This document shows, piece after piece, positions 1 to 46,523 of a DNA stretch of 46,523 nucleotides. Location of the stretch: IMG/VR virus record IMGVR_UViG_3300048914_000134, positions 1 to 46,523 of that record; one strand, written 5' to 3'. The position numbers and the translations under genes were made by a program. Position 1 is the stretch's first letter. Each line of letters starts with the position of its first letter. The notes under the pieces are model-generated. The model was not told the origin of the DNA and did not search any database. It worked only from the letters and a program-made list of their open reading frames with translations. This DNA comes from a virus.

Positions 1-127
1 CTGAATACGCCGGTGGCTGCACGCAACGCGCCGCTGCTGTCATAGGCGACGGCCTTGGACCAGTCCCCCATGATCGGATAGCCGCCAGCACGGCGAGCCC
101 AGGCGCCTTGCGTCCATTTAGCTGGGG
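1..127. repeat. Terminal direct repeat, left copy (circular closure)
   Basis: Bases 1-127 are identical to 46397-46523. A repeat this short and exact, lying inside an open reading frame that continues across the joint, is best read as the overlap left when a circular or circularly permuted genome is assembled (127 is a common maximum assembly k-mer), not as a biological long terminal repeat. Removing one copy leaves 46,396 bp. Confidence 0.95.
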
Positions 128-176
128 AGTCGATCAGGCTGTGGGCAGCAGTGAGGACTTCGTGGATGGTGTTCAT
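1..176 (-). CDS. DUF6197-like protein, 5' part (gene spans the circular joint)
   Basis: This is the N-terminal part of a 121-residue protein whose remainder lies at 46207-46396 on the same strand; across the closed circle the frame is 366 nt including the stop. The ATG at 176-174 is preceded by GAAAGG nine bases upstream. The N-terminus (MNTIHEVLTAAHSLID, then KWTQGAWARR and a glycine pair) and a later VYNDSH segment resemble the DUF6197 family of small phage and bacterial proteins of unknown function. It sits in a leftward run of small early genes, six bases after the membrane protein that ends at 182. The family call is from memory of its pattern and is moderate. Confidence 0.75.
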   Translation of the reverse strand, partial: MNTIHEVLTAAHSLIDSPAKWTQGAWARRAGGYPIMGDWSKAVAYDSSGALRAATGVF

Positions 177-181
177 AGCAG

Positions 182-466
182 TTAACCTTTCACGCGAGTA
201 TAGGTAATGCAGGTGCTAACAGCCATCGGCACCAGTTGTGTGCTTTTGCCGTCGCCGGAAGGCATAGCCACCAAAGTAGTGTCTGTACGATAGTTAGAGC
301 AAGTCCACTGATCGAGTCGAAGCTCGAAAGTGGTTGCTGTAAAATGGTCATAGATCATGCAGGGAATGCCAACAAAAATAAACAGCAAGACCGCTACACA
401 ACTAAGACCGACTCCTATGTACATTGTCTTTTCCAGCAAAAAGTCGAACCAGTTGTCCATGATCAA
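182..466 (-). CDS. Small membrane-anchored protein
   Basis: This 94-residue protein has one strongly hydrophobic segment at about residues 15-38 (IGVGLSCVAVLLFIFVGIP) followed by a roughly 50-residue hydrophilic tail with two cysteines (WTCS and VSTC). The layout suggests an inner-membrane anchor with a soluble domain that could hold a disulfide if periplasmic. Its ATG overlaps the stop codon of the upstream gene (ATGA), so the two are probably translationally coupled; a second ATG two codons later is also possible. No family is recognised. A membrane protein in an early operon could act in superinfection exclusion or host takeover, but that is only inference. Confidence 0.7.
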   Translation of the reverse strand: MIMDNWFDFLLEKTMYIGVGLSCVAVLLFIFVGIPCMIYDHFTATTFELRLDQWTCSNYRTDTTLVAMPSGDGKSTQLVPMAVSTCITYTRVKG

Positions 467-909
467 GCCTCCACATCAAAGCCTAGGTGTTCGGCACAGT
501 TTTCGCAAATTTCCGCAAACGAATCTTGGTACTTCGCTTCGCGGGGCAGGTTTCCGTCCACAGGGCGGATGTGAGGAATCCAGCGATCAATTTGACTCTC
601 GCGGTGTTGCTGGCGCTGGAACCATCCAGCGAATTGCGTGGAGAAGCCTTCGCAAGAGCGGCAGCATTGCCGGGTGAACATGGCGACGGCTGCGCGAGGA
701 ATCCATTCCCGACGAGCTTCCCAAGAACGGACGGTGGAAGCGATGGCGTCGCGTTCGGCTGCCGCCAGCCCGCCTTTTGCGAGAACTTGGCGCGCCGCTT
801 TGACTTCATTTGCGGTGGAAGCTTCTTGGAGGGATTCTGCGAGAAGGTTGTCGAGGGAGATAGCAAAGCCGGAGTCGGCTTCAGGCTGTTGATGTGCTGC
901 TGTGTCCAT
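463..909 (-). CDS. Hypothetical protein with paired cysteines
   Basis: The product is 148 residues. The start at 909 is preferred over the upstream ATG at 966 because AAGAGG lies eight bases before it, and 966 falls beside an inverted repeat. The N-terminal 70 residues are rich in Ala, Glu and Gln and probably helical. The C-terminal half contains RQCCRSC and, near the end, CENC, a possible metal site, plus several Trp residues. No family is recognised. It is the first gene after a terminator and a palindrome and is followed by a stop/start-overlapping membrane protein gene. Confidence 0.7.
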   Translation of the reverse strand: MDTAAHQQPEADSGFAISLDNLLAESLQEASTANEVKAARQVLAKGGLAAAERDAIASTVRSWEARREWIPRAAVAMFTRQCCRSCEGFSTQFAGWFQRQQHRESQIDRWIPHIRPVDGNLPREAKYQDSFAEICENCAEHLGFDVEA

Positions 910-960
910 AGGTTGAGCCTCTTGGAGTGTTGTAGGAAACGGCCATTCCGTCATCCATGT

Positions 961-986
961 AACCATTATACGCCCACATAATGGTT
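961..986. repeat. Perfect inverted repeat with 9-bp arms
   Basis: AACCATTAT at 961-969 is the exact reverse complement of ATAATGGTT at 978-986, with an 8-base spacer. It lies upstream of the leftward gene starting at 909 and about 60 bases from the genome-wide palindrome at 1047. The arms differ from that palindrome family, though CATAATGG resembles its outer flank. It may be an operator. Confidence 0.5.
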
Positions 987-1046
987 TTGTGTCGCAGTAA
1001 TGAGGGCAATTCCGCTCAGAGGTGCGCTGTGAGCCTCATTTTGGAG

Positions 1047-1070
1047 CCACATTACTCGGCGGTAATGTGG
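1047..1070. repeat. Dispersed palindrome, copy 1
   Basis: Perfect CCACATTAC/GTAATGTGG arms around spacer TCGGCG. It lies between a leftward terminator (1096-1126) and the leftward operon starting at 909, which suits a promoter-operator rather than a terminator. It is followed by CCTATAACT, one of the recurrent AT-rich flanks. Confidence 0.85.
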
Positions 1071-1095
1071 CCCTATAACTCTCCGGGCAACAAAA

Positions 1096-1126
1096 AGCCC
1101 CAAGGACTTCTAACCCTTGGGGCTTC
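1096..1126 (-). terminator. Intrinsic terminator for the leftward operon
   Basis: AAGCCCCAAGG and CCTTGGGGCTT form a perfect 11-bp stem around a 9-base loop. Read leftward it is followed by TTTTTGTTG, a classic U-tract, while on the + strand no T-run follows. It lies about 55 bases after the gene ending at 1181 and closes the operon running from 3785. Confidence 0.85.
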
Positions 1127-1180
1127 CGGTAGCTGCAGAGGCTCAATTCTCAGCTACTGCGCGGTTCCCGCGCCCGGCCG

Positions 1181-1798
1181 TTAGGCCACTTCGGTGGCTG
1201 CGCCATCTTGGTTTTCGACTTCCGCAGGTGCGCCGTCCAGACCTGCCAGCAGCGCGTCGGTATCGACTGCCGGGCCTTTCGCACGGGCGGCTTTTTCGGC
1301 TTCCAGACGGTCGATGATCGGTTTCAGCTTGGCGTTGCCACGCAGTGCGGTCTTCTCGGCATGGGACTTGCCGGCCAGGAACGACTTGATTTCGTCTTTC
1401 GACTTGCCCGACAGTTCCATCAGCGCCTTCATCAGCACACTGGCGCCGGACAGGCCGCCAGCTTCGCGCTTAATGTTCCACTCGCCTTTTTCCAGGCGGT
1501 CCAGCAGTTCATCGATAGCGATGATCGCGTCTTCGACGTCCTTGACGCCGGCGATCTCGTCGCCCAGCTTTTGCTCGGCGCCGTGGGCAGCGAAGCGCAG
1601 GATCAGGGCTTGCGGAATGTTCAGGTAGCGGGTTTCACCGTTCACGAAGTCCAGACGGGTAACGACAGTGCCGGCTGCGGCGTCGATGGTCGAGTGCTTC
1701 AGCAGTTTGGCTTTGCCGGTGAATTCCACGATGCGGCCGTCGTCCATGGTGACGGTGTTGATTACGGGGCCAGCTTTGGTGGTGGTTGCTTCGGTCAT
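1181..1798 (-). CDS. Hypothetical early protein, DALLDGL family, paralogue A
   Basis: This 205-residue protein is clearly related to the one at 5189-5854. Both have a beta-rich N-terminal third containing an NGE motif, a helical middle, the shared segment KSKDEI, a block ending in I-x-x-(L/I)-x-AE, and then V-D-T-D-A-L-L-(A/D)-G-L. The C-terminus beyond that motif is acidic and Ala-rich. The ATG at 1798 has GGAG at an eight-base spacing; a longer frame exists but lacks a good ribosome site. It is the last gene before a strong terminator. Function is unknown. A nucleic-acid or polymerase-associated role would fit a duplicated early protein, but nothing in the sequence proves it. Confidence 0.75.
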   Translation of the reverse strand: MTEATTTKAGPVINTVTMDDGRIVEFTGKAKLLKHSTIDAAAGTVVTRLDFVNGETRYLNIPQALILRFAAHGAEQKLGDEIAGVKDVEDAIIAIDELLDRLEKGEWNIKREAGGLSGASVLMKALMELSGKSKDEIKSFLAGKSHAEKTALRGNAKLKPIIDRLEAEKAARAKGPAVDTDALLAGLDGAPAEVENQDGAATEVA

Positions 1799-1926
1799 GG
1801 GAATAGCTCCATAGGTTAGAGGGGGTTTGGAAATCGGGCATCGGGGACTAGAATAGCCCGCCGATGTGATGAATATAGCGGATTGCAGAGGGCTTGGCAA
1901 ATGGTTTTTGTGGAACTAGGCGGAAG

Positions 1927-2136
1927 TCATTTGCGATACAATTCAACTGCTATGGCAAAAGCTGTGATGGGCCATAGCAGGATCATGCCGATGATCAGGG
2001 CAAACATCACGGGTTCAGAGAAGTCGTGAGCTTCCGCGAGGTCTTTTATGGAATGGCCACTGCGGAATAGGCCGAAGGTTGTGGCAGCGGCGATAGCGAT
2101 TCCGCCCCAAAAGTAGAATAGGGAAAAGAGAGACAT
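1927..2136 (-). CDS. Small two-TM membrane protein
   Basis: The product is 69 residues with hydrophobic segments at about 3-24 (FSLFYFWGGIAIAAATTFGLF) and 43-63 (VMFALIIGMILLWPITAFAI), joined by a short polar loop with GHSIKDLAEAHDF. This is a hairpin membrane protein. A good AAGGGG ribosome site precedes the ATG at 2136. It lies inside the early leftward operon, far from the lysis cassette, so a holin role is unlikely; an effect on the host membrane or on superinfection is possible but unproven. Confidence 0.7.
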   Translation of the reverse strand: MSLFSLFYFWGGIAIAAATTFGLFRSGHSIKDLAEAHDFSEPVMFALIIGMILLWPITAFAIAVELYRK

Positions 2137-2153
2137 GGCAAGGCCCCTTGAAG

Positions 2154-2501
2154 TTAGTAATGCAACGGCAGTTGATGGAATTGCTGATTCCCGATCAGCT
2201 CAACGCTCAGCGAGAACTGCCCCTCACTCAGCAACAGTGGGAGCTTCCATTCCGGGAAGCCTTCCGGTACGGTGTATGCCGACAGGGCACGTTCCAGTGC
2301 TGGCAGGTCAATGGCGTTTGCTTCGGGCACTGTGCCGAGGTTATAGAGCCAGGACTGGATCGTGTTAGCGATCACGTTGTTGGCAGTAAAGGCGTGGAGG
2401 ATGACGTGCAGGGGCTGCGGCGAGGGGTCAGCAGCCGAGGCAGCTACGGCTGCAGCAGCGGTTTGAGCGGTGTGGAGGAGCTTTTGCGGGGTGCGGGTCA
2501 T
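2154..2501 (-). CDS. Hypothetical protein
   Basis: The product is 115 residues. The ATG at 2501 is chosen because AAAGGG lies seven bases upstream; the frame extends to a TTG at 2531 but without support. The N-terminal 40 residues are Ala-rich and low in complexity; the rest has a mixed helical pattern with hydrophobic periodicity (ANNVIANTIQSWL and IDLPALERALSAY). No recognisable domain. It is spaced 17 bases before the two-TM gene in the same operon. Confidence 0.65.
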   Translation of the reverse strand: MTRTPQKLLHTAQTAAAAVAASAADPSPQPLHVILHAFTANNVIANTIQSWLYNLGTVPEANAIDLPALERALSAYTVPEGFPEWKLPLLLSEGQFSLSVELIGNQQFHQLPLHY

Positions 2502-2527
2502 GGCGTTAGCCCTTTCATTTGAAGTTG

Positions 2528-2776
2528 TCAATCGTTTTCGTCGTCGGAAGTGTCACCATCACGGGAGCGACGCACCCGCAACAAGCCTTTAGTTACTAGC
2601 AGCCGCCGGTGCTTGAGAGTCGCTACGGCTTCTTCCGGGGTTTGCTCCGGGGAGAAGTTTGCGAGCGCGAAAGCTAGCTCGAGGTCCGTGGCTGTGGCGC
2701 CGGCCCAAGTGGAAGCGGTGAGGAAGGCTGTGCGCCAAGTGTTAGGAGGGATTAACGTAGCCATGGTTTTGGGCAT
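2528..2776 (-). CDS. Hypothetical small protein with acidic tail
   Basis: The 82-residue product has a helical centre (DLELAFALANFSPEQTPEEAVATLKHRR), a basic stretch (RVRRSRDGD) and an acidic end (DTSDDEND). The start at 2776 overlaps the upstream gene by 25 bases; an in-frame ATG at 2764 is an alternative, and neither has a strong ribosome site. No family is recognised. Confidence 0.6.
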   Translation of the reverse strand: MPKTMATLIPPNTWRTAFLTASTWAGATATDLELAFALANFSPEQTPEEAVATLKHRRLLVTKGLLRVRRSRDGDTSDDEND

Positions 2777-3138
2777 TCAGCGCGAAGCATATTATGTAGA
2801 TCAGACTGCAGCCATATCCAGCCGGATTCGAATCCGCTGTGAGGGACTTGAAAATATCTCAGCAAGTTCAAATTTTCTGCTAGAGCGTGTTCTATATCTG
2901 CTCCATTACTGTCTTCCCACCCTCGGAGCATCACCACAGCATCCGCATCCGCGATCTGCTTCACACTCAACCGCATATAGTACTGCCACGGGTTCGGATG
3001 CCCTTTCGGTGGCGGCGGATTCTCCGCAGGATTCAGCACCGTATGCCCTGCCGCACGGAGAGCAGCTGCAGCTGCGTGGAAGGCGGGATAGTTAGAGTCC
3101 GGGAGGCCGGACATTGGACCTGCGATGTAGATGATCAT
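2752..3138 (-). CDS. DUF4406 / nucleoside 2-deoxyribosyltransferase-like protein
   Basis: The product is 128 residues and opens with MIIYIAGPMSGLPDSNYPAF, the hallmark of DUF4406, a Rossmann-like relative of nucleoside 2-deoxyribosyltransferases. ALRAAGHTVLNPAE, then a DADAVVMLRGWEDSNGA segment and an E-H-A-L-A-E helix complete the expected fold. Family members are thought to act on nucleosides or nucleotide sugars, but most phage copies have no tested activity. Its ATG overlaps the preceding stop (ATGA). About 25 residues beyond the core (after NLLRYFQ) have no obvious counterpart. Role in nucleotide salvage is inference. Confidence 0.8.
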   Translation of the reverse strand: MIIYIAGPMSGLPDSNYPAFHAAAAALRAAGHTVLNPAENPPPPKGHPNPWQYYMRLSVKQIADADAVVMLRGWEDSNGADIEHALAENLNLLRYFQVPHSGFESGWIWLQSDLHNMLRAECPKPWLR

Positions 3139-3785
3139 GGCTTGGCCCTCACTGGCGTGGCATCGGCTAATGGCTGCGCCTGTGCTGGCGATGGGGTATT
3201 AAGGCTTTCAAGGAAGGCATTGGCTTCATCGAGGGAATGAATGCCCCACTTCTTCGCTTCTTCGCGGGCTTCCTTATGCGCAGCGTCGAAATTGTGGTCA
3301 TTCCATACAAATGCGAGCCAGAGCAGGCGGTACGCCATTGCCTTGACGCCTTCCGACACCTCCGCATCCTTGCTTGCTTGGGAGGCGAGAGCGGCGCGGA
3401 GTTCAGCGATTTCGGCATCCCGCGCTCGAATTTCTGGAACTGCGGTGCTTGCAAAAAGCCTCATGCGTTGACGCCACGTTTTGATGTTGGTCATATCACT
3501 CAGCTCCTCTTGCGCATGCTGCTGTGTGGCGGATGCGGGCTCCCCGTAGCTTTCGGCCACGAAAGCCAAAGCCGCCAGCACCGCATCGCGGGCCAAGTCG
3601 GCTTCATACGAAGACTGGGCAAAGGTAACAATACGGACATTGCCATCGGTCAGAATAGCTGAACCAAAATCCCTTTCAGGTCCTAGGACAGTCTTCCCGA
3701 ATGTAGCGGTGGCGGCAAGTGCTTTGGCTTTCGCAAGTGAAAGTTCCCACTCGGAAGGAGTTGGATCGGGGATTGCGGTAGACAT
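3135..3785 (-). CDS. Hypothetical protein, first gene of an early operon
   Basis: The 216-residue product has a good GGAGG site before the ATG at 3785. A central helix (EIRARDAEIAELRAALASQ) looks like a short coiled coil and the C-terminus is Ala/Pro-rich. AYRLLWLAFVWNDHNFD around residues 155-170 is aromatic and conserved-looking. No family is recognised; phage proteins of this layout are often annotated only as hypothetical. It starts 38 bases from palindrome copy 2, which probably controls the operon 3785 to 1181. Confidence 0.65.
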   Translation of the reverse strand: MSTAIPDPTPSEWELSLAKAKALAATATFGKTVLGPERDFGSAILTDGNVRIVTFAQSSYEADLARDAVLAALAFVAESYGEPASATQQHAQEELSDMTNIKTWRQRMRLFASTAVPEIRARDAEIAELRAALASQASKDAEVSEGVKAMAYRLLWLAFVWNDHNFDAAHKEAREEAKKWGIHSLDEANAFLESLNTPSPAQAQPLADATPVRAKP

Positions 3786-3822
3786 TGAGCCTCCAGAAGG
3801 TTAATCGTTAATAGTTATAGCG

Positions 3823-3846
3823 CCATATTACCACGCCGTAATGTGG
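3823..3846. repeat. Dispersed palindrome, copy 2
   Basis: Arms CCATATTAC and GTAATGTGG, one mismatch, spacer CACGCC. Read leftward it is followed by GCGCTATAACTATT, a TATAAC box that could serve as a -10 for the operon starting at 3785. It also forms the left border of gene-free island A. Confidence 0.85.
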
Positions 3847-4000
3847 CCCTCAAACCGGCCACGCTCACCCCCACACTACCCCCTCACCCGCCAGCAGTCA
3901 CTCTCTCCCACCCACAACTTCGAGGGCGCGGCCACACCTCACCACGCCGCAGCCCTCGCGTGTGCGCGCACAGGCGCTCGGGCGCCCCACCCGCATACGC

Positions 4001-4018
4001 GCTGTTTTTAAAAACAGC
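4001..4018. repeat. Perfect 18-bp palindrome
   Basis: GCTGTTTTT followed directly by AAAAACAGC. Read leftward, GGGGGCTG then TTTTT resembles the end of a weak terminator; as DNA it could be a protein site. Confidence 0.6.
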
Positions 4019-4026
4019 CCCCTCCG

Positions 4027-4106
4027 GCTAGCGATTTCGGGATTGAACCGCTCTGACTCGCCACTAAGACTAACAGCAATTGAGCGACGGTCTGCGGCGC
4101 GTTAGC
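4027..4106 (-). ncRNA. Possible structured RNA
   Basis: Read leftward, 4106-4100 (GCTAACG) pairs with 4033-4027 (CGCTAGC) with one mismatch, and inside it 4086-4082 (CGCTC) pairs perfectly with 4053-4049 (GAGCG). The segment also contains GGTTCAATCCC, like a tRNA T-loop, but no full cloverleaf forms. A T5 run within the 4001-4018 palindrome follows. This could be a small RNA or a tRNA remnant; support is structural only. Confidence 0.25.
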
Positions 4107-4221
4107 CCCTCCCCGGGCCGGATTTCCCCTCACGGCGCGGCAAAAGCTATGGCGCGGAGAGCGAACTGCTAACGGGCGCGAGGATGGGCCAGGGGTGCGA
4201 ATGAAGAGGGTTTCGGCGGCA

Positions 4222-4330
4222 CGAAATAGAGGCCCGTGGCGGCGTTTGGGGCATTGGCTGGTGGGGTAGTAGCCGCCGGGGAGGGATCGCGGCGTGGCGG
4301 TGCCATTCCGGCCCGTGGTGGGGCATTACC
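4222..4330. repeat. Shared non-coding block, copy in island A
   Basis: It starts with CGAAATAGAGGCCCG, identical to 33554-33568 in island D. Similarity then continues imperfectly: a GG-C/T-TGGT-rich stretch, a GGGAGGG segment and a G-CGTGGCGG segment occur in the same order in both. The reading frame is not kept between the copies, so the DNA or RNA is what is conserved. Confidence 0.5.
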
Positions 4331-4349
4331 GATGTGGAGGCACGCCCCC

Positions 4350-4380
4350 AAACAACGAAACCCCCGGACAGGGGGGTTAT
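4350..4380 (-). terminator. Intrinsic terminator
   Basis: AACCCCC (4359-4365) pairs with GGGGGTT (4372-4378) around a 6-base loop. Read leftward the stem is followed by a T-rich TTTCGTTGTTT. It lies 19 bases after the stop of the gene at 4397-4669 and ends the small operon from 5103. Confidence 0.7.
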
Positions 4381-4381
4381 C

Positions 4382-4406
4382 GGGCCACGTTACAGGTCAG
4401 CGATGG
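4382..4406. repeat. Decayed palindrome copy
   Basis: GGCCACGTTAC matches a left arm of the palindrome family; after AGGTCA the right half GCGATGGCG matches GTAATGTGG at only about five of nine positions and lies inside the end of the coding region at 4397. It borders island A on the right, as true copies border the other islands. Confidence 0.4.
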
Positions 4407-4669
4407 CGGAGAGACTCCACTAACGCTTGCTCAACCATCGCCATATCGTAGCTGATGGGATCACGCATTGCCCTATCCACGATGTCTAGGGCGAGGAGGC
4501 GGACTGGCACACGCGAGAACAACATTACGATGTCTAGTTCCGATACATCCTCGGAGAGTTTGGATTGCCAATCCTTGCGCAGGAACCCCTGCAATTTGGG
4601 ATCGTGCGCTGCGGATTCTAGAGCGTAGTTGTAAGCGCGCTCCATTGCGCGGGTGATGGTGGTGGTCAT
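4397..4669 (-). CDS. Hypothetical small protein
   Basis: The 90-residue product has a strong AAGGAG site before the ATG at 4669. It is mostly helical, with KLSEDVSELDIVMLFSRVPVRLLALDIVDRAM in the middle and a final helix MAMVEQALVESLRHR. No recognised domain. It is the last gene of a short leftward operon and is followed by an intrinsic terminator. Confidence 0.7.
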   Translation of the reverse strand: MTTTITRAMERAYNYALESAAHDPKLQGFLRKDWQSKLSEDVSELDIVMLFSRVPVRLLALDIVDRAMRDPISYDMAMVEQALVESLRHR

Positions 4670-4697
4670 AGCAGCTACTCCTTTGCGCGATAGCGCG

Positions 4698-4919
4698 TTA
4701 GGCTTGGCGCGCTATCGCGCCGGGGTTGAGAGGGACGCTGCGCACGATGCGCACCGCGTCTAGCGGTACGTCATGATTGTCAGCGAGGAGGTTGGACACC
4801 GCGACATTGATGTCGGGTTCCGTGACCGCGCACAGGACAACAGCGCGCTTGGCGTTGCGATTGCCGGGGGCGATGGTGTCGATGTGGTAGGTCACGGCGA
4901 AGGCGTATGAGGGATACAT
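4698..4919 (-). CDS. Hypothetical small protein
   Basis: The product is 73 residues, starting at 4919 with GGGAG nine bases upstream. It has an alternating beta/alpha pattern: a strand YAFAVTYHIDTI, a strand KRAVVLCAVTEPD, a helix NVAVSNLLADN and a strand DAVRIVRSVPL, compatible with a small alpha-beta fold. No family is recognised. It starts four bases after the stop of the upstream 59-residue gene. Confidence 0.65.
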   Translation of the reverse strand: MYPSYAFAVTYHIDTIAPGNRNAKRAVVLCAVTEPDINVAVSNLLADNHDVPLDAVRIVRSVPLNPGAIARQA

Positions 4920-4923
4920 GGCG

Positions 4924-5103
4924 CTAGACTCCCAAGAGGATGTAACGGGTCGCTTCGAGGGACCACCCGCGATTGCGGAGGTATGCGGCGGCGGGGCGGG
5001 TTCCGAGGGTGCGCTGGATGTTGCGGGCACGCTCGATTGGGGTGCGGCCCTGTGTGAGCAGGGCATTGCGATGCGGGGCGGGGGATGAGGTGAGGTGTGA
5101 CAT
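4924..5103 (-). CDS. Small hypothetical phage protein (59 aa)
   Basis: This short gene has GGAGG nine bases before its ATG at 5103. The sequence centre reads RTPIERARNIQRTLGTR and then AAAYLRNRGWSLEATRYILL, a compact helical pattern I associate with short phage and prophage proteins of unknown function. The gene is the first after palindrome copy 3 and is followed within five bases by the next start, so it leads the operon 5103 to 4397. Confidence 0.75.
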   Translation of the reverse strand: MSHLTSSPAPHRNALLTQGRTPIERARNIQRTLGTRPAAAYLRNRGWSLEATRYILLGV

Positions 5104-5134
5104 GATGCAGTGCCTCCAATGAGGGGTTACGAGG

Positions 5135-5158
5135 CCACATTACCGGCTAGTAATGTGG
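5135..5158. repeat. Dispersed palindrome, copy 3
   Basis: Perfect arms around spacer CGGCTA (the same spacer as copy 16). It lies in the 85-base gap between the gene ending at 5189 and the gene starting at 5103, both leftward. Confidence 0.85.
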
Positions 5159-5188
5159 CGCTATTACTATTGCAATCGCGGCTGCGCG

Positions 5189-5854
5189 TTAGACGTTGCG
5201 ACCTGCACCGCGACGGTCTTTGCCGGTGCGAGCTTCACGCTCGGCGTCGGTTTCGTCGGAGTCGCTATCGCTATCGCCGTCCTCGCCCTCTTCCTCGTCC
5301 GTGTCACCATTGTGACCTTCCATCAGCCCATCGAGCAACGCATCGGTATCGACCTTCGACGTGTCGGTGTTTTCGGCTTGGATCAACCGGATCATTTCCA
5401 CCACTCGAGGGTTCTTGCGGAGCGCGGCCACTTCTTCTTTCGACAGCTTGTCGAGGTAGGCCGTGATTTCGTCTTTGCTCTTCGTCGTGATGCGCATCAT
5501 GGCGCGGACGAGCAGACCACCCTTCGCGTTACCGCTCTCGCCATTGCCCCGGATCTTGTTCCATGCCGGGGTTTCACCGTTCGCCCCGGTGATGCGGTCG
5601 AAGATTTCGCGCACGGCGTTGAACTTGTCCACGATGGTGGCGGTGCGGCCGGTTTCTGGATCGCGGGCAATAGCCGCACCATCGACTAGCTTTTGTTTCA
5701 GGCCATGCATCGCGGCGGCGTGGTAGATTTCCTGCGAGAGCGTGGCGCTGTCGAGGGTGAGGGATTCGCCGTTGCTGAATGCGAGCGTGAGGCGAGTGCC
5801 GTCGATTGCGGCTGCTACGGCGGTCGAGGTTTTCTTTGGGGTTGCGGTTGCCAT
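5189..5854 (-). CDS. Hypothetical early protein, DALLDGL family, paralogue B
   Basis: The 221-residue product is related to the one at 1181-1798: shared NGE motif in the beta-rich N-terminus, a helical core with KSKDEI, LRKNPRVVEMIRLIQAE, and VDTDALLDGLM. The C-terminal tail is extremely acidic (runs of E, D and S) and then turns basic (RTGKDRRGAGRNV). Such tails are typical of nucleic-acid mimicry or of proteins that bind basic partners, but that is inference. The ATG at 5854 has AGGAG at good spacing; the frame continues upstream without support. The gene lies second in the leftmost early operon. Confidence 0.75.
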   Translation of the reverse strand: MATATPKKTSTAVAAAIDGTRLTLAFSNGESLTLDSATLSQEIYHAAAMHGLKQKLVDGAAIARDPETGRTATIVDKFNAVREIFDRITGANGETPAWNKIRGNGESGNAKGGLLVRAMMRITTKSKDEITAYLDKLSKEEVAALRKNPRVVEMIRLIQAENTDTSKVDTDALLDGLMEGHNGDTDEEEGEDGDSDSDSDETDAEREARTGKDRRGAGRNV

Positions 5855-5949
5855 GGTTGCTGCTCCTATAACTAGTGGTAGGATGCACAGGCCGCGTTGC
5901 GGCGAGTGTGCGAGGCCGTATGCGACGGCTGGCGCTTGAGCGGATCGCC

Positions 5950-5987
5950 CGGTTAGCCTCATCGCAACGATGGCGACTGGCTAACCG
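5950..5987. repeat. Inverted repeat upstream of the paralogue B gene
   Basis: CGGTTAGCC (5950-5958) and GGCTAACCG (5979-5987) are perfect 9-bp arms around a 20-base loop. It sits in the leader between the 39-residue gene and the gene starting at 5854, so it could be an attenuator or an mRNA-stability element. There is no U-tract. Confidence 0.45.
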
Positions 5988-6000
5988 TGGGAACCTCTCG

Positions 6001-6120
6001 TTAGGCTATGGCCTTGCGGAGGCGCTGCAGCTCTATCCATTCATCCGCCGTGATCTGGCAGGTGCGAAAGCGGTATTCCAGTTCTGTAATGCGGGCTGCG
6101 ATGGTGGCGGTGCGGTTCAT
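6001..6120 (-). CDS. Tiny early protein (39 aa)
   Basis: The frame at 6120-6001 encodes 39 residues (MNRTATIAARITELEYRF at the start, ending RLRKAIA) and has GGAGC before its ATG. It is helical and charged. It is the first gene downstream of the best sigma70-like promoter in the window (6171-6199), so it is probably among the earliest transcripts; its role may be to inhibit or redirect a host enzyme, but the sequence does not say which. Confidence 0.65.
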   Translation of the reverse strand: MNRTATIAARITELEYRFRTCQITADEWIELQRLRKAIA

Positions 6121-6291
6121 ATTCGTTGCTCCTCGTCGGTTGCGGCGCTGTGTTGTGAGCCGATGTAGTAACTATACGTTATGGGGCCACGGAATGCAAG
6201 CCCTCTTCGCAAATTATTTGTGTGGTATTTTCGCCACTGGATTTAGTAGTCGCAAAAGCTATAAGAGTAACGCGCTCCTCCGATTACCGGG
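6121..6291. other. Leader and AT-rich control region
   Basis: No gene is seen. It holds the promoter at 6171-6199, an AT-rich stretch around 6210-6245, and GCAAAAGCTATAAGAG at 6253-6268, which recurs inverted as CTCTTATAGCTTTTTCGC at 6866-6883. The two copies face each other across island B. Confidence 0.5.
6171..6199 (-). promoter_or_regulatory. Probable sigma70-type early promoter, leftward
   Basis: Read leftward, TTGCAT (6199-6194), a 17-base spacer and TATAGT (6176-6171) form a near-consensus host promoter about 50 bases before the 39-residue gene. The upstream DNA (6205-6245) is AT-rich, unlike its surroundings, as an UP element would be. It would start the leftward early arm. Confidence 0.55.
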
Positions 6292-6315
6292 CCACATTAC
6301 TAGCCCGTAATGTGC
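6292..6315. repeat. Dispersed palindrome, copy 4
   Basis: Arms CCACATTAC and GTAATGTGC (one end mismatch), spacer TAGCCC, which is the reverse complement of the spacer of copy 7. It borders island B on the left and is followed by CGCCATAACT. Confidence 0.85.
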
Positions 6316-6816
6316 CGCCATAACTCCCCGCCGCGCCCCGCCGACCACATGCACCGCGACGAGGGCAGAGGGCGTGAGCGGGTGTGGTGAGAGGGGAGCG
6401 GGGCATGGGGGTGCATTGCCGCCCTCTATCAGCAGTAACGCGCACGCCCACACCCGCGCACACGTAGCAATCGCCGTGCCTGCCCGCCCCTCCCAGCACG
6501 CTACCCTCCCGCCTCCGAGCCGCTCGCCCGTTACTGTATCGTGTGCGACCCTCTCGCAGCCGTCTCTCTCGCGTGGCATGGTGTCGTGTGCGGGCCTGTC
6601 GAGCCCGATGCGGGCGGCTGCGATGTGAGCGGGGGCGATTGCTTCCCGTGCGATGGGAGGGGGTAGCGGGCTGCGAGGGGGGTGGGGGAGGGGGAAACTG
6701 GAGTGTGGGATATTTGTGTAATGCACCGTCCAACATTTTTTTTAATTTTTTCCAGACCCTTGCCTCTCGGCAACACACTCACTCGTCCGCTGCGCCCTCG
6801 TCCTCCAATTACCGCG
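6316..6816. other. Non-coding island B between two palindromes
   Basis: These 501 bases separate the divergent arms. The frames through it are low in complexity and without ribosome sites. It alternates strongly G-rich and C-rich blocks; for example CTACCCTCCC near 6500 can pair with GGGAGGGGGTAG near 6655. It ends with a T-tract (about 6735-6750, T9 AA T6). This could be an origin, a bent-DNA/UP element or a packaging region; nothing decides between them. Confidence 0.65.
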
Positions 6817-6840
6817 CCACATTACAGCGGAGTAATATGG
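6817..6840. repeat. Dispersed palindrome, copy 5
   Basis: Arms CCACATTAC and GTAATATGG (one mismatch), spacer AGCGGA. It borders island B on the right and lies about 160 bases before the first late gene, so it is well placed to control the late arm. Confidence 0.85.
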
Positions 6841-6997
6841 CCCCGAAATTCTGAGCCGCGAATCTCTTATAGCTTTTTCGCTACTGAACTGGCCGCAAGC
6901 GACAGGCGACCACGAGCCCGGCTGTCGAGTTGCTGTTATTTGCAGTCACCTCGACTCTCCAGTCATCGCCTAACGCCTCCCCCATCGGAGAAAAGCT

Positions 6998-7357
6998 ATG
7001 TCCAGCAAACAGACCATCGATAAAGTCAGCCACATACATGAGTGCATCATCAATGAGATGCTGCTCAACCCGGCTGTGACTCAACAAGACCTCTCCATGA
7101 TGTTCGGGTACAGTGTGAGCTGGATGTCCCGCCTCATTAATAGCGATTCGTTCCAGGCACGGCTTGCCGAGCGTCGCCGGGAGCTGATCGACCCTGTACT
7201 CAAAGTGCGGTTGGAAGATCGGCTGAAAAGCGCGGTGATGCAAAGCACGGAGCAGATCCAGCGCCGACTTGATGCCGGGGATAATGCGGACTTGGCGCTG
7301 CAGTCGCTCGGCGTGCTGACGGATGCACTGGGTGCACTGAACCCTCCGAAGAAGTGA
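6998..7357 (+). CDS. TerS-like DNA-binding protein, paralogue 1
   Basis: The 119-residue product has a helix-turn-helix-like N-terminus (TQQDLSMMFGYSVSWMSRLI, about residues 28-47) and a C-terminal helical part with RLDAGDNADLALQSLGVLTDALGAL. The next protein repeats this architecture (HAQFADHFGYRASWFAGVLI, then RREEV and a final KALGLGG), so the two are tandem paralogues. Position immediately before terL and the HTH suggest a small terminase subunit or a related late regulator. The ATG is preceded by GGAGAAAAGCT. Either paralogue could be the real TerS; the other may be a regulator or a partner subunit. Confidence 0.65.
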   Translation: MSSKQTIDKVSHIHECIINEMLLNPAVTQQDLSMMFGYSVSWMSRLINSDSFQARLAERRRELIDPVLKVRLEDRLKSAVMQSTEQIQRRLDAGDNADLALQSLGVLTDALGALNPPKK

Positions 7358-7365
7358 GAGCCGGA

Positions 7366-8010
7366 ATGCCAAAAGCTAAAGCCACCCGCGATCCGCTTGC
7401 CGAAGCCGCGCAGTCCCTTGTGGATACTGCCATCGGCGCGGAAGCGGATTCCGACCTCACCGCACTGCTTGACGGTAGCAGCAAGGCTGCGGGCAGGGAG
7501 TTTGTCCGCAAGCCACAGTACACTGCTGATGCGATGGTGGAGCTGTTTATCGAGCATCCAAACTGGACGCATGCTCAGTTCGCAGATCATTTCGGCTATC
7601 GCGCGAGCTGGTTCGCCGGGGTGCTGATCAGCAACAATCTCCAGGCTGCTCTCGACAAGCGACGCGAGGAAGTGCGCGCCGTCGCCCCGCACCTCGCTGG
7701 TACGATGACGGAGATGTTCCAAGCCGCAACAGTGCAGGCACTGGCCGCACTGCAAGTCCGCATGGACGACCCGAAGGCGACGAACGAACTGTTCCTGGAA
7801 GTGGCGAAGATCAGCACCAAGGCGCTGGGACTTGGTGGGGCGGGGACTCCGCCGCAGCAAAAGGAACCCCCAAAAGGTATCCACGACCTCGCCGCAGGCT
7901 TGCTGCAATCTCAGCCGAAGGTTGAGTCGCCAACCCCTGCGGTGGATCACACCATCGATGCTACGCTGCGGGAAGTGCCGGCGGCCTCTGGTGACGAAAG
8001 TGAAGTATGA
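7366..8010 (+). CDS. Probable terminase small subunit, paralogue 2
   Basis: The 214-residue product has an HTH-like segment around residues 67-87 and a helical oligomerisation-like region ending in KISTKALGLGGAG, then a Pro-rich linker and polar tail. Small terminase subunits recognise the packaging site and hand DNA to TerL. It sits directly before terL with a 4-base ATGA overlap. The ATG at 7366 is chosen over the GTG at 7354, which overlaps the previous stop. It is about twice as long as paralogue 1, the extra being N- and C-terminal extensions. TerS is the likeliest reading because of length and coupling to terL. Confidence 0.65.
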   Translation: MPKAKATRDPLAEAAQSLVDTAIGAEADSDLTALLDGSSKAAGREFVRKPQYTADAMVELFIEHPNWTHAQFADHFGYRASWFAGVLISNNLQAALDKRREEVRAVAPHLAGTMTEMFQAATVQALAALQVRMDDPKATNELFLEVAKISTKALGLGGAGTPPQQKEPPKGIHDLAAGLLQSQPKVESPTPAVDHTIDATLREVPAASGDESEV

Positions 8011-9482
8011 GCCTTACTCCAGAAGCTAAAGTTCAACTCACTCCAGAACTGATTGAGGCCTTCTCACGGAAGTACCTCATGCGTCAGTTCGACGAGGCGA
8101 AGCCGATTCCCAATTTCCACCGGGAGTGCTGGGCCCTTTATTGCAGCCCGTCGCTGAACTGCGGTGTTGCGGCTCCTCGCGGCCATGCCAAGAGTACTTC
8201 CCTCACGACTGTGTACATGCTGGCGGAAATGCTCTTCCGGGTGGAGGAGTACGCGATCCTCGTAAGTTCAAATGAGGAAATGGCAGTTGAGCTGCTCGGT
8301 GACATCAGCCGGGAACTGACCGACAACGAAGACCTGATCAATGACTTCCAGATCGACAAGCTCTTGTCCCAAGCCAAGACCGACATCATCGTGCGCTTTA
8401 AAGACGGCCACCAGTTCCGAATCATTGCTCGTGGCAGTGGTCAAAAGATGCGAGGCCGAAAGTGGCGAGGCAAGCGTCCCGGCCTGATCGTGTGCGATGA
8501 CTTGGAAGATGACGAGCAGGTCGAAAACATCGACCGCCGGAAGAAGTTCCGTCGCTGGTTCAATCGCGCACTGCTGCCGTCGATGCGAGTCAAAGGTCGA
8601 GTCCGAATCCACGGCACGATTCTGCATGAGGACGCGCTGCTTGCCCGGATCATGAAGAACAAAGAGTGGGACACTCGGTTTTACAAAGCGCACACGAGCT
8701 TCAACGACTTCAGTGACATCCTGTGGCCGGAACAGCACGACGAGAAGTCCCTCCGAGCCAAGCGCGCAAAGTACATCGCTGATGGTGATCCGGGAGGCTA
8801 CAGTCAAGAGTTCCTGAACGACCCATTCGACAGCGAAGAGACGTACCTCAAGAAGGAGCACTTCCTGGAAATGGAAGATGCCGACCACAAAGCTCAAAAG
8901 CGATTCGCTGTGGGGGTGGACTTTGCAGTATCCCGGAAGGACAAAGCGAATCGCACCTCCCTGACTGTCGGCGGCCAAGACTGGAGCAACAAAATCCACG
9001 TTGTGGACGAGCGAGTCGGGCGCTGGGACACTCTCGAAATCATCGACGAGATGTTCAGTGTTCAAGCCGCATGGGACCCGGAACTGTTCTTTGTCGAAGA
9101 CGGCGTGATCTGGAAGTCCATCGAGCCTATGCTCTACAAGGAGATGCAGGAGCGCGGTATCTTGCTGAATGTCTTCCCGATCCTCTCAATCAAGGACAAA
9201 AAGGTCAACGGCCGCAGTCTCCAAAAACGGATGAAGGCCCGCATGATGAGGTTCGACAAACAAGCCAGTTGGTACGAAGAGTACGAAGCCGAATTGCTGC
9301 GATTCACTGGCGACAGTGATGCGATAGCGGATGACCAGTTCGATTCGACCGGCATCCTCTGCCGAGGGTTCGACGGACTCGCTCTGCTGAGTGAAGAAGA
9401 CTTCCTGGAAGAGGAAGAGCTTTACGCCAGAGGCCACGGCCCGGCTCGCAACAGCTCCCGCTCTCCCGTAACTGGCTACTGA
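8007..9482 (+). CDS. terL: Terminase large subunit
   Basis: The 491-residue protein is the ATP-driven DNA-packaging motor with a headful or site-specific nuclease. The Walker A-like loop is APRGHAKST (about 55-63), Walker B is LIVCDDLE (about 160-167), and the coupling motif HGT is near 202-204. The C-terminal RNase H-like nuclease shows GVDFAVS with Asp near 305, FVEDG with Glu near 364, and a DDQFDS segment near 440. Length and motif order are normal. It overlaps the upstream TerS-like gene by four bases and precedes the portal gene. Confidence 0.95.
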   Translation: MSLTPEAKVQLTPELIEAFSRKYLMRQFDEAKPIPNFHRECWALYCSPSLNCGVAAPRGHAKSTSLTTVYMLAEMLFRVEEYAILVSSNEEMAVELLGDISRELTDNEDLINDFQIDKLLSQAKTDIIVRFKDGHQFRIIARGSGQKMRGRKWRGKRPGLIVCDDLEDDEQVENIDRRKKFRRWFNRALLPSMRVKGRVRIHGTILHEDALLARIMKNKEWDTRFYKAHTSFNDFSDILWPEQHDEKSLRAKRAKYIADGDPGGYSQEFLNDPFDSEETYLKKEHFLEMEDADHKAQKRFAVGVDFAVSRKDKANRTSLTVGGQDWSNKIHVVDERVGRWDTLEIIDEMFSVQAAWDPELFFVEDGVIWKSIEPMLYKEMQERGILLNVFPILSIKDKKVNGRSLQKRMKARMMRFDKQASWYEEYEAELLRFTGDSDAIADDQFDSTGILCRGFDGLALLSEEDFLEEEELYARGHGPARNSSRSPVTGY

Positions 9483-9498
9483 CAACCAAGGAAAAGCT

Positions 9499-11676
9499 AT
9501 GCCAACAATCGAAAAAATGGTCGCTGCAACCAACATTGCGCCGATGCTGAAAGAGGAAGACCTCGCCACCATTGGCAAGGCGGTGGTGACTGGTTATGAG
9601 GTGGACCGGGCCTCGCGCTCACAGTGGGAGGAGCGCCAAGCAACTGCGGTGAAGCTGGCACTGCAGGTCGTGGAGGTCAAGGACTTTCCGTGGACGAACT
9701 GCAGTAACGTGAAGTTCCCGCTGGTGACTGTGGCGGCGCTGCAATTCCTGTCCCGCGTTGCGATTCTGACGAAAGGCCGGCAGCTGGTGAAGTGTGATGT
9801 GCTGGGGCCGGATGCCGACGGCAAACTGGCGATGCGAGCCAAGCGCATCAGTGCTCACATGAGCTATCAGCTTGTGGAGGAGGATCGCGCTTGGATCGAT
9901 GACGACGAGAAAGCGAAACTGGCCGCAAGCATTATCGGCTGTGCTTTCAAGAAATCGTACTTCGATCCGGTGCGCGGGAAGAACATCTCCGAACACGTTC
10001 CTGCGATGGACTTCGTTGTGGACTACCGCACGAAGAGCTTGGAAAAAGCTAATCGCATGACGCACCTCCTGACCATGACGGACAACGACATCCAGGAGCG
10101 CGTCGCTAGTGACAGGTTCGTGGAACTCAAGAGCGATCGCGGGACTCAAGGTACTGCTACGGGTCCGATGCAAGCCGCTGTTGACGAATCCCAAGGCACG
10201 CAAAGCCAAGGCGACAGCGATGTGAAGGTTCACGAGGTGCTGGAACAGCACTGCTGGCTGGACCTCGACGAGGACGGCTATCGTGAGCCTTACATCGTGT
10301 GGGTTCACAAAGAAAGCGGACAGGTACTGCGGATTGCAGCGCGCTACTTCGATCAAGGCGATGTGCACCGCAAGAATGACCTGAAGATCCGCACGGAACA
10401 ATTCCGGGCAGCGACGCTGAGCGACGAAGGCAAAGCTAAGGCTGACGCTCGGATCAAGGAACTGCAAGAAGCCAAGGGCAACGTAATTACGAGGATCGAC
10501 GCGCAGCAATTCTTCACCAAAATCCCGTTCATCCCGAGCCCAGATGGCGGGTTCTATGATCTGGGCCTGGGAGCGTTGCTCGGTCCGATCAATGCTTCCG
10601 TGGACACACTCGTCAACCAGCTCATCGATGCTGGCACGATGTCGAATACTGCGGGCGGGTTCCTCGGCCGCGGCGTGAAGCTCAAGGGAGGCAAAAGCTC
10701 ATTCGATCCGTTTGAGTGGAAGCCTGTGGACAGCCCCGGCGATGACTTGCGGAAGAACATTGTGCCGCTGCCGGTGCGCGATCCTTCGGCTGTGCTGTTC
10801 CAGCTCCTCGGCCTGCTGGTGAGCTACGGGGAAAAGATCAGCGGCGCCACCGACATCATGACCGGTGTGAGCCCTGGCCAGAACACCCCAGCCGAAACCA
10901 GCCGCAACACCATCGAGCAGGGCATGAAGATTTTCAGCGGCATCTACGGCCGCATGTACCGGGCGTTCCAGTCGGAACTGAGGTTGCTGTTCGACTTGAA
11001 CCGGATGTACCTGCCACTGTCGGCGAAGTTCATTCCGCTGACGACTGGCGAGAACGCGATTGTGTCGCAGAAAGATTACATCGCGGATGACGCCCTCATT
11101 TTTCCTGCTGCCGATCCTGCGGTGGTCAGCGAAACCCAGCGCCAGCAACGCGCGATGATGCTGAAGCAGAACGCAGCTGCCACTCCAGGTTACGACCGCT
11201 ACCAAGTGGAACTCGACTTCCTGCAGGCCTTTGACATCCAAGACATCGAACGGATTTACCCGAACCCAAAAGGCCCGCACGCGGTTCCGCCGCCGGTCAA
11301 CCCTCAACTGGAATTGGAGAAAGCTCAGTTCCAGCTGGAACAGCAGAAGTTCCAAAGCGGGCTGCAGGTGCAAATCGCGGAACTGCAATCGCAAGACGCC
11401 GTCAATCAGGCAAAGGTACAGCAACTCGAAGCTCAGGCCGCAAAGCTCTTGGCCGAAGCCAATGGCGTGGACGTGTCGTTGCAGGTGCAAGCCCTCAATG
11501 CCCAAACAGGGGCGGCGAAGGCGCACCAAGAAGGCATTCGCATTGCGATGGAAACTTTGCAACGACTCGTTGACCAGCATCACGATAGTCGTAAACTGGA
11601 TATCGCGGAGGCAGCGGGCAAAGCTAAAGCTGCAGCCGCATCAACCGTCGGAGCGAAGGCTCCGGCATCCGAGTAA
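9499..11676 (+). CDS. Portal protein (P22-like)
   Basis: The 725-residue product forms the dodecameric ring at the capsid vertex through which DNA passes. It follows terL by 16 bases and has the same length as the P22 portal. The N-terminal half carries the WEERQATAVKLAL and FPWTNCSNVKFPLVT segments typical of podovirus portals. The central region is followed by a Gln-rich coiled coil at about residues 605-660 (LELEKAQFQLEQQKF), comparable to the barrel helix of P22-type portals. The start has GGAAAAGCT before ATG. Assignment is by length, position and pattern, and is firm. Confidence 0.9.
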   Translation: MPTIEKMVAATNIAPMLKEEDLATIGKAVVTGYEVDRASRSQWEERQATAVKLALQVVEVKDFPWTNCSNVKFPLVTVAALQFLSRVAILTKGRQLVKCDVLGPDADGKLAMRAKRISAHMSYQLVEEDRAWIDDDEKAKLAASIIGCAFKKSYFDPVRGKNISEHVPAMDFVVDYRTKSLEKANRMTHLLTMTDNDIQERVASDRFVELKSDRGTQGTATGPMQAAVDESQGTQSQGDSDVKVHEVLEQHCWLDLDEDGYREPYIVWVHKESGQVLRIAARYFDQGDVHRKNDLKIRTEQFRAATLSDEGKAKADARIKELQEAKGNVITRIDAQQFFTKIPFIPSPDGGFYDLGLGALLGPINASVDTLVNQLIDAGTMSNTAGGFLGRGVKLKGGKSSFDPFEWKPVDSPGDDLRKNIVPLPVRDPSAVLFQLLGLLVSYGEKISGATDIMTGVSPGQNTPAETSRNTIEQGMKIFSGIYGRMYRAFQSELRLLFDLNRMYLPLSAKFIPLTTGENAIVSQKDYIADDALIFPAADPAVVSETQRQQRAMMLKQNAAATPGYDRYQVELDFLQAFDIQDIERIYPNPKGPHAVPPPVNPQLELEKAQFQLEQQKFQSGLQVQIAELQSQDAVNQAKVQQLEAQAAKLLAEANGVDVSLQVQALNAQTGAAKAHQEGIRIAMETLQRLVDQHHDSRKLDIAEAAGKAKAAAASTVGAKAPASE

Positions 11677-11705
11677 TAGAGCCCGCAAGGGCAGGAGAAA
11701 AAGCT

Positions 11706-11945
11706 ATGGCAGAGGGCATGTTGAAGGAGGAGCTGCGGGAATGGAAGCAACATCCTGTTACGCAGCACTTCTTGTCGCTAATCCAGCAGTCTCGTCAAGA
11801 GACGATGGAAGCATGGGCGAACAAGGCATATGTCGGCGAGACGGCGGAAGCTACTCTCGCGGCGAACACGGCAGCACTAGGCGGTATGCAAGTGCTGGAT
11901 CAAGTTATTGAACTGATTGATTCGATGGGGAGTGAAGAAGCATGA
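11706..11945 (+). CDS. Small protein between portal and co-chaperonin
   Basis: The 79-residue product is mainly helical (LKEELREWKQHPVTQHFLSLIQQSRQ) with an acidic end. Its ATG follows GGAGAAAAAGCT and its stop overlaps the GroES-like gene's start. Short helical proteins at this place occur in several podovirus genomes without assigned function; it may be a virion or assembly factor. Confidence 0.75.
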   Translation: MAEGMLKEELREWKQHPVTQHFLSLIQQSRQETMEAWANKAYVGETAEATLAANTAALGGMQVLDQVIELIDSMGSEEA

Positions 11946-12343
11946 ATGCAGATGCTAAAGCAGTAGCAGGATACGATCCACGGCAAGCCGTGAAAGGCGA
12001 ACGTGGCTGGCGCGCGGCCAAAGGTCCACAAGCCAATAACACTTCCGGCTTCCGGGCCACCGGCCATCGCTTGCTGCTGCTGAGCGATGCTGTTGAGGAA
12101 GTCACTTCTGGCGGCATTGTCTTGGCCAAGAAAACCATCGACAAAGAACGCTCCGCGAATGTCTATGCGACTGTGGTTGAAATCGGCCATGACGCCTGGA
12201 GCGACAAATCAACAGACTTCTGCGAAGTCGGTGATCGCGTCCTCATTGGCCAGTACACCGGCAAGTTCCAAGTCTCCGAACGTGACGGTAAAGAGTACCG
12301 CTTCGTGACGGATCTGGATATTATCAGCACCGTCGAAAAGTAA
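11942..12343 (+). CDS. GroES-like co-chaperonin
   Basis: The 133-residue product resembles Cpn10. After a 37-residue extension the core begins FRATGHRLLLLSD, followed by SGGIVLAKKTIDKE, the mobile-loop position, then ATVVEIGHDAW, a VGDRVLIGQYTGKF strand pair and a YRFVTDLDIIS end. Bacterial GroES is about 97 residues; the extra N-terminal part is unusual. Phage co-chaperonins such as T4 gp31 replace host GroES so that GroEL can fold the major capsid protein. No GroEL gene is present, so it must work with the host's. It lies just before the scaffold and capsid genes, which fits that job. Confidence 0.8.
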   Translation: MNADAKAVAGYDPRQAVKGERGWRAAKGPQANNTSGFRATGHRLLLLSDAVEEVTSGGIVLAKKTIDKERSANVYATVVEIGHDAWSDKSTDFCEVGDRVLIGQYTGKFQVSERDGKEYRFVTDLDIISTVEK

Positions 12344-12354
12344 CCATAACGGGG

Positions 12355-12378
12355 CCACATTACGGCTGAGTAATGTGA
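12355..12378. repeat. Dispersed palindrome, copy 6
   Basis: Arms CCACATTAC and GTAATGTGA, spacer GGCTGA (identical to copy 12). It occupies the 68-base gap between the GroES-like gene and the scaffold gene, opening the capsid module, and is followed by CTCCATAAT. Confidence 0.85.
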
Positions 12379-12411
12379 CTCCATAATCCCCCTAGTTAAA
12401 GGAGCTTTACC

Positions 12412-13335
12412 ATGCCCCCAGTAAATCAAGATGACGGTTCGCAATTGTCGGATCAAGAAGAGTATGATCTGGAACAGGCCGAGCTGATCGCAGCCGCAGG
12501 CGGCAAGGCTGCTGGCAGTGACGATGGCAGCGGCAAAGGCGCTGGCGCCGGCGCGGAAACCCCAGAGCAAAAAGCACTGGCCGCTGCCGAAGCCGAGGCC
12601 GTACGCAAAGGCTGGAAACCGAAAGATGCTTACGAAGGCGACCCCGATAAATGGGTTGACGCTAAGACCTTCCTGGATCGCGGTGACAAGTTCAACAAGA
12701 ACCTCCAACGAGAAGTCGCGGCCCTGAAAGCGAAACTCGAATCCTTCGAGGGCACCAAGCAAGCCTTCGTGAAGTTCCACGAAGAAACCGTGGCCGCAAA
12801 GGACAAGGAACTCGCTGCCGCCCTCAAACAGCTCCGGGTGCAACGCTCCGAGGCTCAAGCTGAAGGTGATCATGAAGCCGCTGTGGAAATCGAAGACCGC
12901 ATCGAGGTCATCACGAAGGAACGGCAAGGGCTCAAGGACGCCGCTCCAGTTCCTGCTGCCGCACCGCAAGTCGACCCTGTGCTGGAAGCCTGGATCGGTG
13001 ACGGCAACGACTGGTTTGCGAAAGACGCCAAGCTCCGCAACTACGCCATCACTCTGGCAGACGAACTCCGTGCGGACGGCGAAACCCTGCAAGGTCGCCA
13101 GTTCCTGGACAAAGTCGCGGAACTCATGCGCGCCGAATTCCCTTCGAAGTTCGACAATCCGAACCGCCAACGTCCAGGTGCTGTCGAAGGCTCCAGCCGC
13201 TCCGCTGTCTCTGCTCCGCAAGGCCGTACCGAACGTGACCTTCCAAAAGTCGACCGCGAGCTGATGAACGAATTCGTCCGCAATGGCTGGACTACGAAGG
13301 AAAAGTTCCTCGCGGAATATCGCTGGCCGAAGTAA
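12412..13335 (+). CDS. Scaffolding protein
   Basis: The 307-residue product is highly charged and helical, with an acidic N-terminus, a WKPKDAYEGDPDKWVDAKTF segment at about 63-82, and a central coiled coil (about 90-170). This is the usual make-up of podovirus scaffolds, which build the procapsid around portal and coat and are then lost. It lies between portal and coat genes as expected, and is followed by an intrinsic terminator. A ribosome site AAGGAGC precedes the ATG. Confidence 0.85.
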   Translation: MPPVNQDDGSQLSDQEEYDLEQAELIAAAGGKAAGSDDGSGKGAGAGAETPEQKALAAAEAEAVRKGWKPKDAYEGDPDKWVDAKTFLDRGDKFNKNLQREVAALKAKLESFEGTKQAFVKFHEETVAAKDKELAAALKQLRVQRSEAQAEGDHEAAVEIEDRIEVITKERQGLKDAAPVPAAAPQVDPVLEAWIGDGNDWFAKDAKLRNYAITLADELRADGETLQGRQFLDKVAELMRAEFPSKFDNPNRQRPGAVEGSSRSAVSAPQGRTERDLPKVDRELMNEFVRNGWTTKEKFLAEYRWPK

Positions 13336-13341
13336 CCCCCA

Positions 13342-13363
13342 GGCCGCTACGGCGGCCCTTTTA
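13342..13363 (+). terminator. Internal terminator after the scaffold gene
   Basis: GGCCGC (13342-13347) and GCGGCC (13352-13357) form a 6-bp GC stem with a TACG loop, followed by CTTTTA. It lies seven bases after the scaffold stop. Being in mid-operon it probably acts as a partial terminator. Confidence 0.7.
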
Positions 13364-13396
13364 GCAAACCCTTTCGTTACCCTTTGGAGCCTTACC

Positions 13397-13921
13397 ATGA
13401 CCGACCACAGCAAACCACCTCACCCATCCCTGCCACCAGCAGTCATCGCCGCTCAAGCCCGGCAAGCCGCTGACCGTCCTGAGGCCGAACGCACTCGCCC
13501 TGCGCAATTCGGCGGTGTGCGTCTGAAACTCACCGTTCCGACTGACATTCCAGGTTATCACTTGTACTGGGCAAATGATGATGGTGAAGTCGACGCACTC
13601 ATCGAAGAAGGCTTCGAACTCGTCCGCCCCGAGGAAATGGGCACCGAAGCATCGCGCCGTATTCAGCGCCGCGTCGTGCAGGACGAAGACATTGCCAACA
13701 GCTATAGCCGCCACGTCGGCACCAAAGAAGACGGGTCATCCCTGCGGGCGTACCTGTTGAAAATCCCGAACGAACAGTGGGAAGATCGCCAAGCTATGAA
13801 ACTGGCTCAAGCTGATGCTTGGGACGGCGCGATCCGCAAAGGCGCAATCGAAAATGTCGATGGGCGTTACGTTCCGCGTGGTCATGAAATTAAACTGAAC
13901 ACTCGCAACCGCGAGTCCTGA
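13397..13921 (+). CDS. Hypothetical head-module protein
   Basis: The 174-residue product starts at 13397 behind TTTGGAGC. It has a Pro-rich N-terminus, then a beta-rich core (VRLKLTVPTDIPGYHLYWAND) and a DADAW-like helical end (KLAQADAWDGAIRKG). Proteins of this kind occur between scaffold and coat in podoviruses and are usually annotated hypothetical; it may be a minor head or assembly protein. It follows the mid-operon terminator. Confidence 0.75.
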   Translation: MTDHSKPPHPSLPPAVIAAQARQAADRPEAERTRPAQFGGVRLKLTVPTDIPGYHLYWANDDGEVDALIEEGFELVRPEEMGTEASRRIQRRVVQDEDIANSYSRHVGTKEDGSSLRAYLLKIPNEQWEDRQAMKLAQADAWDGAIRKGAIENVDGRYVPRGHEIKLNTRNRES

Positions 13922-13945
13922 TCGTTAACCTGAAGGAGCATCAAC

Positions 13946-14551
13946 ATGCCAAACCTGAACGCACCCAAGGGTTTCGTCCCTGTGCGCTACCTGAACGGCG
14001 CTGCGTGGAACGGCGCTGTCAACCTGTACTTCATTCCGCAAGCCGATGGCAGTGTCTACAGCCCCGGCGATGCTGTGAAGTCCGCTGCCGGTGGCGATGC
14101 CAACGGTATCCCGGCAATTGCCAAAGCAGCCGGCACCGACACCCTGCGTGGTGTGATCGCCAATATCCTGGTCGCAGCTCCGAACAACCCCTCGCTGGTG
14201 GGCACGACCCTGGACCTGACCACGATGCAGGCACCGGCTACGAAAGCCAAGGGCTACTACGCGCTGGTCGTGGACGATCCCGCTGTGCTCTTCGAAATCC
14301 AAGACGACGGCCTGGCAGCCCTCACCGCAACGGCCTGCAACAAAAACGCTGCCTTCACCGTGGCCAATCCGACGGCGCCGCAGCAAAACTCGGCGAGCGT
14401 GCTGTCGACTGCCAGTGTGGCTGTGACCCAAGCGCTACCGCTGCGCATTGTCGGTCTGGCGCAGCGTGACGACAACGCATTCGGCGTCAACGCGAAGTGG
14501 CTGGTGAAAATCAACCAACACGAGCTGGAAGGCAACACCGCGGGCGTCTAA
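13946..14551 (+). CDS. Head-associated structural protein (candidate decoration protein)
   Basis: The 201-residue product is Ala/Gly/Asn-rich with repeated beta-like stretches (GFVPVRYLNGAAWNGAVNLY, then YYALVVDDPAVLFEIQDDG). There is no signal sequence or membrane segment. Strong AAGGAG before the ATG implies high expression. Such a gene directly before the major capsid gene usually encodes a capsid stabiliser or decoration protein; that assignment is from context. Confidence 0.65.
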   Translation: MPNLNAPKGFVPVRYLNGAAWNGAVNLYFIPQADGSVYSPGDAVKSAAGGDANGIPAIAKAAGTDTLRGVIANILVAAPNNPSLVGTTLDLTTMQAPATKAKGYYALVVDDPAVLFEIQDDGLAALTATACNKNAAFTVANPTAPQQNSASVLSTASVAVTQALPLRIVGLAQRDDNAFGVNAKWLVKINQHELEGNTAGV

Positions 14552-14603
14552 AGCGACGGCGGCTTCAATTTCACAACACATCATCAACTGAAGGAGTATC
14601 ACC

Positions 14604-15518
14604 ATGACTGGTATTGTCAATACTGGCAGCTTTCCCAAGGCACTTTGGGAAGGCGTAAAGAGCTGGTGGGACAGCGCTGCCAAAGGCACGCCGAACTACT
14701 ACGAAATGCTGTTCCGCAAGGAAATGTCCACCAAGAACTACGAAGAGTACGTCCAAGCCGTCGGCCTGGGCATCGCTCCGCGTAAGCAGGAAGGTCAGCC
14801 AATCAGCTACGACACGATGCAACAAGGCTTTGTGACCCGTGGTACGAACGTCGCGTACGGCCTGGGCATCATCACCACCCATGAAGAGCTGAAAGACAAC
14901 CTCTACGTCAAGTTGACGAAAGGCCGCACCGAAAAGCTGCGCCGCTCGTTCAACGAAACGAAGAACATCAACGCTTCGAACATCTACAATCGCGCCTTCA
15001 ACAGCGCGTACCTGGGCGGCGATGGCGTTAGCCTGCTGAACGTGGCTCACCCGAACATGTCGGGCGGCACCTGGCAAAACAAGCTCGTTGTCGATGCAGC
15101 CCTGTCCCAAGCAGCGATCGAAGACATGCTGATCCTGATGATGCAAGCCAAGGACGACCGCGGCTTCATCGAACCGCTGATGGGCGACAAGTTGGCTGTT
15201 CACCCGAACAACTACTTCAATGCCGAGCGCATCCTGAAGACCTCGAAAGCTGTCGGCAACAACAACAACGACATCAACCCGATCAACACCCAGGGCCTGC
15301 TGTCCGGCGGCATCGTCAGCAACCCGTACTTCACCGCTACCGGTCCGTGGTTCATCACCACGAACTGCCAGGATGGCATGATCTGGCAAGAGCGCGAAGC
15401 CCTGGAAATCTGGGAAGACAACGACGGCGACACCCGCAACTACAAGATCGGCGCGTATGAACGCTACACCTTCCTGTGGGCAAACCCTCGCGGCCTGTAC
15501 GGTAGCAACGCTGCTTAA
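14604..15518 (+). CDS. Major capsid protein
   Basis: The 304-residue product has a strong AAGGAG site and a position typical of coat. Features include a helical N-terminus (FPKALWEGVKSWWDSAAKG), an E-loop-like segment, a helix ASNIYNRAFNSAYLGGDG, a LLNVAHPNMSGGTWQN segment and a WFITTNCQDGM strand, consistent with an HK97-fold coat of the kind in many tailed phages. It follows scaffold and the probable decoration protein. No protease gene is seen, so maturation probably does not require cleavage of the coat, as in P22. Confidence 0.85.
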   Translation: MTGIVNTGSFPKALWEGVKSWWDSAAKGTPNYYEMLFRKEMSTKNYEEYVQAVGLGIAPRKQEGQPISYDTMQQGFVTRGTNVAYGLGIITTHEELKDNLYVKLTKGRTEKLRRSFNETKNINASNIYNRAFNSAYLGGDGVSLLNVAHPNMSGGTWQNKLVVDAALSQAAIEDMLILMMQAKDDRGFIEPLMGDKLAVHPNNYFNAERILKTSKAVGNNNNDINPINTQGLLSGGIVSNPYFTATGPWFITTNCQDGMIWQEREALEIWEDNDGDTRNYKIGAYERYTFLWANPRGLYGSNAA

Positions 15519-15545
15519 GCGGCGCCCGTTCGGTTGATTATGGCG

Positions 15546-15569
15546 GCACATTACGGGCTAGTAATGTGC
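15546..15569. repeat. Dispersed palindrome, copy 7
   Basis: Arms GCACATTAC and GTAATGTGC, still perfectly symmetric: the outer base has changed on both sides together. Spacer GGGCTA. It lies between the coat gene and the next gene. Its outer flanks TTATGGC and GCTAAAA are only partly symmetric. Confidence 0.85.
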
Positions 15570-15603
15570 CGCTAAAACCCTTCAATCATTAGGAACTGCA
15601 ATC

Positions 15604-16335
15604 ATGCCAACCTCTCCAACCCGCATGCCAAATGGCATGAATAACGCAGCCCCCGGCTCGACGATGGTGAATTCTGCCCAGCCGGACCCTTCGGGCAACC
15701 ATACGTTCTTTGACGAGTTCGACTCGTTTGCCACTGCAAACTGGACCATCACCAACGTCGGCGTCACACCGACGAATGCCCTGACCTCGGAAGACGGCGG
15801 CGCCCTGCTGACGACCACCACGACCGGCGCGGCAGATGCTTCCTACCTCCAGCGCACCGTGGCGACGTTCAAGATTCAAGCCGCGCGCCAAGCCATGTTC
15901 AAAGCAAGGCTGAAGCCTTCGGACTCACTGAACAGTGACATCTACGCTGGCATGATCGCCTTGTCGGCTACGCCACTGGCCGCCGCCGAAGCTCTGTACT
16001 TCTTCAAAGCGGCTGGCCAGCGTAACTGGGTGCTGCGCTCGGTACTCACCGGCTCGGTCACGGACCTGGCACTGCCGGCGGCTTGCGTCGCAGCAGACAA
16101 CACCTACACGGAAGTCGGTTTCGCCTTTGACGGCCGGGATCTGTACGCTTACTTCAACTCCCAGATCGGTACGCAGACCTTCAACCCTGCCACGATGAAC
16201 CGGGACTACGTGGCTGTGGCTCGTAACGTCAACCTGAGCACCGCGCTCATGAGCCCAAGCTTCGGCATCCGCAACGGCGCCGCTGCTGCAAAAACCTTGA
16301 CCACCGACTATCTGCTGGTATCGTACGAACGCTAA
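15604..16335 (+). CDS. Virion structural protein, beta-sandwich-like
   Basis: The 243-residue product has a Pro/Asn-rich N-terminal arm and then an all-beta pattern (FFDEFDSFATANWTIT, TYTEVGFAFDGRDLYAYFN, a final TDYLLVSYER strand) reminiscent of concanavalin-like or jelly-roll domains. This fits a capsid fibre, decoration or carbohydrate-binding protein. No catalytic motif is seen. It follows coat and palindrome copy 7. The family cannot be named with certainty. Confidence 0.65.
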   Translation: MPTSPTRMPNGMNNAAPGSTMVNSAQPDPSGNHTFFDEFDSFATANWTITNVGVTPTNALTSEDGGALLTTTTTGAADASYLQRTVATFKIQAARQAMFKARLKPSDSLNSDIYAGMIALSATPLAAAEALYFFKAAGQRNWVLRSVLTGSVTDLALPAACVAADNTYTEVGFAFDGRDLYAYFNSQIGTQTFNPATMNRDYVAVARNVNLSTALMSPSFGIRNGAAAAKTLTTDYLLVSYER

Positions 16336-16379
16336 GTCGCTGATCGTTATCGTAACTGTAACCTGAAGGAATCACTGCT

Positions 16380-16787
16380 ATGGCAAACTCGTCCTCCGTC
16401 CAAGTCCTCATTGACGGCCCTCGCAATGTGAGCATCAAGTACGAAGGGGTACTCGACAGCGGCGATCTGGCCTATGCAGTGATTCTGGACCCAGCAACCC
16501 TCGCGGGCCTGGACAATACCGGCACGCTGAAAGCAAAGAACTTCCGCATTGAGCGGGTGCAGTACAGCATCGAAGATAACCTCTCGGTGAATTTGTTCTG
16601 GGACGCGGCTACTCCGAAGCGGATCGAGGAACTCGTCGGTCGTGGCTGCCAGAAGTACGAAAGCTTCGGCGGTCTGGTGAATAACGCGACGAGCCCTTCC
16701 GGCAAGATCGGCGCCTCGACGGAAGGCGCGGCTGCGGGTTCCATCCTGAGCTTCACCGTGTTGATTTCTTTGATCAAGACGCAGTAA
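16380..16787 (+). CDS. Hypothetical structural protein
   Basis: The 135-residue, mostly beta product (SVQVLIDGPRNVSIKYEGVLD near the start) resembles small virion proteins found after coat genes in podoviruses. The ATG has GAAGGA upstream. Role unknown; a head or neck component is likely from position. Confidence 0.7.
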   Translation: MANSSSVQVLIDGPRNVSIKYEGVLDSGDLAYAVILDPATLAGLDNTGTLKAKNFRIERVQYSIEDNLSVNLFWDAATPKRIEELVGRGCQKYESFGGLVNNATSPSGKIGASTEGAAAGSILSFTVLISLIKTQ

Positions 16788-16798
16788 CGGAGGGCACG

Positions 16799-16936
16799 AT
16801 GAACTCGAAAGCCAAAACCCCCTCTCGTCCGGCCCCGGCCTCGCTGCCGAAGCGCAGCATGGCTGAAATGGCTCGGCTGATGCACCAGCGTAGCGGCGGC
16901 ATCGCCAAAGGCAAACCTCCAGCAAAAGGGAAATAA
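16799..16936 (+). CDS. Tiny basic protein (45 aa)
   Basis: ATG at 16799 is preceded by GGAGG. The product is Lys/Arg/Pro-rich (SRPAPASLPKRSMAEMARLM and a KGKPPAKGK end) with no hydrophobic segment. It overlaps nothing and ends one base before the next start, so it is probably translated. It may be a minor virion or DNA-binding peptide. Confidence 0.65.
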   Translation: MNSKAKTPSRPAPASLPKRSMAEMARLMHQRSGGIAKGKPPAKGK

Positions 16937-16937
16937 C

Positions 16938-17660
16938 ATGCCGACCAGTGGCACTACTACTTTTCAGATGACTCGTGATCAGGTGATTGCGGCTGCTCTG
17001 CGGGGTCTGGAAGTCTACGGCCCGGCGGATACGCCTACGGCTTCGGACATCACGAATTGCACTGAAGCGCTGAACATCCTACTCAAGTCCTGGGGGGCGA
17101 AAGGCTTGAACCTCTGGACGAACGTCGACCGGAGCCTGGCGATGGTCAGTGGCACCGGTGCGTATGATGTCGGGCCGACAGCAGTAGCTCCGGGGCTGAC
17201 GGCAAACCTGCCACTGCGCATTGTGGATGCCTTCTTCCGTGTGGGGACTACCGATACGAAAGTCCAGATCATCAGCCGCTATGACTATGACGTGATTGCG
17301 AACAAGTCTGCGCAAGGAACGCCTTCGCAGCTCTTTTACGATCCGACCATTCCGAATGGGAAGATTTACCTGTCCCCAGTTCCAAACAGTGGCGCCGGTG
17401 TGCTGCACTTCGTCTCTCAAGACCCGATCCAGGACGTAGGAGCTTCGACCGACAACCCGGCCATTCCTCAAGAGTGGTATCAGTTGCTGAAGTGGGCGCT
17501 GATGGATGAAATCGCTATCGAGTATGGCTGCCCCTCGACCGTGGTCCAGCTTGTTGCGCAAAAAGCGAAAGCTCTGCGTGACGAACTCACTGCCTATGTG
17601 GCACAAGTCTTTGGCGGCCCAATCGAACCCGACGCGAAACCTCGCATTGAAAGAGCTTAA
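16938..17660 (+). CDS. P22 gp4-like head-tail connector / tail accessory protein, copy 1
   Basis: The 240-residue product shows the pattern of the packaged DNA stabilisation / tail accessory proteins that lie under the portal in P22-like phages: an N-terminal helix pair (DQVIAAALRGLEVYG, then TNCTEALNILLKSWGAKGLNLW), a YDVGPT strand, SRYDYDVIANKSAQGTP and a WALMDEIAIEYG helix. The next gene encodes a clear relative with the same landmarks in the same order. Virions normally need one such ring, so one copy may form a second, different ring. Confidence 0.8.
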   Translation: MPTSGTTTFQMTRDQVIAAALRGLEVYGPADTPTASDITNCTEALNILLKSWGAKGLNLWTNVDRSLAMVSGTGAYDVGPTAVAPGLTANLPLRIVDAFFRVGTTDTKVQIISRYDYDVIANKSAQGTPSQLFYDPTIPNGKIYLSPVPNSGAGVLHFVSQDPIQDVGASTDNPAIPQEWYQLLKWALMDEIAIEYGCPSTVVQLVAQKAKALRDELTAYVAQVFGGPIEPDAKPRIERA

Positions 17661-17665
17661 CAATC

Positions 17666-18367
17666 ATGGCTACCAGCGGAACCTATGCCTTCACCGTTAC
17701 CCGTGACGACATCATTAACAGTGCATTGCGGCTGATCAAAGCTCAAGGCGAACGTGATATCGCGGTCGGTGCACGGCTGAACAACTGCGTGCAGGCACTG
17801 AACGTCATGGTTAAGGCTTGGGTGATGAAGGGACTGCCGCTGTGGTGTGTGCAGGATTTGCCTGTGCCAATGGTTGTCGGGCAGGCTGCTTACAGTATCG
17901 GCCCTGTGACCAGTAACCCTCGGCCATGGCGGATTCTCGATGCGTATCTGCGGGACGCGACTGGCAATGACGTATCGCTCAGCATCACTAGCCGTTACGA
18001 CTGGGATACGCTGGGCGACAAAAGTTCTCCGGGTGTGCCGAATCAGATCTTCTACGACCCCCAGCTCAACAACGGCATTGTGACTGTTTACAATGTCCCT
18101 TCGGATGCGAATCACACAATGCATCTGGTGATTCAGCGGCAGTTCCAGGACTTCAACCTCGCCACGGACAACCCGGACTTCCCGCAGGAAGCCTATCAGG
18201 CGTTGAAGTGGTGCCTTGCGGCAGAGCTCTACCCGGAACTCGGGGACCTGCAAAACCAGTCCCTGCTTCAGCTCGTCACCATGCAATCGAAAGCGTACCT
18301 GGAAGACCTCTTTAACTCCTTCCAAGAGCAAGTCTCTGTAACCTTCACTCCTTCCGAACGGAGCTAA
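17666..18367 (+). CDS. P22 gp4-like head-tail connector / tail accessory protein, copy 2
   Basis: The 233-residue protein repeats the landmarks of the preceding one: TVTRDDIINSALRLIKA, NNCVQALNVMVKAWVMKGLPLW, SITSRYDWDTLGDKSSPGVP, QIFYDPQL and LKWCLAAELYPELG. The two are paralogues in tandem, though diverged. It starts five bases after the previous stop and ends four bases before the gp10-like gene. Confidence 0.8.
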   Translation: MATSGTYAFTVTRDDIINSALRLIKAQGERDIAVGARLNNCVQALNVMVKAWVMKGLPLWCVQDLPVPMVVGQAAYSIGPVTSNPRPWRILDAYLRDATGNDVSLSITSRYDWDTLGDKSSPGVPNQIFYDPQLNNGIVTVYNVPSDANHTMHLVIQRQFQDFNLATDNPDFPQEAYQALKWCLAAELYPELGDLQNQSLLQLVTMQSKAYLEDLFNSFQEQVSVTFTPSERS

Positions 18368-18371
18368 CTTT

Positions 18372-19769
18372 ATGCGACTTCCAGTTGCCTGCCGCATCGC
18401 TACTCGTGACGGCACCCTGACAAAAGACTCCAAGATGGTGAACTGCTTCTCTGAAGCCGACCCTGACGGCGGCGTGAATGTGGTGAAGCGGCCAGGGACG
18501 GCCCTTGTCCAGAGCTTTGGTGCGTCCGTGGCACAAGTCGGATTCGCTACCGGCGGGGCTGCATTTGGCGTCTTTGGCGATACGATCCGTGGCCTCAATG
18601 TTGGCTTCACTCTGGCGCTGCCTTCTCCGGTGCTGCCAAATCTTCGAATGAAGGCCTCGGATGCGAACTTCCTACCCAGCAATACCGGGATCAGCTTCAT
18701 CAAGAGCACCCGCGCGGCATGGGCTTTCGACTTGGCGAGCTTCGGCGTGACCAAAGTCACGGATGCGGATTACCCTTCCCAGACTGTCCCAGGCTTCGCC
18801 TACCTCGACGGCACCTATTACGTGATGGATGCGACTGGCATCATCTACGGGTCCGACATCGAGAACTCGCTGTCGTGGAATGCACTGAATTTCATCGCAA
18901 CTGATCGGGGGCTGGGCATTGCCATCAGCATCACCCGGCACCTCAACTACGTGCTGGCGCTGTGCGACTTCGGATTGCAGTTCTTCTACGACGCGGCAAA
19001 TGCCACGGGCAGTCCGCTGCTCCCAATGCCGAATAGTACCTGCACTGTGGGCTGCGCCCATGCGGATAGCGTGGCCAGTATCGAAGACATGACCATTTTC
19101 ATGTCGAAGAATCGCCAACGTGGTCGGAGCATCTCCGCGATCAGCGGGCTGGGAGTTCAGGCAATCTCGACCCCCTTCATCGATAAGATCCTCAACAACG
19201 ATGACCTGTCTTCGGTGTGGGCTTACGGCATCCGCGTGGCAGGCCATTCGTTTTATGTCTTGACCCTCGGGACCAGCAATGTGACCCTTGTCTGCGACCT
19301 CACCTCCCATGAGTGGGTGCAGTGGGCTTCTGGGGCTTCCGGCAACTCCGCCTTCAATGGTGCCTTCTACTGTCACGCCGAGGGCAACGCCCTCCCGGCC
19401 ACGCAGGACTTGCTGCTCAACCCTACTAACGGCTCGGTTTACAGCTTCCTGCCCTCGACCTACACCGATGTGGAAAGCTCCATTTGGTGCCAAATCGATA
19501 CCCCGATCTGGGATCAAGGCACCATCGACAGTAAACGTATTGCTCGGGTCAACCTCATTGGGGATACTGTCAACTCCAGTGTTGCAATGTCCTACAGCAA
19601 GGACGATTATCAAACCTATTCAACTCCGGTGTCGATTGACATGTCGACTGAGCGCAAGCTCGCAACCCGCCTCGGCAGAAGTCGTCGTCGCAGTTTCCGC
19701 CTGACCCACAACGCGAACACTCCGCTGCGGCTGAAGGCGATTGAAATCCACCCGGACCCAACAGTTTAA
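18372..19769 (+). CDS. P22 gp10-like tail hub / packaged DNA stabilisation protein
   Basis: The 465-residue product opens MRLPVACRIATRDGTLTKDS and KMVNCFSE, then VVKRPGTALVQSF, the standard opening of gp10-like hub proteins. The rest is beta-propeller-like with repeats of YLDGTYYVMD, VLALCDFGLQFFYDA and VWAYGIRVAGHSFYVLTL. gp10 plugs the head-tail channel and attaches the tailspikes and needle. P22 gp10 is similar in length. No separate needle (gp26-like) gene is recognisable. Confidence 0.85.
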   Translation: MRLPVACRIATRDGTLTKDSKMVNCFSEADPDGGVNVVKRPGTALVQSFGASVAQVGFATGGAAFGVFGDTIRGLNVGFTLALPSPVLPNLRMKASDANFLPSNTGISFIKSTRAAWAFDLASFGVTKVTDADYPSQTVPGFAYLDGTYYVMDATGIIYGSDIENSLSWNALNFIATDRGLGIAISITRHLNYVLALCDFGLQFFYDAANATGSPLLPMPNSTCTVGCAHADSVASIEDMTIFMSKNRQRGRSISAISGLGVQAISTPFIDKILNNDDLSSVWAYGIRVAGHSFYVLTLGTSNVTLVCDLTSHEWVQWASGASGNSAFNGAFYCHAEGNALPATQDLLLNPTNGSVYSFLPSTYTDVESSIWCQIDTPIWDQGTIDSKRIARVNLIGDTVNSSVAMSYSKDDYQTYSTPVSIDMSTERKLATRLGRSRRRSFRLTHNANTPLRLKAIEIHPDPTV

Positions 19770-19782
19770 AGGAACCTCTATC

Positions 19783-20739
19783 ATGAGCCTATTGAGCAGT
19801 ATTGGCAGCGTTGCTGGTGGCCTGATCGGAGGCCCAGCCGGTTCGGCGATCGGCGGTTTGCTGGGTTCTGCCCTTGGCGGAGATGGCAAAGGCTCGACCG
19901 GTAGCGGAGCTTCGCCTGCAGCGGTAGCCGATCCCTTTGCTTCGCAACGCCCGCAGTACCAAACCCAGCTGAACGACTTCATGAAGACGGCTTCGGGGAG
20001 CAGTGCGGCGCTGCAACAGCAACAACAAATCGCACAGTACAGCGGCCTTGATCCGAATGCTTCGAACACGATGCGCGGCATCATGAACCTTGGCGGTACG
20101 GACGCCGGGAATCAGCTCGCCGCTATGACCGCGCCGGGAGCGAAGTTCGACTCCAGCGACCCGAGCTACCAATTCCGCTTCGACCAGGGCCAGCAAGCCG
20201 TGCAACGAAGCGGTGCGGCAAAAGGCCTGCAGGGCAGTGGGAATATCCTGATGGCTCTGCAGGACTACGGGCAAGGCGCGGCTTCACAAGAGTACCAAGC
20301 CCAATTCAACCGTCTGTCGTCGCTGGCGCAGTATCAGCAGGGCTACCAAGCCCAGCAATACAACCAAGCTCTGCAGTTCAACAACCAGAACCTCAGCGCT
20401 CTGGGACAGCAGTTCAACCAGCAAGGTCAAATCTACGGTCAGCAGGAAAACAGCTACCAGAACGAGTACGCTCGGCTGGCACAGCTCGCTGGTGCGAACA
20501 TCGGTTCTCCGGGCCAAGCGGGTCAGCTGCAACAGCAACAGCAAGCGGGAGCGGCTGCATTTGCGCAATCCGTCACCCCGGCGATTTCGGATCAGATCAA
20601 GAGCTGGTTCGGACCGTCGAGCGGTAGTGGCAGCAGCGGCAGCGGCTCCAACCCGTTCATCCCTTCGTCGATTACTCCGGTTGACAGCAGCTACAACAGC
20701 GGCTTCAGCTTCACGCCGGAAGTCTTCACGAGTAGCTGA
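19783..20739 (+). CDS. DNA transfer (ejection) protein, gp7-like
   Basis: The 318-residue product has an N-terminal glycine-zipper hydrophobic segment (about residues 3-30, GSVAGGLIGGPAGSAIGGLL) followed by Gln/Ser/Tyr-rich low-complexity sequence to the end. P22-type ejection proteins that form the trans-envelope channel have the same composition. The start at 19783 has AAAGGAAC; a longer frame lacks support. It precedes two larger probable ejection proteins. Confidence 0.75.
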   Translation: MSLLSSIGSVAGGLIGGPAGSAIGGLLGSALGGDGKGSTGSGASPAAVADPFASQRPQYQTQLNDFMKTASGSSAALQQQQQIAQYSGLDPNASNTMRGIMNLGGTDAGNQLAAMTAPGAKFDSSDPSYQFRFDQGQQAVQRSGAAKGLQGSGNILMALQDYGQGAASQEYQAQFNRLSSLAQYQQGYQAQQYNQALQFNNQNLSALGQQFNQQGQIYGQQENSYQNEYARLAQLAGANIGSPGQAGQLQQQQQAGAAAFAQSVTPAISDQIKSWFGPSSGSGSSGSGSNPFIPSSITPVDSSYNSGFSFTPEVFTSS

Positions 20740-20747
20740 TTTCGGGG

Positions 20748-20771
20748 CCACATTACGGCTGTGTAATGTGG
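20748..20771. repeat. Dispersed palindrome, copy 8
   Basis: Perfect arms around GGCTGT, the reverse complement of the spacer of copy 14. It fills the 63-base gap between two ejection-protein genes and is followed by GCTCTAAAAC. Confidence 0.85.
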
Positions 20772-20802
20772 CTCTAAAACCCTTACCTTTTCGGACTCTT
20801 TC

Positions 20803-22203
20803 ATGGACCTGAACGCCGCTTTCCAAACCTTCGCGGCGGCCCAAGTGGCCGGCCAGCAGATTAATGCCGACTTGCAGTCCAAGCGGGAGGAGAGCGACCT
20901 CCGGCAGCAACAACTGCAAGCGGCGAAATTCCAACTGTCGTCGCAAATGCAGCAGCAAGAGCAGCAACAGCGCTTCCAGCAAGAATCGCAAAAGCTCATT
21001 GCGGAGCATGATTCGGCACTGAAACAGCAACAAGTCAACTCCGGCACGGCGCCGGATGATGCTGCTGAGGCTCAGCTCACTTCCAGTATCGACATGTACC
21101 AGAAGCAAGCCTCTGCGGCGATTCGCTCGGGGCTGCCTTCGACTGCTGAGCAGTACCAAAAGCTTGCCGATGCCGCGCAGAGCAAACTCTCGACCATCCG
21201 CAAGGACAACTTCGCTATCGCAGAGAAGAAGGTCAAATCCACGGCGGCATTCGCTGGATCGGTGCTGGATGGCAGTGTGGATGCGCAGCAAGCGTTTGCC
21301 TGGGTCAAGGATAATGTCGGGCTCAAAGAGGCCTTGGCGATTCCGACAGACCCGGCGAAAGCTAAGCTCTACTGGCAGGCAGCGCAGAAGCAAGGAGTGA
21401 GCGCAGAGACTCAAATCCAGAACCAAATCCATGTGGCCGAGGTCGCGGAGCGGGAGAAGCGCCTCGCCCAAGATCACGCTGACACGCAGGAAGACCGTCG
21501 GATTCGTCGTGCAGAACTCGCCGCGAGTCGTGAAGCAAACCTGGAGATGCGCAAAGCTAACCTCGAGCTGCGGCAAAAGCAGTACGAAGAGGGCGGCGCG
21601 ATCCAACGTCGCCAGACAATTGCTGCCACAAACTACGCAAACGAAACCGCTCGAGGCCTGAACCTCGTTTCCAGTCTCGGTGCGAATCAAACTGTCGGTG
21701 TGTTCGCCCACATGCAGAATCCTGACACGATCCTCAAGTCCCTCGAGAGCACTGGTACGAACAAGCTCACAGGTGAAATGGAGCAAATTTACCAGACCGC
21801 GACGAAGGGCTTAGGGCTGGAACTCGCTCAGCTCGCAACTGCAGGCAGCGGTCGCGCTCCGGTCAAGGATCTGATCAACGAAATGGGCACCATGGTCGAG
21901 GCTCGGAAGGGCGATACGGAGCTGGAAATCATGTTCAAACTCGCTAATGCAGCGGACTTTGCAAAGGTCCGGCTCGAAGCCGTTCCTGATAGCCCCGACC
22001 CGAAGATCCAGGCTATTCGCAAAAAGGCGGAAGAGGAGCTGTCGAAGTTCCCGCATCCGTCTCAAGTGGTTGCGCTGGCCATGAAAAAGGGCGCGAAGCT
22101 CCAAGGCAAAGCCCGGATCGAGTCGCTGCGGGAAAAGCTCGACCGCTCCACGGCCTCGGAAGCCCCAAGCGACATCGCCGACCTTCTCAACAAGTACAAA
22201 TAA
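20803..22203 (+). CDS. Internal virion / ejection protein with coiled coils
   Basis: The 466-residue product is Gln/Ala/Glu/Lys-rich and predicted to be long helices; residues about 20-75 (LQSKREESDLRQQQLQAAK) and 200-270 (EREKRLAQDHADTQEDRRI) look like coiled coils. No enzyme motif. This composition and its place among gp7-like and other large tail-core genes fit an ejected internal protein. It runs into the 641-residue gene 12 bases later. Confidence 0.7.
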   Translation: MDLNAAFQTFAAAQVAGQQINADLQSKREESDLRQQQLQAAKFQLSSQMQQQEQQQRFQQESQKLIAEHDSALKQQQVNSGTAPDDAAEAQLTSSIDMYQKQASAAIRSGLPSTAEQYQKLADAAQSKLSTIRKDNFAIAEKKVKSTAAFAGSVLDGSVDAQQAFAWVKDNVGLKEALAIPTDPAKAKLYWQAAQKQGVSAETQIQNQIHVAEVAEREKRLAQDHADTQEDRRIRRAELAASREANLEMRKANLELRQKQYEEGGAIQRRQTIAATNYANETARGLNLVSSLGANQTVGVFAHMQNPDTILKSLESTGTNKLTGEMEQIYQTATKGLGLELAQLATAGSGRAPVKDLINEMGTMVEARKGDTELEIMFKLANAADFAKVRLEAVPDSPDPKIQAIRKKAEEELSKFPHPSQVVALAMKKGAKLQGKARIESLREKLDRSTASEAPSDIADLLNKYK

Positions 22204-22215
22204 GGAACCTCAGCC

Positions 22216-24141
22216 ATGCCTGATATGACTGCTGCCTACGAGGCATTGCGCAAAGCGGATGCTGCTGGTGATACGACTAGCGCAAAGAAGATTGCGGATT
22301 ACATCCGCAGCCAACCCGGTGCGGGGGAAAGCCCAAGCGAAGGAGTGCAAAGCGTTGCGGTGCACCCGGCGGAGATGGCTGCCGAGGCCGGGAAGGATGC
22401 CGGGAATTGGTTTTCGAGCAATGAGCCAGAAGACATGAGCCTGGGCAAGCTCGGTGGGGAGGTTGCTGGCGGGGCGGCAGGTGGCGCCGTGGCCGGTGCC
22501 GTGCTTCCGGGGACGCTGAAAGCAGCTGGCAAAGTCGTGCCGGGGGCTGTTGGGAAGCTCTTCAGCGGCCTCGGCGAGGCTGCGAGTGCTCTGCCGCTGA
22601 AGGAACGGGTGACGCGGGGTGCGGGTGGCGGGGCTGCAGCCGGTGCGGTGGATGCTACGGGCCGGGCTTTCGGCGCACCAAAAGCAGCAACCTTCGCCGG
22701 GGAAATGCTGGCCGGCGGGCTCGGAGAAACCGCGGCGAGCTTTCTGCAGAAAGAGGCATCGCAACTCGGCCGCTTTGTTGCGAACATCAGCTATGGGAAT
22801 GTGGCTGGGGCCTCAAGGGCCCTCGGCGGGATGCTCAGTCCGAACCGCCCGCTGAACGAATCGGTGGCGCGAAAGCTCCAGCAGAAGCTTTTCGGAAACC
22901 CGACTGATTCGTATGTCGATGGTTTGGTGAGCAGTGATAACCGGATTGCGGTGCAGGAAGCGCTGCGGAAGGCTGATCCGAGCCTCAACAGTGGCGGTCC
23001 GAGGGCTGCGGATGCCCCGAGGGCACCTTGGGAGACCTCGACAGGGGAGATGGAGGGGCTCGGCCCGCTCTCACGCGGGACTGATGTTGCGGCCGCAGGC
23101 GGCGCGTCGCGCAATCCGCTGACCCCACCGGTTGCGATTGGTGGGCCAAAGGCACTGCCAGGACCGCAAAGCGGTGGCGCGGGCTCCGACAGAGCTTCCG
23201 CAAGCGGAAGTGCCGGTGCGGCGGAGCGCTTCGCTGCAGGCAAAGCCGGTGCGAAAGCTAAAGCCGAGGCGACTGCTGAAGCAGCGCGCAAGGCTGAAGC
23301 CGATGCCGCGGCCAATGCGATGCGGCCAGCATCAGCCATCTACCGTGAGCGGATGCAAGCCGGGGTGACAGAAGCCGTGAAGCAAGGGAAGACTTTTTCC
23401 TCGACGCCGGAGTTTGCGACACTGAGCGAGAAGCTTGGGGCGATGGAGCAGCTGGGGAGTATCACGAAAGCGGACAGGGAGCGGCTGCTCAAGACGCTGA
23501 GCGCGGACAGACTGAAGAATCCGCAAGTTCAAGAGGGGTATGCTAAAGCGGTGGACGATCAAATTCGGAACTGGGGCAAGCCAGCTGAAAGCGGCGGGCA
23601 GACCGGCGCGGCTGCAGTAAGCGCGAAGACGGCTGAGGAGGTGCGCGGGGCACTGCGTGAAGCATACAATGGCTACACTGCGAGGCTGGGCATGGGGGAT
23701 ATTGAGAAAAAGTACCGCAATGCCTATTCGCAGGAAATGATCGCGCAAGCCAAAGACGAGCTGCCGCACTTCCTTTATGGGTTTGGCTCGACGCAAGAGT
23801 TCCAAAAGATGGCTCGGAATCTTGCGCGCGATCCTGAAGGACTGCCGTTCATCCAGAAAGCGATGGCGCAACACCTCGCACAGCAAGAGCCGAAGGCTAT
23901 CACGAAGGAGTTTGAGCGGTTGCAGAAGGTGCTTGTGGATAGCAAATTGGCGACGCCGACGGAGCTGCGACAGCTACGGGTGAATGCGGAGACGGTGCAG
24001 CGAGCGAGCGAGCGCGGCGAGGGCTCGGTGGTGAAGCTGGGGCAGCGGTTCCAGCAGTTGCTGTTGATGGCGATGGCGCGGAATGCGGCTGCAGCGGGCG
24101 GGCAGAAGGTGGCGGGGGCACAGGGAGAGGGGCGGGAGTAG
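22216..24141 (+). CDS. Large internal virion / ejection protein
   Basis: The 641-residue product has a helical N-terminus with a YEALRKADAAGDTTSAKKIADYI repeat-like pattern, a Gly/Ala-rich hydrophobic region around residues 77-155 (GGEVAGGAAGGAVAGAVLPG, then GAGGGAAAGAVDATGRAFG) that could insert in membranes, an Ala-rich low-complexity middle, and a helical C-terminal third. It resembles the largest ejection proteins of P22-like phages. No lytic transglycosylase motif is visible. It ends just before palindrome copies 9 and 10. Confidence 0.7.
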   Translation: MPDMTAAYEALRKADAAGDTTSAKKIADYIRSQPGAGESPSEGVQSVAVHPAEMAAEAGKDAGNWFSSNEPEDMSLGKLGGEVAGGAAGGAVAGAVLPGTLKAAGKVVPGAVGKLFSGLGEAASALPLKERVTRGAGGGAAAGAVDATGRAFGAPKAATFAGEMLAGGLGETAASFLQKEASQLGRFVANISYGNVAGASRALGGMLSPNRPLNESVARKLQQKLFGNPTDSYVDGLVSSDNRIAVQEALRKADPSLNSGGPRAADAPRAPWETSTGEMEGLGPLSRGTDVAAAGGASRNPLTPPVAIGGPKALPGPQSGGAGSDRASASGSAGAAERFAAGKAGAKAKAEATAEAARKAEADAAANAMRPASAIYRERMQAGVTEAVKQGKTFSSTPEFATLSEKLGAMEQLGSITKADRERLLKTLSADRLKNPQVQEGYAKAVDDQIRNWGKPAESGGQTGAAAVSAKTAEEVRGALREAYNGYTARLGMGDIEKKYRNAYSQEMIAQAKDELPHFLYGFGSTQEFQKMARNLARDPEGLPFIQKAMAQHLAQQEPKAITKEFERLQKVLVDSKLATPTELRQLRVNAETVQRASERGEGSVVKLGQRFQQLLLMAMARNAAAAGGQKVAGAQGEGRE

Positions 24142-24149
24142 TTATGGAG

Positions 24150-24173
24150 TCACGTTACTAGAAAGTAATGTGG
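24150..24173. repeat. Dispersed palindrome, copy 9
   Basis: Most diverged arms: TCACGTTAC and GTAATGTGG, spacer TAGAAA. It is only nine bases after the ejection-protein stop and 26 bases before copy 10, making the only close pair. Confidence 0.75.
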
Positions 24174-24199
24174 CCCACTAACTCGCCGTCATTACCATG

Positions 24200-24223
24200 C
24201 CACATTACGGCGCGGTAATGTGA
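24200..24223. repeat. Dispersed palindrome, copy 10
   Basis: Arms CCACATTAC and GTAATGTGA, spacer GGCGCG. It borders island C on the left and is followed by CTCCATAAT. Confidence 0.85.
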
Positions 24224-24732
24224 CTCCATAATGGACCGAGCGGCGGAGCTTTTGCGTAGCGAAAGGCAAGACAGCTCGGCTCCGGGGCGCTCCTCTACCC
24301 CGCCGCTACCCTGCCGACGATTCGCGGCGAGCTAGCCGGCGGTCGCCCTAGCGCAAGCGGGGGATTGGGCTGAAGGAAGAAGAAGAGGAGCGCGGCGGGT
24401 GGAGGCATGAGCGGGAGCGGGCCTCCGATCTAGCTTTCGCTCCGCAAAAGTTCACGCGCAACTTATAAGAAGAAGCGCGACGCGGCGACAGCTTAAGAAG
24501 AGCAGCGACCCCCTTATAAGAGGCCGCCGCCGAGCCCGGAGCTAGCCGCGCCCACCCCCTTAAGAAGGTGTGCAGGAGGGGGGGAGGCAACCACAATCCT
24601 ATTGTAATGATTTTCGACCTCCGTGTCAAGAGCTAACCTGATGCGCCCCGGTTGACCTCCGCAACAGCCGCCGCGACACTTCTTCTTAAGGGGGTGCGGG
24701 CGTGGCTGAGCGGCCCTCGTCCCATTTTCGGG
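24224..24732. other. Non-coding island C between two palindromes
   Basis: These 509 bases have no credible gene. They contain at least five copies of a CTTAWAAG/CTTAAG motif with purine-rich or C-rich flanks (24462, 24492, 24509, 24553 and, inverted, 24679). Two of them form an inverted pair with 15 identical bases. Other GC-rich inverted segments occur at 24240-24460. It could hold an origin, a packaging signal or late regulatory sites. Confidence 0.65.
24553..24696. repeat. Inverted repeat bounding the end of island C
   Basis: CACCCCCTTAAGAAG at 24553-24567 recurs inverted at 24682-24696 as CTTCTTAAGGGGGTG: 15 of 15 bases, about 114 bases apart. Each copy is itself centred on CTTAAG. Confidence 0.65.
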
Positions 24733-24756
24733 CCACATTACACCGGCGTAATGTGG
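24733..24756. repeat. Dispersed palindrome, copy 11
   Basis: Perfect arms around ACCGGC; the symmetry extends outward to GGGG/CCCC-like flanks and is followed by CATAACT. It borders island C on the right and is 28 bases upstream of the ATP-grasp gene. Confidence 0.85.
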
Positions 24757-24784
24757 CCCCATAACTACTACGGAGTACTTCAGT

Positions 24785-26104
24785 ATGCGAATTCTTCTCA
24801 TCGATGCGACCTCTTCCTTCCTCGATTTCGCCCTTCGCTGCGAAGCAGCAGGCCACGAGGTCCGCGTTTTCATGGGTCCGACGAAGCGCGGCGACCGCTC
24901 AACTGTTGGCGATGGCCTCATCACCCGCGTCGCGGACTACAAGCCCTCGATGCAGTGGGCGGACCTCATCCTCACCAGCGACAATGCCAAGTACATTCGA
25001 GAATTGGAGGGCTTCCGGGCGCGTGGCTTTCCGATCTGGGGCTCAAATTCCGAGTGCACTGCTTGGGAACTCGATCGGGATTGCGGCCAGCGGGTTCTTG
25101 AGACTGCGGGGATAGCCACAATCCCGTCGCACTGCTTCAGCAACTATGACAAGGCCGCGGAGTTTGTGCGCTCGACGCTCAAGCGCTACGTGTCGAAACC
25201 TTCGGGGGATGCGGACAAGGCTTTGTCCTACGTGTCGAAAGGGCCGGCTGATTTGATCTTCATGCTCGAGCGTTGGAAGTCCTCGCTCAAGTCCAAAGCC
25301 CCCTTCCTGTTGCAGGAATTCATTCCTGGGATCGAAATGGCCGTAGGCGGATGGGTCGGACGCAACGGGTTCAGCCGGCACTTCCTCGAAAATTTCGAGT
25401 TCAAGAAACTGATGAACGGTGAAATCGGCGTCAACACCGGGGAAATGGGCACTGCAATGCGCTATGTCAGTGCCGAGGATAGCAAGCTCGTCCGAGAGAT
25501 GCTGCTCCCACTTGAAGCCGAACTCATTCGCTGCGGCTACACCGGCTTCATCGACGTGTCCGTGATCATCGACAAGAAGGGGCAGCCTTGGCCTCTGGAG
25601 TTCACGACTCGCCCCGGCTGGCCATTGTTCCAGATTCAGCAAGCGCTCCATCCTGAGCCTTGCGAGTGGATGCTCGGTGCTCTCAACGGCAAGGACACGT
25701 TCGAGCCCCTTCCGGACATCGCAGTTGGGGTTGTGCTTGCCATCCCGGATTTCCCTTACACGACCCTCCTCAACAAGGAAGTCAGTGGCTTCCCGGTGTG
25801 GGGGATTACCCCTCGCAATCGCTACTGGCTGCATCCGGCCGAAATGAAGCTCGGCAAGGCTCCGGTGATGGAAGGCGGGAAGCTCATCGAAAAATCGATG
25901 ATGGTTACTGCAGGGGATTACGTGATGGTTTGCAGTGGGATTGGTGGCACCGTCGAGGAGGCCCGAGGCGAAGCCTATGCTCGGGTCCAGGAAATCGAAC
26001 TGCCCAACAGCCCGATGTACCGCACGGACATCGGCTGCCGATTGGAAAAGCAACTCCCAGAACTCCAAGCTCTGGGCTACGCAACTGCATGGGAGTACAA
26101 GTAA
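24785..26104 (+). CDS. PurD-like ATP-grasp ligase
   Basis: The 439-residue product has the length and fold order of GAR synthetase (PurD): a Rossmann-like N-terminal domain (MRILLIDATSSFLDFAL), a pre-ATP-grasp domain, FLLQEFIPGIEMAVGGWVG (where PurD has EEFLxGxE), GVNTGEMG (PurD NTGGMG) and PLEFTTRPGWP (PurD xEFNxRxGDP). PurD joins phosphoribosylamine and glycine using ATP. Here the usual K-DGLAAGKG lid is replaced by SKPSGDADKALS, and the Mg-binding Asn is Thr, so the substrate is probably different or activity altered. GGAG precedes the ATG. The gene stands between the ejection proteins and the fibre, away from metabolic genes. Possible roles are modification of a virion protein or small molecule. 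Confidence 0.8.
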   Translation: MRILLIDATSSFLDFALRCEAAGHEVRVFMGPTKRGDRSTVGDGLITRVADYKPSMQWADLILTSDNAKYIRELEGFRARGFPIWGSNSECTAWELDRDCGQRVLETAGIATIPSHCFSNYDKAAEFVRSTLKRYVSKPSGDADKALSYVSKGPADLIFMLERWKSSLKSKAPFLLQEFIPGIEMAVGGWVGRNGFSRHFLENFEFKKLMNGEIGVNTGEMGTAMRYVSAEDSKLVREMLLPLEAELIRCGYTGFIDVSVIIDKKGQPWPLEFTTRPGWPLFQIQQALHPEPCEWMLGALNGKDTFEPLPDIAVGVVLAIPDFPYTTLLNKEVSGFPVWGITPRNRYWLHPAEMKLGKAPVMEGGKLIEKSMMVTAGDYVMVCSGIGGTVEEARGEAYARVQEIELPNSPMYRTDIGCRLEKQLPELQALGYATAWEYK

Positions 26105-27565
26105 ATGGCTACGAAAGTTATCATCTGCCCGCCGCCCCCAGCGGTACAGTCTGGGCTGTCGACTGCAGGTGTTGGGGGTGACGGCGGGTTTTCGAGCGCA
26201 GCAGTAACAGCAGCGGCGCAACAACCTCTAACAGGACTGCCGGCGAGTCCCGGCTCCAGCACGAGTGGCTTCAACTCCCCCGCATGGCAGGGCTGGTTCT
26301 CGCAGGTCTACAACCAGCTCAAGGGCCAATTCGTTACAACGAATGCGGTTGCTGACAATGCCAATGGCAATGCCAGCACTGCTCTGGCAAATGCCAATGC
26401 GGCTCTGGCACAGGCCAATGCGGCAATCGCCGGGCTCGGAGCAAAGCTCAATCGCAGCGCCGCAGACGTGCTGTCGGGGGCGGTGAATGTGCTGAATGGA
26501 GGTGGGTTCGTCGCCGGGACTCTGACTTGGGACACCGCCGGCAACAGGACCGGGGGCTACGGTACTGCTATGACCCCGAATGGCATTGCGGCGTATGCCC
26601 CTTCCGGCACCCCGACTTTCGCAATTGACAGCAGCGGCAATGCCTACTTCGCCGGCAGCCTCGGAGCCGCAAGCGGAACCTTCAGCGGCACCCTCATCAG
26701 TGTGAATGGTACGTTCACCGGAACTTTGACCGGCACGACCATTACTGGCTTGACAGTGAATGGCGGTACGATTCAAGGCGGTACGTTCCAGACGAACTCC
26801 ACGGGGCAGAGAGCTGTGATGAACTCTCTCGGCCTGTCGTGCTACGATGGCGGGAACAATCTGATCTTCCAGGCGAACCAAACTGGGGTGTACGCTTCGG
26901 TGTCGTCGAGTGCCGTGGCTCCGGCGGGGGACTTCCGCACAGCTAGCAATACGTCCGGGGCGGCATTGAGCGCTCAGGCCAGTGGCAGTGCAGCGGCATT
27001 GAACGTAACGGCTGGGACGGGGGACGGCATCAAGCTCGATGGCCGCATCACCACTATTGCCAGGGCAGGGGGCGTGAGTAACGCCGTGATGAATTCGGTC
27101 ATTGCGGTGACGGATAATGCCTACCAGTGCGGGTTTACCGGAGCGCGCTGGGCGAATGTCTATGCCGCCAACGGCACAATTATTACTTCGGACGAGAGGC
27201 TGAAGGAGAACTTTGCCGAGTGTGAATTCGGCCTCGACATGGTGCTGGCAGTGACTCCATACCAGTACACGATGAAGATCGGGCAGAATATCGTATCGGA
27301 GGATGGGGACGGCAATCCAGTGGTGACGCCTCGCAAGGGAGAGCGCATCAAATACGGCTGGAAGGCTCAAGACGTGAAGGCATTCATCGGGGATCGGAAT
27401 TTGTCGATGTGGTCGCTGGAAGACAAAGACGATCCAGAGTCGATTCAGTCTCTGACTCCGACGGAACTCATTCCGGTGCTGTGGAAAGCAGTGCGGGAAC
27501 TGAAAGCCGAGGTGGATCAACTAAAAGCAGCAGCGGCTTCGGCCGTCGCAGGCGGAGGTGTGTGA
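26105..27565 (+). CDS. Tail fibre with C-terminal S74 chaperone domain
   Basis: The 486-residue product has an Ala/Gly-rich N-terminal region with a short coiled-coil-like repeat (ANANAALAQANAAIAGLGAKL), a beta-rich Gly/Thr/Ser shaft (GTFSGTLISVNGTFTGTLTGT), and, from about residue 361, TSDERLKENF and the rest of the intramolecular chaperone of the peptidase S74/endosialidase type, which trims itself after helping the trimer fold. The Ser of SDERLK is the usual cleavage nucleophile. It starts directly after the ATP-grasp stop. Confidence 0.9.
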   Translation: MATKVIICPPPPAVQSGLSTAGVGGDGGFSSAAVTAAAQQPLTGLPASPGSSTSGFNSPAWQGWFSQVYNQLKGQFVTTNAVADNANGNASTALANANAALAQANAAIAGLGAKLNRSAADVLSGAVNVLNGGGFVAGTLTWDTAGNRTGGYGTAMTPNGIAAYAPSGTPTFAIDSSGNAYFAGSLGAASGTFSGTLISVNGTFTGTLTGTTITGLTVNGGTIQGGTFQTNSTGQRAVMNSLGLSCYDGGNNLIFQANQTGVYASVSSSAVAPAGDFRTASNTSGAALSAQASGSAAALNVTAGTGDGIKLDGRITTIARAGGVSNAVMNSVIAVTDNAYQCGFTGARWANVYAANGTIITSDERLKENFAECEFGLDMVLAVTPYQYTMKIGQNIVSEDGDGNPVVTPRKGERIKYGWKAQDVKAFIGDRNLSMWSLEDKDDPESIQSLTPTELIPVLWKAVRELKAEVDQLKAAAASAVAGGGV

Positions 27566-27876
27566 TGGGAGCAGCTGATTTTTGGGCCGACGGCCAGTGG
27601 AACTTCTTCTGCGACTTTTGTGGTCGCAAGGAAAAGAGTGGCAACGCCATGAAGACCTGGAACAACTTCCGAGTGTGTCGTCGGCACAAGGAAGTCAGGA
27701 ATCCGCAGGACTTCGTGCGGGGCGTGAAGGACGATCAGACTGTGCCGTGGAGCCGGCCGGAAGCACCGGATACTTTCGTGCAAAGTAATTTTCAACTGTT
27801 GCTGGAAGGGGGCGGGGGCGCATTGATGCAAGAGCCCGATTCCTTCGGCGACCTTTACCCTTTGTTGGTGACCTGA
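27565..27876 (+). CDS. Small zinc-ribbon-like protein
   Basis: The 103-residue product has FFCDFCGRKEKSG near residues 14-26 and VCRRH near 37-41, a C-x2-C ... C-x2-H pattern able to bind zinc. The second half has WSRPE and an acidic tail. Its ATG overlaps the fibre stop (TGATG). Small proteins of this type recur beside phage tail genes; a structural or assembly role is likely but unproven. Confidence 0.75.
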   Translation: MGAADFWADGQWNFFCDFCGRKEKSGNAMKTWNNFRVCRRHKEVRNPQDFVRGVKDDQTVPWSRPEAPDTFVQSNFQLLLEGGGGALMQEPDSFGDLYPLLVT

Positions 27877-27877
27877 T

Positions 27878-28582
27878 ATGGCAAACTCGACGATTAGTAA
27901 TCTTCCTCCAGCGACGACGCTCAGCGGTACGGAACTGGTGCCGGTGGTACAAGGCGGGGTGACGAAAGCCGCCACTGCAGCTCAATTCGGCGGTGGCGGG
28001 GCAGGAAGCCCGAACTTCACCGTCCCAGTGACGATCAAGTCTGGAGACGATACCCTCGCTCCGCTGAAGCTCTACGGAACTCGCACTGATCTGTCCGGGG
28101 ACTTCACCATCACCTATGGAGGTGGCACTCCATTCGGGACTCTGGACGTTTCCGTAACCGTTCCTAGCGGTAGCGGCGGGAACCTGAGCTTCAGCATCCA
28201 GGACGTGAGTGCTGGGAAGCTGCCGGCACTGGTCCTGAACAGCAAGCGCTCCGCAGTGTTTACTGGCGGGGTGTACACGCAGGGGGATGTGTCGGTTCGT
28301 TCCGCTGGGAATGGGCTGCAGGTTTCGGAAGTCGGCGGCGGCGCGAAGCAAGGAGTTACGACTCTGGTTGCCGGGGCGAAGGTAGTAGCGAATGCCAATG
28401 TCACGGCGTCGAGTCGTATCTTCCTGACGGTGCAGTCTCTCGGGACGGTTACGGCCCCAAAAGCTGTAGCCGTCACGGCCCGCACTGTCGGAACGAGCTT
28501 CACGATTACCTCTGCGGATGCAACGGATACCTCGGTGGTAGCCTGGGAAATCTTCGAACCGGCCTCCGCGCCCCCAGCTTAA
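27878..28582 (+). CDS. Tail fibre / tail structural protein
   Basis: The 234-residue product begins MANSTISNLPPATTLSGTELVPVVQGG, a pattern very common at the start of tail-fibre and tail-associated proteins, and is beta-rich throughout (GNLSFSIQDVSAGKLPALVL). No catalytic motif. It follows the zinc-ribbon protein by one base and ends before palindrome copy 12. Confidence 0.75.
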   Translation: MANSTISNLPPATTLSGTELVPVVQGGVTKAATAAQFGGGGAGSPNFTVPVTIKSGDDTLAPLKLYGTRTDLSGDFTITYGGGTPFGTLDVSVTVPSGSGGNLSFSIQDVSAGKLPALVLNSKRSAVFTGGVYTQGDVSVRSAGNGLQVSEVGGGAKQGVTTLVAGAKVVANANVTASSRIFLTVQSLGTVTAPKAVAVTARTVGTSFTITSADATDTSVVAWEIFEPASAPPA

Positions 28583-28604
28583 AGTCCTAGCTATAATTTC
28601 TGCG

Positions 28605-28628
28605 CCACATTACGGCTGAGTAATGTGA
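28605..28628. repeat. Dispersed palindrome, copy 12
   Basis: Arms CCACATTAC and GTAATGTGA around GGCTGA, the same spacer as copy 6. It lies between two tail genes; TATAAT at 28592 just upstream could be a -10 box, though no -35 is visible. Confidence 0.85.
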
Positions 28629-28659
28629 CCCCAAAACTCTTCTCTTTCAGGAACCTGCC

Positions 28660-28944
28660 ATGGCAAACATGACTCCCAGCATGCGGCACCAGCCGTACAA
28701 GACCGGAACGCTGGCCGGTACTCAACTAACGGTGACGATGGAAGACGCGCCACTGCCAGCGAATGTCTGGATCAACAGCACCGCAGGCGGCCGTCAGATC
28801 GAAGTCAGCAATGACGGTACGATCTTCCAGGTCGTCTCGCAATACGACACGAATATCACAGGCCAGCTCATGGTGCGGGTGCTTGTCGGCATTGCTGCTG
28901 TCCGCTTTACCGGGAATGTCGGCGATGCCTGGGGAGTACAATAA
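28660..28944 (+). CDS. Small structural protein
   Basis: The 94-residue, beta-rich product (TLAGTQLTVTMEDAPLPANVW, then an aromatic NVGDAWGVQ end) has the look of a small tail or head-fibre component. Its TAA overlaps the next ATG (TAATG), suggesting coupling with the SGNH tail gene. Confidence 0.7.
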   Translation: MANMTPSMRHQPYKTGTLAGTQLTVTMEDAPLPANVWINSTAGGRQIEVSNDGTIFQVVSQYDTNITGQLMVRVLVGIAAVRFTGNVGDAWGVQ

Positions 28945-30314
28945 TGAGCTACCCACCAGAAAATACGGGAGGCAGCAGCGGCCCGGTGATCGTACCGCCG
29001 TACTCGACCTTCCTGCCGGACATGGACCTCGGCAAGAGCGGGATTGAGGGTTGGATGCCTCGCTTGGGGGTTTTCGATTTGACTGCTCCGGGAACTTTCC
29101 AAGCCACGATCGCCCTTCCCGCAGGGATCATTGGCTGCAGGCTGCTCTTCGAAAACAACAACACCATTGCATCGCCAGTGGTGAATAGCTGCTCGGTGTC
29201 GAACCCGCTGACCGTGGCTGATGTCAACAACAGCGCCGGTACGTGGGTGCAAGGCACCAAGCAGCAGGCTACGGTGTTCCCGTGGCAGTGCCCGAAGCCG
29301 AATGGCGGCACTCAGCTCGTTGTGCCGACGTATACGGACTTTATTCCGATTACCACCTTGCCTCCGACGGACGGTTCTCTGTTCCACCTGTTGACGATGC
29401 GGGTGACGATGGCGGCGTTTTCCGTTGCGACGTTCGGCGGCTTGCCAGTCGGCGGCGACGCCACCACTACCGGCAGTCCGACTGGCGACAACTACACTAA
29501 CTGGGCGACGCGACCTGACGGCCGCATTCGTATCTGGCGCTATCAAACCGGTTCTTTCTCGGCGGCAGGCACTCAGTCCGGCTTCACCTCGACAACGAAC
29601 ATCAGCCAGTGCCCGATTCGCGGGGTGATTCTGTACTTCCGTAACCGCGTAGCGCAGCATTGGTCCTTCGGAGACTCCAACGGCATGGCGGCTGGTGCAA
29701 CCTACCGCGACGACAATGCGGCGATGCGTCTGGCCTTCGAAATGAACGATCCAAACGGCATTGTGCATTGCCACTATCCAAGCTCATGGTCGGGCATGGG
29801 TGGCAATCCTTACAACGGCTTCTATCGCCGTACTCGGGACCTGCTGCGACGCAATGACCTCAACGGGAATTTCCTGTGGTTCCCGACGGCTACTCCGAAC
29901 GATGCTCTGGGGGCCATCACCGCAGCGATTAATCAGAGCTCCGACCAGAACGTGGCGAAGTGCTGTGACATGGCCAACAAGCGAGGGATGCGGAACATCC
30001 TGACGAATTTCGCTCCAGTTGGCAAGAACACTCGCAACTGGTCCACGGACATCACCACTCCAGCGAGCGACACGTTGAGAGTGGCGAAGAACCTCGCAGA
30101 TGCCGCAATGAACTCAGAGGGCACTCTGGTCATCGATGTGGACAGCATGGTGACGAAAGTCGCTCCGTACAATGGGCAGATTCAACCGCTGAGCAATACC
30201 GGGGATCAATCGCTGATGGGCTTTGTTTTCGATGAAATCCACTACAGCGATGCGATCTTCAACGCGATGAAAGATGCCGCAAAGCCGTTTGTGAAAAAAT
30301 CTCTGGGGACCTGA
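28944..30314 (+). CDS. Tail protein with SGNH/GDSL esterase domain
   Basis: The 456-residue product has an N-terminal beta-rich part for virion attachment and a C-terminal SGNH-like domain: HWSFGDSNGM (block I, Ser near residue 245), an aromatic stretch, and VFDEIHYSD (block V D-x-x-H near 431-434). The block II Gly and block III Asn are less clear. SGNH enzymes on phage tails usually de-O-acetylate capsule or LPS polysaccharide. It follows a small structural gene with TAATG overlap and precedes another fibre-like gene. Confidence 0.8.
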   Translation: MSYPPENTGGSSGPVIVPPYSTFLPDMDLGKSGIEGWMPRLGVFDLTAPGTFQATIALPAGIIGCRLLFENNNTIASPVVNSCSVSNPLTVADVNNSAGTWVQGTKQQATVFPWQCPKPNGGTQLVVPTYTDFIPITTLPPTDGSLFHLLTMRVTMAAFSVATFGGLPVGGDATTTGSPTGDNYTNWATRPDGRIRIWRYQTGSFSAAGTQSGFTSTTNISQCPIRGVILYFRNRVAQHWSFGDSNGMAAGATYRDDNAAMRLAFEMNDPNGIVHCHYPSSWSGMGGNPYNGFYRRTRDLLRRNDLNGNFLWFPTATPNDALGAITAAINQSSDQNVAKCCDMANKRGMRNILTNFAPVGKNTRNWSTDITTPASDTLRVAKNLADAAMNSEGTLVIDVDSMVTKVAPYNGQIQPLSNTGDQSLMGFVFDEIHYSDAIFNAMKDAAKPFVKKSLGT

Positions 30315-30315
30315 A

Positions 30316-30993
30316 ATGTTTAATAAATTCTGGAATTGGCTGGTGAAGATCGTGTCCGGGAACTCAGTCGGTATGACTGATGCCGGACATTACCTGTATG
30401 TGGGGGCGTCGAGTGGCGGCTGGAACATGGCCAATACTTCCGAACTCGGGGAAGACCAAGATGATCAGGTGTTTCGTGTGGATCATGCTGGCGGGGATGC
30501 GGCAATTCTGACCTTTACCTGTCAGGGCTCGGACAGGTTCTATGAGCCTTCGATTACCGGGGCTCTGGGACAAGGTTTTGGCACCGGCGGCACTACCGGG
30601 CAGACCCGCACCACTTTGCAAATGGTAAAAGGGGACTCAGCCTTCTTCACTCACCACGGTCGGGTGTGGTTCTGGACGATTGTCCGGCCACTGGCGCGAG
30701 CCTACACGATGCTGGCCGCGGACACTGCCTACACTGCTAAACCGTACGACAACCTCATCCTGATGAACACGTCGACGAATGCCCAGACTGTGAACCTGCC
30801 GCCAGCAACTCAGTTCTGGGTTAACGGGGAAGGTCGTGGGCTGGTGGTGAAATTGCTGGTAGGCGCAAACGCCGGCACCGTTGCTGCCAATGGCAGTGAT
30901 ACTATCGAAGGCGCCGCTAGCGTGGGCATTGCCAGCGCCGGCGGTTTCCGTACACTCCGAGCTACTAGCTCGACAACCTGGGGATTGTTCTAA
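30316..30993 (+). CDS. Tail fibre tip-like protein
   Basis: The 225-residue product has a beta-rich body and a C-terminal pattern (GTVAANGSDTIEGAASVGIA, then LRATSSTTWGLF) common at the ends of phage receptor-binding proteins. A start right after the SGNH gene suggests they act together at the tail tip. No enzyme motif. Confidence 0.7.
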   Translation: MFNKFWNWLVKIVSGNSVGMTDAGHYLYVGASSGGWNMANTSELGEDQDDQVFRVDHAGGDAAILTFTCQGSDRFYEPSITGALGQGFGTGGTTGQTRTTLQMVKGDSAFFTHHGRVWFWTIVRPLARAYTMLAADTAYTAKPYDNLILMNTSTNAQTVNLPPATQFWVNGEGRGLVVKLLVGANAGTVAANGSDTIEGAASVGIASAGGFRTLRATSSTTWGLF

Positions 30994-30994
30994 A

Positions 30995-31624
30995 ATGAAA
31001 AAGCTTTTCGCAATGGCGCTGCTGGCTCTGGCAGCTGTAAGTGGGATGGGCGGCACGGCCTCGGCCCAAGGCCTCTACCCTCGTGCGATGTACGAGATAA
31101 AGATGGACAGTCTCGGCAATGGCATGATTCCGATTTACATGTACTTTCCGGCAGCGGGCAAAAAATGCTTCCGCATGTTGGATGGGGACTTGACGAATCA
31201 GAACTTCCAAGGCCCGATTTGTCCGTTGATGGGGCCGACGCTGAGCTACAACTCCACGACCAATGAACTGAACGTTGCAGTGACTTCACCACAGACAGCT
31301 GTGACCGGAGCTACCGCGAAGTTTGGTTCCTATCGGGTGTACCAATCGGCTACAGTGGCCAGTGGTGTAGCGGTGTTTCAGTTGACCGTGGATGGCTTGA
31401 GCACCGGTGCCCCGCTGTTCCCGAATGAACTATTCACCGATAGCATTGGCCTGATCGTGAATGATTCCACGGCGAGCTATCAGATGTCCTGGACCCTCAC
31501 CAACAGCAACAAGACGCTAACCGTGACGGCGAACAAACTAACAACTGCCAATATCCTGACCGGCGTTTTGGGCCAGGGGCAGGCTAATGGCGCAATCGTG
31601 CGCTTAACCGTGGAAGGAAGGTAA
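30995..31624 (+). CDS. Exported protein with signal peptide
   Basis: The 209-residue product begins MKKLFAMALLALAAVSGMGG and then TASAQG, a textbook Sec signal peptide with an ASA|Q cleavage site and no lipobox cysteine. It would therefore be released into the periplasm. The mature protein is beta-rich, with two early Cys (KKCFRM and GPICPL) able to form a disulfide. The second half (SYQMSWTLTNSNKTLTVTA) resembles tail-protein repeats. ATG at 30995 is only one base after the fibre stop. Possible roles are receptor masking, superinfection exclusion or help with lysis. Confidence 0.75.
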   Translation: MKKLFAMALLALAAVSGMGGTASAQGLYPRAMYEIKMDSLGNGMIPIYMYFPAAGKKCFRMLDGDLTNQNFQGPICPLMGPTLSYNSTTNELNVAVTSPQTAVTGATAKFGSYRVYQSATVASGVAVFQLTVDGLSTGAPLFPNELFTDSIGLIVNDSTASYQMSWTLTNSNKTLTVTANKLTTANILTGVLGQGQANGAIVRLTVEGR

Positions 31625-31625
31625 G

Positions 31626-31760
31626 ATGAAAAAGCTCTTTGCAACTGGCAATGATGTGCCAGACCCAAACAAACCAAAACCTCAGGACAGCGATGATCCA
31701 GCGCCAGAAGTAAAAGTGTTTGCCCCGAAAGGGAAACAGTCCCTGCGGTCGGGGGGCTGA
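31626..31760 (+). CDS. Small 44-aa protein sharing its start with the exported protein
   Basis: The frame encodes 44 residues: MKKLFATGNDVPDPNKPKPQ followed by an Asp/Pro-rich and then basic end. The first six residues match those of the preceding exported protein and the DNA is nearly the same, suggesting a duplicated start region. It has no membrane segment. The GAAGG before it and tight packing (one base before, two after) favour translation. Confidence 0.6.
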   Translation: MKKLFATGNDVPDPNKPKPQDSDDPAPEVKVFAPKGKQSLRSGG

Positions 31761-31762
31761 CC

Positions 31763-32200
31763 ATGACGCTCTTGGATTGGCTCGGAAGAGCCTTGTGCTT
31801 GGTCGTGACCTTCGGTGCGGCTTACGCAAAAGGCACTCTCTACCAACCCGAGAGCGCATTACTAAGCGTAGCGATCAGTCAATGTTTATCTGCGTTTTGT
31901 AATGCCATTGCAGTCGTTGCGGCTGCCTACCTTGTCCGGGGCCGCGCCTCGTATGAACTACAGCTCCTCGCATACTGCGCTGTGGTCGTAAATTTACTGA
32001 GTTTCATTTCCTATGCGGCCAAGATTTCGCCGATGGTACATGCTCTTAACCTGACCATTACGGTGATTTCGTATGCCCAACTTGCCCGACTTCTATGGCC
32101 TCGCAATGACAGTTTTGTCGACTATTGTATTAGTAGGCTGTTTCTTTTATCAGCTGCTCCGACAATTAAGAATCTTCATGTTGAAAAGGAAAAAACGTGA
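31763..32200 (+). CDS. Multi-spanning membrane protein of the lysis region
   Basis: The 145-residue product has about four hydrophobic segments (near 8-25, 33-58, 66-88 and 91-112) and a short polar C-terminus ending VEKEKT. Its position directly before a holin-like gene and endolysin suggests a lysis role (antiholin or accessory holin), but no family is recognised. It overlaps the next gene by four bases (GTGA). Confidence 0.7.
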   Translation: MTLLDWLGRALCLVVTFGAAYAKGTLYQPESALLSVAISQCLSAFCNAIAVVAAAYLVRGRASYELQLLAYCAVVVNLLSFISYAAKISPMVHALNLTITVISYAQLARLLWPRNDSFVDYCISRLFLLSAAPTIKNLHVEKEKT

Positions 32201-32249
32201 ACTGGAACACAGACTTGAGAGACGTCGTGATGGCGCTGGTCGAAAATAA
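32073..32249 (+). CDS. Possible overlapping small membrane protein
   Basis: An alternative frame over the end of the previous gene and the start of the next encodes 58 residues: MPNLPDFYGLAMTVLSTIVL begins a single membrane segment to about residue 26, followed by a strongly basic, helical tail (MLKRKKRELEHRLERRR). A transmembrane anchor plus charged tail is typical of small lysis or spanin-like proteins. The ribosome site is weak (CGGTGA), and overlap makes chance possible. Confidence 0.3.
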   Translation: MPNLPDFYGLAMTVLSTIVLVGCFFYQLLRQLRIFMLKRKKRELEHRLERRRDGAGRK

Positions 32250-32490
32250 CCGGACCCTGACGACAGGGGCGGCAGCAAGTGCTTCTGTTGGCGTGGGGGC
32301 ACTCGGGATACTGGAATGGCTGAACAAAGGCCTGGCCTTTACGGCAATGGCTGCGGGTATCTGGTGCACGATTTCGCTGTCCCGCTATCACAACAAGAAC
32401 GAAAAGAAACTGGACCTCGAGATTCAGGTGTTGAAACTGAAGCTCGACCAGGAACACGGGAGTGACACGGAAAAAGAGGAAGCTAAATGA
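32197..32490 (+). CDS. Holin-like protein (two TM)
   Basis: The 97-residue product starts with GTG behind AAAAGGA. It has a hydrophobic stretch at about 22-41, another at about 45-62, and a charged C-terminal tail of about 35 residues (HNKNEKKLDLEIQVLKLKLD), the layout of class II holins. It overlaps the endolysin start by four bases (ATGA). Confidence 0.75.
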   Translation: MNWNTDLRDVVMALVENNRTLTTGAAASASVGVGALGILEWLNKGLAFTAMAAGIWCTISLSRYHNKNEKKLDLEIQVLKLKLDQEHGSDTEKEEAK

Positions 32491-33029
32491 AAATCGACGA
32501 AATGATTGAAGGGCTGTTGGAGCGCGAAGGCGCTTACAGTGATAACGTCAACGATCCTGGTGGCGTGACGATGTGGGGATGGACGGAGAAGGCCGCCCGC
32601 CAAGAAGGCTGGGTCGGCCGGATGCGGGACATGCCTCGGGAATGGGCAGCGGCTGCCTATCGTCGGGTGTATGTGCAGCGGCCGGGGTTTGATAAGGTTA
32701 TGGCTGTGAATAGTCGAATCGCGGAAGAGCTGGTCGATACCGCGGTGAACTGCGGTGTGGGCTTGCCCGGACCGTGGCTGCAGCGATGCTTGAACCTGCT
32801 CAATCGACAAGGCAATGACTATGCTGATGTGGCGGTGGATGGGCTGATCGGTCCAGCGACTTGCGCAGCGCTGTCGGCGTTTCTGAAAAAGCGAGGCGTC
32901 GATGGCGAGAAGGTTTTGCTGCGGCTGCTCAACGGCTTGCAGGCCTATCGCTACGTGCAGGTAGCTGAGGCGAATCCTCGGCTGGAAGAGTTTTTCTATG
33001 GTTGGATCTTGAATCGAGTGGAGGTGTAA
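32487..33029 (+). CDS. Endolysin, glycoside hydrolase family 108
   Basis: The 180-residue product cleaves peptidoglycan at lysis. The N-terminus MKIDEMIEGLLEREGAYSDN contains the catalytic Glu (near residue 14) in the E-G-x-Y context of GH108, followed by VNDPGGVTMWGWT. The C-terminal half carries a PG-binding-type domain (VAVDGLIGPATCAALSAFL). Length fits the family. No signal sequence, so it needs a holin to reach the wall. Confidence 0.9.
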   Translation: MKIDEMIEGLLEREGAYSDNVNDPGGVTMWGWTEKAARQEGWVGRMRDMPREWAAAAYRRVYVQRPGFDKVMAVNSRIAEELVDTAVNCGVGLPGPWLQRCLNLLNRQGNDYADVAVDGLIGPATCAALSAFLKKRGVDGEKVLLRLLNGLQAYRYVQVAEANPRLEEFFYGWILNRVEV

Positions 33030-33030
33030 A

Positions 33031-33441
33031 ATGTGGCCAGCATTGATCCCGATGTTGGGGCAGCTGATGGACAAGCTGTTCCCGGACCCGAAGGCAGCGG
33101 AAGAAGCGAAGTTGAAAGTGATGGAACTGGCTCAGACTGGCGAGTTGGCGAAGTTGAATGCGGACTTGCAACTGGCTACCGGCCAAATTGACGTGAACAA
33201 GGTCGAGGCCGCGAATGGTTCGCTGTTTGTGTCAGGGTGGCGTCCGTTTGTGGGCTGGGTTTGTGGCGCGGCCTTTGCTTTTAAGTTCATCGGCGGCCCG
33301 TTGGTGGTGACGGTGATGACAGCTGCGGGGCACCCGATTACGCTTCCGAATTTCGACTTCACCGAAATGAGTACGCTGCTATTTGGGCTCCTGGGGTTGG
33401 GGGCGTTGCGGACAGTGGAGAAGGTGAAGGGTGTGCAGTAG
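33031..33441 (+). CDS. Holin, GTA 3-TM family
   Basis: The 136-residue product has a helical N-terminal half and three hydrophobic segments; SLFVSGWRPFVGWVCGAAFA is the signature of the GTA-type 3-TM holin family (Pfam GTA_holin_3TM). It probably makes the lethal membrane hole for the endolysin coded directly upstream (one base apart). It is the last gene of the rightward arm. Confidence 0.8.
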   Translation: MWPALIPMLGQLMDKLFPDPKAAEEAKLKVMELAQTGELAKLNADLQLATGQIDVNKVEAANGSLFVSGWRPFVGWVCGAAFAFKFIGGPLVVTVMTAAGHPITLPNFDFTEMSTLLFGLLGLGALRTVEKVKGVQ

Positions 33442-33470
33442 GGGAAGCGAAGGGAAGGGAAGTTTCGGGG

Positions 33471-33494
33471 CCATATTACTAGACGGTAATGTGG
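33471..33494. repeat. Dispersed palindrome, copy 13
   Basis: Arms CCATATTAC and GTAATGTGG (one mismatch), spacer TAGACG. The symmetry extends outward to TTCGGGG/CCCCGAA, the longest extension seen. It borders island D on the left, after the last late gene. Confidence 0.85.
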
Positions 33495-33715
33495 CCCCGA
33501 ATTACTTGGAGGGTGGAAGAGGGTACTGGGACGGATTGGGGGTTATTGGAGCCCGAAATAGAGGCCCGCCACGCGTTCGGAGGGGGTGGCTGGTAGGACA
33601 GTCTAGGGAGGGGTGTTTGCGAGGCGTGGCGGGGGCAATCCGTCGAAATTTGCCGCATGGCGGGCGGGGGAAATGGGCCGGATTTTCACCGGCCCGGTGC
33701 GGGAGAGTTATCGCG
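33495..33715. other. Non-coding island D between two palindromes
   Basis: These 221 bases separate the convergent arms. They contain the block shared with island A (33554 onward) and a GC-rich inverted segment near 33675-33702 (GGGCCGG...CCGGCCC). No ribosome-site-supported gene is seen, and there is no clear bidirectional terminator with T-tracts. Confidence 0.65.
33554..33650. repeat. Shared non-coding block, copy in island D
   Basis: CGAAATAGAGGCCCG (33554-33568) is identical to 4222-4236; the following G-rich stretch aligns loosely over about 85 more bases. See island A for the other copy. Confidence 0.5.
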
Positions 33716-33739
33716 CCACATTACACAGCCGTAATGTGA
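33716..33739. repeat. Dispersed palindrome, copy 14
   Basis: Arms CCACATTAC and GTAATGTGA, spacer ACAGCC (reverse complement of copy 8's). It lies nine bases past the stop of the leftward HNH gene and borders island D on the right. Confidence 0.85.
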
Positions 33740-33748
33740 CTCCATAAC

Positions 33749-34198
33749 TTAAATCCATTCACCTGTGAGGTTGTGGTAGGCAACTACGAACTCCCATTCC
33801 CATCTGGCCAGCTTAGCTTCCCATTCAGACTTGCCCTGATAAAGACAAGTCTTGACTCCTCGGTAAATCCCCTCGGCACGCCAGCGAACTCCTTTCTCGC
33901 AATAGACCCCCTTAGTGCCAGATGTGTTGCTTCTTCTCAGATCTTTTTGATTCATAGATTGTGTAGCTCTATCAGCCCATCGACAATTTTCAGGACTATA
34001 GCCTTTATCATTATCGATTCTATCCAGACTAACCTCTAAGGAAGGACGTTCCCCCATATCAGCTAGAAAGTTGTCAAAACTATCCCAGTGAGCCGCATAG
34101 CGAATACCTCGTCCGCCGTAATCCTGATATCTATCGTTGTTTGGATTATTGCATCTTTGTCGCATAGCCCACCAGGATCTGTACGTAGGGTTTTTCAT
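33749..34198 (-). CDS. HNH homing endonuclease
   Basis: The 149-residue product starts at 34198 with GAAGGAT just upstream. It has the RSWWAMRQRCNNPNNDRY opening and the SLDRIDNDKGYSPENCRWA HNH core of phage homing endonucleases, and a C-terminal AP2-like DNA-binding part (SGTKGVYCEKGVRWRAEG, then WEAKLARWEWE). It begins five bases after the polymerase stop, as free-standing homing genes do next to the gene they target. Such enzymes cut the intron-less or HNH-less allele and spread by repair. Confidence 0.85.
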   Translation of the reverse strand: MKNPTYRSWWAMRQRCNNPNNDRYQDYGGRGIRYAAHWDSFDNFLADMGERPSLEVSLDRIDNDKGYSPENCRWADRATQSMNQKDLRRSNTSGTKGVYCEKGVRWRAEGIYRGVKTCLYQGKSEWEAKLARWEWEFVVAYHNLTGEWI

Positions 34199-34203
34199 AT
34201 CCT

Positions 34204-36594
34204 TCACTGGCAATCTCCCCAGCTCTTCGTGGAACTGACCACACCAACAGGGACAATCATCGGCGTAGCATATGGCAGAACAATCTGGCTTTCTTCCACA
34301 ATCCGACGCAAAGCCCAATCCCCATGGTGGGTTTCGAATTGCCCAGCGAGCGAATCGTGTACCTGCAACAAGACCTCGACCTCTGGAAGATTGTTGTCGA
34401 TATTCTCGTAGGCACGGTTAATCAGACAGCCTACCGTGGATTGCGGAATCCAAGCAACAGCCTGATTGAACACGTTCCCCTCGATCCGGTCGAAGAAGTG
34501 GAACCGATAGCCGAAGACGTTTTGAATCCAGCGGCGACCGGAGACTTGTTTTTTGATTTCGTCCTGCCATGCTTTGATTTCAGGACACAAGCCGAAGTAC
34601 CACTTCTGAATCCGTTCGACTTCCTTCACGATCAAGCCGATCCTCGGGCTAATCCCTTCCGGGGTGCCGAGGTAATTAGTGCCATGGCACAGTGCTTTAA
34701 ACATCGCATACTCCCGAGGATGCGAGTTCTTCGTCATCGAAGGATTCCTGTAATACTCCTTCATCACCTCGACGTAAGGCTTCCTTCCGGCAGTGAATTG
34801 CTCCAGCATCCATTTGCAGCCACTCTCACCAGTGACAACTCGCAAATCTGCGCTGTCCAGGTCGATATCGAAGAACGTGTGACCTGGATCTGGAATGTAC
34901 AGTGTACGAATGTTCGGCAGCTCAAGCCCTTCGTCCTCAGTCTCACCGCCTTTCGGAATGTTTTGGAGGTTTGCACCTGTTCCAAAAGCGTTCTTAGCGG
35001 AAGCGAATCGGTAGGTATCTGTTCCGCAGACGTTAAAGCTCGTACGCATGCGCCCGTCGGTATCCAATGGGGCTGAAACAAAGGTAGAGTGAAATACCCC
35101 AAGAGAACGCAACTCAGCGATTTTGCGGGTAACAGGGGCCAGGATGGGTTCTCTGGAAGCGATACGGTGAAGGGCTTCGTCATCGGTCGTCACTCCTTTC
35201 GTCTTGCGGTTGATGATGGGGCGCATCCCCATCTGACGGTAAAAGAAGTCCGCCATTTGCTTTGGGGATTTGATGTTGAGAGAGGAACCGGTTACATCGG
35301 CCAGCCACGCCTCGCGGGAGGCCACCTCGGCCATGAGTTCCATGGCGAATTGAGCGCGGCGCTGCATGTCCACTCGGAGGCCGCGATTCATGGTTTTGAG
35401 GACGCGGGGGGCGAGGCGTTGCTGGAAGTCATCCACGGCTTGCAGCCCCATGGCAGAGACGACTTTGGAGAGGACTTCCTCGATGGCGAGAGTCCGCACG
35501 GCGTCGGTGCAATTGTAAATCCAGTACTTGTCTTCGCCCTCACCTTTCGGGCCTTCAGTCCAATTGGTACGGTCGTCTTTCCAATAGAGGTGGTCGTCCA
35601 GGTACATTGAGGAAAGGAACGCAAGGTTCTTTTCCATGTTGGAGAAGCACGAGTGCTGCTGGATCATCGTGTCCTTGACGGAAGGGCAGATGAAGTGCCA
35701 CCAACGATAGAAGTACTGCGCGTCGTAGTTCCAGTTCTGGCCTACGATAGTCACGAGTAAACAGAGCTGGTAAATCAGGAACACGAGTTCGGCTTCTTCG
35801 GCCTCAGACCAATAGCCTTCGGCTTTACCGGATTGCATAAACGGAATGCAGAAGGCTTCAGTCTTGGACTTCGCAAAGGCGATGCAGGAAATGTGGCCGG
35901 CACGAGTCTCGATGTCGCCGCCGATCTTACGGCGTTCACCTGTGACTGCGGTGTGGGCTTTGGCGAGGGCGATGTAAGACAGCAGCTCGGCTTTAGCCTG
36001 TTCAAAGGTTGGCCGAATGAGGAAGTCATACTTCGGACGATTGATCACGGGGGTTTTGCTCTCGCGCAGTGCTCTCCGCAGATCATGAACAATCAGCGGC
36101 CGCAATTTCCACTGCGCCATCACTTGGTTTGGGTTGATCGTCGGGATGACCTTCACGCCAGGGCAGAGCGTGCTTTCCATTACGCTCGATCGCCAGTCCT
36201 TCGCGCCCCATTCGCCGGTTAATGCCCACAGCCCGAGGTTCCCGAATGTCAGCACCACGTTAGGCTTGAGGCGTTCGATTTCGGCTTTCAGGACCTGACG
36301 CGCGGCGAGGACTTCCGGTGTCGCCCACTTCCCATCAACGAGTTGGTGGTGGCCGAAGATGACTTCCTTTTTCTTCAGTGCGAAGAGGCTTTCGATCTTG
36401 CCTTGCTGGACGCGGCCGCGCATGACCATCGTTGCGGAGCAGTCCTCGAAGAAGAATCCGGCTTCTTTGCACATCTTTTTGAGTTCGAAGCCGGCTCCGC
36501 CGATGAAGGGCGTAGAGTTGAGCAGGTCTTGTTCGTGGGGCCATTCACCGACGATCAGGATCTTGGCATTGGCGCGTTCGATTGGGTGGATCAT
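34204..36594 (-). CDS. DNA polymerase I with N-terminal uracil-DNA-glycosylase-like domain
   Basis: The 796-residue replicative polymerase has three parts. Residues 1-190: UDG-like fold with GEWPHEQD (about 16-23) and TINPNQV (about 152-158) at the places of the two family motifs. Exonuclease: DIET (about 227), NWNYD (about 287) and YNCTD (about 360), all carboxylates present. Polymerase: DLDSADLR motif A (about 578), K-x7-Y motif B near 633-641, and VHDS motif C (about 745). All catalytic residues are kept in exo and pol, while the UDG motifs are altered. SPO1 phage polymerase also has an N-terminal UDG domain. The ATG at 36594 overlaps the upstream stop (ATGA); a longer frame lacks support. 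Confidence 0.9.
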   Translation of the reverse strand: MIHPIERANAKILIVGEWPHEQDLLNSTPFIGGAGFELKKMCKEAGFFFEDCSATMVMRGRVQQGKIESLFALKKKEVIFGHHQLVDGKWATPEVLAARQVLKAEIERLKPNVVLTFGNLGLWALTGEWGAKDWRSSVMESTLCPGVKVIPTINPNQVMAQWKLRPLIVHDLRRALRESKTPVINRPKYDFLIRPTFEQAKAELLSYIALAKAHTAVTGERRKIGGDIETRAGHISCIAFAKSKTEAFCIPFMQSGKAEGYWSEAEEAELVFLIYQLCLLVTIVGQNWNYDAQYFYRWWHFICPSVKDTMIQQHSCFSNMEKNLAFLSSMYLDDHLYWKDDRTNWTEGPKGEGEDKYWIYNCTDAVRTLAIEEVLSKVVSAMGLQAVDDFQQRLAPRVLKTMNRGLRVDMQRRAQFAMELMAEVASREAWLADVTGSSLNIKSPKQMADFFYRQMGMRPIINRKTKGVTTDDEALHRIASREPILAPVTRKIAELRSLGVFHSTFVSAPLDTDGRMRTSFNVCGTDTYRFASAKNAFGTGANLQNIPKGGETEDEGLELPNIRTLYIPDPGHTFFDIDLDSADLRVVTGESGCKWMLEQFTAGRKPYVEVMKEYYRNPSMTKNSHPREYAMFKALCHGTNYLGTPEGISPRIGLIVKEVERIQKWYFGLCPEIKAWQDEIKKQVSGRRWIQNVFGYRFHFFDRIEGNVFNQAVAWIPQSTVGCLINRAYENIDNNLPEVEVLLQVHDSLAGQFETHHGDWALRRIVEESQIVLPYATPMIVPVGVVSSTKSWGDCQ

Positions 36595-36773
36595 GCAGGC
36601 ACCTTGCACTTCCCCCGGCACACCGGGCATACACGGCTGTTGCCGACTCGCAGTCCACGGCCCACGAACACGGTGCCAGTGCCGTAGCAGTTTTTGCACC
36701 GCACCAGAGCAACCGGTGCGGTGCCTTCCGCAAGCGCTTCATCGCGCTTTTCTATAGCTTGTTTGATTGTCAT
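36591..36773 (-). CDS. Small DnaJ-type zinc-finger protein
   Basis: The 60-residue product has VRCKNCYGTGTVF and SRVCPVCRGKCKV: two C-x2-C-x-G-like motifs as in the DnaJ cysteine-rich domain, but no J domain. It would bind one zinc. Its stop overlaps the polymerase start, so it is co-translated with the polymerase and may assist it. Function unknown. Confidence 0.75.
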   Translation of the reverse strand: MTIKQAIEKRDEALAEGTAPVALVRCKNCYGTGTVFVGRGLRVGNSRVCPVCRGKCKVPA

Positions 36774-36777
36774 TTCA

Positions 36778-38160
36778 TTACCCCATCAGACCTTTGAGTT
36801 CATCCGCCAGAGCTTGGCCACTCGTTACGTCCTGCGGGCGGTTGAGTTCCTGCAGACGCTTGTACCCCATCGCGTAATACTCGGGGTTGAGTTCCAGGCC
36901 GATGCCCTTGCACTTTTGCTGATCCGCCGCTGGGAAGATCGTGCCACTACCGCTGAAGCAGTCCAGCACCGTGTCGCCGGGCTTGACGCTGCGCTGCAAG
37001 AGTTGCACGAACAGCTCAACAGGCTTCTGAGCCCCGTGCGTGAGGTTGTCGTCGGCGTAGCTGGTCAGAACGTCCGGGTAGATGGCGGTGGTTTTCTTGT
37101 GCCCTTTGATTGCGTACAGCAGAGTTTCGTACTGGCGGCGTGGGCCTTCGAATGGCAGAGGCACACGACCGCTTCCAGGTTTTGTGCAAATGAAAGGCGT
37201 TCTGAACACATACCAGCCCGCGTCCTGCATCATGCGCTTCAGCTCGTGGAAGTTGTCGATGTCGCAAAAGACATACGCATGAGCTTCGCGCTTCGCCACC
37301 CGGAACGACAACGGGCACCACGCTGTCATCAGTTCTTTCCAATGGGCATAGTCGTCTTTGTAATGGTGTTCATTGTTGGCCAGACGACCGCCGCCACCGT
37401 CACCGAAGCTATCAGCACCCATACCGTAAGGAGGATCAGTAAGAATAACATCGACGCTCTCTTCAGGCGCCGTTGCCATCCACTGGAGACAGTTGATATG
37501 ATGCGCTTCGTGGATGCTGCTGGAGTACGTGGCGCCGACGGTGGCAGCGAGGCGAATGTTCTGCTGTTGCGTCTCTTGCTTTTTGAGGATTTTGAATGCT
37601 TCGTTGACATCTTTGGCCTTTGCGACTTCAGGGTTGTGGGTGTGCTGCGCGACGATGATCTGGCGGCGGATGATTTCTTGATTGGAGCCCTCGCTCGATC
37701 CACGAACCTCCACAGCCGTGTCGGCGACAGCATGGACGCGGCCTTCGGCTTGGGCTTGCTGCGACCGGATGCGGTGGAGTTTGGCGATTGCAGCGGCCTC
37801 GTCCTGCCAATTGAGGGCTTTGCGGCGGATGTTTTCTTCGAGCTCCGCTTCTTCCGCTTGCAGCGGGGTGAGGTCGCCGAGGCTGACGAACGGGAGGTAG
37901 CCTTCAGGAATGGCTTGGTTGTTATAGCGGAGGGTGCCACCGAGCGCCCACAAGTTTTCGATGGCTTTGATACGGGTTTCCCCCGCGACGAGGATCTTGC
38001 GCACAGGCTCACCCGGTGCATCACGCATCACCGGAGCGTGCAGCAAGCCCTTGCTGAGAATGCCTTCGGACATTTCCTGAATGAAGGCCGGATCGAATTC
38101 CTTGCGCTGCCTGTCGGATTCGATGATGATGTCAGAACGTTTAATGAGTTGGGGTTGCAC
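36778..38160 (-). CDS. ParB-like domain fused to DNA methyltransferase
   Basis: The 460-residue product starts with GTG behind AAAGG. Residues 1-150 form a ParB/Spo0J nuclease-like domain (DIIIESDRQRKEFDP, then KILVAGETRIKAIENL) and the rest is an amino-methyltransferase of the N6-adenine/N4-cytosine type, with DPPYGMG (motif IV, about 242) and FSGSGTIFPAA (motif I, about 402), the circularly permuted beta-class order. It would methylate phage DNA at a short site. No restriction enzyme lies nearby, so protection from host restriction is likely. Confidence 0.9.
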   Translation of the reverse strand: MQPQLIKRSDIIIESDRQRKEFDPAFIQEMSEGILSKGLLHAPVMRDAPGEPVRKILVAGETRIKAIENLWALGGTLRYNNQAIPEGYLPFVSLGDLTPLQAEEAELEENIRRKALNWQDEAAAIAKLHRIRSQQAQAEGRVHAVADTAVEVRGSSEGSNQEIIRRQIIVAQHTHNPEVAKAKDVNEAFKILKKQETQQQNIRLAATVGATYSSSIHEAHHINCLQWMATAPEESVDVILTDPPYGMGADSFGDGGGGRLANNEHHYKDDYAHWKELMTAWCPLSFRVAKREAHAYVFCDIDNFHELKRMMQDAGWYVFRTPFICTKPGSGRVPLPFEGPRRQYETLLYAIKGHKKTTAIYPDVLTSYADDNLTHGAQKPVELFVQLLQRSVKPGDTVLDCFSGSGTIFPAADQQKCKGIGLELNPEYYAMGYKRLQELNRPQDVTSGQALADELKGLMG

Positions 38161-38255
38161 AGGAAGCCTTTCGATGGGCTGAATGTTAGGGAGAAGCTAA
38201 AACGCCCACGTCGCAATGAAGCGGCGCAGGCGTCGAATTGACGAGGATTCGGCGT

Positions 38256-38534
38256 CTACGCAGCTGGAGGGGTCGCAGCAGCGGCTGCAGCTTGGATTTG
38301 GTACGGCATCCAGAAAGCGTACGTGCCGGATTCTGGAATCGGATCGTCATCTTGCAGCAGTGGGATCATGCAAGCCGACACCGGGGTGCCGTTGGCATCG
38401 AAGCCGCCGACGTTGATCTGACGATCGTTGTGGACGAAAGTGATCAGGCCTGGGCAAGGCTGGGTCGAGGTCGGGTAGACGATGGCTGGGTCCAGGTGGA
38501 GCAGGACAACGCGGCCGATGGTTGGAGTGATCAT
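38256..38534 (-). CDS. Hypothetical small protein
   Basis: The 92-residue product has AAGGAAC before its ATG. It is beta-rich in the first 60 residues (VVLLHLDPAIVY, then LITFVHNDRQINVGGFDANG) and ends in an Ala/Pro tail. The aromatic YAFWMPYQ near the end is notable. No family is recognised. Confidence 0.7.
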   Translation of the reverse strand: MITPTIGRVVLLHLDPAIVYPTSTQPCPGLITFVHNDRQINVGGFDANGTPVSACMIPLLQDDDPIPESGTYAFWMPYQIQAAAAAATPPAA

Positions 38535-38590
38535 GGAAAAGGTTCCTTGATTGGTTGTTGGGTTTGGGAAGAGGGTGCAGCGAAAAGAGC

Positions 38591-38977
38591 TTAGAACTTC
38601 TTGCCGCCGGGCTTCGCACGGTTCGCTGGTTTGTGGTCAGCGCGCTGTGCGTTGTACTGGAGCTTTTCGCTGATGGCTCCACCGAGATCCAGGCCTTTGC
38701 GGCCGGCGAGGTTGAATGCGCGGATGATGGCATCGGCGATTTCGACTTCCAGAGCTGAGCGGTGCGGCAGGTGTTGATCCATAGCGCCCTTACGGTCGCC
38801 TTCCATTGCTTCGGAGATTTCACTGACGATCAGCATCAGCTGCTCGGCGGTGTTGTATGGCTTGAGGTTGCCGTTTTCGTCCGTCCACCAGCCGGAAGCG
38901 AGGGCAGCTTCGTGGCAGGTACGGGTCAGGATGTCAGCGGCGGTTGTGATATGACTGGGGTTGATGATGGAGGTCAT
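38591..38977 (-). CDS. MazG-like nucleotide pyrophosphohydrolase
   Basis: The 128-residue product has the all-alpha NTP-pyrophosphatase pattern: QLMLIVSEISEAMEGDRKG (metal-binding E-x2-E-like) and EVEIADAIIRAFNLAG (E-x2-D). These enzymes hydrolyse NTPs or dNTPs, sometimes alarmones or damaged nucleotides. Position among replication genes suits a nucleotide-pool or (p)ppGpp role. A short basic tail follows the core. A GAGGA site precedes the ATG. Confidence 0.8.
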   Translation of the reverse strand: MTSIINPSHITTAADILTRTCHEAALASGWWTDENGNLKPYNTAEQLMLIVSEISEAMEGDRKGAMDQHLPHRSALEVEIADAIIRAFNLAGRKGLDLGGAISEKLQYNAQRADHKPANRAKPGGKKF

Positions 38978-38980
38978 GGC

Positions 38981-39154
38981 TTAGTCCTCGCCTTCTTCAT
39001 CAGGCATGACGGAATCAGAATCCAGCTCAGGGACTTCATCGGATTTAAAACAGACAAAGCCGACATCAACTGCAGCATCTGCGACTTCCTGCGAATCTGT
39101 ACCAAACAAGTCACCGTCTTCGTCCACCAGTAAAAACTTGAATTGAGTTGCCAT
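38981..39154 (-). CDS. Small acidic protein
   Basis: The 57-residue product starts at 39154 behind AGGAG. It has a strand KFLLVDEDGDLF and then a very acidic tail. Three bases separate it from the MazG-like gene. No family is recognised. Confidence 0.65.
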   Translation of the reverse strand: MATQFKFLLVDEDGDLFGTDSQEVADAAVDVGFVCFKSDEVPELDSDSVMPDEEGED

Positions 39155-39185
39155 CTTGAATCTCCTATAACTTTTCGAAAGAACC

Positions 39186-39199
39186 GGAGCCGAAGCCCC
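39186..39199 (-). terminator. Possible weak terminator hairpin
   Basis: Read leftward, GGGGC-TTCG-GCTCC forms a short stem with a stable TTCG loop and is followed by a T-rich GGTTCTTTCG. It lies 32 bases before the start of the next gene, so it could attenuate read-through. Confidence 0.35.
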
Positions 39200-39280
39200 G
39201 ATTACCACAACTATTAACTAGTGCCCCCACTTTGCACTGCGGAATCACTTCCGACTAAGGCAGGCAGGAGGCGTCTCCCC

Positions 39281-39299
39281 GACTGGGAATCTCCCAGTC
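39281..39299. repeat. Perfect hairpin in the gap after the SSB-like gene
   Basis: GACTGGGA (39281-39288) and TCCCAGTC (39292-39299) around a 3-base loop. No T-tract follows on either strand, so an RNA-processing or protein site is as likely as a terminator. Confidence 0.45.
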
Positions 39300-39331
39300 C
39301 CTACAACACCGGCCATCTGGCCGACGCCGGC

Positions 39332-39778
39332 TTACAGCTTCGCAGTGCCTTTGACTTCCGCGAACGTGTCTTCGCCGACGATGCGGTGCGCCACGCTGAT
39401 CTTGGCCGACTGGCCCGGCAGCGAGTGGAACGAGAACGGCTGCGAAGGATCGTTTAGACCAACGGCTTCACGCAGACGGCCCAGGCCGATGTTCTTGCCT
39501 TTCGACATGTCCAGGCCGCCCTGCGGGGTGGTGTCCAGCATGATGCCCTGCTTCACGGTCACGGTATCGCGGCCGAGTTCAGCTTTGACGCCGGCGTCTT
39601 CCACCAGCCAGAACACGTCCAGCGCGATACCGGTCGAGGTGCCGTCTTTGGATTGCCACTGACGCGGCACGACTTTTTCGATGATGCCTTGGAACTCGCC
39701 GACTGGGACTGGAATGACTTTGGTATCGTTGGCGCCGGTGAAGGTGGAATTCAGAAACAGGTCTGGATCGAAGCTCAT
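39332..39778 (-). CDS. Possible single-stranded DNA-binding protein
   Basis: The 148-residue product has AAAGGAAA before its ATG. It is beta-rich with an OB-like arrangement (VIPVPVGEFQGIIEKVVPRQ, then TGIALDVFWLVED, a helix GRLREAVGLND and a final AHRIVGEDTFAEVKG strand). The gene directly upstream is the Sak4-like ATPase, and phages often pair Sak4 with an SSB-type protein. The family is not certain; an alternative is an uncharacterised replication accessory. Confidence 0.6.
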   Translation of the reverse strand: MSFDPDLFLNSTFTGANDTKVIPVPVGEFQGIIEKVVPRQWQSKDGTSTGIALDVFWLVEDAGVKAELGRDTVTVKQGIMLDTTPQGGLDMSKGKNIGLGRLREAVGLNDPSQPFSFHSLPGQSAKISVAHRIVGEDTFAEVKGTAKL

Positions 39779-39882
39779 GATGATTTCCTTTAGAGAAGGG
39801 CTTAGCGGTTTGGTATGGGCTAGGCTAGGGTTAAGGTTTATGGTGCCGGGGGGATGATTCCCCGCCCCCGGCTGCGGGAGGT

Positions 39883-39914
39883 TGTATAGTGGCCGGTTTG
39901 CGGCCAGAGGTCAA
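39883..39914 (-). promoter_or_regulatory. Weak promoter candidate
   Basis: Read leftward, TTGACC (39914-39909) and TATACA (39888-39883) resemble host -35 and -10 boxes, but the 20-base spacer is long. Between them GGCCG-N5-CGGCC forms an inverted repeat that could be an operator. It is about 105 bases before the SSB-like gene. Confidence 0.3.
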
Positions 39915-39953
39915 TGCTGAAGTGTGCAGTTTTGAGGCGTCCGGGTTTTGGTG

Positions 39954-39977
39954 CCACATTACGGCGGAGTAATGTGG
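39954..39977. repeat. Dispersed palindrome, copy 15
   Basis: Perfect arms around GGCGGA. It lies five bases after the Sak4-like gene's stop and 175 bases before the SSB-like gene's start; both are leftward. Confidence 0.85.
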
Positions 39978-39982
39978 CTCCG

Positions 39983-40831
39983 TTACAGCACCCCACCACG
40001 GCTCTGCCACTTTTTCACAATCGGCCCGAAGTCTGCTGGCAGCTTACTGCTGATCGCAAGGTTCCGGGTCTTGACATCCGCCATTGCACTGCCAGTATCC
40101 CAGTTCCAGTTCGCACCTTCCCGCACGGTCAGGATCACGTCCGAAAACATCGGAGGGAGCTTTGGCCCGAGCGCCTTGCCCAAGCTCGAAAGCATGATCT
40201 TCGTGCCACCGAGAACTGCATCGGTTTCGCGCTCGACATGGCTGATCAGGACGAAGTGACACTTCAGCTGATTCGTCAGCATGAAGAGGAGGGTTTCGAC
40301 TTGCTTCTGGGCGATGCCCCAATCGCTTTGGTTGGAGACTGGCTTGCCGCCGACAACAAGGCCCATGGCAGCACGACACAGCCCGGCCATGCCGTCCATG
40401 ACAAGAGCCCGACTCGGCCCCCAGGTGTCGGCGCAACCGAAGGACTGGCCAGTGCGATCGTCTTTGAAGTCGTTGAGGGCTTCGAGGATCTTCTCGAACT
40501 GATTGTACTTCGAGCGGTTCGGGTCTTGGAGCTTGGCCAGAGTGTCGAGCGCCATAGTGTTGACCTTTTTGGCGTTGGACAAGAGCTCGCTGAAGCTCGC
40601 TTTTTGAGATTCGACTTGGTGCCAGTGGAGGTTCTCCGGGATGGGCTTACCCTTGTCGGTGAAGTAGCCGAGTAGGGATTCGAGACCCGGCTCCAGGCCG
40701 AGGTAGAAGACCTCGACGCCGGCTTCGACGAGGGAGCCGATGCTGTGGGTTTTGCCTGTGCCTGCTGGGCCCATGAGCAGGACGTTGACACCATTGAGAG
40801 CGGAAACTGCGGGAGTAGTAGTTGCGGTCAT
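39983..40831 (-). CDS. Sak4-like RecA-fold ATPase (recombinase)
   Basis: The 282-residue product is a minimal RecA core: Walker A GPAGTGKTHS (about 21-30), then LVMDGMAGLCRAA for Walker B, and CHFVLISHVERETD. Its length and lack of extra domains match Sak4-type phage ATPases, which help anneal single strands with an SSB. It stands between a Cas4/RecB-like nuclease gene cluster and a possible SSB gene, which supports a recombination role. A DNA-replication loader is the main alternative. Confidence 0.75.
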   Translation of the reverse strand: MTATTTPAVSALNGVNVLLMGPAGTGKTHSIGSLVEAGVEVFYLGLEPGLESLLGYFTDKGKPIPENLHWHQVESQKASFSELLSNAKKVNTMALDTLAKLQDPNRSKYNQFEKILEALNDFKDDRTGQSFGCADTWGPSRALVMDGMAGLCRAAMGLVVGGKPVSNQSDWGIAQKQVETLLFMLTNQLKCHFVLISHVERETDAVLGGTKIMLSSLGKALGPKLPPMFSDVILTVREGANWNWDTGSAMADVKTRNLAISSKLPADFGPIVKKWQSRGGVL

Positions 40832-40834
40832 TTC

Positions 40835-41197
40835 TTAGTTCCAATCATTATCGTAAGCCTGCCAATGCAGGTCCAATTCCCGAGCCAGCACTTCCTTCGG
40901 AAAGCTCTCCGGGAAGCTCTTGTCAAAGCTCAGCCAGAGGCTCCCCGGAATACGCCATCGGCTCGGGTACTTTTCGGGACATTTCCTGCAATTGGCGGTG
41001 AGGTTGTTCCAGCGCATCGGCTCCGCGTCCCCGAGAGTTACTGGGGACTTCGCCCACTGCTCCCCGCAACAGCCACACACGAAGCTGTAGCTCCATGGAG
41101 TTTCCTGCTTGCCGTCGGCGGAGCGGTATCCGGCAGGAGCGCTGCCGAGATAGCGACCGTCAACGAGGAAGTGGCGAGTGAAGGGAGTGTGGGACAT
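40835..41197 (-). CDS. Small zinc-binding protein
   Basis: The 120-residue product has SFVCGCCGEQWAKSP and LTANCRKCPEKYP: paired cysteines about 25 residues apart, a zinc-ribbon arrangement. The C-terminal part is rich in Trp (PGSLWLSFDKSF and LDLHWQAYDNDW). It starts 14 bases after the previous gene and ends three bases before Sak4's start. Role unknown. Confidence 0.7.
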   Translation of the reverse strand: MSHTPFTRHFLVDGRYLGSAPAGYRSADGKQETPWSYSFVCGCCGEQWAKSPVTLGDAEPMRWNNLTANCRKCPEKYPSRWRIPGSLWLSFDKSFPESFPKEVLARELDLHWQAYDNDWN

Positions 41198-41210
41198 GGC
41201 GCCGTTGCCT

Positions 41211-41453
41211 TTAGTGTTTCGGTGGCAGGATGATTCCGCTGATCGGGAACTTTGCTTCCAGTGCTTCGTGCCGGTTGACGGCCGAGTAGCCGATTTCGTT
41301 GATCGCAGGACTGAGGAACGGGAAGAACTGCCCCAGCACTTGAACGAGTTCGTTCAGGTAGATTTCATCGTTGATCACGCGCTCGACGAGGTACTCGTGG
41401 GAGCAGTCTTCGAGCTGGCGCTTGCGCTCATTGGTTTGGATGGTGCTGGTCAT
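41211..41453 (-). CDS. Hypothetical small protein
   Basis: The 80-residue, helical product (KRQLEDCSHEYLVERVINDE) has a stop/start overlap with the nuclease gene (ATGA). Its central segment QVLGQFFPFLSPAINEIGYS is hydrophobic but too polar for a clear membrane span. No family is recognised. Confidence 0.65.
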   Translation of the reverse strand: MTSTIQTNERKRQLEDCSHEYLVERVINDEIYLNELVQVLGQFFPFLSPAINEIGYSAVNRHEALEAKFPISGIILPPKH

Positions 41454-42502
41454 GGCTTTGCCCCTTGGAGAAGTTCCCGGAACGATTGCTGCATTGCGGC
41501 TTCGTCCTGCGGGTTGGAAAACGGATTGGAGGTTTCGTCTGGCAGAGGGACTGCCCGGACATGGCCCCAGGACTTTTCGTACTCGGCCACCGAAACTTCT
41601 TTACGGGCCAGTGGGTCCCAGACGCGCCGCTCGAAGTACACCGGTAGCCACGATTCCGGCTCCGCGCTTTTGCACACGCGAGTAAAGCTGCAGCCGCCGT
41701 ATTCTGTACAGCCGCCGTCGAGGGCGTAGTCCCAGTACCCTTCTTCCCAGCACCGGATCATGGCTTGAACGTCCCGGACGGTTTGACGATGCCACAGGTC
41801 GATTTCGTAGTCCGAGCGGTACGTCGGAACTTCCAGGGTGTCGTACTTGGTCTTGAGGATACTGACGCCCCGGACAATTGCACCTACGGCACGGATGCCC
41901 TGCTCACGGGCAGCCCACATGTACCCGGTGAACTGGCCACGCATTTCCCACTGACGCGACCACGAACCGCCGAGCGCGGAAGTAGTCTTCTCGTCGTAGA
42001 CGTATACGCCGCCAGCGCGTTCGGCGATCATGTCGCTGCGGCCAGTGTACAAAATTGGATCACCAGTGACAGGATGCAATACCGGCAACGGCTCTGCGAA
42101 AGAGAACTCAATTCCCCTTCGGCCCGACGCGAGAGTGATAGGCTCAGCTCCATCAGCTCCGAGTGGGTAGGCATCGAGGTAGAATTCCAGTGCCCCGCAC
42201 ATGCGTTCGAGGGACTTTGCGCTGTCGGCCGGGCAGTCAAAATCGCCATAATGCTTGATGAGGGCGGTAAGGCCAGCTGCCTCGGCTTCGGCTGCTGGAC
42301 GACCTTCGACATAGAATACGTTGCGAGCGGCTTCGATACCGCTGGCGAATGCGCCCCCTGCCACGAGGTGAACAGATTGGGCGAGGGGTTTCCAGTGTTC
42401 GACATATTGGAGCATAGCCTTCTGACGACAGGACCGGAAAGTCGACAGGATGGTGCTGTCGACTGTGTGGGGGAACATCGGCCTTTCGAGCCGGGCAGTC
42501 AT
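41450..42502 (-). CDS. PD-(D/E)XK exonuclease, Cas4/RecB-like, probably iron-sulfur
   Basis: The 350-residue product has the RecB-type nuclease core: GRSDMIAE (Asp near 157), VYDEKTTS (D-E-x-K near 170-172) and GQFTGYMWAA (Q-x3-Y near 190-194). A lone Cys near 25 and three near 265, 271 and 277 (DGGCTEYGGC, then RVC) match the 1+3 iron-sulfur layout of Cas4 and AddB. It would resect DNA ends for recombination by the Sak4-like ATPase encoded two genes on. Stop/start overlaps join it to both neighbours. Confidence 0.85.
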   Translation of the reverse strand: MTARLERPMFPHTVDSTILSTFRSCRQKAMLQYVEHWKPLAQSVHLVAGGAFASGIEAARNVFYVEGRPAAEAEAAGLTALIKHYGDFDCPADSAKSLERMCGALEFYLDAYPLGADGAEPITLASGRRGIEFSFAEPLPVLHPVTGDPILYTGRSDMIAERAGGVYVYDEKTTSALGGSWSRQWEMRGQFTGYMWAAREQGIRAVGAIVRGVSILKTKYDTLEVPTYRSDYEIDLWHRQTVRDVQAMIRCWEEGYWDYALDGGCTEYGGCSFTRVCKSAEPESWLPVYFERRVWDPLARKEVSVAEYEKSWGHVRAVPLPDETSNPFSNPQDEAAMQQSFRELLQGAKP

Positions 42503-42768
42503 TCGATGGCCTCGATTTTCTGAGCTTCCATCAGGGCGTACTCTGCCACAGCATTGCCCATGGCATTCGTAACCTGTGCCGCATTCGCACTTGCCGTGGA
42601 CTGGACTTCGTCCGAGATTACCTTGAACACACGGGACAGCGCTGCATTGCTCAGACGGATTTCCTGTTTTCCGCTGCTGCCTTTCAAAGTTACCATGCCG
42701 ACCAGCATGTTTGGATAGTCGCTGTCATACGACGGGCGACGCTGAACGTCCAGGGATTCTACTTGCAT
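42499..42768 (-). CDS. Hypothetical small protein
   Basis: The 89-residue product has AAGAGG before its ATG. The first half is beta-like (PNMLVGMVTLKGSSGKQEIR) and the second half a long helix. It overlaps the nuclease start by four bases and may be its partner. No family is recognised. Confidence 0.65.
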   Translation of the reverse strand: MQVESLDVQRRPSYDSDYPNMLVGMVTLKGSSGKQEIRLSNAALSRVFKVISDEVQSTASANAAQVTNAMGNAVAEYALMEAQKIEAIE

Positions 42769-42809
42769 TTTGAGCCTCTTATAGCTAATGGTTATGGGAG
42801 GTGCTGCCG

Positions 42810-43025
42810 TTACATCAGCCCGTCAAGCAGCGCATCGCTGTCAATCGGAGCTGCTTTGGCTTTCGCCGTTGCTGCTTTGGTTTTCGCGGTCGCACTCACA
42901 GTCGAAGCGTTCACGCGCTCCTTGCGGATCGCGGCGATGGCCTCTCGCATTTCTTCTTGAGTGATAGTGCCATCGCGCGCTTTCTGGCGCCAGAGTTGCA
43001 GGTTGTTGTTGATCACGTCGGACAT
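42810..43025 (-). CDS. Small early protein ending in DALLDGLM
   Basis: The 71-residue product has GGAGG before its ATG. The N-terminal half is helical (NNNLQLWRQKARDGTITQEE) and the middle is a Lys/Ala/Thr-rich linker. It ends with DSDALLDGLM, nearly the same peptide as in the two related proteins at 1181 and 5189. Sharing only this motif suggests a common binding peptide. Function is unknown. Confidence 0.7.
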   Translation of the reverse strand: MSDVINNNLQLWRQKARDGTITQEEMREAIAAIRKERVNASTVSATAKTKAATAKAKAAPIDSDALLDGLM

Positions 43026-43045
43026 GGAGGGAACCTCCGAAAGGG

Positions 43046-43330
43046 TTAAGAGGGATCGACAGAAAAGACGTCGACATTAGTTGCCGCAGTATTGAAGAAG
43101 CGCTCCTTCGCGTTGGGAAAGCAAACTTCGTAATCGGCGACTGGTTCTTCAAGCTTGTAGAGAGAACCGGAGTGGGTGCGAACGACTTTTGCAACGGGGT
43201 CGACGGCCGTGATTCGACTGGTAGTGACAAAAGTTCCGTCAGCGAACTTGGGATTCCCGTAAACTTCCCCGGAAACGCGGCCTGGAGTGTCTATGCCAAA
43301 ACTCCAGTTTCTCAATTGCATGATTGTCAT
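43046..43330 (-). CDS. Hypothetical small beta-rich protein
   Basis: The 94-residue product may start at 43330 or 43321; both have weak ribosome sites. It has a beta pattern (VSGEVYGNPKFADGTFVTTS, then KVVRTHSGSLYKLEE). Short proteins of this type are widespread in phages without known function. Confidence 0.65.
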   Translation of the reverse strand: MTIMQLRNWSFGIDTPGRVSGEVYGNPKFADGTFVTTSRITAVDPVAKVVRTHSGSLYKLEEPVADYEVCFPNAKERFFNTAATNVDVFSVDPS

Positions 43331-43374
43331 GATGGGCTTTCTGCCCCCGGAGGGGCGGTGGAGTAGACGAAGGC

Positions 43375-43725
43375 TTAATCGCTCACGATCTGGCCGTCAA
43401 CCAGCTTCGGCGCCGATTTCGGGCCTTTCAGGAATTCCAGCGCTTCTTTACGCGCCGTGTCGCCGCTGCGATCGACAACCTGCATCAGCCATTTGTACTC
43501 GAACTTCGCGTGAGGGTCGACGCGCTCAGGACCGTTCACGCTCACAACGCGAACCACGGCCAGGCCTTTCGGGGATTCGACCACGACTTCGTCGAGGGGC
43601 TTCAGGTCCATGCCTTCCGGGACTTTGTAGGTGTAGTCCCGGTCAGGCGTGGCGAGGAAGGCGCATTGCGCCGTGCGGGTGAAGGTGAGGACTTCGGCGG
43701 CTTGTTGCGCGGAGGTGATGGGCAT
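43375..43725 (-). CDS. Hypothetical beta-rich protein
   Basis: The 116-residue product has AAAGGAG before its ATG. It is beta-rich (DEVVVESPKGLAVVRVVSVN) in the centre and helical at the end. It is the first gene downstream of palindrome copy 16, 42 bases away, and so may open the recombination operon. No family is recognised. Confidence 0.7.
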   Translation of the reverse strand: MPITSAQQAAEVLTFTRTAQCAFLATPDRDYTYKVPEGMDLKPLDEVVVESPKGLAVVRVVSVNGPERVDPHAKFEYKWLMQVVDRSGDTARKEALEFLKGPKSAPKLVDGQIVSD

Positions 43726-43766
43726 GGAAAGCTCCTTTGAAGGGTTGAGGTTGGTTGGTTAATGGG

Positions 43767-43790
43767 CCACATTACCGGCTAGTAATGTGT
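43767..43790. repeat. Dispersed palindrome, copy 16
   Basis: Arms CCACATTAC and GTAATGTGT, spacer CGGCTA (as in copy 3). It lies in the 110-base gap between the helicase stop and the gene starting at 43725, both leftward. Confidence 0.85.
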
Positions 43791-43835
43791 CCATGTAATG
43801 ACTATGCCATCTAGCCTAGCAGATGTCACGTACCG

Positions 43836-45224
43836 TTAGGCCAGTAACAACCGAGCAGTCGGACGGCTCGTCGCCACGTAGAGGCACTGGAAGGCTTCCT
43901 TGCGATTGCGATTGAGCAGGATGTCTTGGTAGTCCACGAACACGGTTTCGTAGGTACTGCCCTGCGCACGGTGAGCGGTGATGGCGTACCCGTACTTGAT
44001 TTCATGGAAGCAGTCTTTCAATTCCCAGAACTTCTTCCACATCTTCCCGTTGCTCTTCGCGGCAAAAGCCAACTGCTGGCAGTCGTCTTCCCACTTCGCC
44101 TCGCTCAACGGGTGAGGGACGATCAGGCGGATGGTCTTGCCGAGTTCGGTCCGGCATTTCAGCTCGTACGCGGTGTACTCGGGGTGGAAGGGGTGCGTAG
44201 TTGTGATGACATCTTCCACAATGGCTTCATCATCCGTGGCGAGGAGTTGATCCTCGCCACGCTTGCACGGCGCGGTAGCAATCACCCGGTCGCCGACAAT
44301 GTACCGCTCGACCGCGCTACGCCCCCCAAAGATCGCCCGGCGTATGAGGTCGTTGTATTCGGCCACTCGCACATTGCGCCATGCGATGACCTTGGCCTTG
44401 GAGCTGTCGGCAAACTCGCCATTGGCGGCGGCGTTATAGACAGCTTCCTTGAACGCGGCCTTCGTGAGTTTCCACACGCCTTCACCGCCCGCATTGTCAG
44501 ACTTGATGTTGATGCAGGGAGCGAAGCTCTCGATCTGATCCCGGACGGACGTTACGAGCTTCAGGATCTGATTGTCGTAGCGCATGATCTTGGTCAGAGT
44601 GGCTTTGCTCTCGACGGACCACACCGGAGAGACTGCTTCCCCGACAGGCGGCAGCTGGCCGATGTCGCCCATGAAGATGATCTTCAGGCGGTTGAGCTTT
44701 GCCTCTTCGAGCAGCAAGGCGAAGAGCTTCTTGTTGACCATCGAGGCTTCGTCCAGGACGATAACATCGATATCGCTGAGATCATCTGGGGCTTCACCGC
44801 CGACGAGTTCCTTGAGTTCGCCGTTCTTCTCAATGCGCAGGCCGAGCAGGGAATAGATAGTACAGGCCTTGCCGGTGATGGCTCGCAAGACCTTCGCGGC
44901 TTTGTTCGTTGGGGCGGTGAAGGCGAAATTCAGCCGCGACCGAGAGGTACGAGCGACGACTTCCCGCATGAGAAAGGTCTTGCCGGTGCCGGCATAACCG
45001 GACAAGACGAAGAAGGGAGAGGAGGGGTCAGGATCAACGATGAACTGCAGCAGAGCATCGAGGGCAACGGCTTGCTCAGGGTTAAGCTGGGGGGCGCTGG
45101 CCGAGGAGGCCGCCGACGAAGTGCCAACCGGGGTAATTCTCACTTCGGAAGCGGGAGCGGTCGGAGAAGTGGAGTTCAAGCCACTCTGGAGTGCCGTAGG
45201 TCTTGCCGTTGATAACTGTTCCAT
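43836..45224 (-). CDS. Dda/RecD-like SF1B helicase
   Basis: The 462-residue product has all helicase landmarks: GYAGTGKTF (Walker A, about 76), FTAPTNKAAKVL (motif Ia), VIVLDEASM (Walker B, about 154), IIFMGDIGQLPPVGE (motif III), and AITAHRAQGSTYETVFVD (motif VI near the C-terminus). Dda-like helicases move 5' to 3' and support replication and recombination. AAGGAAA precedes the ATG at 45224, although this start lies 143 bases inside the upstream gene. The overlapped first 47 residues are a low-complexity Ser/Ala/Thr leader outside the helicase core. No separate primase or replicative DnaB helicase is visible. Confidence 0.9.
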   Translation of the reverse strand: MEQLSTARPTALQSGLNSTSPTAPASEVRITPVGTSSAASSASAPQLNPEQAVALDALLQFIVDPDPSSPFFVLSGYAGTGKTFLMREVVARTSRSRLNFAFTAPTNKAAKVLRAITGKACTIYSLLGLRIEKNGELKELVGGEAPDDLSDIDVIVLDEASMVNKKLFALLLEEAKLNRLKIIFMGDIGQLPPVGEAVSPVWSVESKATLTKIMRYDNQILKLVTSVRDQIESFAPCINIKSDNAGGEGVWKLTKAAFKEAVYNAAANGEFADSSKAKVIAWRNVRVAEYNDLIRRAIFGGRSAVERYIVGDRVIATAPCKRGEDQLLATDDEAIVEDVITTTHPFHPEYTAYELKCRTELGKTIRLIVPHPLSEAKWEDDCQQLAFAAKSNGKMWKKFWELKDCFHEIKYGYAITAHRAQGSTYETVFVDYQDILLNRNRKEAFQCLYVATSRPTARLLLA

Positions 45225-45576
45225 TGCTAATTTCCTTTTTAGGTTGACTGTCTGTCAGGGCTGCGCCCTGGATCAAGAAAGCTTGCGCTTTCAATTCTTT
45301 TTGTTGCGAAGAGCTGATAGCGCTCTCCTTTACTTCAATCCGGCTTTTCAGCCGCTCCACCAGCAAGTCCAAATACCACTTGGCCTTGCCGGCATCCTGC
45401 ACCGGGTCGTCCTTCTTCCCTAGGAGCCAGTTGTACCTGATCACCTGCCCCCGGAGGAAAGCGATGAAGCCTTCCGGGCCGAGGGCAGATTCGATAGCGT
45501 CGATGCATTCGACACTGCCACTGGTGTAGTGGCTGGGGTTGTGCACGGGGTCGTGGTCACGCAGAGATGAGGTCAT
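45082..45576 (-). CDS. DUF3310 protein
   Basis: The 164-residue product opens with DPVHNPSHYTSGSVECIDAI and continues FLRGQVIRYNWLLGKKDDP, the DUF3310 signature shared by many phages, sometimes annotated as nucleotide kinase (T7 gp1.7 contains a related region). The domain ends by about residue 85; the rest is an extension, whose last 47 codons overlap the helicase gene out of frame. GGAGG precedes the ATG. Confidence 0.85.
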   Translation of the reverse strand: MTSSLRDHDPVHNPSHYTSGSVECIDAIESALGPEGFIAFLRGQVIRYNWLLGKKDDPVQDAGKAKWYLDLLVERLKSRIEVKESAISSSQQKELKAQAFLIQGAALTDSQPKKEISNGTVINGKTYGTPEWLELHFSDRSRFRSENYPGWHFVGGLLGQRPPA

Positions 45577-45790
45577 GCAAGCCTCCGGTCAGAATTGCTG
45601 CTTTCTGTGCAGCTGCATCCACCCGCAGATAGTGTTCCGTCAGCAACCTATCCACCAACTCCGCTTGCGCCCCCAGTGGGACCCGGCCTTCCAGTTCACT
45701 GTAGAGCTCCAGCTCCATGCGGGCCACATTCTCCACGCTCAGCGAGAAGTGCTTCTTAACCTTTGGGTTGTTGCTTTTTGGCCTTGCCAT
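45557..45790 (-). CDS. Small protein, possibly ribbon-helix-helix
   Basis: The 77-residue product begins with a basic MARPKSNNPKVKKHFSLSVE, a strand-like segment then a helix (VARMELELYSELEG), compatible with a ribbon-helix-helix DNA-binding protein. AAAGGAAA precedes the ATG. It overlaps both neighbours slightly (35 and 20 bases). As a possible small DNA-binding regulator it is one candidate for recognising the genome-wide palindrome. Confidence 0.6.
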   Translation of the reverse strand: MARPKSNNPKVKKHFSLSVENVARMELELYSELEGRVPLGAQAELVDRLLTEHYLRVDAAAQKAAILTGGLHDLISA

Positions 45791-46037
45791 TTTCGATTTC
45801 CTTTCTCAGGTGGTCCATTGCCGAATCGATTTTCAGCAACAATTCATTAGTGTGCCACGTTTCGACGAAGGGTGCAACGTGGTGCGAAACAGTAGTCCGC
45901 ATCGCAGTGAGCTGCATCAAGGCGAAATTGCGACGCTGGGCGCGCTCACGGGCTTCCGTCTGGGTGTATGTAGCCTTGCCGCTGGGCGGAGCTTTGTCCA
46001 GACATTCCCGAAGGGATTTGTCGCTGTGCGCGGTCAT
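45756..46037 (-). CDS. Hypothetical helical protein
   Basis: The 93-residue product is helical and charged (TEARERAQRRNFALMQLTA, then LLLKIDSAMDHLRKEIENGK). Stop/start overlap (ATGA) links it to the preceding gene. No family is recognised. Confidence 0.65.
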   Translation of the reverse strand: MTAHSDKSLRECLDKAPPSGKATYTQTEARERAQRRNFALMQLTAMRTTVSHHVAPFVETWHTNELLLKIDSAMDHLRKEIENGKAKKQQPKG

Positions 46038-46210
46038 GCTTGCACCTCCAGCTCAGGCTTCAGCCGAGCGATGCGCTTCGTCATGGCATCAGCCACGGCG
46101 CGCCAGTACTCGGCTTTGTTCTGGGCGTCCAGCAGAAAGAGCTGGGCTTCTTCATAGTCCGCGAGGCGTTGCTCGGCTGCGGTGCGTTTAGCGAAAAGTT
46201 GACGGATCAT
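46034..46210 (-). CDS. Small helical protein (58 aa)
   Basis: Start at 46210 with GGAGG upstream; a longer frame lacks support. The product is one long amphipathic helix (KRTAAEQRLADYEEAQLFLL) with a short tail and probably dimerises. It overlaps the DUF6197-like gene's end by four bases. Confidence 0.6.
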   Translation of the reverse strand: MIRQLFAKRTAAEQRLADYEEAQLFLLDAQNKAEYWRAVADAMTKRIARLKPELEVQA

Positions 46211-46523
46211 GGCAATGGTTCCTCCAGAGCGGCTTGCGCCTTTGCAGTTTCGATGGCCCGCAGCCACAGGGCGTTGACTTCTCCCCAGCTGTGCGAGTCG
46301 TTATAGACGGTCACATATTCCTTGCGACCGAGGAGCTGATGCAGGGTTTGTTCCAGGTGCGTGTAGCTGTCCCGGAACTGTGGAGAGTTGCCATGGCTGA
46401 ATACGCCGGTGGCTGCACGCAACGCGCCGCTGCTGTCATAGGCGACGGCCTTGGACCAGTCCCCCATGATCGGATAGCCGCCAGCACGGCGAGCCCAGGC
46501 GCCTTGCGTCCATTTAGCTGGGG
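46207..46523 (-). CDS. DUF6197-like protein, 3' part (joins 1-176)
   Basis: This is the C-terminal part of the 121-residue protein that starts at 176 on the other side of the joint. Bases beyond 46396 duplicate 1-127. The visible part includes MGDWSKAVAYDSSGALRAAT, a helix SYTHLEQTLHQLLG, VYNDSHSWGEVNALWLRAIE and an acidic end. The VYND-x2-W-x-E pattern near the C-terminus is what suggests DUF6197. It is the same gene as the entry at 1-176. Confidence 0.75.
   Translation of the reverse strand, partial: PAKWTQGAWARRAGGYPIMGDWSKAVAYDSSGALRAATGVFSHGNSPQFRDSYTHLEQTLHQLLGRKEYVTVYNDSHSWGEVNALWLRAIETAKAQAALEEPLP
46397..46523. repeat. Terminal direct repeat, right copy
   Basis: Identical to bases 1-127, base for base. 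It marks the closure point of a circular assembly. Confidence 0.95.

Follow-up and report, generated by a model that had tools for sequence, protein, structure and literature searches.

The window, by which we mean the whole stretch of DNA analysed (46,523 nucleotides), is a complete phage genome of 46.4 kb that carries 16 copies of a long DNA dyad. We regard these dyads, with somewhat better than even confidence, as dispersed operators of a phage-coded regulator dimer that controls transcription, the most likely reader being a ParB/KorB-like protein fused to a methyltransferase (denoted ParB-MT). That they are sites of a phage-coded dimer, one of the possibilities raised in the first-pass annotation, is well supported at the level of sequence by half-sites that are conserved independently of each other, by a dyad with a six-base centre (N6) throughout the family, and by a candidate reader with a covarying residue in its predicted recognition helix.

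The first-pass annotation had listed 16 copies of a 24-bp palindrome. A scan with its 9-6-9 pattern, allowing up to 3 mismatches, recovered each of them where it had been placed, compared with 0.01 matches expected from dinucleotide shuffles of the window. The palindromes had been described as strictly intergenic, and indeed 0 of the 16 dyads lie inside conserved (core) genes of the window. The true repeat unit, however, is longer than 24 bp: it is a 42-bp dyad composed of two outward-facing 18-bp half-sites, GTAATGTGGCNCYRWAAY, with six free bases between them (Table 1). When positions are numbered outward from the centre over the 32 half-sites of the window, G1, T2, A3, A4, T7, G8, C10, W15 and Y18 are invariant (32/32 each); T5 and A17 occur in 31, G6, C12 and A16 in 29, and G9 in only 23. 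The TTATGG and CCATAAC flanks noted earlier are real and correspond to the outer CNCYRWAAY block of the half-site, but they fit poorly as the -10-like boxes for which they had been taken. Similarly, the six-base centre is variable in the window phage, as described, but nearly fixed in some relatives (TATATA in G020, TAATTA in G026). The window also contains an extra, lone half-site.

Table 1. Positions of the dyads, the solitary half-site and the candidate reader in the window.
Feature	Position	Strand	Context
Dyad 1	1038..1079	.	between P205 stop 1181 and P167 gene
Dyad 2	3814..3855	.	upstream of minus-strand gene 3135-3785
Solitary half-site GTAACGTGGCCCGATAAC	4376..4393	-	3 nt past stop of gene 4397-4669
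Dyad 3	5126..5167	.	between P257 (5189-5962) and small conserved ORF 4924-5103
Dyad 4	6283..6324	.	left side of divergent non-coding region
Dyad 5	6808..6849	.	upstream of TerS-like gene 6998
Dyad 6	12346..12387	.	follows GroES-like gene (stop 12343), precedes scaffold-position gene (12412)
Dyad 7	15537..15578	.	follows major capsid gene (stop 15518), precedes gene 15604
Dyad 8	20739..20780	.	abuts stop 20739, upstream of gene 20803
Dyad 9	24141..24182	.	abuts stop of gene 22216-24141
Dyad 10	24191..24232	.	start of 490-bp non-coding interval
Dyad 11	24724..24765	.	upstream of ATP-grasp-like gene 24785
Dyad 12	28596..28637	.	upstream of gene 28660
Dyad 13	33462..33503	.	late-gene end, convergent junction
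Dyad 14	33707..33748	.	convergent junction, adjoins stop of HNH gene 33749
Dyad 15	39945..39986	.	overlaps Sak4-like gene stop (39983), upstream of SSB-position gene
Dyad 16	43758..43799	.	between Dda helicase (stop 43836) and gene 43375-43725
Candidate reader ParB-MT, 460 aa	36778..38160	-	ParB-type N domain plus HTH, joined to an N6/N4 DNA methyltransferase
HTH of candidate reader, residues 145-171	37648..37728	-	
Residue 159 of candidate reader	37684-37686	-	second residue of recognition helix

The palindrome arms would form a 9-bp stem and many dyads come after a stop codon, as might be expected of RNA hairpins serving as terminators, processing sites or stabilisers, and the concerted change of the outer base on both sides of copy 15546, noted earlier, might seem to point to pairing. 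At the seven variable half-site positions of the 16 window copies, however, left and right halves agree in 54 of 112 comparisons, against 54.1 with shuffled partners, and the conservation of bases 10-18 is that of individual half-sites rather than of pairs. In the absence of covariation between left and right halves, we read the dyad as DNA and not as an RNA hairpin. No T-run follows the window copies, as was correctly noted before, and the combination of a GC-rich hairpin and a subsequent T-run typical of intrinsic terminators was not found there; a T-run does follow one copy in a few relatives (G014, G015 and G018). A search of Rfam gave no match, and an RNA function of this kind is highly improbable.

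Fifteen relatives of 38-48 kb, searched for the motif with the TA step fixed, carry 11-15 dyads each with the same N6 geometry. The family total is 208 dyads in 16 genomes, with zero found at the same score in shuffles, and only 9 of the 208 lie inside core genes, though core genes span about 57% of most genomes. The inner GTAAT and the outer WAAY are largely conserved across relatives and the middle of the half-site is phage-specific; the spelling of the dyad differs between phages and is uniform within one phage. In IMG/VR, the exact window pattern matched no other contig, and a looser pattern matched 18 contigs, of which only L028/G004 is a true relative.

The shared gene boundaries at which dyads recur precede scaffold, follow capsid and Sak4, or lie at the convergent junction: 13 genomes have one between GroES and scaffold, 11 between MCP and the next gene, and 9 between SSB and Sak4. 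This placement at gene borders, together with some pairs that flank non-coding intervals, would suit recombination boundaries or mobile-element ends. The places of the dyads are conserved across phages, however, and the same boundaries carry different dyad sequences in different phages. Shared recombination sites would need the opposite, so this reading is not supported and its probability is close to negligible. Sites for a host-encoded protein could differ in spelling from host to host. A scan of 84,980 genomes of bacteria and archaea speaks against such sites: it gave 10 exact matches to the pattern, each in a different record and none with the outer WAAY block. The spelling, moreover, follows a phage-encoded residue (residue 159, see below), and a host reader is most improbable.

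A reading as bidirectional phage promoters, in which each half-site is a promoter with its start near the outer end, is clearly unlikely. Late genes that start about 24 nt past a half-site, leaving space only for a Shine-Dalgarno sequence, would suit it, as would the succession of an AT-rich block, a variable block and WAAY, which we take to resemble the layout of single-subunit RNA polymerase promoters. Against it, no RNA polymerase gene was recognised among the ORFs of the complete window genome, with profile searches covering part of its genes; both halves are conserved even at the convergent junction and within operons that run in a single direction, and several relatives also have dyads within polA. 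The bidirectional promoter-operators suggested earlier were not borne out, given that WAAY makes a poor -10 (the last base is C in over half of the half-sites and the second base G in 12/32), that in G004 the Shine-Dalgarno sequence directly follows WAAY, and that two copies sit at the convergent junction. Sigma70 -35/-10 hexamers were not found in or beside the dyads, and downstream of those at scaffold and gp15604 there is no room for a sigma70 promoter. Between dyads and early genes, candidate sigma70 promoters look real in G027 (12/12) and are otherwise mostly at shuffle level.

It is the early replication module, and not the head module, that the dyads accompany. The phage MW202489, in which ParB-MT, PolA, Sak4, SSB and Cas4 are present and homologous TerL, portal and MCP are absent, has 8 dyads near GTAAACCSGGCG with an N6 centre and a diverged half-site, versus 0 in shuffles; they were missed by the strict scan and found only by reading the gene gaps by eye. 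Conversely, the head module is present in MW202796 and OK172329, which lack ParB-MT and show no such dyads. A perfect-arm scan of relatives found through TerL yielded no N6 dyads; it pointed to different ones, GTWCCAAWTTGGWAC in G001 and TCCTAAYRTTAGGA in OK172329. In G003 the recognition helix of ParB-MT is altered and the dyads have another spacing.

The candidate reader, encoded in this module, is a ParB-type HTH fused to an N6/N4 methyltransferase. The predicted fold of its N-terminal 220 residues resembles Noc, KorB and ParB (Foldseek, best E 8e-8), and PHROG ParB matches were obtained; the PF02195 match is only 0.0028, below the Pfam cut-off. Motifs of the types GERRLRAI/GETRIKAI and EENIRR are conserved in the ParB-MT alignment and may correspond to NTP-binding boxes (GERRxRA and ENxxR-type). 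A ParA-like partner, as a parABS partition system would have, was not recognised among the window genes searched by profile. Pfam and PHROGs profiles revealed no obvious repressor among the early genes.

Residue 159 sits within the recognition helix (158-171) of the predicted ParB-MT fold. Over 44 loci, Ser at this residue accompanies G at operator base 1 (28/28), Gly accompanies T (10/10) and Ala accompanies A or T (6/6). It alone separates the bases perfectly among 1359 equally covered columns from five proteins. On the PolA tree, the residue and the base each need 4 changes; the closely related L175 and L148 carry different residues and different bases, and 3/3 independent pairs agree (sign test p 0.25), so that the link is backed by three independent switches only. 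Among the 14 complete genomes, a few head and tail protein columns separate base 1 equally well or better because of shared ancestry, which also confounds too strongly the correlations of protein distances and of alignment columns across complete genomes. Whole-protein distances do not single out ParB-MT.

A different early-module protein could instead read the operators as a phage dimer; candidates would be the TerS-like HTH protein (6998-7357) or some DNA binder not recognised as such. We consider this unlikely, though the most probable of the alternatives. The TerS-like protein is core in all genomes, also occurs in MW202489 and, like other early-module proteins, travels with the dyads; furthermore, no column of the ParB-MT helix-turn-helix accounts for the phage-specific operator positions 6-14. 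Its recognition helix, on the other hand, does not track the operator classes. An RHH-like protein (45557-45790) was rejected as reader, since its strand residues do not track the operators and it was not found in the dyad-bearing MW202489.

With ParB-MT as the reader, each 18-bp half-site would be bound by one subunit of the dimer. By analogy with KorB of plasmid RK2, protein bound at the borders of transcription units might control phage transcription, either through occlusion of RNA polymerase or by obstructing its progress, and loading from many dyads could allow the genome to be handled as a whole; operator spelling and recognition helix would shift in step between phages. The effect of the dyads may be silencing, a roadblock or activation, and the methyltransferase domain may have a role as well. 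We disfavour simple promoters, intrinsic terminators, RNA elements and host sites as their identity. More tentatively, and with well under even confidence, we suggest a widespread uncultivated lineage in which a ParB/KorB-like clamp-methyltransferase loaded at about a dozen dispersed dyads runs the genome, with immunity-like divergence of specificity and a methyltransferase that may mark the surroundings. If so, the enzyme could couple epigenetic marking or evasion of host defence to global transcription control. The family would illustrate how specificity changes jointly in a global regulator of a phage and in the dozen operators it reads, with the pair of residue 159 and base 1 as the predicted specificity switch.

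RK2 KorB belongs to the ParB family, has operators (OB) near and far from promoters on one replicon, and silences over distance (PMC11790492). The present system shares with it a ParB-family candidate reader, for which KorB is among the best fold matches, and palindromes dispersed over the replicon (11-16 per genome here). It differs in the methyltransferase C-terminal to the ParB part, in a site of 42 bp with an N6 centre instead of 16 bp, and in being a phage with no KorA-like partner identified, for which KorB-like repression is inferred. Phage fusions of ParB-CTPase and N6/N4-methyltransferase have the same protein architecture and are common; the survey that describes them reportedly gives neither a DNA site nor an established function, whereas a genome-wide site set is proposed here for one family (PMC12704722).

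Among phages, cluster A stoperators, sites of L5-type repressors in many short intergenic gaps genome-wide, also differ in specificity between related phages, there as immune specificity; unlike the symmetric 42-bp dyads, they are 13-bp, asymmetric, oriented with transcription and bound by a monomeric immunity repressor of temperate phages (PMC9283540, PMC6550527). SPBRE of Bacillus phage SPbeta is likewise a repeated intergenic element with one phage-encoded regulator (MrpR), but it is a 15-bp motif read by a recombinase-fold repressor in a temperate prophage (PMC10516654). The ESAS of cluster K are imperfect inverted repeats upstream of starts whose consensus differs between subclusters; unlike the dyads, they have a variable spacer, contain SigA-like hexamers and serve only non-structural genes (PMC3203893, PMC11373665). 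Cluster O mycobacteriophages such as Corndog, not obviously temperate either, have more than 30 copies of a 17-bp dyad (7-3-7 repeat) spread over one genome, many intergenic and about a third inside genes, with reader and function not known; Corndog, like the window phage, has a ParB-domain protein (gp90), and a family-wide sequence change as seen here is not described for the cluster (PMC4351075). Dispersed intergenic dyads or repeats without a known reader thus occur in cluster O (PMC4351075) and as T1-like repeats (PMC11447400), and the present pairing of a 42-bp duplex with a 460-residue protein would link two puzzles, such dyads and the ParB-MT fusions.

All 16 copies of the 9-6-9 palindrome described in the first-pass annotation were recovered at their coordinates, against 0.01 expected by chance. 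Because the window spans an entire virus record of 46,523 bases with identical ends (a 127-bp sequence at 1-127 and 46397-46523, as in a complete genome with a terminal repeat or a circular record), this count is genome-wide. When the 32 half-sites were aligned from the centre of the dyad outward, conservation extended over 18 bp per half (consensus GTAATGTGGCNCYRWAAY), with positions 1-4, 7, 8, 10 and 18 (as Y) invariant in 32/32 and position 15 being A or T in 32/32. The dyad unit thus measures 42 bp, of which the central six are free, and not the 24 bp originally proposed.

The window dyads are located directly behind stop codons and ahead of start codons. At the scaffold and post-capsid borders the late gene starts ∼24 nt past the half-site, which leaves space for a Shine-Dalgarno sequence but none for a promoter. 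Long stretches between or beside dyads (6325-6807, 24233-24723, 33504-33706 and 3856-4375) carry no conserved genes, are skewed in composition (C-rich, G-rich) and gave no Rfam match; they are possibly non-coding RNAs or insulating spacers. A small ORF (4924-5103, minus strand) has its ATG 22 nt away from a dyad half; inconspicuous by size, this ORF is yet conserved in 5 genomes.

Selected dyads, lone half-site and candidate reader (coordinates in the window) and half-site consensus sequences of related genomes
Feature	Location	Description
Lone half-site	4376-4393	solitary half-site in addition to the 16 dyads
Dyad	12346-12387	border of GroES-like gene and scaffold-position gene
Dyad	15537-15578	behind major capsid gene
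Dyads	33462 and 33707	flank convergent junction on both sides
ParB-MT	36778-38160	ParB-like N-terminal part, helix-turn-helix and N6/N4 methyltransferase
Dyad	39945	covers stop of Sak4-like gene
Half-site consensus	G011	GTAACGTGCGC
Half-site consensus	G019	GTAATCCGCGC
Half-site consensus	G020	ATAATGCGGGTG
Half-site consensus	G023	TTAATTCCTAC
Half-site consensus	G025	TTACTCCCGGC

A selected RNA stem would give more left-right agreement within one copy than between copies at variable positions. The halves agreed at 54/112 positions within copies and at 54.1 with shuffled partners, no excess was seen at central or outer dyad bases, and an Rfam search matched no family. Since the halves agree no more than shuffled ones, the dyads are most probably read as DNA and not as an RNA hairpin.

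The exact window pattern occurs in no further IMG/VR contig because every phage spells the dyad in its own way, as revealed by relatives gathered via capsid protein and DNA polymerase. In a relative with an 85% identical capsid protein (L035), the post-capsid site reads GCAGATTAC-N6-GTAATCTGC; in another (L036), GGATTAC-N6-GTAATCC is found at the scaffold border as well as behind the capsid gene. An automatic search of 16 genomes of 38-48 kb, window included, yielded 11-16 dyads per genome and none at equal score in shuffled genomes; N6 was imposed by construction, a spacing already seen in a prior unconstrained arm search. Syntenic dyads were found at the scaffold border in 13 genomes, behind the capsid gene in 11 and between Sak4 and SSB in 9. 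That spellings differ at the same gene borders between phages disfavours the earlier suggestion of recombination boundaries. Sites for a host-encoded protein are likewise disfavoured by a scan of bacterial and archaeal genomes. Only 9/208 sites lie inside core genes, the genes conserved in the family. The proposed restriction to intergenic positions holds for the window, whose dyads lie at gene borders, but not strictly for the family, as several relatives carry a dyad within the polA reading frame, ∼556 nt in from the start (L129 7728 and L132 10557, for example).

Phages with exchanged modules indicate where the reader is encoded. MW202489 has the early genes ParB-MT, PolA, Sak4, SSB, Cas4 and Dda in common with the family, and homologous terminase, portal and capsid were not found; it contains eight N6 dyads with a half-site near GTAAACCSGGCG (shuffles, 0). 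Conversely, MW202796 and OK172329 share the family's head genes, lack its early genes and contain no dyads of the family kind. The dyads follow the early genes, not the head genes, and the reader should therefore be encoded in the early module.

The candidate is ParB-MT. A model of its residues 1-220 (pLDDT 81) matches the structures of Noc, KorB and ParB, and helix 158-171 is the predicted recognition helix. Residue 159 is Ser in 28/28 loci with G at base 1 (the innermost half-site base), Gly in 10 with T and Ala in 6 with A or T; among 1359 columns (five proteins, data at key loci) it is the sole one to separate the base-1 classes without exception. On the polymerase tree, residue 159 and base 1 each change four times and 3/3 independent pairs agree, three switches being too few for significance alone. 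Between the closely related L175 and L148, residue 159 and base 1 are both different. MW202489 combines S159 with G1 as expected, which is the common state anyway, and in G003 an altered recognition helix accompanies dyads whose TA steps enclose 11 bases rather than 8. Among 14 complete genomes, a few columns in other proteins distinguish the base-1 classes equally well, owing to shared ancestry. No helix-turn-helix column was found that matches the phage-specific half-site middle, which may therefore be read by a different domain (the methyltransferase, for instance) or by a different protein.

KorB, a ParB-family protein of plasmid RK2, binds palindromic operators, some close to promoters and others distant, and acts as a sliding CTP clamp that silences promoters over distance (PMC11790492). 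The phage has a dozen putative operators at unit borders and a candidate ParB-type reader, an anatomy that fits the KorB plan. The symmetry of the dyads would suit action in both directions, and binding could silence transcription, set up a roadblock between units, or activate. In G027 one early dyad has a strong sigma70 promoter (12/12) a short way downstream; sigma70 matches near other dyads are mostly at shuffle level.

Dispersed dyads within one phage are already known from cluster O phages (PMC4351075), and other dispersed phage sites include stoperators (PMC9283540), SPBRE (PMC10516654) and ESAS (PMC3203893, PMC11373665). ParB-methyltransferase fusions are also known and are described without an established function (PMC12704722). 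In the open-access literature we found no report joining the two, nor a description of a phage family whose dispersed dyads diverge likewise.

Different dyads occur in other phages. The Alcaligenes phage OK172329, which is without ParB-MT, carries at least 12 copies of TCCTAAYRTTAGGA (L006, 25208-48092), several overlapping Shine-Dalgarno sequences. In G001 (L010-L011), GTWCCAAWTTGGWAC dyads at 614, 2884, 11707, 15565, 25007 and 32183 include sites behind the capsid gene, ahead of an ATP-grasp gene and near the late-gene end; the kinds of places resemble those of the family dyads but the sequence is unrelated. In the Vibrio phage MF497422 (L235), which encodes a distant ParB-MT, TCAATCG-N6-CGATTGA dyads occur at four positions (173, 6568, 23359, 38800), one of them at its convergent junction. 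In L028, a 783-aa ATP-grasp-like homologue (7513-9864) seems to contain an intein-like insertion (CYDAETEVL...WCGN). In the window, a DTDALLxGL-like C-terminal tail is common to three core proteins of unknown function (1181-1798, 5189-5962 and 42810-43025, minus strand), which are apparent paralogues. Finally, 6998-7357 and 7354-8010 encode overlapping tandem TerS-like helix-turn-helix proteins, both core in the family.
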